Assembly (NCBI RefSeq): GCF_900172275.1
Contig: NZ_FWFT01000001.1
Coordinates: 62,001 to 126,000, forward strand
Source: Pseudooctadecabacter jejudonensis
Lineage (GTDB): Bacteria > Pseudomonadota > Alphaproteobacteria > Rhodobacterales > Rhodobacteraceae
DNA length: 64,000 nucleotides
Direction of reading: 5' to 3'
Part shown: piece by piece, positions 1-64,000 of the stretch
Layout of the letters: the number at the start of each line of letters is the position of its first letter
Numbering within the stretch: position 1 is the first letter of the stretch
Position numbers and translations under genes: made by a program
Notes under the pieces: model-generated
What the model was told of the DNA's origin: nothing
The model's input: the letters and a program-made list of their open reading frames with translations, nothing else
The model's database searches: none

Positions 1-44
1 TGGCCAATACTGTGATCGAAAGCTACCGGATTGAAATGCTATGA
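1..44 (+). CDS. purS: PurS, 3' end only (phosphoribosylformylglycinamidine synthase subunit)
   Basis: The first 44 bases read, in the frame beginning at base 3, as the tail of a protein ending [13 protein letters not shown] followed by TGA at 42-44. This ending is typical of alphaproteobacterial PurS, the small dimeric subunit that bridges PurQ and PurL in the fourth step of purine synthesis. Its stop overlaps the purQ start in an ATGA arrangement, consistent with translational coupling. Only the last 13 codons are in the window, so the call rests on the C-terminal residues and the purQ neighbour. Confidence 0.8.
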
Positions 45-709
45 AGGCGGCTGTTGTTCAGTTTCCCGGATCTAACTGTGACCGCGACATGGCGGTGGCG
101 CTGGAGGCATCGGGTGCGGATGTGCAGATTGTCTGGCACAAGGACAACGGTCTGCCGGATGGCATTGATCTGGTCGCCATTCCGGGCGGCTTTTCGTTTG
201 GCGATTATCTGCGGTGTGGGGCCATTGCGGCCAATTCGCCAGTGTGTCGTGCGATTGTCGATCATGCCGAACGGGGCGGATATGTTCTAGGCGTCTGCAA
301 TGGCTTTCAGGTGCTGACGGAAACCGGTTTGTTGCCCGGTGCGCTGTTGCGCAATGCGGGGCTGAAATACATTTGCCGCACTGTGGGTTTGAAGGTCGAA
401 ACCTCGGCCTCTGCCTACACCGAAGGGTACACCGCCGGATCTGAGATCGGCGTGCCGATTGCCCACCATGATGGCAATTATTTTGCCGATGACGACGTGG
501 TTACCCGTCTGCAAGGCGAGGACCGTGTGGCTTTTACCTACACCGACAATCCCAACGGCAGCCGTGCGGATATCGCAGGCATTCTGTCCGAAAACCGCCG
601 TGTGCTGGGCATGATGCCCCACCCCGAACGCGCGTTTGAGGAGTCCCATGGCAACACGGACGGTCAGCGTCTTTTTGCCGGTTTGATGGGGCAGCTGGCC
701 TCAGCCTAA
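41..709 (+). CDS. purQ: Phosphoribosylformylglycinamidine synthase, glutaminase subunit PurQ
   Basis: The 222-residue product is a class I glutamine amidotransferase that supplies ammonia to PurL for conversion of FGAR to FGAM in purine synthesis. The N-terminus [12 protein letters not shown], the nucleophile motif GVCNGFQVL (Cys86) and the catalytic His/Glu in [11 protein letters not shown] near the C-terminus are all visible. Length matches the short, stand-alone PurQ type that works with PurS. The start ATG overlaps the purS stop. The following 72 bp separate it from a sensor kinase gene, so purQ probably ends the pur transcript. Confidence 0.97.
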
Positions 710-781
710 GGGGTGAATGGACGGGTGCGCCCCGGGCCTGTAAGGTCGCGCCATGACTTGGGGTAACACACTGGCGGCTGG

Positions 782-2518
782 ATGAAGCGGCGGCGCATCT
801 CTCATGCGTGGTCAGCGCGTTTGATCGTGATGGCGTTGGTCTGCGTGGCCTGTGTGGTTGTTGTGATTTCAAACAGGCTGCTGACCGAACGCTTTACGGA
901 ACGGACCCGTGGCGCGGCTGAGGTCCGCTTGGCGCTGTATTCCGCCAACCTACTGAGTGAGTTGCAGCGCAATTCCATCGTGCCGCAGCTGTTGGCACGC
1001 GATCCTGCATTGATTGGTGCCCTCAATTCCGAGGATTATACCCAATCGACCGCGCGGCTGTTGTCTTTCGTTGACGAAATCGGGGCCGCGTCGCTGGTCT
1101 TGATGGACACCGAGGGTCGCATTGTGGCCGCCACCAACCGCGAACGGTTGGGGGAAAACCAGCGCAATCAGCAGTCGTTTGTGGATGCGATGCGGTCCAA
1201 CATAACAACGTTCACCGTGGATGAACGGGACGAGGGCGGGTTTTCTTTTACCTATTCGCGCCGTGTGGATGATGGCGGCCTTGCGTTGGGCGTTGTGTCT
1301 GTCGGGGTTGATTTGGCCAAGTTGGAACGATCCTGGGCGGGGATTTCGGATGCTGTCATGGTGCTGGACAGCACGGGCCGCGCCATTTTGTCGACAGAGC
1401 CGCGGTGGCGGGGCCGGATGGAGGAAGAGGCCATTGCCTTGCAGGAACCCCAAACCGCCATTGAACGCGCGCTGAGGGCCACGCCGGATTGGTCCGCGCT
1501 GCCCATTGATGCCTATCTGCGCGGCGATGGTGTGATGCGCCAAGAGGTGCGCGTGCCGTTCCAGGGCTGGCGCGTCGTCAGCTTTACCACGTTCCAGTCG
1601 GTGCGCGAACGGGTGAACACCATTCTGGCGCTTGAAATCATGGGCTTTGCCATTTTGCTGGCGGGCCTGTTCTGGTTTTTGTCGCGCCGATCCAACATGG
1701 CCGCCCGCATGTTCCAACGGGAATCGGCAGAGCTTCGCCAGTTGAACGTCCGCCTCCAGCGGGAAATCGCCGAGAGGGAGAAGGTCGAAAAGGACCTTGA
1801 GGTCGCTGAACGGACCGTCGCCCAGACATCGAAACTGGCCGCCTTGGGGGAGATGTCGGCGGCTGTCAGCCATGAGCTGAACCAACCCCTTGCGGCCATG
1901 AAAACCTACCTTGCGGGCGCACGTCTTTTGATCACCCGTGACAGGCCTGATGAGGCTGTGGCCGCCGTCCACCGGATCGACAGTTTGATCGAACGGATGG
2001 GGGCCATCACCAAGCAGCTGAAATCCTACGCCCGAAAGGGGGGCGACAGCCTGCAACCCGTTGATGTTAAGGACGCGGTGCTGTCCGCACTGGCGATGAT
2101 GGAGCCGCAGTTGCGCCAACGTCAGGTCGCCATTGGCCGCGTTTTGCCGGACCAGCCTGTCATGATCCACGCCGACCGGATGCGTCTGGAACAGGTCATC
2201 ATCAACCTGCTGCGCAACGCCGTGGACGCCACAAAAACCACGTCCGAGCCGACGATCGAAATTTTGCTGGCACAGGGGGACGTGGCCCGTCTGTCCGTGA
2301 GGGACAATGGAACGGGGATCGAAGACCTGGATGAGTTGTTTGAGCCGTTCTACACGACCAAACAGCCCGGCGACGGCACGGGCTTGGGTCTTGCCATCTC
2401 ATCCGGCATCGTGTCCGACTTTGGCGGCAGGCTGACGGCGCGCAACTCTGTGCGGGGTGGGGCTGTTTTTGAGGTGGAACTGCCTATCTTAGGTGCAGAC
2501 ATAGAAGCAGCGGAGTAA
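782..2518 (+). CDS. dctB: DctB-like sensor histidine kinase (copy 1)
   Basis: A 578-residue membrane kinase of the C4-dicarboxylate sensor family. An N-terminal membrane segment (about residues 12-32) and a second (about 283-300) enclose a periplasmic double-Cache-like sensor. A short coiled coil rich in E and R follows, then the H box [13 protein letters not shown], the N box INLLRNAVDA, the G1 box DNGTGI, the F box FEPFYTTK and the G2 box GTGLGLAIS. All catalytic motifs look intact. The partner regulator begins 5 bp downstream. No transporter gene is adjacent to this pair, so the ligand is inferred only from family resemblance. Confidence 0.88.
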   Translation: MKRRRISHAWSARLIVMALVCVACVVVVISNRLLTERFTERTRGAAEVRLALYSANLLSELQRNSIVPQLLARDPALIGALNSEDYTQSTARLLSFVDEIGAASLVLMDTEGRIVAATNRERLGENQRNQQSFVDAMRSNITTFTVDERDEGGFSFTYSRRVDDGGLALGVVSVGVDLAKLERSWAGISDAVMVLDSTGRAILSTEPRWRGRMEEEAIALQEPQTAIERALRATPDWSALPIDAYLRGDGVMRQEVRVPFQGWRVVSFTTFQSVRERVNTILALEIMGFAILLAGLFWFLSRRSNMAARMFQRESAELRQLNVRLQREIAEREKVEKDLEVAERTVAQTSKLAALGEMSAAVSHELNQPLAAMKTYLAGARLLITRDRPDEAVAAVHRIDSLIERMGAITKQLKSYARKGGDSLQPVDVKDAVLSALAMMEPQLRQRQVAIGRVLPDQPVMIHADRMRLEQVIINLLRNAVDATKTTSEPTIEILLAQGDVARLSVRDNGTGIEDLDELFEPFYTTKQPGDGTGLGLAISSGIVSDFGGRLTARNSVRGGAVFEVELPILGADIEAAE

Positions 2519-2523
2519 TCCCA

Positions 2524-3858
2524 ATGGCCCAAGCCATGAAAATCGCCATCGTCGACGACGAACAGGACATGCGTCAATCGATCAGCCAGTGGTTGGCCCT
2601 GTCGGGCTATGACACGGAAACCTTCGCCAGCGCCGAAGACGCGCTCAAGGGGGTGGGCACCGATTATCCGGGCATCGTGGTCAGTGACATCAAGATGCCT
2701 GGCATGGACGGGATGCAGTTCCTGAAAAAGCTGAAAGGTGTGGACAGCAGCCTGCCTGTAATCATGATCACAGGGCACGGCGATGTGCCCATGGCGGTTG
2801 AGGCGATGCGCATTGGTGCATTCGATTTTCTGGAAAAGCCGTTCAACCCCGACCGAATGACCGAATTGGCGAAAAAGGCCACGACCGCACGGCGACTGAC
2901 GTTGGACAACCGTGAACTGCGCCGGGAGCTGTCGGACGGCGGCGCCTTGATGAAAAAGCTGATTGGCGCGTCGCCGGTGATGGAACGGCTGAAAGAGGAC
3001 ATCCTTGATCTGGGGCAGGCGGACGGTCACGTCCTGATTGAGGGCGAGACAGGCACCGGCAAAACGCTTGTCGCCCATGCGTTGCATGCGGTGGGGGCGC
3101 GGGCCAACAAGAAGTTCGTATTGATTTCCTGTGCCGCTTATGACGAAGACACGCTGGCCAAACGTCTGTTTGGCCCTGCGGGTCAGGATGATCCCATTCC
3201 GGCCATGGAAGAGGCGCGGGGCGGCACGCTTGTCCTCGAAGATATCGAGGCGCTGAGCACGGCCACGCAATCGCGTCTGCTGACGGCCATCAATGAACAA
3301 GGCACCCCGGCTGAGACGCGGATCGTGGCGATTTGTAACCTCAACGACGAAGGCAAGACCTGCGAAAGCGTGCTGCGCCCTGATTTGTTCTACCGCTTGG
3401 CCGCGTTGCGCATCACGGTTCCGCCCCTGCGCGCGCGGGGCGAAGACATCCTGACGTTGTTCACCCGATTGGGGGAACAGTTTGCCGAAGAATACGGCTG
3501 TGATGCCCCTCAGGTGAGCGCGCAGGAGGCCGCACAGCTGTTGCAGGCCCCGTGGCCCGGCAATGTGCGGCAGCTGTATAATGTGGCCGAACGGGCCGTG
3601 CTGCAGAACCGGCGCGGATCCGGCACCATTGCGTCGCTGTTGATGACGGAGGACGAAGACGTCCAGCCCGCCATGACGACCGAAGGAAAGCCGCTGAAAG
3701 AATTCGTCGAGGCGTTTGAGCGCATGTTGATCGACAACACCATGCGTCGCCACAAGGGCAGCATCGTCAATGTCATGGAAGAGCTGTGCCTGCCGCGCCG
3801 GACGCTGAACGAAAAGATGGCCAAATACGGCCTGCAACGGTCTGACTACCTTGGCTGA
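2524..3858 (+). CDS. dctD: DctD-like response regulator without GAFTGA (copy 1)
   Basis: A 444-residue NtrC-family regulator. The receiver domain carries the acidic pocket IVDDE, phospho-acceptor Asp55 (VVSDIKMPG) and Lys105 (FLEKPF). The AAA+ domain has a good Walker A, GETGTGKT (about 174-181). The loop that contacts sigma-54, normally GAFTGA after LFG, reads LFGPAGQDDPIPAM (about 215-228), and the Walker B region reads GGTLVLEDIEAL rather than the usual LFLDE. A Fis-type helix-turn-helix ends the protein. It therefore looks like a DctD relative that may not activate sigma-54 RNA polymerase. The gene overlaps the next one by 8 bp. Confidence 0.88.
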   Translation: MAQAMKIAIVDDEQDMRQSISQWLALSGYDTETFASAEDALKGVGTDYPGIVVSDIKMPGMDGMQFLKKLKGVDSSLPVIMITGHGDVPMAVEAMRIGAFDFLEKPFNPDRMTELAKKATTARRLTLDNRELRRELSDGGALMKKLIGASPVMERLKEDILDLGQADGHVLIEGETGTGKTLVAHALHAVGARANKKFVLISCAAYDEDTLAKRLFGPAGQDDPIPAMEEARGGTLVLEDIEALSTATQSRLLTAINEQGTPAETRIVAICNLNDEGKTCESVLRPDLFYRLAALRITVPPLRARGEDILTLFTRLGEQFAEEYGCDAPQVSAQEAAQLLQAPWPGNVRQLYNVAERAVLQNRRGSGTIASLLMTEDEDVQPAMTTEGKPLKEFVEAFERMLIDNTMRRHKGSIVNVMEELCLPRRTLNEKMAKYGLQRSDYLG

Positions 3859-4534
3859 GACTTGCCTGCGCCTGTATGAGGCGCTGCTGTTTGACATGGA
3901 CGGCTTGCTGCTGGACACCGAACGGCTGTTTATGGAGGCGTTGGTCAAGGTCGCCGCCCCGTTTGGATACGACGATGCCGCCGTGCGTGCGTTTTTCCTG
4001 ACCCTGATCGGCACATCGGCGGAAAAGACCACCGCTGCGCTGGCGGATTTTGTGCCTGCCGGTGTGGATGTGGCCGCCTTTGATCGCACCTGGCGGGAGG
4101 CGAACCGGACCCAACGGCAGGGCCCCGTGCCCCTGCGCCCACAGGTGGGGCAGGTGATCCCCGCATTGGCGCAGGCGGGCCACCGAATGGCCGTGGTCAC
4201 GTCAACCAAACGGGCCCCAGCGGTGGAGCATCTTCAGTCTGCCGGCCTTTTGCACCACTTCGAACTGGTCGTGGCGGGGGATGAGGTTGCAGCCAACAAA
4301 CCCGACCCCGCGCCCTATCTGCAGGCCGCGCGCACCCTTGGTGTTGATCCGGCGCGTTGTGCGGCCTTTGAAGACAGCGATACGGGCACACAGGCGGCGG
4401 TCGCCGCCGGCTGTGTGACGACGCAAATCCCTGATTTGCGCCCTGACGTACCTCTGCCACAGTTGGGGCAACGTGTGGCGCATGATTTGGGGCAGGCGGT
4501 TCACAATCTTGGGCTCATGCCGCACCCTGCCTGA
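3851..4534 (+). CDS. HAD-superfamily hydrolase, beta-phosphoglucomutase-like subfamily
   Basis: The 227-residue product has HAD motif I, LLFDMDGLLLDTE (nucleophile Asp15 and Asp17), motif II around VVTSTKRAP, and motif III/IV in FEDSDTGTQAA. This is the profile of small phosphatases or phosphomutases of the CbbY/PGMB group. The substrate cannot be read from the sequence. The TTG start at 3851 is chosen because the first in-frame ATG would remove the first catalytic Asp; the gene then overlaps the dctD-like stop by 8 bp, suggesting coupled translation. Confidence 0.85.
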   Translation: MAETCLRLYEALLFDMDGLLLDTERLFMEALVKVAAPFGYDDAAVRAFFLTLIGTSAEKTTAALADFVPAGVDVAAFDRTWREANRTQRQGPVPLRPQVGQVIPALAQAGHRMAVVTSTKRAPAVEHLQSAGLLHHFELVVAGDEVAANKPDPAPYLQAARTLGVDPARCAAFEDSDTGTQAAVAAGCVTTQIPDLRPDVPLPQLGQRVAHDLGQAVHNLGLMPHPA

Positions 4535-4555
4535 AGGCAACCGGGGGGGGCGCTT

Positions 4556-5374
4556 ATGGGACTGGCCTATCTGATCATTTATGGCGGCTTTGCCCTGCTG
4601 GTGGCTCTCGTCGGGATCGCGATCCTTGTGGCCCTTGCCAAAGGGTATGCGAAAACCGGGCTTGCGATCCTGGCCGTGGCCCTTGCTGTGGGCATCTGGC
4701 CTGCGGTGCCGTCTTATTTTGACGCCCAGTCGCGCCGTGCCGGCGTGGAGGCGTTATCATTCGCGCCAGGCACCATCGATTTTGCGGGCAAGACGGTCAT
4801 TTTTGTCGAAAGCGGGTCGACCATTTGTGGCGATAACGTCTGCGGCCATGCCCTGCGCCACGGTGGCTTGGCGCGTGCGTTCTGGACGGGCAGTGAAAAC
4901 CTGTCTTACCATCACCCTGATATTGCCTGGCCATTCGATGCCATCGCGCAAGATCCCGTGATCCATGAGGTTGAGATGACCGCTCCGGCAGAAGATGCCA
5001 ACGGGTTCACCTATGCGGATCCGGTGGCAGAGACGCGCCGCCTGCCGGACGTTGATTATACCGTGCTGGCCGACGAAAGTTTCATCGCGTTTGAATACGC
5101 GGATGCCTTCGGGTTGGCAGAAAAGCTGCCGCATACCGTGCGGTTTGCCTACATGGTGTTTGAGGGCTGGCCCACGGCGGGCCAAGCCCCCATCGCGCGG
5201 CTTTTGACGGTGCAGTTTCACCAAGAGCCGCCTTTCGTGTGGCCCGTTCACACGCAATTTCACTACCACCCGCCACTCTTTGAAAACCGCGACCGCGTGC
5301 GCGCGTGGTTCTGCGATGCCCCGCAAGATGACGCTTTTTTCCCGCCCGATCCCTGTGCGGCGGGCGGCAATTGA
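4556..5374 (+). CDS. Conserved-looking membrane-anchored protein of unknown function
   Basis: I do not recognise this 272-residue protein. Two closely spaced hydrophobic segments lie at about residues 4-27 and 35-53, followed by a polar domain of about 215 residues that would face the periplasm or the membrane surface. The polar part contains paired cysteines in TICGDNVCGHA and further Cys residues near the C-terminus (WFCDAP and DPCAAGG), which could form disulfides outside the cytoplasm. It follows the HAD gene by 21 bp in the same direction and is followed by a long gene-free leader. Confidence 0.65.
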   Translation: MGLAYLIIYGGFALLVALVGIAILVALAKGYAKTGLAILAVALAVGIWPAVPSYFDAQSRRAGVEALSFAPGTIDFAGKTVIFVESGSTICGDNVCGHALRHGGLARAFWTGSENLSYHHPDIAWPFDAIAQDPVIHEVEMTAPAEDANGFTYADPVAETRRLPDVDYTVLADESFIAFEYADAFGLAEKLPHTVRFAYMVFEGWPTAGQAPIARLLTVQFHQEPPFVWPVHTQFHYHPPLFENRDRVRAWFCDAPQDDAFFPPDPCAAGGN

Positions 5375-5831
5375 TGTCTCAGGACACTTTCACGTTGTAA
5401 AGCGCCCACATTGTCACCTATGTATGAGGGACGGCAGGTTGACGTGATGGAACGTCAAAAGGCCGGTGAGATTTTCCGGATGTGACCGGAGTGGGCCTAG
5501 ATTGGACATCTGTCTGACAGAGCGCCACCCCACGAACCGGACCGATGAATGTGATCCAGCCTTTGTTTTAAAGGGCAGGTCAGATGAACAGCCCAAGGGC
5601 CACGGCCTGAGACCGAAATGGACTTTGCCACCTTTGGGCCTGAAACGGACATCGCACATCGTGCAGATGTCGGAGAGCAAACGCGATGATGCGCGCGGAA
5701 CAGATAACACACGGTGCGGCGAACCAATCGGTTCGTGCCCCATCTGTCGCGCCCATCGCCAATATTGGACACAGTGACAAACCGGCCGGACCCCCAGGGG
5801 TGCGGCCAATTGGGCTGTGCGAACGGAACTT
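5375..5831 (+). other. Long gene-free leader upstream of rne
   Basis: No convincing gene lies in these 457 bp; open frames here lack recognisable proteins. A small perfect hairpin, CGAACC with loop AATC and GGTTCG, lies at 5720-5735. In enterobacteria the rne mRNA has a long structured leader through which RNase E controls its own level, so a similar role is possible here but unproven. No clear promoter was assigned. Confidence 0.45.
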
Positions 5832-8606
5832 ATGGCTAAGAAAATGCTTATCGATGCCACCCACGCGGAGGAAACCCGCGTCGTGGTGGTGGATGGAAAC
5901 AAGGTTGAGGAGTTCGACTTCGAAACCCAATCGCGCCGCCAACTTGCGGGCAACATCTATCTTGCAAAAGTAACTCGGGTTGAACCGTCGCTGCAGGCGG
6001 CGTTCGTGGACTATGGCGGCAACCGTCACGGGTTTCTGGCGTTCAATGAAATCCACCCCGACTATTACCAGATCCCTGTCGCGGACCGTGAGGCGCTGAT
6101 CGCCGAAGAGCGCGCCTATGCGGACGCCATGCGGGCCGAAGCGGAGGCCGAGGCCGAAAAGCCCAAGCGCAGCCGTCGTCGCCGCAAACCCCAAAAAGAC
6201 GTCGTGGCCGCTGAGGTCGAAGCGACTGATGAGGATGCGGTGACCACCGCAGACCCCGCCGAAACCTCCGCCGAAACCTCCGCTGAGACCCCCGCCGAGA
6301 TGCCCGAAGAAGAAACCTCCGGCGATATCGCAGGGATGGAGACCATCGATCTCGAAGAGGGGGCCTCCCCCATGGAGACGGTCTCCGAAACACCTGTTGA
6401 GACCCCTGAAAGCGGGTCTGCCGAAGGGGATGAGGCCGACGACGAAGAAAAGCCCTATGTGGCCATGGATGATGCCGCCGAAAAAGACGACACCATCGAA
6501 AAAGTCGCCGATGATGACGACAGCGAAGACGTGCGCCCCGTGCGCAAACCGCGCCCGAAACGGTACAAGATTCAGGAAGTCATCAAGGTTCGCCAGATCC
6601 TGCTGATCCAGGTCGTCAAAGAAGAACGCGGCAACAAGGGTGCGGCCCTCACGACCTACCTGTCGCTGGCCGGGCGTTATTGCGTTCTGATGCCCAACAC
6701 CGCGCGCGGTGGTGGCATTTCCCGCAAGATCACCAATGCCGCTGATCGCAAGAAGCTCAAGGCGATTGCAAATGAGATGGACGTGCCCGATGGGGCAGGC
6801 TTGATCATTCGCACCGCAGGCAGCCAGCGCACCAAGACCGAGATCAAACGCGACTATGAATACCTTCAACGTCTGTGGGAACAGATTCGCGAACTCACGC
6901 TGAAATCCATCGCGCCTGCGCAGATCTACGAAGAAGGCAACCTGATCAAACGGTCGATCCGCGATCTTTATTCCAAAGAAATCGACGAGGTGATCGTCGA
7001 AGGTGAGACCGGCTACCGTGTGGCCAAGGACTTCATGAAAATGATCATGCCGTCCCACGCCAAAAACGTGAAAAACTACACCGATCCCATGCCGCTTTAT
7101 GCGCGTCATCAGGTCGAAAGCTATCTGGGCGGCATGTTCAACCCGACCGTGCAGCTGCCCTCAGGCGGCTACATCGTGATCGGCGTGACTGAGGCGCTGG
7201 TGGCCATTGACGTGAACTCTGGCCGCGCCACCAAGGAAGGCTCGATCGAACAAACGGCGACCAAGACCAACCTTGAGGCCGCCGATGAGGTCGCCCGCCA
7301 GCTCCGTCTGCGCGACCTTGCGGGGCTGATCGTGATCGACTTCATCGACATGGATGAGCGCAAGAACAACGCCGCCGTCGAAAAGCGGATGAAGGAAAAG
7401 CTCAAGACCGACCGCGCGCGCATTCAGGTGGGCCGGATTTCCGGCTTTGGCCTGATGGAAATGTCGCGTCAGCGGTTGCGTCCGGGCATGTTGGAATCGA
7501 CCACCCAGATGTGTTCCCATTGTCATGGCACGGGCCTGTTGCGGTCCGATGACAACGTGGCCTTGGGCATCCTGCGTCAGCTGGAAGAAGAAGGCGTGCG
7601 GGGTCGCTCCAAGGAGGTGCTGGTCAAGGCGCCGATTGCGATTTCCAACTTCCTGATGAACCAGAAACGCGAACATGTCGCCCAGATCGAGGCCCGCTAC
7701 GGCCTGAGCGTGCGCGTGGAAGGTGATCCGCACATGGTGTCGCCGGACTTCGCGTTGGAGAAGTTCAAGACCGCCAGCCGCATCGTGGCTGAGGTTGAGA
7801 CCGCAGTGATTTCCTCTGACACAGCCGTCATGGCTGAGGTGGATGAGGCCCCGATGGAGGCACAAGCCGAGGCAGACGCAGCGCCCGCACCCGAACAGGG
7901 GGAAGGCGACGCGCCCACCAAAAAGCGGCGCCGTCGGCGTCGGCGTCGTCGCGGGGGCGGCGGTGAAAATGCCGAAGGGCACACCGGCGGCCAGACCGAA
8001 GCGCAAGACGATGCGCCGACCGATACGGATGACACGCCCAAGGATGTCGCTGAGGCAGATCAGCCCAAAGCGGATAATGCGCCGCAGGACGACAAGCCCA
8101 AAGCGCGCAAATCGCGCCGCAAAAAGGCCGACAGCGACGTCTCAGCCGCGACAGACGCCCCAGAGGCGGATGAGGGCACCGAAGACGCCCCCAAGCCCAA
8201 GCGTACGCGCAGCCGTCGCAAAAAGACGGAGGAGGTTGCAGTTGAGGCCCCAGTCGAAGCGCCTGTCGAGGACGCCCCTGCAGCTGAGGCCGCGCCAGCG
8301 GCAGAGACGCCTGAGGAGAAGCCGAAACGCAAGCGGACCCGCAAAAAGGCACCTGCCGCCGCTGAGACGTCATCTGAGATGGAGGCACCAGCTGCAGGCG
8401 ATGCCCCAGCAGAGGCGCCCGCGCCCGAGGTTGTGGCCCCAACGCCTGAGGCAGAAGCCGCCGCGGAAAAGCCAAAGCGTCGTCGCAAGACCACATCCAA
8501 GCCGGCTGAGCCTGCCCCCCAGGCTGCACCCGAACCACAGGCAGCCGAGGATGCCGCGGACGAGGCCAAGCCGAAACGGCGGGGCTGGTGGTCTCTTAAA
8601 CGTTAA
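5832..8606 (+). CDS. rne: Ribonuclease E
   Basis: The main endoribonuclease of mRNA decay and rRNA/tRNA processing. From the ATG at 5832 the product has 924 residues and starts MAKKMLIDATHAEETRV, the usual alphaproteobacterial beginning. The S1 domain starts at NIYLAKVTRVEPSLQAAFVDYG and is interrupted by about 150 acidic, Pro/Thr-rich residues before resuming at KRYKIQEVIKVRQ. The catalytic region follows with DFIDMDERKNNAAVEKR, and the zinc-link motif is MCSHCHG. A C-terminal tail rich in Ala, Glu, Lys and Pro contains a run of Arg ([15 protein letters not shown]) and would serve as RNA-binding and degradosome scaffold. A GTG 15 bp upstream is an alternative start. Confidence 0.95.
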   Translation: MAKKMLIDATHAEETRVVVVDGNKVEEFDFETQSRRQLAGNIYLAKVTRVEPSLQAAFVDYGGNRHGFLAFNEIHPDYYQIPVADREALIAEERAYADAMRAEAEAEAEKPKRSRRRRKPQKDVVAAEVEATDEDAVTTADPAETSAETSAETPAEMPEEETSGDIAGMETIDLEEGASPMETVSETPVETPESGSAEGDEADDEEKPYVAMDDAAEKDDTIEKVADDDDSEDVRPVRKPRPKRYKIQEVIKVRQILLIQVVKEERGNKGAALTTYLSLAGRYCVLMPNTARGGGISRKITNAADRKKLKAIANEMDVPDGAGLIIRTAGSQRTKTEIKRDYEYLQRLWEQIRELTLKSIAPAQIYEEGNLIKRSIRDLYSKEIDEVIVEGETGYRVAKDFMKMIMPSHAKNVKNYTDPMPLYARHQVESYLGGMFNPTVQLPSGGYIVIGVTEALVAIDVNSGRATKEGSIEQTATKTNLEAADEVARQLRLRDLAGLIVIDFIDMDERKNNAAVEKRMKEKLKTDRARIQVGRISGFGLMEMSRQRLRPGMLESTTQMCSHCHGTGLLRSDDNVALGILRQLEEEGVRGRSKEVLVKAPIAISNFLMNQKREHVAQIEARYGLSVRVEGDPHMVSPDFALEKFKTASRIVAEVETAVISSDTAVMAEVDEAPMEAQAEADAAPAPEQGEGDAPTKKRRRRRRRRRGGGGENAEGHTGGQTEAQDDAPTDTDDTPKDVAEADQPKADNAPQDDKPKARKSRRKKADSDVSAATDAPEADEGTEDAPKPKRTRSRRKKTEEVAVEAPVEAPVEDAPAAEAAPAAETPEEKPKRKRTRKKAPAAAETSSEMEAPAAGDAPAEAPAPEVVAPTPEAEAAAEKPKRRRKTTSKPAEPAPQAAPEPQAAEDAADEAKPKRRGWWSLKR

Positions 8607-8630
8607 GGTCGCCCCATAGGGGATTGATAT

Positions 8631-8664
8631 AAAACGCCATCCTGTTTTCGGGGTGGCGTTTTAC
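8631..8664. terminator. Bidirectional intrinsic terminator between rne and tusA-like
   Basis: A stem of AAAACGCCA paired with TGGCGTTTT, with further C/G pairs around the loop TGTTTTC, lies between the convergent rne and TusA-like genes. It has a T-run on each strand and overlaps the stop codon of the TusA-like gene. Confidence 0.85.
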
Positions 8665-8882
8665 TTTGCCCGCACAACATAGATCTGGTGCGCGCCCGTA
8701 TCCGATTGGGACATCAGGGCATGCCCAGCTTCGGCGCAGAAATGGGGGATATCGACCACGGCGATTGGGTCATCCGCCCAGATCGTCACAACCTCTCCCG
8801 ATGCCACCGCGCGCAGGGCTTTCCCAAGGCGCAAGACAGGCAAGGGGCACATCAGGCCACGGGCGTCGATCACGTCTGTCAT
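8661..8882 (-). CDS. TusA-family sulfurtransferase-like protein
   Basis: A 73-residue product beginning MTDVIDARGLMCPLPVLRL. The CPLP motif with its conserved Cys is the hallmark of the TusA/SirA family, whose members carry persulfide sulfur for tRNA thiolation, molybdenum cofactor work or related pathways. The start at 8882 is preferred because it has a GGAAGGA ribosome site and matches the family length; an upstream ATG at 8930 would add 16 residues of no family similarity. It is convergent with rne and divergent from ccdA. The specific sulfur acceptor is unknown. Confidence 0.88.
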   Translation of the reverse strand: MTDVIDARGLMCPLPVLRLGKALRAVASGEVVTIWADDPIAVVDIPHFCAEAGHALMSQSDTGAHQIYVVRAK

Positions 8883-9004
8883 GGGCTGTCCTTCCATCAT
8901 AAGGGCGGTGCTGCCCCCCATGTCGGACAAAATGAAACACCTTTCAACGGTCTTGTGACCACAGCCCCCGTGACGGCACCGATGATCCCCGCTAGATGAG
9001 GGTC

Positions 9005-9760
9005 ATGTTTGAGACAGAAACCTTCCTCGCCGCGTCGCTGCTGCCAGCGCTGTTGATCGCCTTTTCGGCGGGCATTCTGTCGTTCCTCAGCCCCTGCGTG
9101 TTGCCCATCGTCCCGCCTTATCTGGCCTATATGGGGGGCGTCAGCGTCACGCAGATGGAAGACGACCAGATCGCACGCCGCCGCGCCGTGGTTGCATCGT
9201 TGTTCTTTATTCTTGGCCTTTCCACGGTGTTTTTGATCCTTGGTGCGGGCGCATCCGCCTTGGGGCGCACGTTGCTGGGTTATCAAAGCTATCTGCAGAT
9301 GGGGGCAGGCACTGTCGTCATCATCTTTGGCCTGCATTTTCTGGGCGTGTTTCGGTTGAAGTTTCTGGATCAGGAAATGCGAGTGGATGCAGGCGATCAG
9401 GGTGGATCGGCCTTTGGGGCCTATTTTCTGGGCCTTGCCTTCGCCTTTGGCTGGACGCCGTGCCTTGGCCCGATCCTGTCGGCCATTTTGTCGCTGGCCA
9501 CGGGCACAGGCGATGTGGGCAAGGGCGCTGTGATGTTGGGCGTCTATGCCATCGGCCTCGGCGTGCCGTTCTTGCTGGTGGCGGCCTTTTTCCCGCAGAT
9601 GAAACGCCCCATGGCGTGGATGAAACGCAATCTCGGGATCATCGAAAAGATCTCGGGCGTGTTGTTGGTGATCGTCGGTCTTGCCATGGCGACGGGGTTT
9701 TTGACCGTCTTTGCCTATTGGATGCTTGAGGCGTTTCCAGCTTTGGCGATCTTTGGCTGA
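9005..9760 (+). CDS. ccdA: Cytochrome c biogenesis protein CcdA
   Basis: An inner-membrane protein of about 251 residues with six predicted membrane segments. It moves electrons from cytoplasmic thioredoxin to periplasmic thiol proteins, chiefly for cytochrome c maturation. The two redox Cys motifs are present: FLSPCVLPIVPPYLAYMGG near residue 30 and GWTPCLGPILSAIL near residue 155. The ATG at 9005 gives the usual start; an in-frame ATG at 8996 would add three residues. It is followed at 70 bp by an unrelated membrane protein gene. Confidence 0.95.
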   Translation: MFETETFLAASLLPALLIAFSAGILSFLSPCVLPIVPPYLAYMGGVSVTQMEDDQIARRRAVVASLFFILGLSTVFLILGAGASALGRTLLGYQSYLQMGAGTVVIIFGLHFLGVFRLKFLDQEMRVDAGDQGGSAFGAYFLGLAFAFGWTPCLGPILSAILSLATGTGDVGKGAVMLGVYAIGLGVPFLLVAAFFPQMKRPMAWMKRNLGIIEKISGVLLVIVGLAMATGFLTVFAYWMLEAFPALAIFG

Positions 9761-9830
9761 CGACATCCTTATTTTTGTCGAAAAGCCCTGATAGGGTCAT
9801 CCCAAAGGCAGATCGCAGCAGGCAGACCCC

Positions 9831-11168
9831 ATGTCAGACAAGACCAAGTCGGACAAGACCAAGTCAGACAAGACACCGGCGGACCAGACCACACCACAGG
9901 TGAGGCGCCGCCGGGTGTTCTACATTCCGGGCTACGATCCGATTCACCCCCGTCGCTACCGTGAGCTTTATCGCACCGAGGGCTCCGCGCAGGCCGATAT
10001 CTCAGGTTACGACATCGCACTGTCCCCACGGGCGGGCGAAAACTACGGCTGGCACGTGGACGCCACGATGGAGGGGCAGACCACGCAGGCAGAGGTTGAG
10101 GTTCTGGTGTGGTCCGACATCGTGCGTGGGTCCATGGCGTCGTCGATCCCGGCAACCTATCTGCAACTGATCCGCACGGCCTATACCTACATCGCCAGTG
10201 GGGCGCTTCGTCGGTTGATGTGGCTGCGCAAGGGGCCAGTAATTGCGGCGCTTTATCCGGTGGGGATGTTGCTGGTGCAACTCATGACCGCCATCGGCCT
10301 TGGCGTTCTCGCGGCAAAGGCCTTTGGCTGGCTATGGGTGGGGGGGGGCCAGATGATCATCGCGGCGCTCAGCAGCGGTGAAGGATCCGCGCTGGATGGT
10401 TCTGCCATAAGTGTTGGCCGCACGGTCCTGCAATGGGCCCTCGGGGGGGCTGTGGCGTGGTGGGTGTTGAATTGGTTCAAGGCCAAGGATGGCAAGTTTT
10501 TCGCCTATTATCTGATGCACGATTACGCCTATTCGGCCCACTACAAGGGTGCAAACCCGCCCGAGCTTGAGGCGCGGATGTCCCAGTTCAAAGAGACCAT
10601 TGGTGCGGCGTTGCGCGATGATGTGGATGAGGTTCTGGTGGTCGGCCATTCGTCTGGCGCGCATCTGGCGGTGTCGATTTTGGCCGACCTGATCCGCGAG
10701 GGCGGGGTCGCGACGGGTGGCCCCGCGCTTGGATTTCTCAGCCTCGGGCAGGTCGTGCCTATGGTCAGTTTTCTGCCCGACGCACACCGGCTGCGCGGTG
10801 ATCTGCAGTCCCTCAGCACACGTGGTGAACTGACCTGGGTGGATGTGACAGCCCCTGGCGATGGCTGCGCCTTTGCGCTGTGTGATCCGGTGGCCGTGTC
10901 GGGGGTGGCGCCTGCGGGGCAAAAGTGGCCGTTGGTTCTTTCAGCCGCGTTCACACAGACGTTGTCGCCCGCGCGGTGGAAAGCGTTGCGGTGGAAGTTC
11001 TTTCGCCTGCATTTTCAATATCTTTGCGCCTTTGACCGTGTGGGGGACTATGACTATTTCCGCATCACCGCGGGTCCAATGACCCTGCGTGATCGGTTCG
11101 CAGGGCGCAAACCGTCCAAGTCACGCATTGAGATTGCGGCGTCGAAATACACCTCCGTGGCGCCATGA
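9831..11168 (+). CDS. Membrane protein with alpha/beta-hydrolase-like motif, function unknown
   Basis: A 445-residue protein. The N-terminus consists of near-perfect repeats of SDKTK, encoded by a 15-bp tandem repeat (9834-9878). YIPGYDP near residue 31 resembles the oxyanion strand of lipases. Hydrophobic segments lie at about 137-165 and 197-215. GHSSG at 272-276 fits the nucleophile elbow of serine alpha/beta hydrolases. I do not know a substrate. A run of nine G at about 10340-10348 lies inside the intact frame. The stop overlaps the P450 start by 4 bp (ATGA), so the two proteins may be co-produced, for instance in lipid or terpenoid metabolism. Confidence 0.7.
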   Translation: MSDKTKSDKTKSDKTPADQTTPQVRRRRVFYIPGYDPIHPRRYRELYRTEGSAQADISGYDIALSPRAGENYGWHVDATMEGQTTQAEVEVLVWSDIVRGSMASSIPATYLQLIRTAYTYIASGALRRLMWLRKGPVIAALYPVGMLLVQLMTAIGLGVLAAKAFGWLWVGGGQMIIAALSSGEGSALDGSAISVGRTVLQWALGGAVAWWVLNWFKAKDGKFFAYYLMHDYAYSAHYKGANPPELEARMSQFKETIGAALRDDVDEVLVVGHSSGAHLAVSILADLIREGGVATGGPALGFLSLGQVVPMVSFLPDAHRLRGDLQSLSTRGELTWVDVTAPGDGCAFALCDPVAVSGVAPAGQKWPLVLSAAFTQTLSPARWKALRWKFFRLHFQYLCAFDRVGDYDYFRITAGPMTLRDRFAGRKPSKSRIEIAASKYTSVAP

Positions 11169-12514
11169 CACAGTCAACGCCCCCAAAACCCGCGTCTCGG
11201 CCTGAAAAGGTATCGCTCTGGCGGTATCTGCGTCTGTTCCGGCAGGACATTTTGTCGGCGCAGCCGGCCAAGCTTTACCGCGCTTGGATGGCGGAATTTA
11301 AGACGCCGTTCTTTCGCAGCTATCTGGCCAATGATCCGACGCTTGTGCAACGGGTCCTCAAAGAGCGGCCCATGGATTTTCCCAAGTCCGACCGCATCGG
11401 CGCAGGGCTGCGGCCGCTGTTGGGCAATTCGGTGTTCTTGACGAACGGAGAGGTTTGGAAACGTCAGCGGCGCATCATTGACCCCGCGTTTGAGGGGGGG
11501 CGTTTGCGCGACACCTACGGGGCCATGTATGCCGCAGGGCAGGCCGCTGTGGCCCGTCTTGGGGGTCGCCAGGGGACGTTGGATATTGAGCCTGAGACGT
11601 CCCATGTGGCCGCCGATGTGATCATCCGCACCCTGTTTTCCATTCCTATTGAGGATGAAACCGCAGCACAGGTTTTTGAGAAATTTCGCGACCACCAACG
11701 CACGCAACCCATTCTAAACCTTGCCGCTTTTGTGCGCGGGCCAAAATGGATGCCGCGTCTGTTCAAGCGCGAAACCCGCGACACGGCGGCGGACATTCGG
11801 CGGTTGATCATGGATCTGACCGAGAGGCGGATGTTTGAGATTGATGCAGGCACAGCCCCTGATGATCTGGCCACCAAGATCATGACGACCGAAGACCCTG
11901 AGACGGGGCAGACGTTCACCACCGAAGACATGGTCGATCAGGTCGCGATCTTCTTTTTGGCGGGGCATGAGACATCGGCCAGCGCGCTGGCATGGGCGCT
12001 CTATTTGATGGCGATGCACCCTGAATGGCAGGACAAAATCGCTGCAGAAGCCGCCGGGCTGACATCAGATTTTGCAAGCATTTCAACGCTGAAGCTTAGC
12101 CGTGATGTGTTTCGAGAGACGTTGCGCCTGTACCCGCCGGTGCCGATGATGGTGCGGGAGACCACGCAGGTAGAGGAGATGCGGGGCAGACGGGCGCCCA
12201 AAGGCAGCCAGGTGGTGCTCAGCCCGTGGCATCTGCATCGGCACAATCGGTTGTGGGACAACCCTGATGGGTTTGACCCGACGCGGTGGGAGACTGAGAA
12301 CGGGAAAAGCTGCCAACGCACTGCTTTTATTCCCTTTTCTGCAGGGCCGCGGGTCTGCACAGGGGCGGGGTTCGCCATGGTGGAGGGCGTGTTGCTGCTG
12401 TCGATGTTGGTGCGCGCGTTCCGGTTTGAATTGACCGAGGATGTGCCCGTACCGGTGGCGCATCTGACGGTGCGGGCGAAGGACGGGATCCGGCTAAAGA
12501 TCACCGCGCGCTAG
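11165..12514 (+). CDS. Cytochrome P450 (copy 1)
   Basis: A 449-residue haem monooxygenase. The I-helix oxygen-activation motif AGHETSASAL, the K-helix FRETLRLYPP (ExxR) and the haem-binding loop FSAGPRVCTGAG with its Cys ligand are all intact. The overall sequence and length are closer to the fatty-acid/alkane-oxidising type than to the short soluble camphor type of the second P450 in this window. No ferredoxin gene is next to it. Translation is probably coupled to the upstream hydrolase-like gene through an ATGA overlap. Confidence 0.93.
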   Translation: MTQSTPPKPASRPEKVSLWRYLRLFRQDILSAQPAKLYRAWMAEFKTPFFRSYLANDPTLVQRVLKERPMDFPKSDRIGAGLRPLLGNSVFLTNGEVWKRQRRIIDPAFEGGRLRDTYGAMYAAGQAAVARLGGRQGTLDIEPETSHVAADVIIRTLFSIPIEDETAAQVFEKFRDHQRTQPILNLAAFVRGPKWMPRLFKRETRDTAADIRRLIMDLTERRMFEIDAGTAPDDLATKIMTTEDPETGQTFTTEDMVDQVAIFFLAGHETSASALAWALYLMAMHPEWQDKIAAEAAGLTSDFASISTLKLSRDVFRETLRLYPPVPMMVRETTQVEEMRGRRAPKGSQVVLSPWHLHRHNRLWDNPDGFDPTRWETENGKSCQRTAFIPFSAGPRVCTGAGFAMVEGVLLLSMLVRAFRFELTEDVPVPVAHLTVRAKDGIRLKITAR

Positions 12515-12726
12515 ATTTTTTGCAATGATTTCAGGATGTAGACGCGGATGGCGGAGGCAAGGCCCACGTCGCCACGGGCCTCGTCGATCTCAATAGCCAG
12601 ACCGTTGATCGTCTTGTTCTGATCGGCGGCAATCGCGCGAAAGGCGTCCCAGAACTCAGGCTCCAGCGAGACGGAGGTACGGTGCCCGCGTAGGGTGAGG
12701 GAATGCTTTGCCGGGCGTGTGGTCAT
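12511..12726 (-). CDS. Ribbon-helix-helix domain small protein
   Basis: A 71-residue protein starting MTTRPAKHSLTLRGHRTSVSL. The pattern of a short beta strand (RTSVSLE) followed by two helices and the ending ASAIRVYILKSLQ fits the RHH_4 group of small putative DNA-binding proteins found beside fumC in Rhodobacterales. The start is placed at 12726; a frame extending upstream to 12891 runs through repeat sequence and is unlikely. It converges with the P450 gene, overlapping it by 4 bp. The target is unknown. Confidence 0.8.
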   Translation of the reverse strand: MTTRPAKHSLTLRGHRTSVSLEPEFWDAFRAIAADQNKTINGLAIEIDEARGDVGLASAIRVYILKSLQKI

Positions 12727-12797
12727 GGGCGATCCGCTGTGCGTCCATGAACGTATTTGGCCGATAAACCGCCAGAAACGTGCGAAAATCGCGATAT

Positions 12798-12830
12798 GGC
12801 AGGCGTATGGCTGGCGTATGGCTGGCGTAT
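12798..12830. repeat. Three 11-bp tandem repeats upstream of the RHH gene
   Basis: Three consecutive copies of the unit GGCTGGCGTAT (the first with A in place of T at position 4) lie 72 bp upstream of the RHH start codon, in its probable promoter region. They could be operator sites for a small RHH protein or a simple slippage product. Confidence 0.7.
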
Positions 12831-12877
12831 GGCAGCGACAGCCAGCCGTGCCGATGGGGGGCTGTGCCACATCGCTG

Positions 12878-13057
12878 TCATTCGTCCTCAAACTTTTGCT
12901 GATCGAGGTGGCGTTTCAACTTCGCCTCGCGGGCGGCATCGGCCAGACGTTCGGCTTTGGTGCGGCCGAATTTGCGCGCGTTCTGATCTGCCTCGGCCTT
13001 GCGGGCGGTGCGGGCGCGATCCTTGCGCAGCTTGTTGAGGTTCACGATCTCCGACAT
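12878..13057 (-). CDS. DUF4169 family small basic protein
   Basis: A 59-residue open frame starting MSEIVNLNKLRKDRARTARK, very rich in Lys, Arg, Ala and Glu and predicted to be almost wholly helical. This is the DUF4169 profile, a small protein of unknown function commonly found next to fumC in Rhodobacteraceae. It is 6 bp downstream of the VOC gene in the same direction, so it is probably translated from the fumC transcript. Confidence 0.85.
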   Translation of the reverse strand: MSEIVNLNKLRKDRARTARKAEADQNARKFGRTKAERLADAAREAKLKRHLDQQKFEDE

Positions 13058-13063
13058 GGCTGG

Positions 13064-13429
13064 CTACACCGCACCAAAACGCAGCTGCCACGAAATGCCG
13101 AAACGGTCTTCGACCCAAGCAAATCGCTGCGCGAAATCGTAGGCGTCGGCGGGCATCATCACGCGGCCCGCCTGTCCCAAGTTGTCTGCTGCGCGGTCCA
13201 CGTCCTCTGCCGTGTCCAGATCCACCATGAACGACCACGACGGTGTCGGGCCAAAATCATGGATCGGAGGGCTGTCGAGCAGGGTGAACGTCTGATCGCC
13301 CAAGGCCAGCGCCCACATCCCGGAGGCATCGGGGCCGTTGGCGGCAAGCCCCGCAAAGGCCGATCGCCACAGGGCGACCGCATCGGGGGCCACACCGCCC
13401 TGCAGCATGATGTGCGGTCTGATCTTCAC
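13064..13429 (-). CDS. VOC-superfamily (PhnB/glyoxalase-like) protein
   Basis: A 121-residue protein with a vicinal-oxygen-chelate fold pattern: start [12 protein letters not shown], a central strand [15 protein letters not shown] and the ending [15 protein letters not shown]. These are typical of the PhnB-like subgroup often mislabelled 3-demethylubiquinone methyltransferase. No substrate can be assigned. The start overlaps the fumC stop by 4 bp, so its translation is likely coupled to fumC. Confidence 0.8.
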
Positions 13430-14832
13430 CCTTTGGGGCCGATCATGTCTTCTGGGCGCACGACGCGGTCAAAGGTCTCTTCGTCAACAAAGCCCAAGGC
13501 CACGGCCTCTTCGCGCAGGGTGGTGCCGTTTTTGTGGGCCGTCTTGGCGACCTTCGTCGCGTTGTCGTAGCCGATTTCGGGGGCGAGGGCTGTGACCAGC
13601 ATCAGGCTTTCTTTCATCAGCTTGTCGATGCGTTCTTCGTTCGCGCACGTGTCTTTGAGCATCCGTTTGGTAAAGCTGTCCGCCGCATCGCCCAAAAGCT
13701 GCATGGATTGCAGCAGATTGTAGGCCATCATGGGGTTGTAGACGTTGAGTTCGAAGTGCCCCTGCGATCCGGCAAAGCCAATCGCTGCGTCGTTGCCAAG
13801 GATGTGGGCGCAGGCCTGGGTCATGGCTTCGGCCTGTGTGGGGTTCACCTTGCCGGGCATGATGGAGGAGCCGGGTTCGTTTTCGGGCAGGATCAATTCG
13901 CCCAAGCCCGAGCGGGGACCGGAACCGAGGAACCGCATGTCGTTGGCGATTTTGTAGGCGGCCATGGCGGTGGTTTTGATGGCGCCGGACATGAAGACCA
14001 TGGCGTCGTGGGCGGCGAGGGCTTCAAACTTGTTGGGGGCGGTGACAAAGGGCAGGCCCGTGATGTCGGCCATGTGGGCGGCCACGGTTGTGTCCCAGCC
14101 CTTGGAGGTGTTGAGGCCGGTGCCCACAGCGGTGCCGCCTTGGGCGAGTTCGTAGATTTTGGGCAGGGCCTGTTCGATCCGTTCGATACCGTTGCGGATC
14201 TGCTGGGCGTAGCCGGAGAATTCCTGCCCCAAGGTGAGAGGGGTCGCATCCTGGGTGTGGGTGCGGCCGATCTTGATGATGTCTTTGAACTCGATCGCCT
14301 TGGCTTCGAGTTCAGCGGCGAAGGTGTTTAGCCCCGGCAGCAGCACGTCGCGGGCCGTCATGGCGGCGGCGATGTGCATGGCGGTGGGGAAGGTGTCGTT
14401 GGAGCTTTGCCCCATGTTGCAGTGATCGTTGGGGTGCACGGGATCTTTGGACCCAATGGTGCCGCCGAGGATTTCGATGGCGCGGTTTGAGATGACCTCG
14501 TTCGCGTTCATGTTGGATTGGGTGCCGGAGCCTGTTTGCCAGACCACCAGCGGGAAGTGATCGTCAAGCTTGCCGTCGATAACCTCACCCGCCGCTTCGA
14601 TCATCGCCTCGGCCAGTTTGGCGTCCAGTTTGCCGCTGTCGCGGTTGGCCATGGCGCAGGCCTTTTTGATGACACCCAGCGCGCGGACGATGGCCACGGG
14701 CTGTTTTTCCCAGCCGATGGGGAAGTTCATCAGCGACCGTTGGGTCTGTGCGCCCCAGTAGCGGTCTGTGGGGACCTGAAGGGGGCCAAAGCTGTCGGTT
14801 TCGGTCCGTGTCTGTGGGCGGGTGTCGGTCAT
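13426..14832 (-). CDS. fumC: Class II fumarate hydratase
   Basis: A 468-residue fumarase of the TCA cycle, interconverting fumarate and malate without an iron-sulfur cluster. The family signature [13 protein letters not shown] and active-site regions [19 protein letters not shown] and [19 protein letters not shown] are present. The start [17 protein letters not shown] at 14832 matches the family; an upstream in-frame ATG at 14898 gives a tail with no family character. It heads a chain of small genes (VOC, DUF4169) with 4 and 6 bp junctions. Confidence 0.97.
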
Positions 14833-14916
14833 GTCGGCCTCGTGAGGTTGGCGGTATACGGTTGCATGCCGTTTATCGCCCACGGGGCCGTGGGGCAAGC
14901 GCCCAGATGACGCAGT

Positions 14917-15420
14917 TTACTTGCGGAATTGATCCAGCGAGACGACTTCGGCTTCTTTGGGGGCGGTGGGGGCTTCTGGTTCGACCATCTCGTCCATCGG
15001 GGCCTCTGGGCCTTGGTCTTCGGCCAATGGGACCGGGGCGAGGGCGTCGTCTTCGTCGTCCTGGTGTTCAAACCGCAGGCCGAATTCCACAGACGGGTCC
15101 ACGAAGGTCTTGATCGCGTCGTAGGGGATATAGAGAGGTTCGGGGGTGTCCCCAAAGCTGAGGGTGATGGCAAAGCCGAGGTCTGTGACGTGCAGGTTTT
15201 CGTACTGGTGCTGGATGACGATTGTCATCTCACCGGGGTAGCGGTCGGACAGCCAGTCGGCGATTTCCACATCGGGGTGCATGGTGTCGAAGGTGACAAA
15301 GAAGTGGTGCGCGCCGGGCAGGCCTTTGGCGGCGATGTCTGTCAGGACCTCAAAGATCAACCCGCGCATCGCTTTGTGCATCAGATTGCCATAGTCGATG
15401 GTTTGATTGGTGATCGTCAC
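14917..15420 (-). CDS. sspB: SspB-type ClpXP protease adaptor
   Basis: A 167-residue protein of the alphaproteobacterial SspB family, which delivers ssrA-tagged proteins to ClpXP. The folded domain spans roughly residues 8-125 (LMHKAMRGLIFEVLTDIA through VEFGLRFEHQ) and is followed by an acidic linker and a short C-terminal sequence EVVSLDQFRK that probably docks on ClpX. The GTG start at 15420 overlaps the chrA stop (GTGA). Confidence 0.92.
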   Translation of the reverse strand: MTITNQTIDYGNLMHKAMRGLIFEVLTDIAAKGLPGAHHFFVTFDTMHPDVEIADWLSDRYPGEMTIVIQHQYENLHVTDLGFAITLSFGDTPEPLYIPYDAIKTFVDPSVEFGLRFEHQDDEDDALAPVPLAEDQGPEAPMDEMVEPEAPTAPKEAEVVSLDQFRK

Positions 15421-16742
15421 AGCACGCCCCCGTTTGCAATTAGGGGTAGCATACGGGATTCGGGGGCGGATGAAAGGGCCTGTGGGGGCAGATCGCCGAT
15501 GAGGGTTGAGGCCGCACCCAAGACGGCCATGAGGGCCAGCGTGGGCAGGAGGGGGACGTTGCGCCAGAGCATCAGGAGGGCGGCGACGATCGTCAGCGCC
15601 AGTGCGGTGAGGTTGAGGCTGGCGGGATCGGGGAGAAGCAGGGCGAAGGGCGCGGGCGCAGGGGTCAGCGTGTCAAAGAGGACGTGGGCCGCAAACCACA
15701 GCGACAGATTGGCGATGACGCCAACGACGGCGGCGGTGATCGCACAGAGGCCTGCGCGGATGCGCGGGTAGCCATCCAGCCAGTCAATCAGCGGCGCGCC
15801 CGCAAAGATCCAGATAAAGCAGGGCACGAAGGTCACCCAAAGCGCCATGAGGCCCGCAAGGGCGGCGGTGGTTGGCCCGCCTGCAGCTTGACCCGCCAGC
15901 AGCGCCACGAACTGGGTGACAAGGATCAGGGGGCCGGGGGTGGTCTCGGCCAGGCCCAAGGCGTCGATCATCTGGGCCGTGGTGATCCAGCCAAAGTCGG
16001 TGACGACCGCCTGGGTCATGTAGGCCAGCACCGCATAGGCCCCGCCGAAGGTCACGACGGCCAGCAGGGAGAAGAAGAGGCCGAGGGACAGAAGGAACGT
16101 GGCCCCCACAGCCCAAGCCAGCGCGAGGGGCGCGGCCCAAAAGACAGCCCCGATGCCAATGGGGGCGAGGGCGTGACGCCATGGCAGCGGCGCGCTGTGC
16201 GAGGTGGTGTCCGTGCAGGCCCAAGCGCCATAGGCGGCGGCCATGGCAATGACGAGGGGAAACGGCACGGCAAAAAGGAACAGCGCCACAAAGGCCAGTG
16301 CTGCAATGATCCGGTGGTCACGGCGCGACAGGGCTTTGGACAGCAAACGCAGGATGGCCTGCACGACGATGATGATGACGGTGGCCTTGATTCCCAAAAA
16401 CGCGGCCTGCACCAACGGCACATCCCCAAAGGACACGTAAAGTGCTGCAAGGACTGCGATCACCACCGCGCCGGGCAGCACAAAAAGCCCGCCCGCGATC
16501 AGCCCGCCCGGCACGCCGCGCAGTTTCCAGCCCGCGTAGGTGGCCAGTTGCATCGCCTCTGGTCCGGGCAGCAACATGCAAAAAGACAGGGCTTTGAGAA
16601 AGGCGTCTTGGGTCAGATAGGCGCGGTCCTCGACCAGTTCTTTTTGCATCAATGCAATTTGGGCCGCAGGCCCGCCAAAGGACAGACAGCCGATACGGGC
16701 GAAGACGCGGGTGAGGTCCGCAAGGGAAGGAGAGACGATCAC
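15417..16742 (-). CDS. chrA: ChrA family chromate/anion transporter
   Basis: A 441-residue inner-membrane protein with two homologous halves, each of about six membrane segments. Half one carries FARIGCLSFGGPAAQIALMQ and LLPGPEAMQLATYAGW; half two carries LGLAETTPGPLILVTQFVALLAG. These are the repeated signatures of the CHR family, which exports chromate. The GTG at 16742 is chosen because it overlaps the P450 stop in a GTGA arrangement; the open frame extends further but the extra residues are not family-like. It lies between a P450 gene and sspB, and no chromate regulator is nearby. Confidence 0.9.
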   Translation of the reverse strand: MIVSPSLADLTRVFARIGCLSFGGPAAQIALMQKELVEDRAYLTQDAFLKALSFCMLLPGPEAMQLATYAGWKLRGVPGGLIAGGLFVLPGAVVIAVLAALYVSFGDVPLVQAAFLGIKATVIIIVVQAILRLLSKALSRRDHRIIAALAFVALFLFAVPFPLVIAMAAAYGAWACTDTTSHSAPLPWRHALAPIGIGAVFWAAPLALAWAVGATFLLSLGLFFSLLAVVTFGGAYAVLAYMTQAVVTDFGWITTAQMIDALGLAETTPGPLILVTQFVALLAGQAAGGPTTAALAGLMALWVTFVPCFIWIFAGAPLIDWLDGYPRIRAGLCAITAAVVGVIANLSLWFAAHVLFDTLTPAPAPFALLLPDPASLNLTALALTIVAALLMLWRNVPLLPTLALMAVLGAASTLIGDLPPQALSSAPESRMLPLIANGGVL

Positions 16743-17902
16743 ACCCGCACTTTCAAATCCGTCAGCCCGTGGAAGTGGAAGACGTCGGCGTAGGTGGGCG
16801 GGCTGGCCAGTGTGAGAGTGGGGCAACGTTCAAAAAGCACCTGTAGCGCCACGCGCAGTTCCAACCGTGCCAGCGGCGCGCCGACACAAAAGTGGATGCC
16901 CCCGCCAAAGGCCACATTCACCGGACCTTTGCGGGTGGGATCGAAGGTGTGGGGATCAGGGTAGGCGGCTGGGTCACGGTTGGCGGCGCCCAGCAGGCAA
17001 TTCACCTTGTCGCCGCGTTTGAAGGTGTGACCGAACAACGTGACATCTTCGGTGGCCCAGCGTTCAAAGAGGTGCAGGGGGGGATCAAAGCGCAGCGCCT
17101 CTTCGACCGTGGCCTCATCGGCGTGGCGGATGTCGCGTTCCAGCAAGGTTTTCACGGTATTGCCAAGGGTGTGGACCGTGGCCTCATGCCCTGCATTGAG
17201 AAGCAGGATGCAGGTTGTGATCATCTCATCGGTGGAGAGCTTTTGGCCGTCCTCTTCAGCAGCAATCAGTTGGGTGATCAGATCATCGGCGGGGGCATGG
17301 CGGCGGTCATCAATATGGGCGCGCATGAAGGCCACGAAGTCTTCGGTGGCTTTGACGGCGCGGTCCTCAATGGCGCGGGTGCGGCCTGTCACATACATCG
17401 ACACCATGGCGTTGGACCAGGCCAGCAAATCATCGGCGCGGTCCTCGGGCACGCCCAAAAGGCGCGCGATGATGATCACGGGGACGGTGCGGGCGTAGGC
17501 CGCCAGCAGATCAAATTCGCCCGTTGGGAACTGGTCGATCAGGTCGTGACTTAAGCTGCGGATTTCAGGCTCAAGCGCGGAGATCCGGCGGGAGGTGAAG
17601 GCGCGCAGCACCAGACCGCGCAAGCGGGTGTGGCGGGGCGGGTTCACCTCCAACATTGAATGGGCCTCGACCGCGTAGAAGGGCGCGAGGTGGTCGGGGA
17701 TGGGGGTGCGGAACTCCTGGGGCACCTCACGGCCCAGACGTTTGTCCTTGAGGCAGGTGGAGACAGCAGCGTGGGAGACCGCGCAGATGGCGTCGTATTC
17801 GTCCCAATAGAACAGATCGCCCGTGGCCCGTGCGGCATCATAGAAGGGGTAGGGGTTTTGCACGAAGGCGGGATCGGTTGGGGATTGGGACAGGTGTTTC
17901 AT
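16739..17902 (-). CDS. Cytochrome P450 (copy 2)
   Basis: A soluble bacterial P450 of 387 residues. The I-helix LLLNAGHEATVHTLG, ExxR motif VEEALRFDPP and haem loop FGGGIHFCVGAPLARLE are intact. It belongs to the short class of three-component P450s that need a ferredoxin; none is encoded nearby. The start MKHLSQSPTDPAF at 17902 is preferred over an ATG 36 bp upstream. It is divergent from the second DctB-like gene, sharing a promoter region of only 59 bp. Confidence 0.93.
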   Translation of the reverse strand: MKHLSQSPTDPAFVQNPYPFYDAARATGDLFYWDEYDAICAVSHAAVSTCLKDKRLGREVPQEFRTPIPDHLAPFYAVEAHSMLEVNPPRHTRLRGLVLRAFTSRRISALEPEIRSLSHDLIDQFPTGEFDLLAAYARTVPVIIIARLLGVPEDRADDLLAWSNAMVSMYVTGRTRAIEDRAVKATEDFVAFMRAHIDDRRHAPADDLITQLIAAEEDGQKLSTDEMITTCILLLNAGHEATVHTLGNTVKTLLERDIRHADEATVEEALRFDPPLHLFERWATEDVTLFGHTFKRGDKVNCLLGAANRDPAAYPDPHTFDPTRKGPVNVAFGGGIHFCVGAPLARLELRVALQVLFERCPTLTLASPPTYADVFHFHGLTDLKVRV

Positions 17903-17961
17903 AGGGGTGTCTTGGCCTATGAGCCCTAGCCATTGCAAGGCCAGCTTCGTACATTGGCGAC

Positions 17962-19797
17962 ATGTTGAATGCGTTGCAAACCCGGATCCTTGCCGTCGTT
18001 GCCTTTCTGGTGGCGGTGGCGGGCCTGTCTGCGGGGATTGGCTGGGTCGGGTATATGTCCGCGCTGGATCAGTTGGAGCAGCGCGGACGGTCCGATTTGG
18101 CCTTGGCGTCGGACCGCTTGACCGGAGAGTTGCAGCGGTATCGTGAGTTGGCGGTGTTGATGGCGGACCATCCCACGGTGGCCGCCACCGTGCAGGGGCG
18201 CGGAGCGGGGGCGCAGGATTTGTTGCGCCAGACCGCCGACAAGACCGGATCGCTGGATATCATCGTGGTGTCGGCAGCAGGGGGGGAGGTTGCCTCCGCC
18301 TCGGCCACCGGGGCGCAGCGTCATGGGGGCAAGCCCTATTTCGAACGGGCCATGGACGGGGCGCTGGGCACCTATCATCAGGTGAACGATCGGTATGGCC
18401 AGCGCACGTTTCAGTTTGCGGCCCCGATCTTTTCGCCAGATGGCCCCGTGGCGGGGGCTGTGATAGTTGTGGTGAATGTGGACGCGGTGGAGGCCGTGTG
18501 GCGGGGGGCGCGGCCTACGGTGTTCTTTACGGATGAATTGGGGGTCGCGTTCATCTCAAACCGGTCAGAGCTGGTGTTCATGGCGCGCCAGGAGGGGGCG
18601 GCGGTGCAGGGGGCCACGGCGGAATATGCGCCGGAGGTGTTGCAGCCGTTCATGACATATTCACCGATCGATCGGCGGGGCCGGACGCTTTGGACGGTGG
18701 AGGACCAACGGTATGTGCCCGCGCAGGCGTTGCATTTGTCGCTGCCTTTGCCGGTTATTCAGATGACGGGGGAGGCGCTGTTGGATGTGGCGCCTGCGCA
18801 GTTGTTGGCGCGGCTGCAGGCGGGGGTGGCTGCGGCGTTGTGTCTGGCGTTTGGGGCGATGCTGTTTCTGGCGACCGAGCGGCGGCGGACGCTGGCGGAG
18901 GCCAACGCGCGTCTGGAAAGTGCGGTGGAGCGGCGCACGGCGGAGTTGTCGCGCACCAACGCCGATTTGCGCCACGAGGTGGGAGAGAGGATCGCCACGG
19001 AGGCGCAGTTGAAAAAGGCGCAAAGTGATCTGGTGCAGGCCGGTAAGCTGAGCGCGCTGGGCCAGATGTCTGCTGGCATCAGCCACGAATTGAACCAGCC
19101 CTTGATGGCGATCCGGTCCTATGCGGAGAACGCTGAGACATTTCTGGAGAGGGGCAAGGCCGATGTGGCGGGGCAAAACCTGGGCCGCATTGCCGAATTG
19201 GCCCGCCGGATGGGGCGGATCATCAAAAACCTGCGCGCCTTTGCCAAACAGGAGAGCGAAGGTCTGACGGATGTGAACCTTGATGGTGTGGTGACGGCGG
19301 TGCTGGAGATCACGCAGGCCCGCGCCAAGGCAGATGAGGTCACGGTGCGCTGGGCGGCCCCCGATCAGCCGGTGATCGTGCGCGGCGGAGAGGTTCGGTT
19401 GCAGCAGGTCGTCCTGAACCTTGTGAGCAACGCGATGGATGCGATGGAGGGGCAGGAGGCCGCCAAGGAGATCGACATCGAGGTCGCGGCGTCCGGTGCG
19501 CGGGTGGATTTGCTGGTGCGTGACACGGGGCCGGGTTTGGATGAGCCGGACCGTATTTTTGATCCGTTCTACACCACCAAGCTGGTGGGGCAGGACGGGG
19601 CCGGACAAAACGGGATGGGCCAAGAAGGCATGGGCCAAGAGGGCATGGGCCAAGAAGGCATGGGGCTCGGGCTGTCGATTTCCTACGGGTTGGTGCAATC
19701 CTTCGGCGGCATGATCCGCGGACGCAATCACGCAGGCGGCGGGGCAGAGTTTACGGTGACGCTGGATGCGGCCCCCACACGAAAGGTGGCCGCATGA
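17962..19797 (+). CDS. dctB: DctB-like sensor histidine kinase (copy 2) with repeat in the ATP lid
   Basis: A 611-residue sensor kinase. Membrane segments at about 8-28 and 275-295 enclose a periplasmic Cache-type sensor with the family motif [21 protein letters not shown] coiled coil, the H box [20 protein letters not shown], the N box [12 protein letters not shown], the G1 box DTGPGLD and DPFYTTK follow. Between the F box and G2 box, residues 551-565 are three copies of GMGQE encoded by a 15-bp tandem repeat, before [11 protein letters not shown]. It overlaps its regulator by ATGA and lies upstream of a TRAP transporter, so C4-dicarboxylates or related acids are the probable stimulus. Confidence 0.92.
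19612..19656 (+). repeat. 15-bp tandem repeat, three copies, inside dctB copy 2
   Basis: Three in-frame copies of GGCATGGGCCAAGAA (with single-base differences) encode GMGQE three times, followed by a fourth partial copy that forms the G2 box. The unit length is a multiple of three, so changes in copy number would lengthen or shorten the ATP lid without breaking the frame. Confidence 0.95.
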
Positions 19798-21065
19798 CAG
19801 CCGAGACAACCCGCCGCGTGCTGATCGTGGACGACGAACGGGACGTGCGCGACGCGCTGGCCCAGACGATTGAGCTGGCCGATCTGGTGCCCACCCGCGC
19901 AGGGTCCTTTATTGAGGCGAAGGATCATATTGATCCCACGTTTGACGGTGTGATTGTCACCGACATCCGGATGCCGGGGCGGGACGGGTTTTACCTTTTG
20001 GACCATGTGTGCAGCGTTGATCCGGACCTGCCGGTCATCTTGCTGACCGGCGAGGGCGACATCCCCATGGCGGTGAAGGCCATGTCTGAAGGGGCCTATG
20101 GATTTCTGGAAAAACCCTGCGGGGCCAAGGAGTTGCTGGCCGTTGTTGAGAAAGCACTTAAGGCCCGCGCGCTGGTGGTTGAGAACCGCAGACTGAAACG
20201 GGAGCTCGATCGCGGGGATGCGGCGACGCGGATGTTGTTTGGGGTGTCGGAGGCGTCAGAAGCGTTGCGCGCCCGTGTGCGCGCCGTGGCCCGCGCCAGT
20301 GCCGAGGTGTTGATCACCGGAGAACGCGGCACCGGATCGCCCAAGATTGCCGAGGTGATCCACCTGATGTCGGGGGCCGCAAGCCGGCCCTTTGTCAAAC
20401 GCCCTGCGGCACAGCTGACCCATGCGGATCTGGCGCAGGCCTTTGGTGAGGCCGAGGGCGGCACGCTGTATCTGGATGAGGTCACGGCGCTGGCCCCTGC
20501 GGTGCAATTTGCGCTTTTGGAGACGTTGGAGCAGGGAACGACGGTGCGGGTGGTGTCGGGCACGTCGTCCGACATCGCGGACGCGGTGGAGGCGGGGCAG
20601 TTCAGCACCGATTTGTTCTACCGGCTGGATTTAATGCGCGTGCATGTGCCTGCATTGCGCGAACGGCCCGAAGATATCCCCGTGCTGTTCCGCCATTATG
20701 TGGCGCAGGCCTGCGAACAGGCGAATTTGCCGGAACCCGCCATCACACCTGACACCATTGCAAGCCTGATGGGGCAGGATTGGCCCGGCAATGCGCGAGG
20801 GCTGATGAATGCGGCGATGCGCTTTGCCCTGATGGGCGGTGTTGGTCTGGGCGAGGAGGCGATTGCCGTGGGCCGTGCCGAGGGCTTGGGGCTGGCCGAA
20901 CAGATGGCGCAGGTGGAGCGGTCGTTGCTGATCGATGCGTTGCAGCGCGCGCAGGGGCGATCAGGGCAGGCGGCGGAGGCGCTGAAGCTGCCGCGCAAGA
21001 CGTTTTACGACAAACTGGCCCGCCATGGGCTGAAGCCGGACGCCTATCGGACCGATCAGACCTGA
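19794..21065 (+). CDS. dctD: DctD-like response regulator with degenerate AAA+ domain (copy 2)
   Basis: A 423-residue NtrC-family protein. The receiver has IVDDERD, phospho-acceptor Asp57 (IVTDIRMPG) and FLEKPC. In the AAA+ region the Walker A reads GERGTGSPK (176-184), so the essential Lys after GTG is replaced by Ser. The span between Walker A and the Walker B-like GGTLYLDEV is only about 40 residues, with no GAFTGA. A Fis-type helix-turn-helix remains at the C-terminus (AEALKLPRKTFYDKLARHGL). The receiver and DNA-binding parts look functional while the ATPase does not, so it may work as a conventional repressor or sigma-70 activator for the adjacent TRAP operon. Confidence 0.88.
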   Translation: MTAETTRRVLIVDDERDVRDALAQTIELADLVPTRAGSFIEAKDHIDPTFDGVIVTDIRMPGRDGFYLLDHVCSVDPDLPVILLTGEGDIPMAVKAMSEGAYGFLEKPCGAKELLAVVEKALKARALVVENRRLKRELDRGDAATRMLFGVSEASEALRARVRAVARASAEVLITGERGTGSPKIAEVIHLMSGAASRPFVKRPAAQLTHADLAQAFGEAEGGTLYLDEVTALAPAVQFALLETLEQGTTVRVVSGTSSDIADAVEAGQFSTDLFYRLDLMRVHVPALRERPEDIPVLFRHYVAQACEQANLPEPAITPDTIASLMGQDWPGNARGLMNAAMRFALMGGVGLGEEAIAVGRAEGLGLAEQMAQVERSLLIDALQRAQGRSGQAAEALKLPRKTFYDKLARHGLKPDAYRTDQT

Positions 21066-21070
21066 CTGAC

Positions 21071-21090
21071 CTGTGCGGATTTCCGCACAG
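21071..21090. promoter_or_regulatory. Perfect 20-bp palindrome upstream of dctP, candidate regulator site
   Basis: CTGTGCGGATTTCCGCACAG is a perfect inverted repeat with 9-bp arms, lying just after the dctD-like stop and about 195 bp upstream of dctP. Its form suits a dimeric Fis-type helix-turn-helix protein such as the neighbouring DctD-like regulator. A weaker TGCG/CGCA pair lies at about 21192-21205. Confidence 0.6.
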
Positions 21091-21283
21091 TTGGCGATAA
21101 CAGCCGTGTGACTTTCCGCCAGATGCGGCAGTGCGGCACGCAGGGTAGATCGGTAATGCGTTGTTATTGCGTGATTTAACGAAATATTAGGTGCGGCATT
21201 CGCAGGGGGCGGAAAACCACCCATGATTTTCGTGTGGCCGATCCGGGAGGGGTGGGCCGATTCTAATATTTTGGGAGGAAACC

Positions 21284-22297
21284 ATGAAGGTTTTGATGAA
21301 TGCCGCCTCTATCGCGGCCCTTACTTTGTCTGCGGGTGCGGCGATGGCTGATGGCCATGCGGGCTGTGACGATGGTGAAATCGTGGTCAAGTTCAGCCAC
21401 GTGACCAACACCGACCGTCACCCCAAAGGCATCGCGGCCACGCTTTTGGCCGAACGTGTGAACGCTGAGATGAACGGCACCATGTGCATGGAAGTGTTCC
21501 CGCAGTCGTCGCTGTACAACGATGATCAGGTGCTTGAGGCGATGTTGCAGGGCGATGTTCAGCTGGCCGCCCCGTCGCTGTCCAAGTTTGAAGCCTTCAC
21601 CCGCCAGTTCCGCATTTTCGATCTGCCGTTCATGTTCACCAACATCGAAGCGGTTGACGCGTTCCAGGCATCCGAGACCGGTCAGGCCATGCTGGACAGC
21701 ATGCAGCGCCGTGGTCTTCAGGGCCTGTCTTACTGGCACAACGGCATGAAGCAGATGTCTGCGAATGTGGCGCTTGAGCTGCCGACGGATGCCGATGGCC
21801 TGAAATTCCGCGTCCAGAACTCTGACGTGCTGGTGGCACAGATGGAAGCCATGGGGGCCTCCCCCCAGCCGATGGCGTTCTCGGAGGTGTATGGCGCGCT
21901 GCAGACGGGTGTTGTGGACGGGCAGGAAAACACGTGGTCCAACATCTGGGGTCAGAAGTTCTTTGAGGTGCAGGACGGCATCACCGAGACCAACCACGGC
22001 ATCATCGATTATCTGGTCGTGACGTCTGTTGATTTTCTCGACAGTCTGGATGCGGATGTGCGCGATCAGTTCCTGACGATCCTGGGCGAAGTGACCGAGA
22101 CCCGCAACGCCGAAGCCTTTGCGGTGAACGAAGCGGCCAAGCAATCCATCGTGGATGCAGGCGGCACGATCCGTCAGCTGACCGACGAACAGCGCTCAGC
22201 TTGGGTTGAGACCATGCGCCCCGTGTGGGACCAGTTTGTGGACGATGTGGGCCAAGAGAACATCGACGCCGCACAAGAGATCAACGCAAGCCTGTAA
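21284..22297 (+). CDS. dctP: TRAP transporter solute-binding protein DctP
   Basis: A 337-residue periplasmic protein with signal peptide MKVLMNAASIAALTLSAGAAMA and mature start near residue 23. It binds a carboxylate ligand and hands it to the DctQM membrane complex. Family hallmarks include VKFSHVTNTDRHPKGIAA at the start of the mature domain and EVYGALQTGVVDGQENTWSN in the ligand-binding region. GGGAGGAAACC is a strong ribosome site. It is followed by a strong hairpin before dctQ, as expected where the binding protein is needed in excess. Confidence 0.95.
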   Translation: MKVLMNAASIAALTLSAGAAMADGHAGCDDGEIVVKFSHVTNTDRHPKGIAATLLAERVNAEMNGTMCMEVFPQSSLYNDDQVLEAMLQGDVQLAAPSLSKFEAFTRQFRIFDLPFMFTNIEAVDAFQASETGQAMLDSMQRRGLQGLSYWHNGMKQMSANVALELPTDADGLKFRVQNSDVLVAQMEAMGASPQPMAFSEVYGALQTGVVDGQENTWSNIWGQKFFEVQDGITETNHGIIDYLVVTSVDFLDSLDADVRDQFLTILGEVTETRNAEAFAVNEAAKQSIVDAGGTIRQLTDEQRSAWVETMRPVWDQFVDDVGQENIDAAQEINASL

Positions 22298-22310
22298 GGG
22301 CCTGCGTGAC

Positions 22311-22343
22311 GGGGCCGGCCCAGGGATGTGGGCCGGCCCCTTT
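22311..22343 (+). terminator. Hairpin between dctP and dctQ, probable attenuator
   Basis: An 11-bp perfect stem GGGGCCGGCCC / GGGCCGGCCCC with an 8-nt loop is followed by TTTC. Its place between the binding-protein gene and the membrane-subunit genes suggests partial termination or 3'-end protection that leaves more dctP than dctQM message. Confidence 0.8.
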
Positions 22344-22377
22344 CGCATGTATCAAAGACAATTGAGGGGGCGGGTTT

Positions 22378-23091
22378 ATGTCCGGTGGCTATACGCCAAA
22401 GGGCCGCATGGGTGCGGTTGTTCATTCTTTGGAAGAGACAGTGATTGCGCTGCTGATGGGGTTGATGACCTTGGTGACATTCATCAACGTCGTGCTGCGC
22501 TACGGGTTCAACAGCCAGCTGATCTGGGGGTTGGAGCTGACGTTGGTGCTGTTTGCCTGGTTGGTGCTGTTTGGCATTGCCTACGGGTTCAAGGTGGTCA
22601 GCCATTTGGGCGTGGATGCTTTGATCAACCTTGGCGGCAAGGGCACGCGCAAGTGGCTAGGCGTTGCGGCGGCCAGTGTGTGCATCATCTACGCCAGCTT
22701 GCTGATGAAAGGCGCGTGGGATTACTGGGCGCCCTTTGCGGGCCTTGATGCCACCACGGGGCGGTGGTTCCCCACAGGGTTTGCCGACAGCCGCGATCAG
22801 GCCTGGTATGAGACCGAGCAGATCCCGATACCCTTTGCCCAAACCTGGCTGGAAAACACGTTCAACTTCGGGGAGGAGTACGAAAAGCTTCCCCGGTTTA
22901 TTCCCTACGCCATGTTGCCCTTTGCTGTGGCCTTGATGCTGTACCGGCTGGTGCAACTGCTGGTGCGCATTCTGCGCGGAGAGATCGACACGATCATCGT
23001 CAGCCACGAGGCCGAGGATGCCGTGGACGAGGCGGGCGCTGAGATTGACACGTCGTTGGGGTACGGCGACGCGAAGAAGGACACGAACTGA
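22378..23091 (+). CDS. dctQ: TRAP transporter small membrane subunit DctQ
   Basis: A 237-residue inner-membrane protein with four membrane segments. The motif TFINVVLRYGFNSQLIWGLELTLVLFAW is split here as TFINVVLRYGFNSQLIWG and the following helix, typical of DctQ. The loop between the last two helices (about residues 120-180) is longer than in common family members and is rich in aromatic and charged residues. The stop overlaps the dctM start (TGATG). Confidence 0.92.
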   Translation: MSGGYTPKGRMGAVVHSLEETVIALLMGLMTLVTFINVVLRYGFNSQLIWGLELTLVLFAWLVLFGIAYGFKVVSHLGVDALINLGGKGTRKWLGVAAASVCIIYASLLMKGAWDYWAPFAGLDATTGRWFPTGFADSRDQAWYETEQIPIPFAQTWLENTFNFGEEYEKLPRFIPYAMLPFAVALMLYRLVQLLVRILRGEIDTIIVSHEAEDAVDEAGAEIDTSLGYGDAKKDTN

Positions 23092-24902
23092 TGGATGTCG
23101 CACTTTTATTTGGCATGGTCATTGCCTTGCTGGCCATCGGTGTACCGATTGCTGTGGCGCTTGGCCTGTCGTCTACGTTGTTTTTGCTGGTCTTCTCGGA
23201 CAGCTCATTGGGGTCCATTGCGCAGTCTCTCTATCAGGCGATGGCGGGGCATTATACGTTGCTGGCCATTCCGTTTTTCATTCTGGCGTCGTCGTTCATG
23301 TCAACGGGCGGTGTGGCGCGGCGGATCATTGATTTTGCCATTGCCATTATCGGCCATGTGCGCGGGGGATTGGCGATTGCGGGTGTTCTGGCCTGTATGT
23401 TGTTTGCCGCTCTCAGCGGGTCATCGCCTGCGACTGTTGTGGCTGTGGGGACGATCGTGATCGCCGGGATGGTCAAATCCGGCTATTCCAAGGATTTCGC
23501 CGCCGGTGTGATCTGTAATGCGGGCACGTTGGGCATCCTTATTCCGCCCAGCATTGTGATGGTCGTCTATGCGTCGGCCACGGATGTGTCCGTGGGGCGG
23601 ATGTTCCTTGCGGGCGTGATCCCCGGGCTTTTAGCGGGTGTGATGCTGATGGTCACGATCTATGTGATCGCGCGGATCAAGAACCTGCCCAAAGGCGAAT
23701 GGCTGGGCTTTGAACAGGTGTTTTCCACCATTCTGGACGCGTCTTGGGGCTTGTTCCTGATGGTTGTGATCCTTGGCGGGATTTATGGCGGGGTGTTTAC
23801 GCCGACGGAAGCTGCCGCGATTGCATCGGTCTATGCCTTTATCGTGTCGATTTTCATCTACCGCGACATGGGACCGCTGAAGGGCCGCGGCTGGCTGCCG
23901 GAGGCAGAGGCCGACACGGGGCTGTTGGGCCTGCGCATCATCGGGTTCACGGTGGTGACCTTCCTGCTTTATGCGGTCGGAGCCTTTATGATGGGTGCGT
24001 CGGTGATGGTGGCGATCTATGCGGCGGCGGTGTTTCTGGCCGTGGCCTTGGTGCTGGGCTGGGCCATGGCGCGGGCGGTGCCTGCGGGGCAGGGCCTGCG
24101 GTTGGCCACGGGGGCGGTTGTCGTCTTTGGTGTGCTGCCGTTGCTTTATGCCATCTATTCGGTGCTGACGTCTGAGGTCACGGGGCTGTTTGCGGTGATC
24201 CAGATTATCGGGGCGGTGTTCGTGTTGCTGTTGCCGCCTGCGGTGTTCGTGTTCTCACTGGTGCGCGGCGCGCAGCGGTTGCAGGCGTCGGGCGCGGGCT
24301 TTGGCACATCGCTGGCGGTGGGGGGCAAGAACCTGATCCGCGCCAATGCGGAGAACGTGGTCTTCGCTGTGCCCGCGTTGTTTCACCGCGACACCAAGGC
24401 CACATTGCTGGAGGCGGGCAAGCTGACGATCATGTTGATGTTCATCATCGCCAACGCATTGATCCTGAAGCATGTTTTGACCGACGAGCAAATCCCCCAG
24501 CACATCACCGAGGCCATGTTGGCCGCGGGGCTGGGGCCTGTCACCTTCTTGATCATCGTCAACATCATCCTGTTGATTGGCGGGCAGTTCATGGAGCCGT
24601 CGGGCCTGATTGTCATCGTGGCCCCGTTGGTGTTCCCGATTGCGATTGAGCTGGGGATTGATCCCATTCACCTTGGCATCATCATGGTGGTGAACATGGA
24701 GATCGGGATGATCACGCCGCCGGTGGGGCTGAACCTGTTTGTGACGTCCGGGGTTGCGAATATGTCGATGATGCGGGTTGTGCGGGCGGCGCTGCCGTTT
24801 CTGGCCGTTCTCTTCGTGTTCCTGATCATGGTGACCTATATTCCGTGGCTGTCGACCATGCTGCCCACGGCCTATATGGGGCCGGAGATCATCACGAACT
24901 AG
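23091..24902 (+). CDS. dctM: TRAP transporter large membrane subunit DctM, enlarged
   Basis: The permease subunit, 603 residues against about 430 for ordinary DctM. The N-terminal part (LSGSSPATVVAVGTI, GTLGILIPPSIVMVVY, PTEAAAIASVYAF) and the C-terminal part (TIMLMFIIANALILKHVLT, LIGGQFMEPSGLIVIVAPL, MEIGMITPPVGLNLFVTSG) are canonical. Between about residues 260 and 435 lies an extra block with four or five hydrophobic segments. The subunit works with DctQ and DctP to import a carboxylate using a sodium gradient. Confidence 0.93.
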   Translation: MDVALLFGMVIALLAIGVPIAVALGLSSTLFLLVFSDSSLGSIAQSLYQAMAGHYTLLAIPFFILASSFMSTGGVARRIIDFAIAIIGHVRGGLAIAGVLACMLFAALSGSSPATVVAVGTIVIAGMVKSGYSKDFAAGVICNAGTLGILIPPSIVMVVYASATDVSVGRMFLAGVIPGLLAGVMLMVTIYVIARIKNLPKGEWLGFEQVFSTILDASWGLFLMVVILGGIYGGVFTPTEAAAIASVYAFIVSIFIYRDMGPLKGRGWLPEAEADTGLLGLRIIGFTVVTFLLYAVGAFMMGASVMVAIYAAAVFLAVALVLGWAMARAVPAGQGLRLATGAVVVFGVLPLLYAIYSVLTSEVTGLFAVIQIIGAVFVLLLPPAVFVFSLVRGAQRLQASGAGFGTSLAVGGKNLIRANAENVVFAVPALFHRDTKATLLEAGKLTIMLMFIIANALILKHVLTDEQIPQHITEAMLAAGLGPVTFLIIVNIILLIGGQFMEPSGLIVIVAPLVFPIAIELGIDPIHLGIIMVVNMEIGMITPPVGLNLFVTSGVANMSMMRVVRAALPFLAVLFVFLIMVTYIPWLSTMLPTAYMGPEIITN

Positions 24903-24948
24903 GGGAGGCTGCGCGCGGGTGCGCGGGGTTGACCCAGACAGAATTGAG

Positions 24949-24982
24949 AGGCGGCGCATCCGGTCTGGTGCGCCGCCTTTTG
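24949..24982 (+). terminator. Intrinsic terminator after dctPQM
   Basis: A 10-bp stem AGGCGGCGCA / TGCGCCGCCT with a 10-nt loop and a following TTTT lies 47 bp after the dctM stop. Confidence 0.88.
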
Positions 24983-24993
24983 GTTGATTGGGG

Positions 24994-25138
24994 TTTCGAA
25001 TTGGCTGCGCCAATCCGACCCATTTTTTATTTTCGAATTGGCTGCGCCAATCCGATCCGTTTTTATTTTCGAATTGGCTTTGCCAATCCGACCCGGGCCG
25101 CTGCGCGGCGGTTTTTTAGGTATTTTTGACCCAAAGAA
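24994..25138 (+). repeat. Dispersed hairpin element, copy A (three upstream hairpins)
   Basis: Three 28-nt units start at 24994, 25031 and 25067. Each reads TTTCGAATT, stem bases, AATCCGA, (C/T)CC, and folds as ATTGGC-TGC-GCCAAT (loop TTT in the third). T-rich spacers follow the first two. A GC hairpin CCGC-TGC-GCGG (25098-25108) and six T follow, then the shared tail GGTATTTTTGACCCAAAGAA at 25119-25138. The element lies between the convergent dctM and tpiA genes. Confidence 0.9.
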
Positions 25139-25140
25139 TT

Positions 25141-25278
25141 CAAGCCGTCTCGAAGCGGCCCCGATGTTGGGAGACTGGGGGCCGGTTAGGCGCAGAATGG
25201 TCGGAGACGCAAGCCGTCTCGAAGCGGCCCCGAAGTTGGGAGACTGGGGGCCGGTTCGGCGCAGATTGGTCGGAGACC
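25141..25278. repeat. 69-bp tandem repeat, two copies
   Basis: Two adjacent copies of a 69-bp unit starting CAAGCCGTCTCGAAGCGG (25141 and 25210) differ at only a few bases. Each unit has nested inverted sequences GTCTC/GAGAC and GGCCCC/GGGGCC, so each copy can fold. It directly follows repeat copy A and ends 18 bp before the tpiA stop codon. Confidence 0.93.
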
Positions 25279-25295
25279 GGCGCATCCGCGTAATT

Positions 25296-26027
25296 TCAGC
25301 TGTTTTCCAAGGCCGTGACGATGGGGGAGAAATCGGCGGCCTTGAGCGAAGCGCCACCCACCAGCGCGCCGTCGACGTTGTCCAGTGCGAAGATATCGGC
25401 GGCGTTGGAGGCTTTGACGGAGCCGCCGTAGAGGAGGCGCATTTGGGCGCCTTCGTCGCCGAAGCGGTCTGTCAGATAGGCGCGCAGGGCGGCGTGGACG
25501 TCTGCGATTTCTTGCGGCGTGGGGGTGAGGCCGGTGCCGATGGCCCAGACGGGTTCATAGGCGATGGTGGTGTTTTGGGCGGTGGCCGCATCGGGGATGG
25601 AGCCGTCCATCTGGGTGGTGAGGACATCGAGGGTGTCGCCCGCGCGGTACTGGGCCTCGGTCTCTCCGATACACAGGATGACGTGGAGGTTTGCAGCCCA
25701 GCCTGCGGTGGTTTTGGCGGTGACGTCGGCGTCGGTTTCGCCGTGGTCGGTGCGCCGTTCTGAGTGGCCGGTGATGACATGCGTGGCGCCTGCGTCGGCC
25801 AGCATGGGGGCGGAGATGTCTCCGGTGTGGGCACCCGAGGGGGCCGGGTGGCAGTCTTCGCCGCCCACGCTGAGCCCGGTTGCCGCCATACGCGTGAGCA
25901 AGGTGGCGGGGCCGCAGATCACGACATCGACGGAGGCGGCATGGTGGTCATTTGCCAAAGCCTCAAGCTGCGGGATGTCCGCGCTTGTGCCATTCATTTT
26001 CCAGTTTCCTGCGGCCAGTTTGCGCAT
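25296..26027 (-). CDS. tpiA: Triosephosphate isomerase
   Basis: A 243-residue glycolytic enzyme interconverting dihydroxyacetone phosphate and glyceraldehyde 3-phosphate. Catalytic residues are in view: Lys in GNWKMNG, His in VITGHSERR and Glu in AYEPVWAIGTG; the phosphate loop LLYGGSVKASNA is intact. The start MRKLAAGNWKMNG at 26027 matches the family, so the in-frame ATG at 26063 is not used. It is divergent from an oxygenase gene 64 bp away. Confidence 0.96.
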   Translation of the reverse strand: MRKLAAGNWKMNGTSADIPQLEALANDHHAASVDVVICGPATLLTRMAATGLSVGGEDCHPAPSGAHTGDISAPMLADAGATHVITGHSERRTDHGETDADVTAKTTAGWAANLHVILCIGETEAQYRAGDTLDVLTTQMDGSIPDAATAQNTTIAYEPVWAIGTGLTPTPQEIADVHAALRAYLTDRFGDEGAQMRLLYGGSVKASNAADIFALDNVDGALVGGASLKAADFSPIVTALENS

Positions 26028-26091
26028 CTCACTCTCCCATTCTGTGTAGGTGTGATGTAGCAAGCGCGCGAGACAGACGAAAGGGCGGGTT

Positions 26092-26988
26092 ATGATCCCA
26101 CGGATTGATGCGGAAAAACTGTTGGCGGGGGATGCGGGCGTTTTGGCCGAGGTGGCAGTGGCGGCCCGTGAGATCGGGTTTATGACCCTTTATAACAGCC
26201 CGATCCCCGCGTCGGAGATTGCAGAGGTTTTTGCCGCTTATGGTGCGTTTTTTGCCCTGCCTGCGTCCCAAAAGGAGGCGGTGAATATGGCGCGTACAGG
26301 GTCCAACCGCGGGTGGGGCGCGCCCGGGTCCGAACAGGTCGATCCGGACGCCAACCCCGATTACAAGCAGGTGTTTGATTGCGGGTTTGAGGTTGAGGGG
26401 TCAGATTTGGCCGCTTATGCGCCCAATCTTTGGCCTGATGCGCCGGACGGGTTTCAGACGATCATTGAGAATTATTATGCCCGCGCGCTGGCCTTTTCTG
26501 GCGATGTTCTGGCGGCGATTGCCCAGGCGATCGGGGAGGATCCCAGCTATTTTCGGGATCAGTTTGATGCGCCCATGGCGCTTTTGAGGGGCAATTATTA
26601 TCCCACGCGGCCTGCGTGGGCGGGGGAGAAGGATTTCGGGATTGCCACGCACACCGACTACGGCTGTCTGACGTTGCTGGCCATGGACGGCACGCCGGGG
26701 CTGGAGGTGCGCAAGCGTGGGGGCGGGTGGATCCCTGTGTCGGCGCCCGTGGGCGAGTTCGTGATCAACTTTGGCGAGATGCTGGAGATTTGGACCGACC
26801 GACGTGTCATTGCCACGCCGCACCGTGTTGTGGGCGGGCGCGACGAACGGATGTCGATTCCGTTGTTTTACAACCCAAATGCGGACACAAACGTGGCTCC
26901 CATGGGGTCGGGTCAGGTGGTGCGGGCGGTGGATCATCTGCAGGCGCGGTTTGACGAAACCTATGTCCATTTGCAGGACAAAGGCTGA
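26092..26988 (+). CDS. Isopenicillin N synthase-like 2-oxoglutarate/Fe(II) oxygenase
   Basis: A 298-residue non-haem iron oxygenase. The N-terminal DIOX_N-like region runs from PRIDAEKLLAGD, and the jelly-roll core carries the iron ligands HTDYGCLTLL (His and Asp) and ATPHRVVGG (His), with Arg in ERMSIPLFYNP to bind the cosubstrate. Members hydroxylate or desaturate small molecules; the substrate here is unknown. It stands alone between divergent tpiA and a convergent TfoX-like gene. Confidence 0.9.
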   Translation: MIPRIDAEKLLAGDAGVLAEVAVAAREIGFMTLYNSPIPASEIAEVFAAYGAFFALPASQKEAVNMARTGSNRGWGAPGSEQVDPDANPDYKQVFDCGFEVEGSDLAAYAPNLWPDAPDGFQTIIENYYARALAFSGDVLAAIAQAIGEDPSYFRDQFDAPMALLRGNYYPTRPAWAGEKDFGIATHTDYGCLTLLAMDGTPGLEVRKRGGGWIPVSAPVGEFVINFGEMLEIWTDRRVIATPHRVVGGRDERMSIPLFYNPNADTNVAPMGSGQVVRAVDHLQARFDETYVHLQDKG

Positions 26989-27004
26989 CGTTTCAATGGC
27001 TTGC

Positions 27005-27328
27005 CTAGAGATGTTGAAGCGCGCGGCGGGCCAGATCCACGGCCTCGTCGGGGTCATCCATAGCGCTATCGGGCAGGTGCCAGTAGGGCATGTTCGTAGG
27101 GGAGCCGTCTTTGCGCAGGTAATGCCATTTTTCCAGCCCCATGGCGGTCAGCTCAGCGGCAAAAGGCCCAGCACCTTTGATCAGGATGCCGCCGTGGGGA
27201 TGGATGATCGCGAAAATGGTGCCTTGGTGATAGATGCACAGGCCACCCATCATTTTGCGCGTGCTGAGATCGCCAAGACCGTCAAAGAGTTCAAGGGCTT
27301 GGGCTGCGTCAGCGTCGCTGAGACTCAT
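27005..27328 (-). CDS. TfoX N-terminal domain protein
   Basis: A 107-residue protein with the TfoX N-domain pattern: GDLSTRKMMGGLCIYHQGTIFAI early and EKWHYLRKDG with MPYWHLPD late. In Haemophilus TfoX controls competence, but single-domain homologues in alphaproteobacteria have no established role. Its start overlaps the stop of the upstream Fe-S carrier gene by 4 bp, so the two are probably co-translated. Confidence 0.85.
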   Translation of the reverse strand: MSLSDADAAQALELFDGLGDLSTRKMMGGLCIYHQGTIFAIIHPHGGILIKGAGPFAAELTAMGLEKWHYLRKDGSPTNMPYWHLPDSAMDDPDEAVDLARRALQHL

Positions 27329-27690
27329 GGTTTTGGGGTCAGCGCATCGTCAAACTTGATGGATTCGCCGCAGCCGCAGGCTTCGGTGACGTTGGGGTTG
27401 CGGAACTTGAAACCGGCCTCCAACAGGCTGATTTCATAGTCAATTTCGGTGCCGAACAGGAACATTTGCGCCATGGGGGCGATCATCACGCGGGCACCGT
27501 CTTGTTCAACGACTTCGTCGAGCGGATCAACTTCGGTCACGTAGTCCATGGTGTATTCCATGCCCGCGCAGCCGCCCTTTTTGACGCCAATGCGCAAGCC
27601 CTGATGGCCGTCCTTTTCCATCAGTTTGGCGATTTGGCTTGCGGCCTTGTCCGTTATCGTGACCGCCTGTTTTCCAGGTATTCCAAACAT
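27325..27690 (-). CDS. A-type iron-sulfur carrier (HesB/IscA/SufA family)
   Basis: A 121-residue protein with the three conserved Cys of A-type carriers: one in GVKKGGCAGMEY and two in EACGCGESI. These bind or pass on Fe-S clusters. The position directly after a SufT-like gene and the C-terminal extension ALTPKP are noted. The surrounding suf operon is not in the window, so whether this is SufA or ErpA cannot be settled here. Confidence 0.9.
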   Translation of the reverse strand: MFGIPGKQAVTITDKAASQIAKLMEKDGHQGLRIGVKKGGCAGMEYTMDYVTEVDPLDEVVEQDGARVMIAPMAQMFLFGTEIDYEISLLEAGFKFRNPNVTEACGCGESIKFDDALTPKP

Positions 27691-27717
27691 TTAGAGGCCT
27701 TTCTTAAACCACTGCGC

Positions 27718-28104
27718 CTACATGAAGCCCAGTTCAAGCCGCGCTTCGTCCGACATCATGTCCATGCCCCATTGGGGTTCCCACACCAGATCAACATCCA
27801 CGGTTTTGACACCGGCCAGCGGTTCAACCGCATCGGCCACCCAGCCCGGCATTTCACCAGCCACGGGACATCCCGGGGCGGTGAGGGACATTTTGATGTG
27901 CACCTCATTTTCGCCGTTGATGTCGATCGTGTAAATCAGGCCGAGGTCGTAGATGTTCACCGGAATTTCGGGATCATAAACGGTGCGGCAAGCCTCAACG
28001 ATATTGTCATAGAGGGGATGATCGGTGGTTGAGGGCTGAATAAGCGGCGTGCCCTCCATCGGGGTGGTGTGCGCGCTGTCTTGCGGGGGTGTTTGGTCGG
28101 TCAT
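27718..28104 (-). CDS. sufT: SufT-like Fe-S assembly protein (MIP18/DUF59 domain)
   Basis: A 128-residue protein with a variable N-terminal 45 residues and a DUF59 domain: VYDPEIPVNIYDLGLIYTIDI, then MSLTAPGCPVAGEMPGW with the conserved Cys, then VDLVWEPQWGMDMMSDEARLELG. Such proteins help mature Fe-S proteins. The start MTDQTPPQDS at 28104 is preferred; an upstream in-frame start at 28188 lacks support. The A-type carrier gene follows at 27 bp. Confidence 0.9.
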   Translation of the reverse strand: MTDQTPPQDSAHTTPMEGTPLIQPSTTDHPLYDNIVEACRTVYDPEIPVNIYDLGLIYTIDINGENEVHIKMSLTAPGCPVAGEMPGWVADAVEPLAGVKTVDVDLVWEPQWGMDMMSDEARLELGFM

Positions 28105-28218
28105 CTCAGAGCCTATCCTAATTCCTGACTGAACATATAGGGATTGGCCCCAGCGGCGTAAAGGGCAGCGCGCCCGTGCCGCCCGCATGTCGGGGCCCGT
28201 CGGCGGAGCAGCACGGGT

Positions 28219-29616
28219 CTAGAGTTTGCGTTTGGACTTGAGGGGGACAGGTTTGACGGAGGCTTCGATATGATCGAACACAAGTCCGGCCAAGTCCTTT
28301 TTGGTCGCTTTTTCAATACCTTCAAAGCCGGGGGATGAGTTAACCTCAAGGATTTTCGGCCCGTCTTTGGAGCGCAGCAGATCCACGCCGGCCAGCGAAA
28401 GATTGAACGCCTTGGCGGCTTTCACGGCAGTGCGCCGTTCTTCGGGGGTGATTTTCACGGCCTCAGCGGTGCCGCCGCGGTGCAGGTTTGATCGGAAATC
28501 ATCGCCTGCCGATTTGCGGCGCATGGCGGCCACCACTTTGCCTGCGACGACGAAACAACGGATGTCCTCACCGGCGGCTTCCTTGACGAAATCCTGCACC
28601 AGAAAATTGGCCTTCAGCCCCCGAAAGGCGTCGATCACGGATTCGGCGGCCTTTTTCGTTTCCGCCAGAACGACCCCCTTGCCTTGGGTTGATTCCAGCA
28701 GTTTGACGATGAGGGGGGCGGTGCCGACCAGCCCCATCAGATTGGATGTGTCCTTTGGCGAGGCGGCGAAGGCCGTCGTAGGCATGCCGATCTTTTGGGC
28801 GGCCAGCACCTGATGGGCGTGCAGTTTGTCACGGCTGGCGGTGATCCCGTCCGAGCCGTTGACGCAATAGGTGCCAAGGGTTTCGAATTGTCGCAGGACA
28901 GCGCAGCCATAAGCCGTGACCGTGGCCCCAATGCGCGGCACGACCGCGTCATAGCGGGGCAGGCGTTTGCCATCGTAGTGAATTTCGGGGGCGAGGGCAT
29001 TGATGGCCATGTAACAGCGGGTGGTGTCGATGACTTCAACCACATGGCCGCGTTCTTCGCCTGCATTCACAATGCGCCGGGTGGAATAATTGTTGGGCTC
29101 ACGGCTGAGGACGGCGACGCGCAGGGCGCGTTTGGGTGTCACCGCCTTGATCTTTTTGGCGGAATAGACGTCGTAGCTGCGCTCGGGCCGAAGGAATTTG
29201 TCGTTGGGCTGGACGATGACGTCATCGCGCAGGGCCTGGCGGCCCAGCAACATCCGCGAGGCCATGCCGCCCCGGTCGGTGAGCGTCACTTCGATGGGCC
29301 AGCTGTGCCCGTCGCCTGCATCCAGCAAGGTTTCGATGACATAGCGCATCTCGGCCTCACCATTGGAGGATGTGACCTCCCGCCGGTCAACGACCGTGGC
29401 AGAACACGGGATTGTCAGGTCATCGCGTCCGGGCACCGGATGCACGGCAAAACGCACCTTAGGGCGGGCCGCGGGGCCGAAGGTTTCGATGTCGAAGGCA
29501 TGCAGGGCGGATGTCCGCGCGCCCGTGTCCACCTTGGCCTTGATGGTCGGCAGGCCCAGTTGCGGAAGGCCCAGCCATTCTTCCCATCCAAGGCGAATTG
29601 CTGTGTCATCGATCAT
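28219..29616 (-). CDS. rimK: RimB-RimK fusion: retropepsin-like zinc-protease domain plus ATP-grasp glutamate ligase
   Basis: A 465-residue two-domain protein. Residues 1 to about 150 match the RimB family, with [16 protein letters not shown] (Asp-Thr-Gly of an aspartic-protease-like fold) and [18 protein letters not shown]. Residues about 165 to 455 match RimK, with [18 protein letters not shown], the ATP-grasp segment [35 protein letters not shown], and the metal site [14 protein letters not shown]. RimK adds glutamates to ribosomal protein S6. Fusing the two domains suggests that modification and its processing are physically coupled. It is divergent from tgt with 61 bp between. Confidence 0.9.
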
Positions 29617-29677
29617 CGGTGGCCCTTTCCATTTGTGTCATTCTGTCCCAGAAGCGGGGTGAGACATGAGGATATCC

Positions 29678-30808
29678 ATGAAGAACACGTTTTCGTTCGA
29701 GTTGCAAAAGACAGATGGCGCGGCCCGCACAGGCGTGATCCGCACCCCGCGGGGTGAGGTCCGCACACCTGCGTTTATGCCCGTGGGCACCGCCGCGACC
29801 GTCAAGGCGATGATGCCGGAAAGCGTGGCTGAGACCGGTGCGGATATCTTGCTCGGCAACACCTATCATTTGATGTTGCGCCCCACCGCAGAACGGATTG
29901 ACCGTTTGGGCGGGCTGCATCGGTTTATGAATTGGGATCGGCCCATTTTGACCGATTCAGGTGGGTTTCAGGTGATGTCCCTGTCGGGCCTGCGCAAGCT
30001 GACCGAGGACGGCGTGACGTTCAAATCCCACATCGATGGGTCGAAACATGTCCTGTCCCCTGAGACGTCGATGGAGATTCAGCGCCTTTTGGGCTCCGAC
30101 ATCGTGATGTGCTTTGATGAATGCCCGGCGCTGCCTGCGGACAAGTCGCGGATCGCAGACAGCATGCGCCTGTCCATGCGGTGGGCAGACCGCAGCCGCG
30201 CGGCCTTTGGGGACAGGCCGGGACATGCGCTGTTCGGGATCCAGCAAGGCGGGCTTGAAGAAGACCTGCGCGCAGAAAGCGCAGAAGCCTTGCAACAGAT
30301 CGGGTTTGAGGGCTACGCGGTGGGCGGCCTTGCTGTGGGGGAAGGACAGGAGGCCATGTTTGGCTGTCTTGATTTCGCACCCGGCCAGTTGCCCGTGGAC
30401 AAGCCGCGCTACCTGATGGGCGTGGGCAAACCGGATGACATTGTGGGGGCCGTCAAACGTGGCATCGACATGATGGATTGTGTGTTGCCGTCGCGTTCAG
30501 GGCGCACGGGGCAGGTGTTCACCCGCCACGGCGTGGTCAACATCAAGAATGCGCGCCACGCCGATGACCCGCGCCCCTTGGATGACACCTGCCGCTGCCC
30601 GGCCTGCCGCAACTATTCGCGCGCCTATTTGCATCATGTGTTCCGCAGTCAGGAAATGATCTCCGGCATGCTGCTGACATGGCATAATCTGACTTATTTT
30701 CAGGACATTATGCAGGGCATGCGGGCGGCCATCGCCGCAGGCACGTTTGACGCGTGGGAGGCTGATTTTCACGCAGGTCGCGCAGCAGGGGATATTGAGC
30801 CGCTATGA
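29678..30808 (+). CDS. tgt: Queuine tRNA-ribosyltransferase
   Basis: A 376-residue tRNA-guanine transglycosylase that exchanges guanine 34 for preQ1 in GUN anticodons. Catalytic Asp is in [12 protein letters not shown], the second in [17 protein letters not shown], and the zinc site is [18 protein letters not shown]. The ATG at 29678 has GAGG 6 nt upstream; an ATG at 29666 would add four residues. The gene overlaps the next by 4 bp. Confidence 0.96.
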
Positions 30809-31347
30809 TCCGCGCCGCGATCTTATGTGTTGGCCTCAGCACTGCTGCCTCGGCCGAAAGCCTGTGTGGTGTCACTGACCCGCAGGTCATTCTGGGACAT
30901 CTGTCGGGGGAGTGGTCCTTGACGGGTGCCCTCTCGGTTGAGCTTGAAACCCTGTCGGTGACGCAACCCGTCACAGGCACAGCCTCGGCGCAGGGCGCCG
31001 ACCTGACCCTTCAGTTTCCCATGGAGACGGAGGCGCACACCATGAACCTGCGCCCCGCGCCAGACCGCCGCGATGTCGATTGGGTCGACGATATCCTGAC
31101 AACAGTCGAACAGGACGGGATCGCGGATGATCTGTCGCTGACACCCTGCGGCCCCGAAAGCCTGATCCAATTCATCGGATCCGCTTCGACCGAGGACGGC
31201 CGCAGCCAAATCACCACCATTCTGCCCTATTTTTCCGATGCCATGCTCATGGTGCAAACCGGCGAATGGGCGGGCGAGTGGGGGCTGGCCTTTCTGACCG
31301 GGGCGGCCCTGATGCGGCCATCCAGCGCAGACATCCAAAACCCCTAA
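30805..31347 (+). CDS. Predicted secreted protein of unknown function
   Basis: A 180-residue product with a short signal peptide, [17 protein letters not shown], and two Cys in the mature part (SLCGVTDP and LTPCGPES) that could pair. The mature part alternates short strands, for instance [16 protein letters not shown] and [17 protein letters not shown], suggesting a beta-rich lipocalin-like or barrel fold. I do not recognise the family. Translation is coupled to tgt by an ATGA overlap. Confidence 0.7.
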
Positions 31348-31400
31348 AGGCGCCACATCGCAGTCTGTCACGCGGGGGCCAAACAGGCTCCTTGTGTCGT

Positions 31401-31473
31401 TTCTTTGGGTCAAAAATACCTGAAATCTGCGCCGCGCAGCGGCGCGGATCGGATTGGCGCAGCCAATTCGAAA
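31401..31473 (-). repeat. Dispersed hairpin element, copy B
   Basis: Read on the minus strand: the 28-nt unit with ATTGGC-TGC-GCCAAT (31446-31473), then GC hairpin GCGCCGC-TGC-GCGGCGC (31429-31445), then the tail GGTATTTTTGACCCAAAGAA (31401-31420). It lies between the secreted-protein gene and lon. The remainder of the 344-bp gap holds the lon promoter and no gene. Confidence 0.9.
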
Positions 31474-31590
31474 CAAATTCATCCGCAATCTTATGGGTTT
31501 TTCACGGCTTATCCCCACAATTGTCGCCATTGCTGCCTTGCAGCGGGGCGGCCACACGGGCACTCTGTCTCCGACCTGGGCAGGATCCAG

Positions 31591-31618
31591 GTTGAAAGCG
31601 GGCGCAAGACCCCCATCT
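31591..31618 (+). promoter_or_regulatory. Sigma-32 (RpoH)-type heat-shock promoter of lon
   Basis: GTTGAAA (31591-31597), a 13-nt spacer and CCCCATCT (31611-31618) match the known sigma-32 consensus CTTGAAA and CCCCATNT nearly perfectly. It sits 73 bp upstream of the lon ATG. Confidence 0.85.
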
Positions 31619-31691
31619 TTATAATCCAAGCCGGAGACGCGGGCGTTGCCTCAAAGAGGGACGGCGCGTTCTGCCAACAAAGGAACAGAGC

Positions 31692-34103
31692 ATGCAAGAA
31701 CCATTGAGTTCATCCTACCCCGTCCTGCCGCTGCGCGACATCGTGGTCTTCCCCCACATGGTCGTGCCGCTGTTCGTGGGACGCGAAAAGTCTGTCAGCG
31801 CCCTCGAAGAGGTGATGCAGGACGACAAGCAAATTCTTCTCAGCAGTCAGATTGACCCCGGTGAGGATGATCCTGAGACAACAGGCATCTACAAGGCCGG
31901 CGTGCTGGCCAATGTGCTGCAGCTGCTGAAATTGCCCGACGGCACGGTCAAAGTGCTGGTCGAAGGCATTGCGCGTGTGCGCATCACAGAATATCTTGAG
32001 AATGACAAATTCTTTGAAGCCCGCGCCGAATACCTCACCGAAATGCCCGGTGACATGTCCGCGATTGAGGCTTTGACGCGCACCGTGGCGCAGGAGTTTG
32101 AACGCTACGCCAAGGTCAAAAAGAACATCCCCGAAGAGGCATTGTCCGCCGTGTCCGAGGCCACCGAAGCCGCGACGCTGGCCGATCTGGTCGCAGGTCA
32201 TCTGGGCATCGAGGTCAACCAACGACAGGAGTTGTTGGAAACGCTCAGCGTGTCCGAACGTCTCGAAAAGGTCTACGGGCTGATGCAGGGCGAATTGTCG
32301 GTGCTGAAGGTCGAGAAAAAGATCAAGACCCGCGTCAAAACCCAGATGGAGCGCACCCAGCGCGAGTACTATCTGAATGAGCAGATGAAGGCCATTCAGA
32401 AGGAATTGGGCGACGGCGAAGACGGCGAAGGCGAAGTGGCCGAACTTGAGGGCAAAATCGCTGAGGCGAAGCTGTCCAAAGAAGCCCGCGAAAAGGCCGA
32501 AGGTGAGCTGAAAAAGCTGAAAAACATGTCGCCCATGTCGGCCGAAGCCACGGTCGTGCGCAACTATCTGGATTGGATGTTGTCCATTCCGTGGGGCACA
32601 AAATCTCGCGTGAAAAAGGACCTTGGCCGCGCTGAAGCGATCCTCGATGCGGATCACTATGGTCTTGATAAGGTCAAGGAACGGATCGTTGAATATCTGG
32701 CGGTGCAGCAACGCTCCAAAAAGCTCAAAGGGCCGATCATGTGCCTTGTGGGCCCTCCGGGTGTGGGTAAGACCTCGCTTGGGAAATCTGTAGCCAAGGC
32801 CACGGGGCGTGAGTTTATCCGCATCTCCCTTGGGGGTGTGCGCGACGAATCTGAGATTCGCGGCCACCGCCGGACCTACATCGGGTCCATGCCCGGGAAG
32901 ATCATTCAGGCGCTGAAAAAGGCCAAGACGACGAATCCTCTGATCTTGTTGGATGAGATCGACAAGATGGGGCAGGATTTCCGCGGAGATCCGGCGTCTG
33001 CGATGTTGGAAGTGTTGGATCCGGAACAGAACGGCACCTTCGTCGACCACTACCTTGAGGTTGAATACGATCTGTCGAATGTGATGTTCCTGACCACCTC
33101 GAACTCCTACAACATGCCGGGGCCGCTCTTGGACCGGATGGAGATCATCCCGCTGTCGGGCTACACCGAGGACGAAAAGCGCGAAATTGCCAAGCAGCAT
33201 CTGCTGGGCAAGGTGATGAAGAACCACGGTCTCAAAGACAGTGAATTCACGCTTGAGGACAGCGCATTGACGGCCATCATCCGGCACTACACCCGCGAGG
33301 CGGGCGTGCGGAACCTGGAACGTGAGATTGCCAAGGTGGCGCGCAAGGCGGTGACCAAGATCGTCAAGAAAGAGGTCGAAGAGGTCGTCGTCACCGGCGA
33401 CAACATCGATGACTTCCTTGGCGTGAAAAAGCACCGTTTCGGGCTGGCCGAGGAAACCGATCAGGTCGGCGTTGTGACCGGTCTTGCCTATACGTCTGTG
33501 GGGGGTGAGTTGCTCAACATCGAAGCCCTCAGTCTGCCGGGCAAGGGCCGGATGAAGACGACCGGTAAGCTGGGTGATGTGATGAAGGAATCCATTGATG
33601 CCGCTTCGTCCTACGTTCGCTCTATCAGCCCGCAAATCGGGGTGAAGCCGCCGAAGTTCGACAAGCTGGACATCCACGTGCACGTGCCCGACGGGGCCAC
33701 GCCCAAGGATGGCCCGTCTGCCGGTCTGGCCATGACCACGGCGATTGTGTCCGTGCTGACGGGGATCCCCGTGCGAAAGGACATCGCCATGACGGGTGAG
33801 GTGTCCTTGCGCGGCAACGCGATGCCGATCGGGGGGCTGAAGGAAAAACTGCTGGCCGCCCTGCGTGGCGGGATCAGAACGGTTCTTATCCCTGAGGAAA
33901 ACGTCAAGGATTTGGCCGATATCCCCGACAACGTGAAAGAGGGGCTTGAGATCATCGCGGTCAAACATGCCTCTGAGGTGTTGGAGCACGCACTTGTCGC
34001 GGCCCCCGAAGCGATCGAGTGGGACCAGGAGGCCGAAGAGGCCGCCGCTGCTGAGGCCGCGTTGCGCGGGCAGGGCGACGGGGCGGGTCTGACAGCCCAC
34101 TAG
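31692..34103 (+). CDS. lon: ATP-dependent protease Lon
   Basis: An 803-residue cytoplasmic protease that removes misfolded and regulatory proteins. The N-terminal substrate domain begins [19 protein letters not shown]. The AAA+ domain has Walker [14 protein letters not shown] and Walker [13 protein letters not shown]. The proteolytic domain has the Ser in [12 protein letters not shown] and the Lys in [14 protein letters not shown]. Length and domain order are standard for LonA. A heat-shock-type promoter lies upstream and an intrinsic terminator downstream. Confidence 0.98.
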
Positions 34104-34120
34104 GTGTCCGCAATAAATCA

Positions 34121-34155
34121 AAAAGGGGCGTCCGCTGATGCGGGCGCCCCTTTGC
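34121..34155 (+). terminator. Intrinsic terminator after lon
   Basis: AAAGGGGCGTCCGC paired with GCGGGCGCCCCTTT around the loop TGAT, 18 bp after the lon stop. The A-run before and T-run after would let it work for the convergent S74-domain gene as well. Confidence 0.88.
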
Positions 34156-34178
34156 TTCTTGACCCTTAAAATGTTGGA

Positions 34179-34631
34179 TCAGTCGACGACGTTCAGTGTC
34201 AGACCCAACATATCATAATTCACGGCCATGATACCCCGAGGGCCGACCTGCACAGCCTCAGGTGTGTGGGACAGGACGTCTTGCGCCATCACGCCTTCAT
34301 ACACGGTGCTGTCCCCAATATAGCGGTAATGATAAAGAGGCAGGCCATTGGCTGCGTGGCCTACGGGGTGAATATCGGTTTTCAGGCGCGCGTCGCTGAT
34401 CCTGAACACCTCTTCTGCGCCTCCGCTGCTGCTGGACATCGCGGCGGCGATAAGGGCCACGAGGATCAGCGGGATCAGGATTTCGCCTGACAGGGATCCG
34501 CTTGGCGTGGTTTCTGCAATCACCACGGACGGTGGTGTTTCCATCACAGGTTCGACCAGCCCACCGGCCTGTACGGTTGATGTGATGCCGATCAAGACAG
34601 CGCAGGATGCGCCCAAAATGTGCGTTTTCAT
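34179..34631 (-). CDS. Secreted/membrane protein with a peptidase S74-like chaperone segment
   Basis: A 150-residue protein. It has a signal sequence (MKTHILGASCAVLIGITSTVQA), a hydrophobic helix at about residues 49-66 (EILIPLILVALIAAAMSS), and a C-terminal region with SDARLKTDIHPVG, GLPLYHYRY and YEGVMAQDVLSHTPEAV. The last three are hallmarks of the S74 intramolecular chaperone found on phage tail fibres and endosialidases. The domain is short and the usual helical end is missing, so autocleavage is doubtful. Function unknown; the gene is convergent with lon. Confidence 0.75.
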   Translation of the reverse strand: MKTHILGASCAVLIGITSTVQAGGLVEPVMETPPSVVIAETTPSGSLSGEILIPLILVALIAAAMSSSSGGAEEVFRISDARLKTDIHPVGHAANGLPLYHYRYIGDSTVYEGVMAQDVLSHTPEAVQVGPRGIMAVNYDMLGLTLNVVD

Positions 34632-34830
34632 GTCAATTCCCCCAAGGTTGAACGAGGTTTACGCTGCGTTAATTCTTGCGCTCTGGCAAGTCGTCTTCTG
34701 GTTTTTTGGTCACGCCGGCTGCGAGATTGTGCAAACTAGGGCCTGTATTCGCCCGCGTTTTTAAGTATTGTTTACGAAACGAGGACAATAACAGGGATCA
34801 AATCCGATCCCGCCCACCGGAGCATTCCCC

Positions 34831-35295
34831 ATGGCCGCGCGCAGCACCAAGACCACCAAAACCACAAAAACAGCCGCCAAACCCAAAACGGCCACGGTGA
34901 AGAAGACCGCCGCCAAACCGGCCAAGGCCACAGCGGCGAAGGTGTCTCAGACGGCGCAAGTCCATGCCCCGAAGGCGACTGTCGTTGAAACCGTAAAGCC
35001 CAAAGTGGCGAAGGCACCGGTGAAAAAGCCGGAATTGATTGACCGCATCGTGACCGAAACCGGCCTGAAAAAGAAGGACGTCAAACCCGTGGTTGAGGCC
35101 ATGTTGGCCGTGATGGGGCGCGCGCTGTCCGACGGCGAGGACATGAACCTGCAGCCTTTGGGCAAGGTTATGATCAAAAACACCAAAGAGTTGTCGAATG
35201 CGACGGTTATGAACATCAAGATCCGTCAACCCAACAGTCAGGACGGGGGGCAAGATGGGACGGGCAAACAGCCTCTTGCAGAGGCGGCGGAGTAA
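34831..35295 (+). CDS. HU-family DNA-binding protein with histone-H1-like N-terminal tail
   Basis: A 154-residue nucleoid protein. Residues 1 to about 68 are Lys/Ala/Thr/Pro-rich (starting MAARSTKTTKTTKTAAKPKT) with no predicted fold, like the tail of histone H1. From KKPELIDRIVTETGLKKKDV onward it is an HU domain, although the usual DNA-arm ending is replaced by MNIKIRQPNSQ and an acidic Gln-rich end. Such hybrids bind DNA through both parts. The tRNA-Val gene starts 20 bp after the stop and may be co-transcribed. Confidence 0.87.
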   Translation: MAARSTKTTKTTKTAAKPKTATVKKTAAKPAKATAAKVSQTAQVHAPKATVVETVKPKVAKAPVKKPELIDRIVTETGLKKKDVKPVVEAMLAVMGRALSDGEDMNLQPLGKVMIKNTKELSNATVMNIKIRQPNSQDGGQDGTGKQPLAEAAE

Positions 35296-35315
35296 CGCTA
35301 AACCGCAGTTCGGAT

Positions 35316-35390
35316 GGGTGATTAGCTCAGTGGTAGAGCGCTTCGTTCACATCGAAGATGTCAGGAGTTCAAATCTCTTATCACCCACCA
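35316..35390 (+). tRNA. tRNA-Val (anticodon CAC)
   Basis: A full cloverleaf: acceptor GGGTGAT / ATCACCC, D-arm GCTC...GAGC, anticodon stem CTTCG / CGAAG with loop TTCACAT giving CAC, T-arm around TTCAAAT, and an encoded 3' CCA. It reads GTG codons. Confidence 0.95.
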
Positions 35391-35466
35391 TTTTCCCACC
35401 GCCGGAATTTAAAAAGTCTGCGGGCGTGAGAATGTATGCGGGATGTTAATAGCCTGCGGAGTGTGA

Positions 35467-35503
35467 AAAGGCCGGATCGTTTGATCCGGCCTTTCGCGTT
35501 TTT
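35467..35503. terminator. Bidirectional intrinsic terminator
   Basis: A perfect 12-bp stem AAAGGCCGGATC / GATCCGGCCTTT with loop GTTT lies between tRNA-Val and the convergent DadA-like gene, with A/T runs on both sides. Confidence 0.9.
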
Positions 35504-36752
35504 ATTCGGCGGCTGCGGCCACATGCAGGCGGGGTCCTGCATGGGCGAGCACATCGTCTGCCACCAGTTCGGCTGTGGCCGCTGACAATGTCCAGCCCAG
35601 ATGGCCGTGCCCGGTGTTGTAAAAGACGCCCGGCTGTTTGCCCGCGCCCACGCGGGGCATCATGTTGGGCATCATCGGGCGCAAACCCGCCCAAGGCACC
35701 GCGTGTTCTGTGCTGACCTGCGGGAAAAGATGTTCCACCCATTTGACCAGCGGCTGAATGCGGTCGTCGCGGATGTCTTTGTTGTAGCCGTTGAATTCCG
35801 CCGTGCCCGCCACGCGGAACCGATCCGGGCCCAGCCGTGAGGTGACGATTTTGGCTTTGTCGTCCAGCAACGACACCCAAGGTGCTGCGGCGCGGCTGGC
35901 ATCGTCGGACATGTTCACGGTGATTGAATAGCCTTTGACGGGATAGATGTTCACGCGGTCGCCCACCTGGCGCGCCAGATCGCGGGACCGGCAGCCGGCG
36001 CAAATCACAACGCCGTCGAAGTGGTCCGCATGACGCCCGCCCGTGTCGGCCCAGCCCAGATCGACGCCTTGGGTGCGCGACGTCAGCGTCGCGACCTCTG
36101 CGCCGTAGTGAAAGGCCACGCCGCGCCGCTTGCAGGCCTCGCCGAGGCCGCGGGCATAGGCGTGAATGTCGCCGGTAAAATCGCTTTCGGTGTAGTAGCC
36201 GCCGTAAAGATCGCCCTGCAACGCAGGTTCGATCTTGCGCATCTCATCCACCGTGACGGCATGGCGTTCCAGCCCGCCCTCAGCCAACAGGCCCGTGACC
36301 TTGGTGGCATGGTCAAAATCCGGTTTGCAGTTGTAGACGTGCAGGATGCCGCGCTGTTCACAATCAAACGCGAAGCCTTCGCGCGCGGCGTGCGCCTTGA
36401 GGTGGTCGCGCGCCTTGATCGCCAGCCGCACGGTTTCAACAGTGTTGGCGCGGTAGTTGGGGATGTTGCCCATAAACTCCGCCATCCACGAATATTTGTG
36501 CCACGACGGCTTGGGGTTCACCAACAGCGGCGCGCCGCGCTGGGTCATCCATTTGAGGCCCTTGAAGATGGTCGACCATTGGGTCCAGACCTCGGCGTTG
36601 GAGGCACTCAGCTGGCCGCCGTTGGCGAAAGATGTCTCCATCGCGGCGTAACGGTTTTTGTCAAAGACGGTGACGTCGAAGCCGCGGTTCAACAGGGCGT
36701 AGGCTGTGGTGATGCCGGTGATCCCGGCGCCGATGACGGCAATATGGCGCAT
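35502..36752 (-). CDS. D-amino-acid dehydrogenase-like FAD oxidoreductase (DadA family)
   Basis: A 416-residue flavoprotein starting MRHIAVIGAGITGITTAYAL, the dinucleotide-binding fold for FAD. FANGGQLSASNAEVWTQW and PVKGYSITVNM and the C-terminal GVFYNTGHGHLGWTLS are typical of DadA, which oxidatively deaminates D-amino acids at the membrane. It lies behind a tandem glycine riboswitch, so glycine itself or a glycine-yielding compound is a likely substrate or signal. The start at 36752 has AAAGGA at 8 nt. The open frame continues upstream through the riboswitch, but that extension is not protein-like. Confidence 0.9.
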   Translation of the reverse strand: MRHIAVIGAGITGITTAYALLNRGFDVTVFDKNRYAAMETSFANGGQLSASNAEVWTQWSTIFKGLKWMTQRGAPLLVNPKPSWHKYSWMAEFMGNIPNYRANTVETVRLAIKARDHLKAHAAREGFAFDCEQRGILHVYNCKPDFDHATKVTGLLAEGGLERHAVTVDEMRKIEPALQGDLYGGYYTESDFTGDIHAYARGLGEACKRRGVAFHYGAEVATLTSRTQGVDLGWADTGGRHADHFDGVVICAGCRSRDLARQVGDRVNIYPVKGYSITVNMSDDASRAAAPWVSLLDDKAKIVTSRLGPDRFRVAGTAEFNGYNKDIRDDRIQPLVKWVEHLFPQVSTEHAVPWAGLRPMMPNMMPRVGAGKQPGVFYNTGHGHLGWTLSAATAELVADDVLAHAGPRLHVAAAAE

Positions 36753-36802
36753 GGGGTGGTCCTTTCGCGCAAAGATCCGGACGGTGGCCCGTCCATCCCC
36801 AT

Positions 36803-36987
36803 CTGTCGCTTGGACCTGAGAGTGTAGCCGCAGGGGTTTGCCTGCAACGCCTCCTTCGGTGGGCAGGGGCTGCCTGCCGCTCTCCAGATTGTGGCTCCGG
36901 TCCGCGGTCCTTTTGCCTGAGAGTTTCCGGGTCGTTGCTCCTTCGGCGCGCACCGCTGCAACAGGGGCAGGCTGCGTCTCTCCCGCG
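36803..36987 (-). promoter_or_regulatory. Tandem glycine riboswitch (two aptamers)
   Basis: On the minus strand two glycine aptamers follow each other. Aptamer 1 (about 36987-36905) runs from GGAGAGACGC through GCCGAAGGAGCAA to CTCTCAGGCAAAAGGAC. Aptamer 2 (about 36886-36803) runs from GGAGAGCGGC through CACCGAAGGAGGCG to CTCTCAGGTCCAAGCGACAG. These are the conserved cores of the gcvT class. Downstream, a hairpin GGACGG-GCCA-CCGTCC (about 36780-36795) lies before the ribosome site of the DadA-like gene, probably part of the expression platform. Confidence 0.95.
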
Positions 36988-37122
36988 GGGGAGGATATGG
37001 GACAGCTATGAGCGTTTCCGATCGGAAACTCAACTGAATTCTGTTACACATTTTCATGAGGTCCGTTCACACAACGCGCGGTCACATCTGGTGCAGGCCC
37101 GCGCGCTGGGGTAGGGCGGAGC

Positions 37123-37683
37123 ATGCGCTATCCGGACCTTTATATTCTTCGCCACGGGCAGACCGAATGGAATGCCGAAAACCGTATGCAAGGCTGGCTG
37201 AATTCCCCGCTGACCCCCAAGGGTGAGATGGACGCCGCCCGTCAGGGAGAAATCTTGCGCAGCCGGGACCTTTCGGGGTTTGAGTTCTGGTCCAGCCCGT
37301 CGGGGCGTGCGGTGCAGACGGCAGCGATTGCTTGCGCGCGTTTGGCGGACAGCATTCACACCGACATCCGCCTGCGCGAGATCGGCGTGGGCGATTGGTC
37401 CGCGCGGCTGCGCGATGAATTGCCGATGCCTGACGGCCCCGACCCCTACATGCAGCAATATGCCATGGCCCCGAACGGGGAAGGGTTTGAGGCATTGCAG
37501 ACCCGCGCACAGGCTTTCCTCGACGATCTGACGGGCCCCGCTGTGATCATCACTCACGGCATCACCAGCCGCGCGATCCGGTCGATCATCGTGGGCGAAG
37601 GCGCGCTGGCCAAACCGTCTGTCCATGGCGGTCAGGGCTGTGTGTTCCACATCAAGGATGGCGTGCAAACCCTGCTGGAATGA
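37123..37683 (+). CDS. Histidine phosphatase family protein (phosphoglycerate mutase-like)
   Basis: A 186-residue protein with the catalytic RHG motif in LYILRHGQTEWNAENRMQG, the substrate Arg region SSPSGRAVQTA, the acid residue region LREIGVGDWSAR and the second His in VIITHGITSRAI. These are the branch-1 histidine phosphatase residues. It could be a phosphoglycerate mutase or a small-molecule phosphatase; the substrate is not evident. It is divergent from the glycine-riboswitch gene. Confidence 0.9.
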   Translation: MRYPDLYILRHGQTEWNAENRMQGWLNSPLTPKGEMDAARQGEILRSRDLSGFEFWSSPSGRAVQTAAIACARLADSIHTDIRLREIGVGDWSARLRDELPMPDGPDPYMQQYAMAPNGEGFEALQTRAQAFLDDLTGPAVIITHGITSRAIRSIIVGEGALAKPSVHGGQGCVFHIKDGVQTLLE

Positions 37684-37732
37684 GGGGGCAGGGCCTTTTG
37701 CAGATTTCTTCAAAATTCCGCAGATTGATCCC

Positions 37733-37761
37733 TTGCACTGATGCCAGAGTGCGGCTACACC
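37733..37761 (+). promoter_or_regulatory. Promoter of tRNA-Val (TAC)
   Basis: TTGCAC and TACACC separated by 17 nt end 10 bp before the tRNA 5' end. This is an acceptable sigma-70 promoter for a stable RNA. Confidence 0.55.
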
Positions 37762-37771
37762 CCGCGCCATC

Positions 37772-37847
<76 letters not shown>

Positions 37848-37916
37848 CCCCCCTTGATGTGTATGTGAGCCGAACCAGTGACGGTTGGCGCGTTTGACTG
37901 CGTCAAAGCACACCTG

Positions 37917-37949
37917 TGTCGGGAGTTCGAGCCTCTCACGACCCACCAC
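37917..37949 (+). repeat. 33-bp direct repeat of the tRNA-Val 3' half (att-like)
   Basis: An exact copy of 37816-37848, covering the end of the anticodon stem side, the T-arm, the acceptor 3' strand and CCA of tRNA-Val. No 5' half is present, so it is not a second tRNA gene. Such copies mark integration sites of elements that use tRNA 3' ends. Between the two copies a hairpin TTTGAC-TGC-GTCAAA lies at 37893-37907. Confidence 0.9.
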
Positions 37950-37986
37950 TCCCCGTTGACAAAGCGCCTTGCACGCAAGGTGGATG

Positions 37987-38868
37987 TCAGGCCGCTGCGT
38001 AGCGCGCTACGGCCGCCTCTCCGCCCAATGCCTCACGTATTGATGTTCGGCTGTCTGGCCGTGCGGCCTCAAATGCCGCGAAACTGCGCGCGACCATTTC
38101 CTCTAGGTCAAAAGAGACCCCGCCCGATTTGGTGGCGGTGCGCCATTGCGCTGGTTCAGCAGGGATTCCCAGATGCTCTGCGATCTCGGCATAGATCGGG
38201 CAGATGATCCCCGTGCTCAAACCGTCTTTGAGATTTGCACGGGCCGTGGCGATTTCGGAGGCGGAACGCTAATCAGGGATCCCAAAATAGGCACATGTCG
38301 CTTGTGCGAGATCAAAAAGGACTTGGGGCAAAGGGTGATTGGGGGTGTGCATGAAACTCCCCCCTTCGACCACTCTTCGAAGGCTGCTGACATATCAATT
38401 CCACTCTGCGTGGCATATGTCTGAAGCAGACGTTTTTTTCTTGCTCATAGATGTCGAAAAAGCCCACCGCCTCGTAGTGTTTGGCGGTAAACAGCGCGAC
38501 TGTCTCCGCTTGGCTCTTGCCGCACAGCCAGCCTGCAGCCGCCAAACGCGAATGGATGACGCCGCTCTCCATCGGGGAATTGATGCCGTTTATCCAAACG
38601 GTATCCGGGTGATACCCCCGAAAAAAACGCCCGGCATGGGCACACATTCCGTGTGCTTTTGAACGCGGCCTTCAAGTTCGGGCACGTTCGGTGAACCGAG
38701 CAAAAGGTCAGCCGCGTTCAGGAAGTCAAGAAAGGCAGTGTTCTCATCTTTGATCCAGCTGATCCCCGTGTCGCGGAACACACCGCGCACATCCCAATCA
38801 GGCTGTGCCCCCTGCAGGTAGGTTGTATAGGTCGTGTAAGAGCAGTTGGAATAGATGAGCGCGCGCAT
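37987..38868 (-). pseudogene. WcbI-like polysaccharide biosynthesis gene, broken at four places
   Basis: Reading back from an ATG at 38868, protein similarity passes through three frames. The parts are MRALIYSNCSYTTYTTYLQG..., then FFRGYHPDTVWINGINSP...FFDIYEQEK, then RLLQTYATQSGIDMSAAFEEW, then SFMHTPNHPLPQVLFDLAQA...FGIPD, an in-frame TAG at 38269-38271, and a tail to 37987 (GIICPIYAEIAEHLGIPAEP). The shifts fall at a run of seven T (minus strand of 38621-38627), a run of seven A (38433-38439) and a run of six G (38359-38364); each is restored by adding one base. The gene starts directly after the GSCFA stop and was probably its operon partner in capsule or glycan modification. Confidence 0.75.
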
Positions 38869-39903
38869 TCAGAACCCCATGCTTTTTTCGATTTCGACGT
38901 CGTCGCAAATGACATCATCGGGGATCGCGCCGGCCTCTATCACGGGCGTCGGTGCATCAGGCGCAGTCCGACCTTCAATAAAGGCACCGCGGAAGACCTC
39001 CATGATTGCGGCGACAATATCGGGGCGCACACTGCGGCGGTTCTCTTCGTACCCCGATGCGGTGCCGAAGGGATTGGCCACCATTTCGTAGGATGGGAAG
39101 TAGACAACATCATTGCGTGTTGCGGCGAGTTCACCCGCCACCGCCCGCAAAATGGATTTGGACAACATCGTGGCCGTCAGCACGTGATCGCCCGAGGCCG
39201 TCGCCGTCAACGGGACCGGGCTGACCGTGAGGATCACGCGCACGCCGGGGTTCACGTCTGCAAGTCGGTCAAGGAAACGCGTTGTATCGGCCAACGTCTC
39301 CGCAAATGAAAGATTGCAGAATATATAGGGCCGATCGGAATCGTCGGAATAGACACCAGGACACACCGGATATGCGCGGCCGGTTGTGCCGCCCTGATCA
39401 GCGCACCAGACTTCGGTCAGTCCTAGGGTGAACACGAAGATGCTCGCTTCTGTGAAAATAGGGCGGATCGCGGTGAGATGTTCAGCCCGTGCCGCCAGGA
39501 CGGCCTCAGCGGTTTCAAAGCCGTCGGGCGCCATGAAGGGGCGAAAGACGTCCACGTAGCGATCATCTGATCGGCGGAGAATGGGCGCACTGGCATCTGG
39601 TGTCCCTTTCAGACATTCCTCCAGAAGCTCAGTCATTTGCCGGGGCGAATAGATGTTGCCGTATCGCCCAGAATAAACGGGATCGGAGTATTCGAGCGTT
39701 TCGGTCTCCATCAAAGTGACGTCCGGTGCCGCGCGCAGATATTTTGCAACATTTTGGGCAAAGCAGCTGCCTGCGGTCGCAATTCGGTCCCGCCTTGAGA
39801 AGGGGAAGATTTGGGCAGGCCACGGCAAGACCGCCTCCTCAGTCCCAGCCATCGAAAGTTTCCAGAACGCTTTTGGCTCAAGGGCGTCCCAAGGGTTAGT
39901 CAT
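38869..39903 (-). CDS. GSCFA domain protein
   Basis: A 344-residue protein containing the family-naming sequence in DRIATAGSCFAQNVAKYL near residue 40 and the later motifs FTLGLTEVWCAD and VILTVSPVPLTAT. GSCFA proteins are SGNH-hydrolase-like and are found in glycan biosynthesis loci. The gene looks intact, although its downstream partner is broken. Base composition is somewhat lower in GC than the neighbouring core genes, fitting an accessory origin. Confidence 0.85.
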   Translation of the reverse strand: MTNPWDALEPKAFWKLSMAGTEEAVLPWPAQIFPFSRRDRIATAGSCFAQNVAKYLRAAPDVTLMETETLEYSDPVYSGRYGNIYSPRQMTELLEECLKGTPDASAPILRRSDDRYVDVFRPFMAPDGFETAEAVLAARAEHLTAIRPIFTEASIFVFTLGLTEVWCADQGGTTGRAYPVCPGVYSDDSDRPYIFCNLSFAETLADTTRFLDRLADVNPGVRVILTVSPVPLTATASGDHVLTATMLSKSILRAVAGELAATRNDVVYFPSYEMVANPFGTASGYEENRRSVRPDIVAAIMEVFRGAFIEGRTAPDAPTPVIEAGAIPDDVICDDVEIEKSMGF

Positions 39904-40228
39904 TGCAATTGCCTTGGACTGATTTAGAGGTCATGTCTTCATATTGGGATCTTGGGTGGAAATCCACCTCCGAAACTTCTGTCTGAGGTGGGCGTCTTGA
40001 GCCGCCCTGCACAGTCCACATGCAGGTCTTTATGAAATGCGAGGTCGCCCAGAGCATTTTGGCCGGTAACGGCGGAGAGTGTGCCGAACTGTTAATGTTT
40101 CGAAAGGCACTGACGGCCTTGGATATCCCGAGTTTTCTTGGGTTTTCTTGCGCCGCGACCCTCCGGAGGTGTCGCAACGCATTTCAGTGCTTTGTTTTCA
40201 TCTGACCCGAAAAACTCCAGCCGGAGGC
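39904..40228. other. Gene-free stretch between GSCFA and DEAD-box genes
   Basis: About 325 bp with no gene I can support. Two open frames (61 codons on the plus strand, 93 on the minus) show no recognisable protein features. It would contain the GSCFA promoter. Confidence 0.5.
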
Positions 40229-40250
40229 CCTAAAATTCCGGAATTTTAGG
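40229..40250. terminator. Perfect 22-bp palindrome at the 3' end of the DEAD-box gene
   Basis: CCTAAAATTCC followed directly by its reverse complement GGAATTTTAGG. It includes the TAA stop of the helicase gene. It may act as an mRNA-end hairpin, although no T-run follows on the minus strand. Confidence 0.55.
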
Positions 40251-42384
40251 CCCCCTTGCCACGCGGTTTGCGCGGTGCGGCCATGCCGCCTTGCTTGGTT
40301 GCAGCAGCGCGGGCGCGGTTTTTCTTGCTGGAGGCTTTGCCCTTGGGGGGCGGTGGGCCCTTGCGGTCTGTGCCTTCAGGGGGACGCGCGCGTTTGGATG
40401 GGTCGCTGTTGCCCTTGCGGTGCGGCTTGCCGCCGGCGTCCTTGGATGGGCCGTCTTTGCCTTTGAAGGGTGGTTTGCCCCCCTTGTTTTTCCCGGTCGT
40501 GGGCTTTGCGCCTTTTGGCTTGCCCTCATAAGGCTTCCCGCGGGCCGGCTTGTCCCCACGGGGGGTGTCTCCGCGAGGTTTGTCGCCACGGGGTTTGTCG
40601 TCACGGGGCTTGCGCGGGCGGATGGGTTCGATCGTGTCATCCGAAGGCTTCGGGCCTTTGGCGCGGTGCGGTGCATCTTTTGGTTTGCCTTTGGGCTTTT
40701 TGGCCTTGGGGGCGGGGGCGTCGTTCCAATCGACCGGTGGGGTCGATGGTTTTTTCGGGCGTCCTGCGCCTGCCTTTGGCCTTGGGCCAGGCTTGGGCCG
40801 TGGGCCGGAGGCGATCTGCGGGGCGCTGTCCAATTCGGTCAGGGGCGCGCCATTTTCGAGTGTCATGTCCTGATCCAAAGCCGCCTTAAGTGTGGGCACG
40901 GCCTCTTTGCGGACCTCGATAAAGCTTTGATCGTCCTGAATGCGGATGGCGCCGATGTCGTCTTTTGTGATGTTGCCCATTTTGCAAAGCATCGGCAGCA
41001 GGCGGCGTGGCTCGGCCCCGGCGTCGCGCCCGCCGGGCAGGGAAAACCACACGCTGGGGCCAAAGGCCGTGCGGGGTTTGGGGGCCTCGTGGACGTCCGA
41101 CAGCTCCTCCGGGGCGGTGTGCTTTTCACGCCAAAGACGGACGTAGGCCGCGGCGAGTTGTTCGGTCGTGAAGCGGTCTGCCAGCTGGGCCACGGTGTCG
41201 GCGCTCGATCCGTCGATATCGGCGGACCAGTCGGTGTCGGACAACATGCGGTCTTCGTCGCGGGCGATCACGGCCTCGGCTGAGGGGGCTTCGGCCCAGG
41301 TGGCGGTGAGTTTCGCCCAGCCCAGCAGGCGGTTTGCCTTCTTGTGCACCGCAGGCGGCACGATCAGCGCGGAGACGCCCTGGCGGCCCGCGCGGCCTGT
41401 CCGGCCGGAGCGGTGCAGCAGCGTTTCCTGGTTGGTGGGCAGTTCAGCGTGAATGACCAGATCCAGGTTGGGCAGGTCAATGCCGCGGGCGGCCACGTCT
41501 GTGGCCACGCAAACCCGTGCACGTCCGTCGCGCATGGCCTGAAGGGCATTGGTGCGTTCGGACTGCGTCAGCTCCCCCGAGAGGGCCACGACGGAAAAGC
41601 CCCGATTGCTGAGGCGGGTGGTCATGCGGTTGACGGTGGCGCGGGTGTTGCAGAACACGATGGCGTTCGGGGCCTCATAGAACCGCAGCACGTTGATGAT
41701 GGCGTTTTCCACGTCGCGGGGGGCCACGCGGTAGGCCATATAGTCGATGTCGGCGTGTTGCTTTTCGCCCGTGGTTGTGGCGATGCGTTCGGCGTTGTTT
41801 TGGTAGCGCTGCGCCAGTTTGGCGATGGCATTGGGCACGGTGGCCGAGAACAGCAGGGTCTGGCGGTCACTTGGCGCTTCATCAAGGATGAATTCCAGAT
41901 CTTCGCGAAAGCCCAGATCCAGCATTTCGTCCGCCTCATCCAGCACCACCGCCTGCAGGGCCGACAGATCAATCGTGCCGCGCATGATATGGTCGCGCAG
42001 GCGGCCCGGGGTGGCCACAACCACATGGGCGCCGCGCGCCAGCGCACGGCGTTCGTCACGCATGTCCATGCCGCCCACAGTGGAGGCGATGACGGCACCC
42101 GCCTGGGCATAAAGCCACGCCAGTTCGCGTTTGACTTGCAGGGCCAGTTCGCGGGTCGGTGCGATGACGAGGGCGAGGGGGGATGAGGCTGTGCCGAAGA
42201 CCTCGGCCTGCCCAAAGAGGCGCGGGGCAATGGCCAGACCGAAGCCCAGTGTTTTGCCAGACCCGGTTTGCGCGGAGACCAGCATGTCGCGGCCCACAAG
42301 GTCGGGGGCGGTCACGGCCTCTTGCACGGGGGTGAGGGTGTCATAGCCTTTGGCGGCCAGCGCCTCGCTCAGGGCATGTTTCAA
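40246..42384 (-). CDS. DEAD-box RNA helicase with long basic C-terminal tail
   Basis: From the TTG at 42384 the product has 712 residues. Helicase motifs are clear: Q-motif TLTPVQEAV, motif I SAQTGSGKT, Ia PTRELALQ, Ib TPGRL, DEAD in VLDEADEMLD, III FSATVP, VI HRSGRTGRAGR. A DbpA-like RNA-binding region (PRRLLPMLCKMGNITKDDIG) follows. The last 170 residues are Lys/Pro/Gly-rich with repeats of KPRGD. No in-frame ATG or GTG exists near the N-terminus; the choice is between TTG at 42384 (GGAAA upstream) and TTG at 42522. Probable role in ribosome assembly or RNA turnover. Confidence 0.88.
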   Translation of the reverse strand: MKHALSEALAAKGYDTLTPVQEAVTAPDLVGRDMLVSAQTGSGKTLGFGLAIAPRLFGQAEVFGTASSPLALVIAPTRELALQVKRELAWLYAQAGAVIASTVGGMDMRDERRALARGAHVVVATPGRLRDHIMRGTIDLSALQAVVLDEADEMLDLGFREDLEFILDEAPSDRQTLLFSATVPNAIAKLAQRYQNNAERIATTTGEKQHADIDYMAYRVAPRDVENAIINVLRFYEAPNAIVFCNTRATVNRMTTRLSNRGFSVVALSGELTQSERTNALQAMRDGRARVCVATDVAARGIDLPNLDLVIHAELPTNQETLLHRSGRTGRAGRQGVSALIVPPAVHKKANRLLGWAKLTATWAEAPSAEAVIARDEDRMLSDTDWSADIDGSSADTVAQLADRFTTEQLAAAYVRLWREKHTAPEELSDVHEAPKPRTAFGPSVWFSLPGGRDAGAEPRRLLPMLCKMGNITKDDIGAIRIQDDQSFIEVRKEAVPTLKAALDQDMTLENGAPLTELDSAPQIASGPRPKPGPRPKAGAGRPKKPSTPPVDWNDAPAPKAKKPKGKPKDAPHRAKGPKPSDDTIEPIRPRKPRDDKPRGDKPRGDTPRGDKPARGKPYEGKPKGAKPTTGKNKGGKPPFKGKDGPSKDAGGKPHRKGNSDPSKRARPPEGTDRKGPPPPKGKASSKKNRARAAATKQGGMAAPRKPRGKGA

Positions 42385-42585
42385 GGGAATTTCCAGTTCT
42401 TGAGGGATCGCGGGCCTTTTGCCACACGCGTTTGCAGGGGCCTTACGCCTTTGGGGGGGGCTTGTATAGGGGGCGGTGATGCGGGGCGCGTTTCTGTGCC
42501 TTGGCGCACATAATGTGATCAATGCTGCGGATTAGATGCGCGGGTGCACGGTGCTATATGGAAACCAAGCAAAAGGAGATGTCTG

Positions 42586-43524
42586 ATGTCATGGAACCCC
42601 GCCCTTGATCCGGATTGTCCCAAAGGGGACGCCGTGGATGCCATTGAGACGGTGATTGTGCCCCGTGCGCGCGATTTGGGCGGGTTCGAAGTCCGCCGCG
42701 CCTTGCCTGCCCCGAAGCGCCAGATGGTGGGACCGTTCATTTTCTTTGATCAGATGGGCCCGGCGGAGTTTCTGAGCGGGCAGGGCATTGATGTGCGCCC
42801 GCATCCTCATATTGGTCTGGCGACGGTGACCTATTTGCATCGCGGGTCGATCCATCACCGCGACAGTCTGGGCACGGACAGCTGGATCAATCCAGGTGAT
42901 GTGAACCTGATGATCGCGGGCCATGGCATCACCCATTCGGAACGGGTGGACGGCGCGGTGCGTGAGGCGCCTCATTCGCTGTTTGGCATTCAGTCGTGGA
43001 TCGCGCTGCCCGAAGACAAGGAAGATGATCCGGCGGAGTTCATTCATGCCGCTGCCGGAGACTTGCCGATGATGGAGGGCGAGGGCAAAGAGGTGCGTTT
43101 GATCCTAGGGTCCGCTTACGGTGAGACCGCGCAGGTCGAGACCCCGTCGGAGATGTTTTATCTGGATGCGGTGTTGCAGGCGGGCGCGTCGATCCCGTTG
43201 CCCGATGATCATGAGGATCGCGGCGTCTATGTGCTGACGGGGTCGGTTGAGGTCGCGGGTGAGGTGTTTGACGCAGGCCGCATGATGGTGTTCCGACCAG
43301 GTGACCGGATCAGCCTGAAGGCGGGCGCTGGCGGTGCGCGGCTGATGATTTTGGGCGGGGCCACGTTGAATGGGCCACGGCATATCTGGTGGAATTTCGT
43401 GGCGTCCTCAAAAGACAAGATCGATGCGGCCAAGGAAGCCTGGCGTGCCGGGGATTGGGCCCATGGGCGGTTTCAGCTGCCGGTGGGGGATGCGGATGAA
43501 TTCATTCCCTTGCCGGAAAAATAG
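42586..43524 (+). CDS. Pirin family protein
   Basis: A 312-residue bicupin protein. The metal-binding His/Glu motif lies in DVRPHPHIGLATVTYLHRGS and GHGITHSER, and the C-terminal Pirin_C domain includes GEVFDAGRMMVFRPGDRI. Pirins bind iron and some oxidise flavonols; the cellular role is not known. The ATG at 42586 has AGGAG at 8 nt, better than the in-frame ATG at 42544. Confidence 0.92.
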   Translation: MSWNPALDPDCPKGDAVDAIETVIVPRARDLGGFEVRRALPAPKRQMVGPFIFFDQMGPAEFLSGQGIDVRPHPHIGLATVTYLHRGSIHHRDSLGTDSWINPGDVNLMIAGHGITHSERVDGAVREAPHSLFGIQSWIALPEDKEDDPAEFIHAAAGDLPMMEGEGKEVRLILGSAYGETAQVETPSEMFYLDAVLQAGASIPLPDDHEDRGVYVLTGSVEVAGEVFDAGRMMVFRPGDRISLKAGAGGARLMILGGATLNGPRHIWWNFVASSKDKIDAAKEAWRAGDWAHGRFQLPVGDADEFIPLPEK

Positions 43525-43557
43525 CCGGTGTTGCGGGTGTTGTGACGTCGGAATTCA

Positions 43558-43577
43558 GGTATTTTTGACCCAAAGAA
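43558..43577 (+). repeat. Dispersed element tail, copy C (no hairpin)
   Basis: An exact 20-nt copy of GGTATTTTTGACCCAAAGAA between the convergent pirin and polysaccharide deacetylase genes. No strong hairpin precedes it. Confidence 0.92.
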
Positions 43578-43616
43578 GCAGGGCGGTGCGTTTTGGCCGC
43601 CCTGTTTGTGTGTGGA

Positions 43617-44384
43617 TCACCCGGATTGGGTCACGCGGCGGAAATTGCGGTTTTGCCAGAGTGGCCAGCCGATAATCTGGCTGACGGTGACAAAGTGCAG
43701 GCCGCGCGCGGTCAGGCCATCGAGGGTGGCGGGCATGGCGTCGATTGTGCCGCGGTGGATGTCGTGGCTGAGGATGATCGCGCCTTGGTGGGAGTGGCGC
43801 AGGATGCGGGAGGCCACGGTATTGGCGCCCGGCCTGCGCCAGTCCTGCGGGTCGACGGACCACAGGATTGTGGGCAGGCGACGGACGTCATTGAGCCAGC
43901 CGCGTTGGCGCCGGGTGAAGGACCCGTAGGGCGGACGAAAGGTGACGGGCGGGCGGCCTGTCACCTGATAGATGGCATCGGTGGTGCGGTCGATTTCACG
44001 GATCACGGTGGCGTCGGAATGACGATCCAGAAAGGGGTGGGACCAGCTGTGGTTGCCAATTTCATGGCCTTCGTCTGCAATGCGGCGGGTGAGGGCTGGG
44101 TAGGCTGCGACGCGGTTGCCGATCAAATAGAAGGTCGCGCGCAGGCCCCGGTCGCGCAGCATGTCCAAAAGGCGCGGCGTGTGCGTGGGATGGGGGCCGT
44201 CGTCGAAGGTCATTGCGACCACGGGGGAGGGGGTGCGCACCGCCGTGATTGTCGCCACATCGGACTGCACGATGTCATTGGGCAGGGCGATCAGCGGGCG
44301 CGCCTGCGCCGGTGTCACGATCATTGGGGCGGCCAAACCGCCCAAACCAGCCGCCAAAAGATGGCGGCGCGAAAGCTGTGTCAT
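43617..44384 (-). CDS. Polysaccharide deacetylase (NodB domain), exported
   Basis: A 255-residue carbohydrate esterase 4 family protein. The N-terminus MTQLSRRHLLAAGLGGLAA is a twin-arginine-type signal. NodB motifs are visible: TFDDGPHPTHTPRLLD (catalytic and metal Asp), HEIGNHSWSHP (metal His), RPPYGSFTRRQRGW, and WSVDPQDW. It removes acetyl groups from a surface or cell-wall glycan. GGAGG lies upstream of the ATG. Confidence 0.92.
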   Translation of the reverse strand: MTQLSRRHLLAAGLGGLAAPMIVTPAQARPLIALPNDIVQSDVATITAVRTPSPVVAMTFDDGPHPTHTPRLLDMLRDRGLRATFYLIGNRVAAYPALTRRIADEGHEIGNHSWSHPFLDRHSDATVIREIDRTTDAIYQVTGRPPVTFRPPYGSFTRRQRGWLNDVRRLPTILWSVDPQDWRRPGANTVASRILRHSHQGAIILSHDIHRGTIDAMPATLDGLTARGLHFVTVSQIIGWPLWQNRNFRRVTQSG

Positions 44385-44555
44385 AGAACCCTCCCCCGAG
44401 GTGTGTCGCGTCGGTCCTAAGCGTTGGGGGGATTCCTGTTTGAAATCAAAGGTTTTTTAGAAAAACACTGTGTTCATAGGGGGAGCGTGGTGGCGGCCTA
44501 CTGTATCTTGTGGGGACGTTGATGCGAAAAGCTGCATTTGTGCGATGTTCTTGTC

Positions 44556-44583
44556 TTGACGCCCTCGGCTTGCCTGCCTAGAA
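44556..44583 (+). promoter_or_regulatory. Promoter of the tRNA-Asp pair
   Basis: TTGACG and CTAGAA separated by 16 nt, ending 34 bp before the first tRNA-Asp; a common form for stable-RNA promoters in this group. Confidence 0.6.
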
Positions 44584-44617
44584 GCACCTCACGTTGATGC
44601 AAATCAGCGGACAGTGG

Positions 44618-44694
44618 GCGGTTGTAGCTCAGATGGTTAGAGTACCGGCCTGTCACGCCGGGGGTCGCGGGTTCGAGCCCCGTCAACCGCGCCA
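44618..44694 (+). tRNA. tRNA-Asp (anticodon GTC), copy 1
   Basis: Acceptor GCGGTTG / CAACCGC, anticodon stem CCGGC / GCCGG with loop CTGTCAC giving GTC, T-arm GCGGG-TTCGAGC-CCCGT, encoded CCA. Confidence 0.96.
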
Positions 44695-44748
44695 CCGCTG
44701 TCCCCCGCCTGAGGTTCAGGCCCCTTGGTCCGGGCAGGACCACGATGC

Positions 44749-44825
44749 GCGGTTGTAGCTCAGTTGGTTAGAGTACCGGCCTGTCACGCCGGGGGTCGCG
44801 GGTTCGAGCCCCGTCAACCGCGCCA
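44749..44825 (+). tRNA. tRNA-Asp (anticodon GTC), copy 2
   Basis: Identical to the first copy except for one D-loop base (CAGTTGG in place of CAGATGG). The 54-bp spacer suggests one dimeric transcript. Confidence 0.96.
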
Positions 44826-44873
44826 TCTTCTCCTTTCAAATTTGGGGTTCCTTGCAGTTTTCGGGGTGCCGAT

Positions 44874-44920
44874 CAGCTTTTGATGTCGGGCAGCTTTTGA
44901 TGTCGGGCAGCATTTGATGG
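44874..44920. repeat. 17-bp tandem repeat, about 2.7 copies
   Basis: CAGCTTTTGATGTCGGG at 44874 and 44891, then a diverged partial copy from 44908. It lies between the second tRNA-Asp and the S41 peptidase stop. Confidence 0.85.
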
Positions 44921-44926
44921 CGCGTG

Positions 44927-46243
44927 TTAGCGCAGGTGATCGAAGGCGCGTCGCAGGGTCATGTCTTGCCCCGCCATAAGGCTGTCTGTGTCCACGGGAA
45001 CCGCGATGTCGGGCAAAAGGCCCACGCCTTCGGGGGATGTCCCGTCCAGTTGGCGGTAGGTTTGATGCGACAGGCCCAGCGACCAGCCGTTGGGCAAGAC
45101 CACTTCAAGCACGTCAGAGAGCGCACCGGAGGTCGGGGTGCCCATGGTTGTGACCTGCGGCAGGTCCTGCATCGTCATGGTGAAGATTTCCGCCGCCGAT
45201 CCGGTGAGTTCCGAGGTCAGGATCAGCACAGGTTGATCCAGTGGCGTGTTGTCGAAGGGGGCAAGGGCTGCGGTGAAGGGCGCGGTTTGGCCCGCGCCGC
45301 TGCGGGTCGATTTGGTAAAGACAGGCAGGGCGGTCGCGGTGAAGTGGCTGGCGATGCCGAAGGCCACGGTGTCGGAGCCGCCCGGATTGTAGCGCAGATC
45401 GAGGATGATTGCGCGGGCATCGGCAAAGGCGTCCGCGACCTCTTCGAACGCCAAGGCCATGGCGGGGCCGCTGGTGGTGGCGAAGGGGGTGTTGATGTCC
45501 ATGTAGGGAATGATCGCGTAGCCGATGCCGTTGGACAGTAGAGTGTATTCGATGGCGGTTTGATCCACGCGGGTCAGATCCGTGCCGATGGTTTGGCGGG
45601 CGATGTCCGTGAGGGCGCTGCGGGTGAAGGTGGGGGAGGCCGTGAGCCAGCCTTCGCGCGTTTTGGGTGAGCTGTAGCCCCGCGGCGTGGCAAGGCCCAC
45701 GTGGCCATCCTCAAGGCCTGCAAGGGTTGTCATGAGCAGTTCTTGGAGCGCGGCGTCGCCCATTGTGGCGACAGGCGGTGGGGCGAGGGTGCGGCGGGCG
45801 TCCCAATCCACGCCGTAGAGGTCAAAGAAGGCATAGTGGTCGTTCATGGCGTGCCAGAGAGTGTCGAAGACCTCACGCGGGGTGGCGGTGTCGGGCTGGG
45901 CTGGGCCGCAGCCTTCGGGGAGGGCGTCGATACGGGTGAAGGCCCACGTGTCCAACATGCCGTCGGCTGCCAGAGTGAGGGTGTCGCCTTGGGCCGTGAG
46001 CACTGCGCCTTCGGCCCATTCGACGAGTTTGAGGTGGGCGGGGAAGGTGAGCTGTTCGACACAGCTTTGCGAGGTTTCGGAATACAGCGTGGCCGTGAAG
46101 GGGGTTAGGCGAAGGAGGGCCGCGTTTTCGGGGGAGCGCCAGACGCCGCGCTGGGTGCTGTCGGGCATATACCAGACCCAGGAGGCCACGAAGGCGATCA
46201 TGAGTACTGCAAGGGTGATCCAGAGCTGGCGCATCAGGCGCAT
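44927..46243 (-). CDS. S41 family peptidase, membrane-anchored
   Basis: A 438-residue protein with an N-terminal membrane anchor (RQLWITLAVLMIAFVASWVW). The protease domain carries DLRYNPGGSDTVAFGIA, the nucleophile region LTSELTGSAAEIFTMTM, and GTPTSGALSDVLEVVLPNG. The catalytic Lys expected in CtpA-type enzymes is not in that last motif, so it is closer to the Ser-His S41B group. Likely acts in the periplasm on envelope proteins or peptides; targets are unknown. Confidence 0.87.
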   Translation of the reverse strand: MRLMRQLWITLAVLMIAFVASWVWYMPDSTQRGVWRSPENAALLRLTPFTATLYSETSQSCVEQLTFPAHLKLVEWAEGAVLTAQGDTLTLAADGMLDTWAFTRIDALPEGCGPAQPDTATPREVFDTLWHAMNDHYAFFDLYGVDWDARRTLAPPPVATMGDAALQELLMTTLAGLEDGHVGLATPRGYSSPKTREGWLTASPTFTRSALTDIARQTIGTDLTRVDQTAIEYTLLSNGIGYAIIPYMDINTPFATTSGPAMALAFEEVADAFADARAIILDLRYNPGGSDTVAFGIASHFTATALPVFTKSTRSGAGQTAPFTAALAPFDNTPLDQPVLILTSELTGSAAEIFTMTMQDLPQVTTMGTPTSGALSDVLEVVLPNGWSLGLSHQTYRQLDGTSPEGVGLLPDIAVPVDTDSLMAGQDMTLRRAFDHLR

Positions 46244-46306
46244 GGGGGCCTCGTTTCGTGTTGTTTGATCTGCGGGGACGGCGCGACGACGCGGACCGCG
46301 GATTTA

Positions 46307-46326
46307 GGTATTTTTGACCCAAAGAA
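46307..46326 (+). repeat. Dispersed element tail, copy D
   Basis: An exact 20-nt copy of GGTATTTTTGACCCAAAGAA, 64 bp upstream of the S41 peptidase start and next to the 152-bp tandem array. Confidence 0.92.
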
Positions 46327-46361
46327 GCGGGGGGTGCGCCTGTTGGATCAGGGGGAGGGTT

Positions 46362-47018
46362 ACGACAGGGTGTCCAATAACCGCGTCAAGGAACGGATGC
46401 CTTTGTGGAGTTAGGGCCGGTCCGCTGTTGCGGCAAACGGTCCGGTGGACCGTTTGAGGCCCGAACGGGCGGCGCCCCCGTAGGCGGTCCATGTGCTGCG
46501 ATTGCGAGAGATCACGACAGGGCCTCCAGCACGCGGGCCCAGGAACGGATGCCTTTGTGGAGTTTGGGCCGGTCCGCTGTTGCGGCAAACGGTCCGGTGG
46601 ACCGTTTGAGGCCCGAACGGGCGGAGCCCCCGTAGGCGGTCCATGTGCTGCGATTGCGAGAGATCACGACAGGGCCTCCAGCACGCGGGCCCAGGAACGG
46701 ATGCCTTTGTGGAGTTTGGGCCGGTCCGCTGTTGCGGCAAACGGTCCGGTGGACCGTTTGAGGCCCGAACGGGCGGAGCCCCCGTAGGCGGTCCATGTGC
46801 TGCGATTGCGAGAGATCACGACAGGGCCTCCAGCACGCGGGCCCAGGAACGGATGCCTTTGTGGAGTTTGGGCCGGTCCGCTGTTGCGGCAAACGGTCCG
46901 GTGGACCGTTTGAGGCCCGAACGGGCGGAGCCCCCGTAGGCGGTCCATGTGCTGCGGTTGCGAGAGATCACGACAGGGCCTCCAGCACGCGGGCCCAGGA
47001 ACGGATGCCTTTGTGGAA
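46362..47018. repeat. 152-bp tandem array, four full copies plus the gene-borne copy
   Basis: The sequence GAACGGATGCCTTTGTGG recurs at 46391, 46543, 46695, 46847 and 46999, exactly 152 bp apart. Copies two to four are nearly identical; the leftmost is more diverged. The rightmost occurrence is inside the 3' end of the M20 dipeptidase gene, so each repeat carries a copy of the last 15 codons of that gene (KGIRSWARVLEALS and stop). Each unit also has a perfect 10-bp hairpin, CAAACGGTCC-GGT-GGACCGTTTG (46434, 46586, 46738, 46890). Open frames through the array are not convincing genes. Confidence 0.96.
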
Positions 47019-48356
47019 CGCCTCCACATCGTATTTTTCGTTGGGCGAGTGGATGCGGTCGTCCTCAGACGCAAAGCCGATCAGCATGGCGTCCATGTCG
47101 AGCACCGTTTTGAAGTGGCCCGCGATGGGGATGGAGCCGCCCATGCCGACAAACACGGCCTCGCGGTTCCATTCGCCTGTCAGGGCTTGGCGGGCGGCCT
47201 CGAATTCCGGCCGGTCGGTGTTCATCACCGAAGCCGGCGCACCTTCGAGGTCGTTGTCCCAGGTAACGCGCGTGTCGGGGCGCAACTGAGCCTCAACATG
47301 GGCGCGCAGTTTGTCGCGGATGTCGTCGGGGTCCATGTCGCCCACCAGTCGGCAGGTGATTTTGCAGTGGGCCTCTGCTGGAATCACGGTTTTGGAGCCC
47401 GCGCCCTGATAGCCGCCCCAGAGGCCGTTGATTTCAAGCGTGGGGCGCGACCATTGCTGTTCGAGGATGGAATAGCCTGTCTCACCGGCGGGGGTCGTGA
47501 GGCCTGCGTTGTCCATATAATCCTTGGCGTCAAAGCCGCAGGTGTCCCATTGGGCTTTCAGATTGTCGCCGATCTCGATCACGTCATCGTAGAAGCCTGC
47601 AATCGTCACGCGGCCTTCGTCATCGTGAAACGAGGCGATGATGCGGCTGATTTCCTTGAGGGGGTTCACGGCGGGGCCGCCGTAGTGGCCTGAGTGCAGA
47701 TCCATCGCGGGGCCGTGCAGGGTGAATTCGTCCTTGAGCATCCCGCGCAGCTGGCTGGCAATCGACGGCACGCCGGGGGCGACCATGCCGGTGTCGCAGA
47801 TGAGGGCAAGGTCGGCTTTCAACTCGTCGGCGTTCTCTTGCATGAAGGGCACGAGGGAGGGGGAGCCGGTTTCTTCTTCGCCCTCAAACAGGAAGGTGAT
47901 GCGGCAGGGCAGGGTGCCATGCACGGCCTTCCACGCGCGGCAGGCCTCCATGAAGGTCATCAGCTGGCCTTTGTCATCGGAGGTGCCGCGGCCGCGGATG
48001 ACTTTCTTGGTGCTGCCGTCCGGGGTGGTGCGGTCTTCGATGAAGGGGTCAAACGGGTCGTGGTCCCACAAGGCGATCGGATCGACGGGTTGCACATCGT
48101 AGTGGCCGTAAAACAGCAGATGCGGCCCCGTGTCGCCCACATGGCCGACCACCATGGGGTGCATTGGTGTGGGGCGTTTGGAGGCGTCCACGCCCAGGGA
48201 TTTGAGATCCTCGACCAGCCAATCGGCGGCTTTGTCGACCTCGGCCTTATAAGCGGGATCGGTGGAGACCGATTGCAGCCGCAAGAGGCCCATGAGCCGG
48301 TCCAGTGCGGCGTCAAGATCGGTGTCAATCTGGGTGAGGACGGCGTCGAGGGACAT
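46968..48356 (-). CDS. M20 family dipeptidase
   Basis: A 462-residue metallopeptidase. Metal and catalytic residues are visible in LLFYGHYDVQPVDP (His and Asp), RGTSDDKGQLMTF, FEGEEETGSPSLVPF (Glu-Glu) and LICDTGM. The dimerisation domain lies in the middle (residues about 200-350). It cleaves dipeptides or similar small peptides in the cytoplasm. GGAGA precedes the ATG. The last codons lie inside the repeat array, and the gene keeps an intact stop at the array's first unit. Confidence 0.93.
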   Translation of the reverse strand: MSLDAVLTQIDTDLDAALDRLMGLLRLQSVSTDPAYKAEVDKAADWLVEDLKSLGVDASKRPTPMHPMVVGHVGDTGPHLLFYGHYDVQPVDPIALWDHDPFDPFIEDRTTPDGSTKKVIRGRGTSDDKGQLMTFMEACRAWKAVHGTLPCRITFLFEGEEETGSPSLVPFMQENADELKADLALICDTGMVAPGVPSIASQLRGMLKDEFTLHGPAMDLHSGHYGGPAVNPLKEISRIIASFHDDEGRVTIAGFYDDVIEIGDNLKAQWDTCGFDAKDYMDNAGLTTPAGETGYSILEQQWSRPTLEINGLWGGYQGAGSKTVIPAEAHCKITCRLVGDMDPDDIRDKLRAHVEAQLRPDTRVTWDNDLEGAPASVMNTDRPEFEAARQALTGEWNREAVFVGMGGSIPIAGHFKTVLDMDAMLIGFASEDDRIHSPNEKYDVEAFHKGIRSWARVLEALS

Positions 48357-48425
48357 GGGGGATTCTCCGGTAACTTTGGCGTGGCAGGCAGAGTGGCAGA
48401 TGTGGCCTGCGCGTCAACCGGATCC

Positions 48426-48439
48426 CTGATCTGGATCAA
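48426..48439. promoter_or_regulatory. FnrL/Fnr-like box upstream of hemA
   Basis: CTGATCTGGATCAA differs at one base from the Fnr consensus TTGAT-N4-ATCAA. It lies in the 235-bp region between the divergent dipeptidase and hemA genes, 152 bp before the hemA start. Confidence 0.65.
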
Positions 48440-48591
48440 AGTTGCCGATATGCGTCGCGGATAGGCTGCGACAGAGGGTAACAGGCGGAGTTTAGAGACA
48501 TTCCAAGTGTTGCCTGATCAAAACGGGGACTATATGTGCCTATGAAACCTCTGCTTTCGTGGTGAAAGCCCCAATATATGAGGACAGACGC

Positions 48592-49815
48592 TTGGATTTT
48601 GACGCAAAACTCGACCGTGCCCTGCAACGCCTGCATGACGAAGGCCGCTACCGGACGTTCATTGATATTGAACGTCAGAAAGGGCAGTACCCGCACGCGG
48701 TGTGGACGCGGCCCGATGGCGCCAAGCAGGACATCACGGTGTGGTGCGGCAACGATTACCTTGGGATGGGCCAGCATCCGGTTGTTCTGGATGCCATGCA
48801 TGAGGCGATTGATGCGACGGGCGCGGGATCCGGTGGGACGCGGAATATTTCGGGCACGACGGTCTATCACAAACGTCTTGAGGCGGAGCTTGCGGATTTG
48901 CATGGCAAGGAAGAGGCGTTGTTGTTCACCTCTGCCTACATTGCCAATGATGCGACGTTGTCCACCTTGCCGCGCCTGTTTCCCGGCCTGATCATTTATT
49001 CGGACGAGCTGAACCACGCGTCGATGATTGAGGGCATTCGCCGCAACGGCGGAGAGAAACGTATTTTCAAGCACAACGATCTGGACGATTTGCGCGCCAA
49101 GCTGGCGGCAGATGATCCAGCGGCGCCGAAGTTGATCGCGTTCGAATCTGTTTATTCCATGGACGGTGATTTTGGCCCGCTGCGAGCGATGTGTGATCTG
49201 GCGGATGAATTTGGCGCGCTGACCTATCTGGATGAGGTGCATGCCGTGGGCATGTATGGCGCGCGGGGCGGCGGCATTGCAGAGCGTGATGGATTGTCCC
49301 AGCGGATCGACATCATCAACGGCACTTTGGCCAAGGCTTTTGGCGTGATGGGCGGCTATATCGCGGCCAGCGCCAAGATGTGCGATGCGGTGCGGTCTTA
49401 TGCGCCGGGCTTTATCTTTACGACGTCTTTGCCGCCTGCGGTGGCTGCAGGGGCCGCTGCGTCTGTTGCACATCTGAAGGGCGATCAGGCGCTGCGCGAT
49501 CAGCAACAGACCCAGGCCAAGATCCTCAAGACGCGTTTGCGAGGGCTTGGGTTGCCGATCATTGATCACGGCAGCCATATCGTGCCGCTGATTGTGGGCG
49601 ACCCTGTTCACACCCAGAAACTGTCGGACATGTTGTTGCAAGATCACGGCATCTACGTGCAGCCCATCAACTTCCCCACCGTGCCGCGGGGCACGGAACG
49701 GCTGCGGTTTACGCCGTCGCCTGTGCATGGCCCCCGGGAGATGGACGCGCTTGTCCATGCCCTTGATGCGCTGTGGTCCCATTGTGCGCTGAATCGTGCC
49801 GAACTGGCCGGTTGA
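48592..49815 (+). CDS. hemA: 5-aminolevulinate synthase
   Basis: A 407-residue pyridoxal-phosphate enzyme that condenses glycine and succinyl-CoA in the first step of alphaproteobacterial haem synthesis. Typical segments include [57 protein letters not shown], and the lysine region [15 protein letters not shown]. The TTG at 48592 follows an AGGAC ribosome site and gives the family length; a GTG at 48559 would add 11 residues. A 5' Fnr-like site suggests oxygen-responsive control. Confidence 0.96.
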
Positions 49816-49924
49816 TTTCTCTGCATGTGCAAAACAATTCGTGATGTGCTAAGGATCTGTTAAGGGATCGACCTATTAACGAATCGGGTCGGCCCTTTTG
49901 GGGCAGTGACGGAAAAGGGTACGG

Positions 49925-51148
49925 ATGATCCGCAGGGGATTCAGACGCGCAAAGCACGAAGAGATCGTCGAGCCGACCGGCTTTGACGCTTTCGAATTGC
50001 GTCTGGGTGATCTGATGCGGGGGGAACGCGCCACCTTGGGCAAAAGCCTGTTGGATGTGCAGCGGGAACTGAAGATCAAAGCAGCCTATATTGCCGCCAT
50101 CGAAAATTCCGACCCCACGGCGTTTGACACGCCCGGCTTTATCGCAGGCTACGTGCGGTCCTATGCGCGCTACCTGAACATGGATCCCGATTGGGCGTTT
50201 GATACGTTCTGCACCGAAAGCGGGTTCGCGACGGCCCACGGGATGTCCGAACAAGCCAGCGGCGCGAAACCCGTCAAGTCGGCACCTGCACCGTTTGAAA
50301 AAGATATCTTTGCGACACCGGCCACGCCTTTCGTGCCCGCCAATGACACGATGTTCGCCAGTGTTGAACCCCGCGCCGTGGGCTCCCTCATGGTGCTTTT
50401 GGCGCTGATCGGCGGGCTGGGCTATGGCGGCTGGACGGTTCTGCAAGAGGTCCAGAAGGTGCAACTGGCGCCCGTCGAAAACACACCGACCGTTATCGCG
50501 GATATTGACCCGCTGGCGGGCGGCGGCCTTGGGGCTGCGACCGCGGGGGTTGATGTGGTGGCCGGGTTTGATGCGCCGACGACCGAAGCTCTCGATCGTT
50601 TGTATCGCCCGCAGGCCCTTGATGCGCCGGTGTTGGTGCCCCGTGATGGTCCGATTGCAACGCTTGATCCCCGTCAGGGTGGTGTTTTGGCGCCAACCGC
50701 GCAAGAACGGCCCGGCCTGTTGGCTGAGGCCGCGGTGGATGGCGCCCCGTTGGTTGAGCCGACGTCGGTTCAAGTGACCGAACCGGCCCGCCCTGGTGTT
50801 CAACTGGTCGCGGTGCGCGATGCATGGGTGCGCGTGCGGTCTGCGGACGGGTCTGTGATCTACGAGGCGGTGATGACAGCCGGCGACACCTTTGATGTGC
50901 CGCAAACCGAAGAACCCGCCACCTTGCGGATTGGTGAGTCTGGTGCGGTTTATTTCGCAGTAAACGGCGACCACTACGGCCCTGTCGGCCCGCGTGGTCA
51001 GGTGACATCCAATGTTGCCCTGTCTGTCGAAAACCTGACGCAGGTCTATGCGCAGGCGGATCCGGCCGCCGACAGCGATTTCTGCGGATTGGCCCAACAG
51101 GGCGAAATTCAGGTTGCCGGGATCTCGTCCGAGTTTGTGTGCCCCTAA
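49925..51148 (+). CDS. RodZ-like protein: N-terminal HTH, membrane helix, DUF4115 domain
   Basis: A 407-residue protein. The N-terminal HTH_25-type helix-turn-helix (DLMRGERATLGKSLLDVQ through AAIENSD and GYVRSYARYLNMDPD) precedes a membrane segment at about residues 138-158 (GSLMVLLALIGGLGYGGWTV). A Pro/Ala-rich linker then leads to a periplasmic DUF4115 domain (ARPGVQLVAVRDAWVRVRS to the end). RodZ links MreB to the envelope and shapes rods. Position directly before ispG is a common bacterial arrangement. Confidence 0.85.
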   Translation: MIRRGFRRAKHEEIVEPTGFDAFELRLGDLMRGERATLGKSLLDVQRELKIKAAYIAAIENSDPTAFDTPGFIAGYVRSYARYLNMDPDWAFDTFCTESGFATAHGMSEQASGAKPVKSAPAPFEKDIFATPATPFVPANDTMFASVEPRAVGSLMVLLALIGGLGYGGWTVLQEVQKVQLAPVENTPTVIADIDPLAGGGLGAATAGVDVVAGFDAPTTEALDRLYRPQALDAPVLVPRDGPIATLDPRQGGVLAPTAQERPGLLAEAAVDGAPLVEPTSVQVTEPARPGVQLVAVRDAWVRVRSADGSVIYEAVMTAGDTFDVPQTEEPATLRIGESGAVYFAVNGDHYGPVGPRGQVTSNVALSVENLTQVYAQADPAADSDFCGLAQQGEIQVAGISSEFVCP

Positions 51149-51242
51149 TTCTGTAAATTTGACCGCGCAATCTGTCGCAGACCGTTGCCCCGCGCCTTTG
51201 CTGCGACTAGGTTGGCTGTAACGCAAACCTGACAGGTGGCCC

Positions 51243-52364
51243 ATGTCCCTCAATCATATTCGTCCGTGGCGCAACATTTATCGCCGTGAAAGCCGCCAGA
51301 TCATGGTGGGCAATGTGCCCGTGGGCGGCGGCGCACCGATCACGGTTCAGACGATGACGAACACGCTGACACCGGACGTCAAAGCGACGATTGCACAGGT
51401 GCAGGCCGCGGCGGAGGCTGGGGCTGATATCGTCCGGATCTCGGTGCCGGATGAAGACTCGTCACGCGCGTTGAAGGAAATCTGTGCGGAAAGCCCAGTG
51501 CCGATCGTGGCCGATATCCATTTCCACTATAAACGAGGGATCGAGGCCGCCGAGGCGGGCGCCGCATGTCTACGCATCAACCCTGGCAACATCGGGTCCG
51601 AGGACCGCGTGAAAGAGGTGATCAAAGCCGCCCGCGACCACAATTGCTCCATCCGGATTGGGGTGAACGCCGGATCGTTGGAAAAGCACCTTCTTGATAA
51701 ATACGGAGAGCCCACGCCCGATGCGATGGTGGAAAGCGGGCTCGATCATATCAAGATTTTGCAGGACAATGATTTCCACGAGTTCAAGATCAGCTGTAAG
51801 GCGTCCGATGTGTTTATGGCCGCCGCCGCCTATCAACAGTTGGCGGAGCAAACGGACGCGCCCATTCACCTGGGCATCACAGAGGCTGGTGGTTTGACGT
51901 CAGGCACGATCAAATCAGCGATCGGGCTTGGTAATTTGCTGTGGATGGGGATTGGTGACACCATCCGTGTGAGCCTGTCCGCGGATCCGGTGGAAGAGGT
52001 CAAAGTCGGTTACGAGATCTTGAAGTCCCTCGGATTGCGCCACCGCGGCGTCAATATCATCTCATGCCCCAGCTGCGCGCGTCAGGGATTTGACGTGATT
52101 AAGACGGTCGAAAAGTTGGAAAAACGTCTGGAACACATCAAGACCCCGATGAGCCTGTCGATCATTGGCTGCGTTGTGAATGGTCCGGGTGAGGCACTGA
52201 TGACCGATGTGGGCTTCACCGGCGGGGGCAACGGATCCGGTATGGTCTATTTGGCAGGCAAACAGAGCCATAAGCTGAACAACGATCAGATGGTGGATCA
52301 CATCGTGGAACAGGTTGAAGCGAAAGCGGCTGAACTTGACGCTGCAGCGGAAGCTGCGGAGTAG
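51243..52364 (+). CDS. ispG: 4-hydroxy-3-methylbut-2-enyl diphosphate synthase
   Basis: A 373-residue [4Fe-4S] enzyme in the MEP isoprenoid pathway. The TIM-barrel region starts [19 protein letters not shown], and the cluster ligands are in [14 protein letters not shown] and [10 protein letters not shown]. It is 94 bp downstream of the rodZ-like gene and ends just before repeat copy E. Confidence 0.97.
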
Positions 52365-52367
52365 GGA

Positions 52368-52489
52368 TTTCGAATTTACTTCGTAAATCCGACCCAAGCG
52401 CGCTGTGCGCGCAAATATATAGTGAGGCTACTAAACAGCGGTGCGCACTTCAGCCGACGTAGAACATTAGGTATTTTTGACCCAAAGAA
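52368..52489 (+). repeat. Dispersed hairpin element, copy E
   Basis: Starts 4 bp after the ispG stop. The 28-nt unit (52368-52395) has the same flanks as copies A and B but the stem is ATTTAC-TTC-GTAAAT. It is followed by a GC hairpin GCGCGC-TGT-GCGCGC (52398-52412), a longer spacer and the exact tail at 52470-52489. Confidence 0.9.
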
Positions 52490-52636
52490 ACGAAGTCGTT
52501 CCTCAAATGCCCCCGTCCAAGAGGGTCGCTTGGCGCCAGTAAGACGGGGGGCTTCTTCGGGTACGGCCATCGGCTCCTCAGCCTGTTCCGCACCCGCCAC
52601 AGTAGATAGCCCTGGTTAATGAAGCGTAACCTTGGC

Positions 52637-52750
52637 TTCTTTGGGTCAAAAATACCTAAATGATCGCCGTCTCAATCAAGTGGGACAATTGCGTGTGGGA
52701 GACCGCCGCGACAAAGTCGCGGCGCGGGGCGACGGACAACGTCCGGCGCA
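52637..52750 (-). repeat. Dispersed hairpin element, copy F (inverted to E)
   Basis: On the minus strand: hairpin CGGAC-GTT-GTCCG (52733-52745), hairpin CGCCGCGAC-TTT-GTCGCGGCG (52704-52724), a spacer, then the exact tail (52637-52656). Copies E and F point at each other across 147 bp that hold no gene but contain an inverted pair GCCCCCGTC / GACGGGGGGC. Confidence 0.88.
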
Positions 52751-52773
52751 AATCCTGTTTCCAAAGACAAACC

Positions 52774-53538
52774 TTATCCGTCTGCGCGTTCAGCTTCTAC
52801 AATTTGGCGCATCTGGCTCAGGTTTATATACCCGCGCACCATTTGATCACCGAACACAAATGTTGGCGTGCCGGTGATTTGCATCCGGTCCCCAAGGGCG
52901 CGGTTGGCGGCCAAGATATCCCCCACGGCGGGGCTGTCCATTTCGTTGATGATCGCTTGCGCATTCAGACCGTAGGCTTCTGCCAGGGCCGTGAGGCTGG
53001 CGTCGGACACATCAGATCGCAGCGCTATCAGGGCGTCCGAGATGTCCTTATAGGCCTCATCGCCCTCGATCAGCTTTGTGGCGACAGCAAAGCGAGAGGC
53101 CAGAACGGATTGTTCGCCCAAGATCGGGAATTCTTTGGTGATGATGCGGATGTTGCCGTCGGTTTCGACCAGCTCTGCCACTTCTGGGTGGGCACGGCGG
53201 CAAAAACCGCAGCGGTAATCGATGAATTCAACGATTGTGATGTCGCCGTCCGGGTTGCCGCCCACATAGGAAAACCCGTCATCAAGAAGGGCGTTTGCGT
53301 TGATTTGTGCGAGTTGTTCGTCGCGCAGGGCCTCGGCCTGTTCCTGGCGCGCCTCGAGAACACCGATCGCCTCCATCAAGATCTCAGGATTTTCCAGCAG
53401 GTAGGCGCGCACTTCGGCGCGGAAGGCGTCGCGTTCATGCGCAGACATGCCCTCCAGATCGAGGGCGGCCAAGGATGTGGCCGACAGGGCAAGTGACACG
53501 GGCAGGGCGAGGGTGGTTAGGATTGGAAGCAGGCGCAT
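52774..53538 (-). CDS. DsbA-like periplasmic thiol-disulfide oxidoreductase
   Basis: A 254-residue protein with signal peptide MRLLPILTTLALPVSLALS and a cleavage near SLAALD. The thioredoxin-fold active site is RCGFCRRAHPE (CxxC), and the cis-Pro loop is GTPTFVFGDQ. An N-terminal helical stretch (HERDAFRAEVRAYLLENPEI) is typical of the ScsC/BdbD-like DsbA group. It introduces or isomerises disulfides in exported proteins. It follows the M48 gene by 17 bp, forming an envelope quality-control pair. Confidence 0.93.
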   Translation of the reverse strand: MRLLPILTTLALPVSLALSATSLAALDLEGMSAHERDAFRAEVRAYLLENPEILMEAIGVLEARQEQAEALRDEQLAQINANALLDDGFSYVGGNPDGDITIVEFIDYRCGFCRRAHPEVAELVETDGNIRIITKEFPILGEQSVLASRFAVATKLIEGDEAYKDISDALIALRSDVSDASLTALAEAYGLNAQAIINEMDSPAVGDILAANRALGDRMQITGTPTFVFGDQMVRGYINLSQMRQIVEAERADG

Positions 53539-53555
53539 GATTAAACTCTCAATAT

Positions 53556-54875
53556 CTATTGGGCGGCAGAAAGCACGTCTTGTGCCCGCTGCCAAGAGGC
53601 GGAGCCGCGGGGCAGGCGGTCAGCCGCCCGTTGGGCGTGGACGACCGCATCACGAACACGTCCCGTGAGGGCATATCGTTCGGCGGTCGCCAGTGAGGCA
53701 AGGCCCGGACGTCCGCTGCGCGCATAGGCTTGCCCCAGATCGCGCAGGATTGATGCCGATTGGCCGTCCAGCGCGCGGGCGCGTTCCAGCACGCGCACGG
53801 CCTCTGCGTTGCCTTGGGCGCTGTCCAGCGCCAGAAGGGCGCGGCCATAGCCGCCGAGGATCAGGGGCTCGTCGTTGTTCAGGCTGACGGCGTTGCGATA
53901 GGACGTGACCGCCGGGCCCGGTTGGCGACTTTCGAGCAGGATCTGGCCAAACAATTCATGCCAATAGGCGTCGTTGGGATATTGCGCCAGCAAGGTTTGC
54001 ATCGCGCGGATCGCTTCGTTGGCGTTGGCTTGTCTGTGGTGGGCCACGGCGCGGCGCATCAGCCCAATGGGGCTGTCGTCCCCGCGCACGCGGCGCAGGG
54101 TCCAGCCCGGGTTTTGACGAAACGCGCTGAGTTTGCCCTGCGCGCGGGCGAACCAGAAATCGGCCGCTGTGGTGTCGCGCGGCGTGCCGGGATTGGCGGC
54201 GACCAGCCCGCGCAGGGCGCGAATGCGGTCGGTGGTCAGCGGGTGGGTGCGTGTGTAGGGATCTTGCCGGGAGACGGACAGCGCCTCTTGTCCGCGAAAG
54301 ACATCGAGCACGCGGGTCGCGGCCGCAGGGTCGACACCGGCGCGCAGCATGTAACGGATTGAGGATTGGTCGGCGGCGGCCTCTTCTGCGCGGGTGTGGG
54401 CGAAAAATTGCCGTTGGGCGGCGCCTGCGGCGCCTGCGGCCACGCCGCCTGCGGCCTGTGGGTTGTCGGAGGCAAGGGCGACGGCCAAGGCCAGCGCAAT
54501 GCCGAAGCCCGCAGCCGAGCGGCTGCCGCGCAGATTGCTGAGACGGCGAGACAGGTGGCCGTTGGCGATGTGGGCCGCCTCATGGGCGATGACGGCCTGT
54601 ACCTCATCCGCGGCACCGAGCCGTTGCAGGAGGCCTGCGTGGATGAAAATGGCGTTGTTGCCCAGCACGAAGGCGTTCAGGCTGCTGTCGTCCACGACTA
54701 GGATCCGCACGCGATTGGGGTTCAGACCGGCGGCGCGCAAAATCGGGGCGGCCAGTTGATCGAGGCTGTTTTCAATGTCGGCGTCGCGGATCAGGCTGAC
54801 GGCTTGGGCGGGCGAGGCCAGCCCGATGAGCCCGAGCCACAGGCTGATCAAAACGGCGAGGATCGAATGGCGCAT
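53556..54875 (-). CDS. M48 family metalloprotease with TPR region (BepA-like)
   Basis: A 439-residue periplasmic protein with signal peptide MRHSILAVLISLWLGLIGLASPAQA written here as its first part MRHSILAVLISLWLGLIG. The zinc motif HEAAHIANGHL and the third ligand region HTRAEEAAADQ are intact. The C-terminal half is made of TPR-like helices (YWHELFGQILLESRQPGPAV, GYGRALLALDSAQGNAEAV). BepA checks outer-membrane protein assembly. Start at 54875 chosen for the signal peptide. Confidence 0.9.
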   Translation of the reverse strand: MRHSILAVLISLWLGLIGLASPAQAVSLIRDADIENSLDQLAAPILRAAGLNPNRVRILVVDDSSLNAFVLGNNAIFIHAGLLQRLGAADEVQAVIAHEAAHIANGHLSRRLSNLRGSRSAAGFGIALALAVALASDNPQAAGGVAAGAAGAAQRQFFAHTRAEEAAADQSSIRYMLRAGVDPAAATRVLDVFRGQEALSVSRQDPYTRTHPLTTDRIRALRGLVAANPGTPRDTTAADFWFARAQGKLSAFRQNPGWTLRRVRGDDSPIGLMRRAVAHHRQANANEAIRAMQTLLAQYPNDAYWHELFGQILLESRQPGPAVTSYRNAVSLNNDEPLILGGYGRALLALDSAQGNAEAVRVLERARALDGQSASILRDLGQAYARSGRPGLASLATAERYALTGRVRDAVVHAQRAADRLPRGSASWQRAQDVLSAAQ

Positions 54876-54933
54876 TGACGGGCTCCGACGGGACAGGGCA
54901 AAGAGGGCGATAAGGCAGCATAGGGCGGGCGAG

Positions 54934-56088
54934 ATGCGAAACTCAAGACGTGGTGAGATCGATCCGTTTATTGTGATGGACGTGATGGAGGCCGCCCGCG
55001 CGGCGGAGGCGGCGGGGCGGCATATCATCCACATGGAAGTGGGCCAGCCGGGCACCGGCGCGCCTGCGGCTGCGCTGTCGCGGCTGGCGGCGGACATGCA
55101 GGATGAGCCTTTGGGCTATACCGTGGGGCTGGGCCTGCCGGAGTTGCGCGCGCGGATCGCCCAGCATTACCGCGATTGGTACGACATCGATGTGGATGCT
55201 GGCCGGATCGTGGTGACGGCGGGGGCGTCGGGCGCGTTCTTGCTGGCGTTTTCGGCGCTTTTTGATACGGGCGCGCGGGTTGGGCTGGGGGCGCCTTGTT
55301 ATCCGTCTTATCGCCAGATCCTCAAGGCCATGGACATGGTGCCGGTGGACATGCCCACCACCTTGGCCGCACGGATGCAGCCTGTGGCGGCGGATGTCGC
55401 GGCCCATGATCTGAACGGGTTGATCGTTGCATCCCCTGCAAACCCCACGGGCACGATGTTGGGGCGGACTGAGATGGCGGATTTGGCGGCGGCCTGTGCT
55501 GCTGCCGATGCGGCCTTTATCAGTGACGAGATTTACCACGGGCTGGGGTATCATGGGCGCTGTGTCAGCGCGCTGGAGGTCACGGATGAGGTGATCGTTA
55601 TCAATTCGTTTTCCAAGTATTTCTCGATGACTGGCTGGCGCGTGGGCTGGATGGTGGTGCCCGAAGATCAGGTGCGCCGGATCGAACGCTTGGCGCAGAA
55701 TATGTTTATTTGCCCGTCCCATGCGTCCCAGCGGTTGGCCCTCTATGCGATGGACTGCGCGGAGACTTTGGACGCCCATGTCGACGTGTACCGCACCAAC
55801 CGCGATTTGATGATGGAGGCGTTGCCCCAGATGGGGTTGGGCCAGTTCGCGCCGCCTGATGGGGCGTTTTATGTTTACGTCGATGTGGGAGATTATACGT
55901 CGGACAGTTTGGAGTTCTGTGCGCAAGTTCTTGAAAAGGCGGGTGTTGCGATCACGCCGGGTCTTGATTTTGACCCTGTTGAGGGGGGGCATTGGGTGCG
56001 GTTGTCCTATGCGCGATCGACGCAGGATATTCGCGAAGGTCTGGCCCGGTTGGCGGACTTCATGGCCGGTTTGAGGGCGGAGGATTGA
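54934..56088 (+). CDS. Class I/II aminotransferase (PLP-dependent)
   Basis: A 384-residue fold-type I enzyme. VGQPGTGAP near the N-terminus binds the carboxylate, ASPANPTGT contains the PLP-pocket Asn, ISDEIYHGLGY the PLP Asp and Tyr, and SFSKYFSMTGWRVGW the Schiff-base Lys. The amino-acid specificity is unknown. The start MRNSRRGEIDPFIVMDV at 54934 leaves 58 bp to the divergent M48 gene. Confidence 0.92.
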   Translation: MRNSRRGEIDPFIVMDVMEAARAAEAAGRHIIHMEVGQPGTGAPAAALSRLAADMQDEPLGYTVGLGLPELRARIAQHYRDWYDIDVDAGRIVVTAGASGAFLLAFSALFDTGARVGLGAPCYPSYRQILKAMDMVPVDMPTTLAARMQPVAADVAAHDLNGLIVASPANPTGTMLGRTEMADLAAACAAADAAFISDEIYHGLGYHGRCVSALEVTDEVIVINSFSKYFSMTGWRVGWMVVPEDQVRRIERLAQNMFICPSHASQRLALYAMDCAETLDAHVDVYRTNRDLMMEALPQMGLGQFAPPDGAFYVYVDVGDYTSDSLEFCAQVLEKAGVAITPGLDFDPVEGGHWVRLSYARSTQDIREGLARLADFMAGLRAED

Positions 56089-56102
56089 GTTTTTTTGGTC
56101 AG

Positions 56103-57323
56103 ATGAAGACAGGGGGGCTGTCGGTGGCGGTGTGCCTGTCGGCGGCGATGTGCGGTGGGCCTTTGGGGGCGCAGGAGCTTTCGGGGTTGGCGCGGGTGGA
56201 CGGCGAAGGATCTGTTGTTGAAGATGTGCGTCGCCGAACCGAACTGACGTTGTTTTTGTCTCAGGTGGTGCCGTACCGCGTGTTCACCCTGGATGCGCCG
56301 CGCCGTTTGGTTGTTGATTTCCGCGAGGTCGATTTTCGCGGGCTGGACGCGGGGGCCTTTGATCAGAGCGACCATGTGAGCGAGGTTCGGTTTGGCGCGT
56401 TGCGCCCCGGTTGGAGCCGTATGGTTGTGGATCTGAGCGCGCCTTTGGCCGTCGAATTTGCGGGCATGCAGGTGGATGACGTAGACGGCACGGCCCTCGT
56501 TGAGATCGTGATGCGGCCCACGTCCGAGACCGCCTATGCCGCAGCCGCCGGTGCGCCGCAGGATCCCGAATGGGCGTTCTTGTTGGCAGACCCTGAGCCT
56601 GCGCCCGGCGTGGAAGAGGGCCCGGTGGTGGTGATGATTGACCCTGGTCATGGCGGGCTTGATCCCGGCGCTGAGCATGGTGGCACGCAAGAGGCGGATA
56701 TCATGTTGGCCACGGCGTTGGAGTTGGCCGCAGCGTTGGAGCGGGTGGAGGGCGTGAGGCCCGCATTGACCCGCAGCGCGGATGTCTTTGTGCCGTTGCA
56801 GGAACGTCTGACGCTGGCGCGGCGGGCGGGCGCGGATTTGTTCATCTCATTGCACGCGGATGCGTTGGAGGGGGAGCAGGCCAGCGGGGCATCTGTCTAC
56901 ACGTTGACATCGCAAGCGGCCTCTGCGGCGTCCTTGCGCATGGCGGAGCGCCATGAGGCGGGCGATTTGCTGGCGGGCGTGGACCTGAGCGGGCAGGGCG
57001 ATGAAGTCGCGTTGATCCTGCAGGATTTGGCGCGGGTGGAAACGGCGGCCTCTGGCGACAGATTTGCCGATCAGATGGTGCAGGCCATGGCCGATGTGGG
57101 CGCGCCTTTGAACACGCGGCCCCGCCGTATGGCGCCTTTGGCGGTGTTGAATGCGGCGGATTTTGCCTCTGTGTTGATCGAAGTGGGCTTTTTGTCCAAC
57201 GCCGAGGATCGCGCGCGATTGTCCACTGCTGAGGGCCGGGCGCCGATTGTGGCCGCGGCGGCCCTGGCCATCCAAAGGTGGGCGGCTGAAGAGGCGGCGT
57301 TGGCCCCTTTGGTCCGGCAGTGA
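56103..57323 (+). CDS. amiC: N-acetylmuramoyl-L-alanine amidase
   Basis: A 406-residue exported enzyme with signal peptide MKTGGLSVAVCLSAAMC. An AMIN-like domain (RRTELTLFLSQVVPYRVFTL) targets it to peptidoglycan. The Amidase_3 domain has zinc ligands in MIDPGHGGLDPGAEHGG (His) and the following Glu, SLHADALE (His), and the catalytic Glu in LIEVGFLSN. It splits stem peptides from glycan during daughter-cell separation. A TTG at 56085 overlapping the aminotransferase stop is an alternative start. Confidence 0.93.
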   Translation: MKTGGLSVAVCLSAAMCGGPLGAQELSGLARVDGEGSVVEDVRRRTELTLFLSQVVPYRVFTLDAPRRLVVDFREVDFRGLDAGAFDQSDHVSEVRFGALRPGWSRMVVDLSAPLAVEFAGMQVDDVDGTALVEIVMRPTSETAYAAAAGAPQDPEWAFLLADPEPAPGVEEGPVVVMIDPGHGGLDPGAEHGGTQEADIMLATALELAAALERVEGVRPALTRSADVFVPLQERLTLARRAGADLFISLHADALEGEQASGASVYTLTSQAASAASLRMAERHEAGDLLAGVDLSGQGDEVALILQDLARVETAASGDRFADQMVQAMADVGAPLNTRPRRMAPLAVLNAADFASVLIEVGFLSNAEDRARLSTAEGRAPIVAAAALAIQRWAAEEAALAPLVRQ

Positions 57324-57339
57324 TCAGCCAGAGAAGGGA

Positions 57340-57960
57340 TCAGCCTGTAAAGCGGGCCAGCCAGATGGTGTGAAAATCGCAATTTGGGTCTTCGGGGCGG
57401 TATTCGATCACTTTGAACCCGTGTTCTGTCAGCAGATCGCGGTAGTCCTGCGGGTCAAGGCTGGCGTGATAGACGGGGGCGCCTGCGGCGTGACCGTAGG
57501 CTTCGCCCGCCGCGTGGCCGGTGGTGAACATCAGGGCGGCCTTGGGGGCGGCGTGGGCTGCGAAAACGGCAAACATCGCGCGTTGATCGTCAGGGCTCAG
57601 GTGAAAGAAGCTGTCCCAGGCCAGAATGGCGTCAAAGGTCTGGCCGAGGGTGAGGGTTCTCATATCTGCGTGCAGGGCGGTGGCCTGTGGCAGGGTTTGG
57701 GCAAACAGATCCACCATAGTCGCGGCCCCGTCCACGCCCGTGATCGCCATGCCGCGGTCGGCCAGATAGGTGGCCAGCGGCGCGCCTGGCCCGCACCCCA
57801 GATCCAGCAGCCTGCGGGGTGATTGGTTGCGGGGGGCGGCCCCTAACAACCTGTCGAGCATGGGTTTTTCGAACAGGATACGATTGCGCTGTCGGGCATA
57901 GTCCTGCGCCTGCGCGTCGTAGGTTTCAAGAATATCATCGGGGGAGGGCAGTGTGGTCAT
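57340..57960 (-). CDS. Class I SAM-dependent methyltransferase
   Basis: A 206-residue protein with the SAM-binding motif LLDLGCGPGAPLATYL, acidic motif II ITGVDGAATM and motif IV region FDAILAWDSFFHLSPDD. The substrate is unknown. It sits on the opposite strand between amiC and mrcA; its ATG at 57960 is 153 bp from the mrcA start. The open frame continues antisense to mrcA, but that part is not coding. Confidence 0.9.
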   Translation of the reverse strand: MTTLPSPDDILETYDAQAQDYARQRNRILFEKPMLDRLLGAAPRNQSPRRLLDLGCGPGAPLATYLADRGMAITGVDGAATMVDLFAQTLPQATALHADMRTLTLGQTFDAILAWDSFFHLSPDDQRAMFAVFAAHAAPKAALMFTTGHAAGEAYGHAAGAPVYHASLDPQDYRDLLTEHGFKVIEYRPEDPNCDFHTIWLARFTG

Positions 57961-58113
57961 GGGGTGCACATGCGGTCCCGCAGCGCGTCGTGCAAGGGTG
58001 GCCCGTTGACAGGCCCAAGAACCGGCGGGGAATGGCCCAAGGGGGCACTTGGCCTTTTGACGCTGGGCTGCGTTGTCCCTATAAGCGGGGCATCTGATTT
58101 GGGGGCTGACGCA

Positions 58114-60645
58114 ATGGTTTTGCGGTTCATCTTTTCGTTCTTTGGCGGCATCTTTTCGATGATCACGCTTGGCGCTGGTATGGCCGCGCTGACGCTTGGG
58201 GCGATCTTTTACATGTATGGCAAGAACCTGCCCGACAGTGAGGCCTTGGCGAACTATCAGCCCAAGACGATCAGCCGTGTCTATTCCGGCGAGGGCGTCG
58301 TGATCGACGAATTCGTCGAGGAACAGCGCCTGTTCACCGCGATTGAGGAAATCCCCGATCTTGTCGTGCATGCCTTCGTGTCTGCGGAGGACAAGGAATT
58401 CTATACACACGACGGCTATTCCATCCCCGCGATCCTGTCGGCGGCGCGGGATATTGTGTTGTCGCGCGGGCAGACGGTTCGGGGGGGCTCTACCATCACG
58501 CAGCAGGTGGCCAAGGGGCTGTTGCTGGACGGATCGCGCACGATTGAACGCAAGGTGCAAGAGATCATCCTTGCCCCGCGGCTTGAGGCTGTGGTGGGCA
58601 AAGACGGGGTGATGGAGATTTATCTCAACGAGATTTTTCTGGGCCAGAACTCTTACGGGGTGACGGCGGCCGCGCGGACATATTTCAACAAGACCTTGGC
58701 GGAACTGACACCGGGGGAGGCGGCGTACCTTGCGTCTGTGACACGCCGCCCGTCTGATATGCACCCTGTGCGCAACCGTGACATCGCCGTGTTCCGCCGC
58801 GACAACACCCTGCGTGAGATGTTCGAAAACGGCTACATCAGCGAGGCCGTTTATCAAAGCGAGATCACGCAGCCGCTGTTGTCGGTGCAGGGGGGCGATT
58901 ATCCGTCGTTCCAAGAGACCCGCGAAGAACGTGATTATTTTACCGCCGCTATCCGATCCGAAGTGGAAGGGTTGTTCCCGGATATGGAAATGGACAGCGC
59001 CGGTTTGTCGATCCGCGCAACCGTGGATGAGGACATGCAGGCGGCTGCGCGGGATGCGTTGCAGCGGCAGCTGGAAAGCTATGACCGCAGTGCTGGCGTT
59101 TGGCGGGGCACGGGGCTGAGCATTCCGGTCGAGACGTTGAATGACGAAGAGGCGTGGCGCACGGCCTTGCGGCAAGCGCCTGCCATTCGCACGATCACCC
59201 TTGAGAACCCGTGGTTCCCTGCTGTGGTGCGTGAGGTGCAGGACCAGCAGCTGATTCTTGGCATTGAAGGCTGGCAGGAGGGCGATGAGGCCCCCGTGGT
59301 GCCGCGCCGTGACATCGAATGGATGCGTGGCGATTTCTTTGACAATTTCGAACCGGGCGATGTGGTGCATGTGCGCCGCATGATGACGGGCGACAACGGG
59401 GCAGGGGATTTCATCCGCTGGTCTCTGCGTCAAGTGCCTGAGGTGCAGGGCGCGTTTATGGCGATGGACGTGAACACGGGGCGCGTTTTGGCGATGCAGG
59501 GGGGCTTTGGCTACGAGATCCGGATCTCGGAGCTGAACCGCGCCTATTCCGAACGCCAGCCCGGGTCTGCGTTCAAGCCGTTTGTTTTCGCGGCCGCACT
59601 CGATTCCGGCTATACGCCTGCCACGATCGTGGTTGATGCGCCCATTGAGGTGCGCGCGGGCGGCGAGATTTGGCGCCCCCAGAACGCGTCTGACCGGTTT
59701 TACGGCCCCACGCCCCTGCGGACGGGCATTGAGCAATCGCGCAACGTGATGACCGTGCGTCTGGCGCAAGAGGTTGGCATGCGCACCATTGCGGAATACG
59801 CGGAACGGTTTGGCGTGTATGAGCGGATGAACGCGTTCTTGTCTGCCTCGCTGGGGTCTGAGGAAACCACGCTTTACAAGCTTGTCGCGGCCTATGCGAT
59901 GTTTGCCAATGGCGGTGAGAGGGTGGAACCCACCTTGGTTGACCGTGTGCAGGACCGCTACGGCGAGACGATTTACCGCCATGATCAACGCACCTGCACC
60001 GAATGTACGGATGCCAATCTGCCCGCAGGGCAGGCGCCTGCAATCGTGTCAGACCGCGAACGTGTGATGAACGAGGTGACCGCCTATCAGCTGACATCGA
60101 TGATGCGCGGCGTGGTGCAGCGCGGGACGGCGCGCCGGTCTGTGAACCTGCCTGTTCCGATTGCGGGCAAGACCGGCACGACGAACGACGCCAAGGATGT
60201 GTGGTTTGTGGGTTTCAGCTCAAACATTGTGGCGGGGTGCTATATCGGGTTCGATACGCCGCGGTCTTTGGGGCGGTCGGCGTCCGGTGGGGGCTTGTGT
60301 GGGCCAGTGTTCAACAGCTTTATGCAGACGGCCATTCAGCGGTATGGTGGTGGGGATTTCCGCGCGCCTGAGAACTGTATGTTCATCAACATCGACCGTT
60401 TCACAGGGGCCCGTTTGCCTGATGGGGCCAGCGGCGACAATGTCGTGCGTGAGTGTTTCCGTGAGGGTGAAGAGCCTGTCTTTGGCATCACATTTGACGG
60501 TGGGTTTGCCATGGCCGCCGATCTGCCTCTCTTTGATGAGGTGCGCCCGCCGTCGTCCGTGTCGGTGACCACATCCACGGGGGAAACGGCGACGATCAAT
60601 TCCAATGCGTCGTTTGGGTCGTTGTCGTCGGGCGGGCTGTATTAA
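58114..60645 (+). CDS. mrcA: Penicillin-binding protein 1A
   Basis: An 843-residue bifunctional peptidoglycan synthase. After an N-terminal membrane anchor, the transglycosylase domain has SAEDKEFYTHDGYS, GGSTITQQVAKGLLL and EIYLNEIFLGQNSYGV. The transpeptidase domain has SxxK in RQPGSAFKPFVFAA, SxN in EQSRNVMTVR and KTG in IAGKTGTTNDAKD. It acts at the inner membrane in wall growth. Start at 58114 gives the usual short cytoplasmic N-terminus. Confidence 0.97.
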   Translation: MVLRFIFSFFGGIFSMITLGAGMAALTLGAIFYMYGKNLPDSEALANYQPKTISRVYSGEGVVIDEFVEEQRLFTAIEEIPDLVVHAFVSAEDKEFYTHDGYSIPAILSAARDIVLSRGQTVRGGSTITQQVAKGLLLDGSRTIERKVQEIILAPRLEAVVGKDGVMEIYLNEIFLGQNSYGVTAAARTYFNKTLAELTPGEAAYLASVTRRPSDMHPVRNRDIAVFRRDNTLREMFENGYISEAVYQSEITQPLLSVQGGDYPSFQETREERDYFTAAIRSEVEGLFPDMEMDSAGLSIRATVDEDMQAAARDALQRQLESYDRSAGVWRGTGLSIPVETLNDEEAWRTALRQAPAIRTITLENPWFPAVVREVQDQQLILGIEGWQEGDEAPVVPRRDIEWMRGDFFDNFEPGDVVHVRRMMTGDNGAGDFIRWSLRQVPEVQGAFMAMDVNTGRVLAMQGGFGYEIRISELNRAYSERQPGSAFKPFVFAAALDSGYTPATIVVDAPIEVRAGGEIWRPQNASDRFYGPTPLRTGIEQSRNVMTVRLAQEVGMRTIAEYAERFGVYERMNAFLSASLGSEETTLYKLVAAYAMFANGGERVEPTLVDRVQDRYGETIYRHDQRTCTECTDANLPAGQAPAIVSDRERVMNEVTAYQLTSMMRGVVQRGTARRSVNLPVPIAGKTGTTNDAKDVWFVGFSSNIVAGCYIGFDTPRSLGRSASGGGLCGPVFNSFMQTAIQRYGGGDFRAPENCMFINIDRFTGARLPDGASGDNVVRECFREGEEPVFGITFDGGFAMAADLPLFDEVRPPSSVSVTTSTGETATINSNASFGSLSSGGLY

Positions 60646-60667
60646 AGGGTCAGCCCATGCGCGTGGC

Positions 60668-60695
60668 CCGATTGCCCCTGCGGGGGCAATCGGTT
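60668..60695 (+). terminator. Strong hairpin between mrcA and prfB
   Basis: An 11-bp perfect stem CCGATTGCCCC / GGGGCAATCGG with loop TGCG, 22 bp after the mrcA stop. Only two T follow, so it could be a weak terminator or an RNA-stability hairpin. Confidence 0.7.
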
Positions 60696-60730
60696 AGACC
60701 CTGAGCAACCCAAGACAAGAGACATCCAAG

Positions 60731-61858
60731 ATGCGCGCTGAAATCCAATCCATCGTGACCGAGATCGAAAACAGCCTGACGTTGTTGGCCCAGCGGATGG
60801 ACTATGACACTGCGCCGCACCGGCTGGAAGAATTCAATGCCCGTGTCGAGGACCCCACGTTGTGGGATGATCCGGAGGCCGCGCAAAAGTTGATGCGGGA
60901 TCGTCAGAATCTTGTGGATGCGATGAAGAGCTATGAGGACATCCGCCAAGAGCTGACCGACAGCCAGGAGCTGATCGAGCTGGGCGAGATGGAGGACGAC
61001 GCCGAGGTGGTGACCGAAGCGGAGGACGCGCTGAAGGCGCTGAAGACGCGCGCTGCTGAAAAAGAGCTTGAGGCGTTGTTGGACGGTGAGGCCGATGGCA
61101 ACGACACGTTCCTTGAGATCAATTCAGGTGCGGGGGGCACGGAAAGCTGTGACTGGGCGTCGATGTTGGCGCGGATGTATGTCCGCTGGGCCGAAAAGAA
61201 GGGCTATAAGGTCGAGCTGCAATCAGAGAGTGCGGGCGAAGAGGCGGGCATCAAATCCGCAGCCTACAAGATCAGCGGGCACAATGCCTATGGTTGGTTG
61301 AAATCCGAAAGCGGTGTGCACCGTCTGGTGCGCATTTCGCCCTTTGACAGTGCCGCCAAACGGCACACGTCGTTTACGTCCGTGAAGGTTTATCCGGTGG
61401 TGGATGATAACATCGAGATTGAGGTGAACCCTGCGGATATTCGCATCGACACCTATCGATCATCCGGCGCGGGCGGGCAGCACGTGAACACGACGGATTC
61501 GGCTGTGCGCATCACGCACCACCCCACGGGGATCGTTGTGACATCATCGGAGAAATCCCAGCACCAGAACCGCGATATTGCCATGAAAGCGTTGAAGTCG
61601 CGTCTGTATCAGATGGAATTGGACAAGCGGTCGGCGCTGGTCAATGAGGTTCATGAGAACGCGGGCGATGCGGGCTGGGGCAATCAGATCCGGTCTTATG
61701 TGTTGCAGCCCTATCAGATGGTGAAAGACCTGCGGACATCCCACGAGACATCGGACACCAAAGGCGTGTTGGACGGGGATCTGGATGGGTTTATGGCCGC
61801 CACACTGGCGATGAACGTCAGTGGCAAAAGCCGTGCGGAGGCGGGTGCCGACGATTGA
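60731..61858 (+). CDS. prfB: Peptide chain release factor 2
   Basis: A 375-residue protein recognising UGA and UAA stop codons. The SPF recognition tripeptide is in [15 protein letters not shown] and the catalytic GGQ in [14 protein letters not shown]. The gene reads in one frame from ATG to stop, so the programmed frameshift known from Escherichia coli prfB is absent. Located after amiC and mrcA. Confidence 0.97.
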
Positions 61859-61910
61859 TCTGCCAGCGGTGGGACGATCTGACGATCGGGTCCTGCGGAC
61901 GGCGGGGTGC

Positions 61911-61986
61911 AAAATCTCAAGGAGATTTTGTTCAAAGTCTTATGCAAGACTTTGGCCTGCGGCGCAGGTGTATTTGACCCAAAGAA
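61911..61986 (+). repeat. Dispersed hairpin element, copy G (variant tail)
   Basis: Hairpins AAAATCTC-AAG-GAGATTTT (61911-61929), CAAAGTCTT-ATGC-AAGACTTTG (61933-61954) and CCTGCG-G-CGCAGG (61956-61968), then the tail at 61967-61986 with one change (GGTGTATTTGACCCAAAGAA). It lies between convergent prfB and bactofilin genes. Confidence 0.85.
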
Positions 61987-62050
61987 GCCGAACCCCAGCG
62001 GAATTAATTAGGCGTTCAGGCGAGACGGGGCGGAGATCCGGCCAAAGAAA

Positions 62051-62078
62051 AAGCCCTCACCTGTCATAGGCGAGGGCT
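62051..62078 (-). terminator. Intrinsic terminator of the bactofilin gene
   Basis: On the minus strand AGCCCTCGCCT pairs with AGGTGAGGGCT (one weak pair) and is followed by TTTTTCTTT, 28 bp after the bactofilin stop. Confidence 0.85.
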
Positions 62079-62105
62079 CATTTTGAGTGCCGTTGATACG
62101 GTCTG

Positions 62106-62600
62106 TTAAGCCTGATGCTTTGGCGCCGGTTTGGCTTTGCCACCGGCGTTCAGGGGATCGTCCTGACGCTGAACGGAGCCTTCGAAGTGGGCGCCGGATT
62201 CAATCGCGATGGTCTTGTGGATGATGTCACCCTCGACCCGTGCGGTGGATGTCAGACGGACCTTGAGGCCGCGCACGGTGCCCACGATCCGGCCGTTGAC
62301 GACCACATCGTCCGCCACGCATTCACCATTGACTGTTGCGCCTTCGCCGATTGTCAGCAGGTGGGCGCGGATGTCGCCGTCCACGGTGCCTTCGATCTGG
62401 ATATCACCGGTGGTCTTGAGATTACCGGTGATGTGCAGATCCGTGCTCAGCTGAGAGGCGGGTGGTTTCGCCTTGGGTGCTGCGGATTTGAAATCGCTTG
62501 CGGCAGGGGCAGGGGAGGAAGCAGGGCTCGCAGGTTTGGGCGCGTCAGAGGACGGCGTTGCGGGCGTGCCAGGCTCGTTGATTTTGCTTTTAGAAAACAT
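62106..62600 (-). CDS. Bactofilin (polymer-forming cytoskeletal protein)
   Basis: A 164-residue protein. A Pro/Ala/Ser-rich unstructured N-terminus (1-50) leads to the bactofilin beta-helix core: DLHITGNLKTTGDIQIEGTV, then repeated short strands ending GAHFEGSVQR, and a charged C-terminal tail. Bactofilins form filaments that place cell-wall enzymes. The start lies 10 bases inside the upstream M23 peptidase gene, so the two are co-translated and probably work together on cell shape. Confidence 0.92.
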   Translation of the reverse strand: MFSKSKINEPGTPATPSSDAPKPASPASSPAPAASDFKSAAPKAKPPASQLSTDLHITGNLKTTGDIQIEGTVDGDIRAHLLTIGEGATVNGECVADDVVVNGRIVGTVRGLKVRLTSTARVEGDIIHKTIAIESGAHFEGSVQRQDDPLNAGGKAKPAPKHQA

Positions 62601-63909
62601 CTTGTCCAGCTCTTATGTAAATCATTGGGTTTACGGGTCGACCGCCTACGCGGATTTCGTAGTGAAGGTGCGGGCCAGTGGACCGTCCAGAATTGCCAAT
62701 ATCACCAATTCTGTCCCCGCGCGAGACCCTTTGTCCCACATCGACGCGCATTCGGTTCAGGTGGGCGTAGCGGGTTTCAATGCCAAAGGCGTGTTGCACC
62801 TTGATCAGGCGGCCATAGCCGGACGACCAACCGGCAAAGGTCACCACGCCGTCCGCCGGCGCCACGATGGGCGTGCCGATGGGAGCTGCAAAGTCGGTGC
62901 CGTTGTGCATCCGGCCCCAGCGCATCCCAAAACCGGAGGTGAAGCGGAAGCCTGATGTGACAGGCATATCAAACGGGATGCGTTCGGCGGCGATCCGGTA
63001 GAGGTTCAGCCGGTCCATGGAGCCCAGGATGCCGTTGGCGCGGGCGGCGTCCGGGTCAATATCCCCCCCACGGGTGGAGAATTGCAGGGGCGTCAGGGGG
63101 CCACCGGTGCCTGAATAGCCACGCCGAATTTCTCCCAGCACGTTGTCGGGGTTCATGCCAGCCGCGCGGAACATGTTGTCGAGAGGTTCGACGGAGACCG
63201 TGAACGCCTCTTCCAACTGGCGGAAGATCTGGTCATTGCGTTCTTGCAGAAGACGCAGTTCCAGTTCCATTTCCGCCGCATGAGAAAGGGCGAATTCTGC
63301 GTCGGAGGCGATCTTGTCCCGTTCGGCTGCGGTTTCGGCCAAGGCGTCGGCCAGCAGATCGACGGTTCCTGCGGCGTCACCGGATTGAGCAAAGCCACCT
63401 GGTGCAGTGCCGTCACCGGCCAAGGCGGCCTCTAGGGCGGCGATCTGGTCTTCGGCGGCGCGGCGGGCGGTCATGGTGGTGCGCAGATTGGCCTGAATGA
63501 CTTCGAGGCCGGTTTCAAGTTCACGGCGTCGATCTTCGGAGCGCAGCAATTCCGATTGCATCAAGGAAATCTGGTCGAGCGCAGAGGAAAACCGCTGTTG
63601 AGCGGCAACAGCCTCAGCCGCGCGGGTGTCGCGTTCAACGCTCAAGACGTTGAGGCGGTCCTCATAGGTGGCTTGATCGCGTTGGGCCTGCGCGCGGAAA
63701 TTTCCGGCTCCGATGCTGTCCATCAAAAGGATGGCGGTGGCGATGATTGTCCAACTGACCACCACAACGCCCCCCGTCCACGCCACAAGCTGGGTTTCCG
63801 GTTTAAGGCGGATAAACCGCGTTTCTGTATCTGACCGCAAAAAGAGGCGTTTTTCCGGAAAACGCTTTTCGAGGGCCACATGCAATTTGTGTATCAATCT
63901 TGATTTCAA
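62590..63909 (-). CDS. M23 family metallopeptidase, membrane-anchored
   Basis: From TTG at 63909 the product has 439 residues. A membrane helix lies at about residues 43-65 (WTGGVVVVSWTIIATAILLM), followed by a coiled coil of about 170 residues. The C-terminal LytM/M23 domain has HNGTDFAAPIGTP (zinc His/Asp), YGRLIKVQHAFGIETRYAHL and GPHLHYEIRV (zinc His). It probably cuts peptidoglycan crosslinks under bactofilin control. The frame stays open to the window edge; the start is inferred from the usual beginning MKSRLIHKLHVALEKRFPE. Confidence 0.9.
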   Translation of the reverse strand: MKSRLIHKLHVALEKRFPEKRLFLRSDTETRFIRLKPETQLVAWTGGVVVVSWTIIATAILLMDSIGAGNFRAQAQRDQATYEDRLNVLSVERDTRAAEAVAAQQRFSSALDQISLMQSELLRSEDRRRELETGLEVIQANLRTTMTARRAAEDQIAALEAALAGDGTAPGGFAQSGDAAGTVDLLADALAETAAERDKIASDAEFALSHAAEMELELRLLQERNDQIFRQLEEAFTVSVEPLDNMFRAAGMNPDNVLGEIRRGYSGTGGPLTPLQFSTRGGDIDPDAARANGILGSMDRLNLYRIAAERIPFDMPVTSGFRFTSGFGMRWGRMHNGTDFAAPIGTPIVAPADGVVTFAGWSSGYGRLIKVQHAFGIETRYAHLNRMRVDVGQRVSRGDRIGDIGNSGRSTGPHLHYEIRVGGRPVNPMIYIRAGQDVF

Positions 63910-64000
63910 GGTGCTGTCCCGATCCGTCCCTACTCCTGACGAGAGCCCCCCAGCGTCCTGCGTCCCGCGATTGGTAGCGAATGGGGGATTCGCTGGCAAG

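What the first reader, a model, noticed from the sequence alone, without database searches (positions are those of the whole stretch)
24994..52395. Compensatory base changes in the hairpin unit of the element
The 28-nt units share TTTCGAATT...AATCCGA(C/T)CC. In copies A and B the stem continues GGC-TGC-GCC; in copy E it is TAC-TTC-GTA. Three stem positions changed together on both sides while the flanks stayed. Loops also vary (TGC, TTT, TTC). This is covariation, the standard sign that a fold is under selection. The second, GC-rich hairpin varies the same way (CCGC/GCGG, GCGCCGC/GCGGCGC, GCGCGC/GCGCGC).
Basis: seen in the sequence. Interest (0 to 1): 0.85.

Follow-up and report, generated by a model that had tools for sequence, protein, structure and literature searches.

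The report
Self-pairing repeats beside a species-specific signal
Small hairpin sequences that often sit just after genes in a bacterium related to Pseudooctadecabacter keep their ability to fold while their letters change, and they are part of a larger element, for which I found no description, whose short signal sequence differs between species yet often stays at the same places.

Summary
A pattern blind to the inner stem finds 64 sites in this genome, a congener and named relatives; 63 keep at least four of five free pairs, 62 all five. On 41 distinct units there are 43 both-side changes, no one-sided change and one broken pair in the inner stem. At three orthologous loci the inner stem differs by paired changes only. 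The second, GC-rich hairpin behaves likewise (48 of 61). The step to 'selection on an RNA fold' is weaker: one-sided intermediates are missing, and template switching can make such changes at once. The hairpin is the 5' part of a composite intergenic element that often starts within 10 nt of a stop codon (35 of 63) and ends in a 21-bp motif, AGGTATTTnnGACCCAAAGAA: 95 copies, 74 exact, control 0. A congener has its own version (44 copies, control 0); 14 of 14 congener sites placed on one contig coincide with elements here. I read it as a DNA-level 3'-boundary element, like E. coli BIME/RIP but not shown to be a member; function inferred.

The parts
24994..25021 (+). hairpin unit 1 (TTTCGAATTGGC-TGC-GCCAATCCGACCC)
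25031..25058 (+). hairpin unit 2, tandem copy
25067..25094 (+). hairpin unit 3 (loop TTT)
25097..25109 (+). second, GC-rich hairpin, followed by a T run; scans as terminator-like
25118..25138 (+). motif M1, exact 21-mer
   Evidence: C5:87118-87138
31446..31473 (-). hairpin unit (GGC-TGC-GCC); not found in the orthologous gap of G145
31429..31445 (-). second hairpin GCGCCGC-TGC-GCGGCGC
31401..31421 (-). motif M1, exact
52368..52395 (+). hairpin unit with changed stem (TAC-TTC-GTA), 3 nt after the stop codon of ispG; ortholog in congener G145 has GGC-TTT-GCC
52398..52412 (+). second hairpin GCGCGC-TGT-GCGCGC
52469..52489 (+). motif M1, exact
52637..52657 (-). motif M1, exact, facing the previous one
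43557..43577 (+). motif M1 without the hairpin unit, between convergent genes
46306..46326 (+). motif M1 without the hairpin unit
61966..61986 (+). motif M1 variant (2 mismatches), after two other hairpins
40197..40217 (-). motif M2 (GAGTTTTTCGGGTCAGATGAA), second motif class of this genome

Best explanation
The hairpin unit is the 5' module of a composite intergenic element: unit hairpin, then usually a GC-rich hairpin, then a 21-22 bp motif. SHOWN: the modules, their order, their site at gene 3' ends, paired changes in both hairpins, near-invariance of the motif within this genome, a different version of it in a congener, and shared sites. INFERRED: the motif is the binding site of an unidentified sequence-specific DNA-binding protein, and the element works at DNA level as a boundary at gene ends, above all between converging genes (a roadblock or topology site, as I recall being proposed for E. 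coli BIME/RIP). The palindromes beside it need only be palindromes; replication template switching rewrites both arms at once, and selection removes copies that lose pairing. The protein's specificity shifts between species and the sites follow.
For: Covariation: 62 of 64 pairing-blind sites have all five free pairs; 40 of 41 distinct units fully paired against a shuffled mean of 8.2, maximum 18 in 2000 shuffles; 43 double, 0 single changes. Second hairpin: perfect stem of 6 or more in 48 of 61, shuffled mean 1.1, 41 different sequences. Order: 52 of 60 units have a TATTT/GAGTT-type motif within 200 nt 3' on the same strand, 2 of 60 on the 5' side. Motif: 95 copies, 74 exact, control 0; 92 of 95 within one mismatch outside two central bases, while flanks are unrelated between most copies. 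Site: 98 of 103 M1-M3 copies on contig C5 are intergenic; they occupy 40 of 105 convergent, 44 of 368 co-directional and 10 of 153 divergent gaps. Little RNA orientation: in co-directional gaps 27 motifs sense, 19 antisense; terminator-like hairpins before the motif are no commoner than at other gene ends (8 of 60 vs 49 of 428). Species versions at fixed sites: listed rows read GACCC here, nearly all GAACC in G145 and G296, nearly all GAGCC in G298; 14 of 14 congener sites placeable on C5 carry M1 (9), M2 (3) or M3 (2) here.
Against: No protein was found or tested; Tus (PF05472) is absent. Units start within 10 nt of a same-strand stop codon in 35 of 63 against 1 of 63 in the mirror test (within 140 nt: 57 against 38), and on C5 lie 3' of a same-strand gene in 14 of 16, which an RNA role would also predict. 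Elements turn over: of 20 elements here in syntenic gaps, 17 lack the congener's main motif and 14 show no motif I recognise, some with a shrunken gap. Motif orientation follows the inferred leading strand in 66 of 98 (p = 8e-4; 26 of 42 in convergent gaps, p = 0.16), which this model does not explain. Uneven density (51 M1 on 1.04 Mb C5, 11 at up to 3 mismatches on 0.83 Mb C6) is unexplained. Eight of 19 genus genomes have none or only 1-7 matches to the relaxed motif.
Confidence: 0.42

Rival explanations
1. RNA-level 3'-end element: the hairpins are transcribed with the upstream gene and act as terminators or as guards against 3' exonucleases; covariation is ordinary RNA selection.
For: Unit 0-10 nt after a same-strand stop codon in 35 of 63; 14 of 16 on C5 downstream of a same-strand gene; one window copy scans as terminator-like; pairing kept at orthologous 3' ends.
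Against: No one-sided (G-U) state among 164 variable cells of the unit, although hairpins upstream of the motifs as a whole have 37 G-U of 955 cells; the gene-sense strand carries the A.C mismatch and folds worse in 41 of 41; three-base loops dominate (67 of 105) but are few in terminator-like hairpins elsewhere (5 of 32); terminator-like hairpins are not enriched; motifs are 27 sense and 19 antisense in co-directional gaps; at the 24.9 kb locus a separate hairpin with a T run precedes the element in both species (read by eye).
Confidence: 0.25
2. A selfish REP-like repeat moved by a transposase on single-stranded DNA, with no host function.
For: Intergenic hairpins with a recurrent mismatch, orientation bias to the inferred leading strand, gain or loss between congeners with near-empty sites, complement-strand GNA loops in 44 of 63.
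Against: No Y1 transposase (PF01797) in the genome; the REP tetranucleotide is at chance (3 and 1 of 63); motif copies share the 21-mer and little of their flanks, and copies with 2-3 mismatches are few; sites are shared between species.
Confidence: 0.17
3. The paired changes come from replication template switching alone; the hairpins have no selected function.
For: Zero one-sided changes and 30 of 43 double changes of the G-C to T-A type; such events are described (PMC8794818); 41 different second-hairpin sequences among 48.
Against: The A.C mismatch of the asymmetric units is kept in nearly all of those seen on C5 (15 of 16, one A-T form); hairpins persist at orthologous loci and in a fixed order before the motif.
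Confidence: 0.1
4. The 21-mer is a species watermark for DNA uptake, like the Neisseria DUS dialects.
For: Genome-specific versions, 3'-end position, shared sites.
Against: About 95 copies of M1 in 3.4 Mb, against thousands of DUS per genome (PMC3630211 abstract); no uptake data; the hairpin modules are unexplained.
Confidence: 0.06

Closest known systems
E. coli PU/BIME and RIP elements (palindromic units combined with a protein-binding site)
   Same: Intergenic mosaics at gene 3' ends; imperfect palindromes with a conserved mismatch and variable stem and loop; combined with a linear motif (IHF site in RIP). The E. coli side is recalled.
   Different: Different sequences; the motif has species versions; here several hairpin families precede one motif; no gyrase or IHF binding known.
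REP/REPIN repeats mobilised by RAYT (TnpA_REP)
   Same: Many-copy intergenic hairpins.
   Different: No Y1 transposase found in the genome, GTAG/GGAG/GTGG foot only at chance level.
Neisseriaceae DNA uptake sequence dialects
   Same: Short motif nearly invariant within a genome and different between related species.
   Different: Copy number far lower, flanking hairpins, no link to uptake.
Brucella Bru-RS and Rickettsia RPE palindromic repeats
   Same: Alphaproteobacterial intergenic palindromes (named in passages of PMC2267715).
   Different: Repeats of about 100 bp in that paper's table; not compared by sequence here.

Membership tests
REP/RAYT elements | cognate Y1 (TnpA_REP/RAYT) transposase in the genome | tested here: not met
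   PF01797: 0 matches in the own genome; 5 of 14 control genomes ring
REP/RAYT elements | GTAG/GGAG/GTGG 0-2 nt 5' of the hairpin (definition read in a passage of PMC6006769) | tested here: not met
   3 of 63 on one strand, 1 of 63 on the other, about 2 expected
REP/RAYT elements | many-copy intergenic imperfect palindrome | tested here: met
   29 strand-hits at 23 places on C5, all intergenic by my gene calls
BIME/RIP | mosaic of palindromic units with other motifs at gene 3' ends | tested here: met
   the E. coli side is recalled plus the search listing of PMC2817692
BIME/RIP | binds gyrase, IHF or Pol I | not testable with these tools
   needs a binding assay
structured RNA family (Rfam) | matches a covariance model | tested here: not met
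   window at gathering: four tRNAs and a glycine riboswitch only; six element loci at E up to 1: none
intrinsic terminator | stem followed at once by a T run | tested here: inconclusive
   the 25097-25109 hairpin yes (window 24800-32000 scanned); no enrichment overall, 8 of 60 vs 49 of 428
Tus-Ter replication fork trap | Tus protein | tested here: not met
   PF05472: 0 matches; E. coli control rings
DNA uptake sequence | uptake of DNA depends on the motif | not testable with these tools
   needs transformation assays

The most novel reading that the evidence does not exclude
This genus and its relatives carry an unnoticed set of about a hundred or more 21-22 bp protein-binding sites per genome at gene 3' boundaries, many with their own freely changing palindromes; the recognised sequence is rewritten across the whole genome between species, even within a genus, while many sites stay in place: a fast-evolving protein-site system not yet described.
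Probability: 0.33. Interest if true: 0.85.

Novelty: new variant of a known kind. Interest (0 to 1): 0.62.

Why it matters
If the reading holds, there is an undescribed DNA-binding (or boundary) system in a major order of alphaproteobacteria, with dozens of natural replicates per genome and a natural series of species versions, so the binding protein could be found by co-variation and a pull-down. It is also a clear case where strong covariation need not mean RNA selection, since one-sided intermediates are missing in the unit stem.

Tried and rejected
Rejected: (a) the TTTCGAATT copies at 28881 and 49990. (b) Rfam families. (c) RAYT-mobilised REP. (d) Tus-Ter: the motif resembles E. coli Ter as I recall it, but Tus is absent. 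(e) A coding repeat: its species versions do not keep a peptide (by eye, no call). (f) Strict sense-RNA orientation of the motif.

Failed or faulty steps and limits. The pair test used a wrong index and printed False throughout; one search replaces it. The neighbour count returned 0 of 0 through a slip; one search replaces it. Pattern GTATTT-N7-AGANGAA was no use for G145 (11 hits, 5 in the control). In one search two of the 13 listed pairs used the second unit of L262, which lies 42 nt after the stop; the first unit there, right after the stop, has stem TTGGC/GCCAA and G-C at columns 6/22, so I dropped those two pairs; one further pair is two tandem copies of one locus. One of the 64 sites is probably counted twice (overlapping contig ends L231/L240). 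In one search two of five measures are not extreme against shuffles: pairs with a both-side change (43 of 500 as high) and further pair types (13 of 500). Outer columns were fixed by the search pattern and carry no evidence. Rows dropped: 3 of 63 units at contig ends; 2 of 63 downstream stretches too short or with N; L289 of the congener loci, because its flanks hit two separate places; 15 of 30 fetched congener loci could not be placed on C5, and four of those match own loci held only because they carry M1 or the unit, so they were not counted; 14 of the 44 congener sites were not fetched. Placing the 14, the variant M2 at L293 and the GGCCTAGATGAA motif of three G145 gaps were read by eye. 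Gene calls are home-made (ORF plus codon scores). The replication direction is inferred from a GC-skew change near 400 kb of C5. The C5 scan demanded pairing and was not used as covariation evidence.

Literature: nine searches; six aimed at the motif or at such repeats, three at parallels. In the listings I saw no paper on this motif or element, but searches listed 15 of 167 and 20 of 172 papers, one search's hits match only 12-base fragments and were not opened, and the library lacks most subscription journals. PMC12306157 was searched for Rhodobacter, Roseobacter, Paracoccus and Octadecabacter: 0 occurrences. PMC8794818: abstract and start of introduction; PMC3630211: abstract; PMC2267715 and PMC6006769: passages; PMC2817692: listing only; other statements on E. 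coli elements and DNA loops are recalled.
Full report
What is in the window. Three stand in tandem at 24994-25094, between a TRAP transporter gene and a triose-phosphate isomerase gene, one on the minus strand at 31446-31473, one at 52368-52395 just after ispG. The stems are GGC/GCC four times and TAC/GTA once, which is two changed pairs, not three. Each single copy, and the tandem as a whole, is followed on its own strand by a GC-rich hairpin and then by AGGTATTTTTGACCCAAAGAA. The same 21-mer occurs in the window without the unit too (43557, 46306, 52637, and with two mismatches 61966).

Is the covariation real? I searched with a pattern that fixes the outer letters and leaves the inner five pairs and the loop free. 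It gives 64 sites in the DNA held: 16 on own contig C5, 7 elsewhere in the own genome, 6 in congener G145, 35 in named records, mostly of Lentibacter, Nioella, Marivita, Pseudooctadecabacter and Marinosulfonomonas (one site is probably counted twice). The named records came by a narrower pattern that also fixed a T-A pair and the closing C-G pair. Sixty-three sites keep at least four of the five free pairs and 62 all five; the one that fails is a Hyphomicrobium record, taken to be a chance match. There are 41 distinct units with ten fully complementary stem sequences. Dealing the 3' arms anew gives 8.2 fully paired units on average and 18 at most in 2000 shuffles; 40 are observed. The pair counter gives a covariation score of 0.287 against 0.062 for shuffles (0 of 500 as high) and 0.077 at most for slid registers; two coarser measures are reached by 43 and 13 of 500 shuffles. 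Related copies are not independent, so orthologs matter more. After ispG (window 52368) the stem is TTTAC/GTAAA here and TTGGC/GCCAA in G145 (upstream proteins 90% identical) and in the first unit of a Pseudooctadecabacter record. Two further loci (C5:499286 and C5:373987) show three and one changed pairs against Pseudooctadecabacter records. Of the 10 valid ortholog pairs, 7 have the same inner stem and 3 differ, none of them on one side only. Two more own/congener pairs read by eye agree (L292, L294).

What is odd about it. In the four variable pairs 43 cells changed on both sides, none on one side, one is broken; 30 of the 43 are G-C to T-A, which cannot pass through G-U. The pair at columns 6/22 is A.C in all 41, because the pattern fixes it. 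In units found without that demand it also reads G-C or A-T; on the complement strand all three are standard pairs (G.U, G-C, A-U), and the complement folds better in 41 of 41 with RNA and with DNA parameters. Loops are TNC on the plus strand, GNA on the complement, in 44 of 63. From memory, C-GNA-G is an unusually stable DNA loop; I take this as a hint, not a test. Template switching can rewrite both arms in one event (PMC8794818), so the covariation shows that pairing is kept but not by itself that an RNA fold is selected. Against too clean a picture: hairpins upstream of the motifs as a whole do contain G-U pairs (37 of 955 cells), about half the share at other gene ends (186 of 2597).

The element. 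Fifty-two of 60 units have a TATTT/GAGTT-type motif within 200 nt on the 3' side, 2 of 60 on the 5' side; the regular expression is broad, and the 5' side is the control. Between them lies a second perfect hairpin in 48 of 61, with 41 different sequences. Thirty-five of 63 units begin within 10 nt of the stop codon of an open frame of at least 80 codons on the same strand, the mirror test gives 1 of 63; within 140 nt it is 57 against 38, so long frames by themselves are common. The motif has 95 copies in the genome, 74 exact, reversed control 0. Its edges are sharp and its flanks unrelated between most copies. Fifty of 51 copies on C5 are intergenic; the other lies in a doubtful 35-residue call. 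Two further classes share the layout: M2, GAGTTTTTCnGGTCAGATGAA (35 on C5, 3 of them in called genes), and M3, GCATATTTnnGAAACAGCGAA (17, 1 in a called gene). Together they occupy 40 of 105 convergent, 44 of 368 co-directional and 10 of 153 divergent gaps.

Species versions. Congener G145 (69-84% DNA identity in the aligned stretches) has no M1 at up to one mismatch but 44 matches to GAATATTTnnGAACCAAAGAA at up to three mismatches, control 0. In the genus 18 of 19 genomes match a relaxed form; 11 have 25 or more matches, seven have 1-7, one none, and the control gives one match each in two of the poor ones. Rows are listed for few genomes: GACCC in the own genome, nearly all GAACC in G296 and G145, nearly all GAGCC in G298. 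In 295 family genomes six match M1 at one mismatch, among them G088 with 44 and G262 with 10 copies (listed rows: a GAACC form), while 20 of 100, the own genome included, match GAGTATTTTTGnnnnAGATGAAG at two mismatches, control 0 in every row. Of 30 fetched G145 sites, 14 could be placed on C5 by their flanking genes, and all 14 own gaps carry M1 (9), M2 (3) or M3 (2) there. Even in convergent gaps only 40 of 105 have an element, so 14 of 14 is not expected by chance. From the other side, 20 own elements lie in 148 syntenic gaps; three have the G145 motif (Fisher p = 0.002) and three more a GGCCTAGATGAA form of M2 read by eye; 14 have nothing I recognise, some in gaps shrunk to a few bases. 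The window's element at 31401-31473 is one of these. So sites are partly shared and partly gained or lost.

How it may work. The strict, linear, position-specific motif with a looser centre looks like a protein site, and its use in both directions of co-directional gaps (27 sense, 19 antisense) speaks for DNA rather than RNA. Terminator-like hairpins are no commoner before the motif than at other gene ends (8 of 60, 49 of 428). I therefore favour a DNA-level boundary element. The stop-codon adjacency of the unit keeps the RNA reading alive. A leading-strand bias (66 of 98; not significant in convergent gaps alone, 26 of 42) and uneven contig density remain unexplained.

Place among known things. 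It works like BIME/RIP mosaics of E. coli but is not shown to be one. It fails two defining REP/RAYT features, matches no Rfam family, and Tus is absent. The literature searches, with their limits, are told in Tried and rejected.

Noticed in passing
window 25141-25277: Two tandem 69-nt repeats (96% alike) directly 3' of the motif; related stretches follow the motif in other own copies (L075, L091, L108, L109).
   Followed up: no
window 46210-47117: Tandem array of 152-nt repeats beside a motif copy; in G145 the two flanking genes nearly touch there.
   Followed up: partly
contig C5 of the own genome: Other hairpin families around the motifs: AAAATTCCGGAATTTT, AAAATTATATAATTTT, GGGGGCGCTGCCCCC, GCCTCCGGCGG.
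   Followed up: partly
C5:198635 gap and its G145 counterpart: Two different motif forms face each other in both species; the pair layout is kept while the sequences differ.
   Followed up: no
own contigs C5, C6, C11: Motif M1 density differs about fourfold between contigs.
   Followed up: no
window 36895-36995: Glycine riboswitch on the minus strand.
   Followed up: no
G088 loci, most of L115-L126: Motif copies followed about 20 nt later by an inverted motif of another form (CTTCTCTTCGTCAAAAATACTCC).
   Followed up: no
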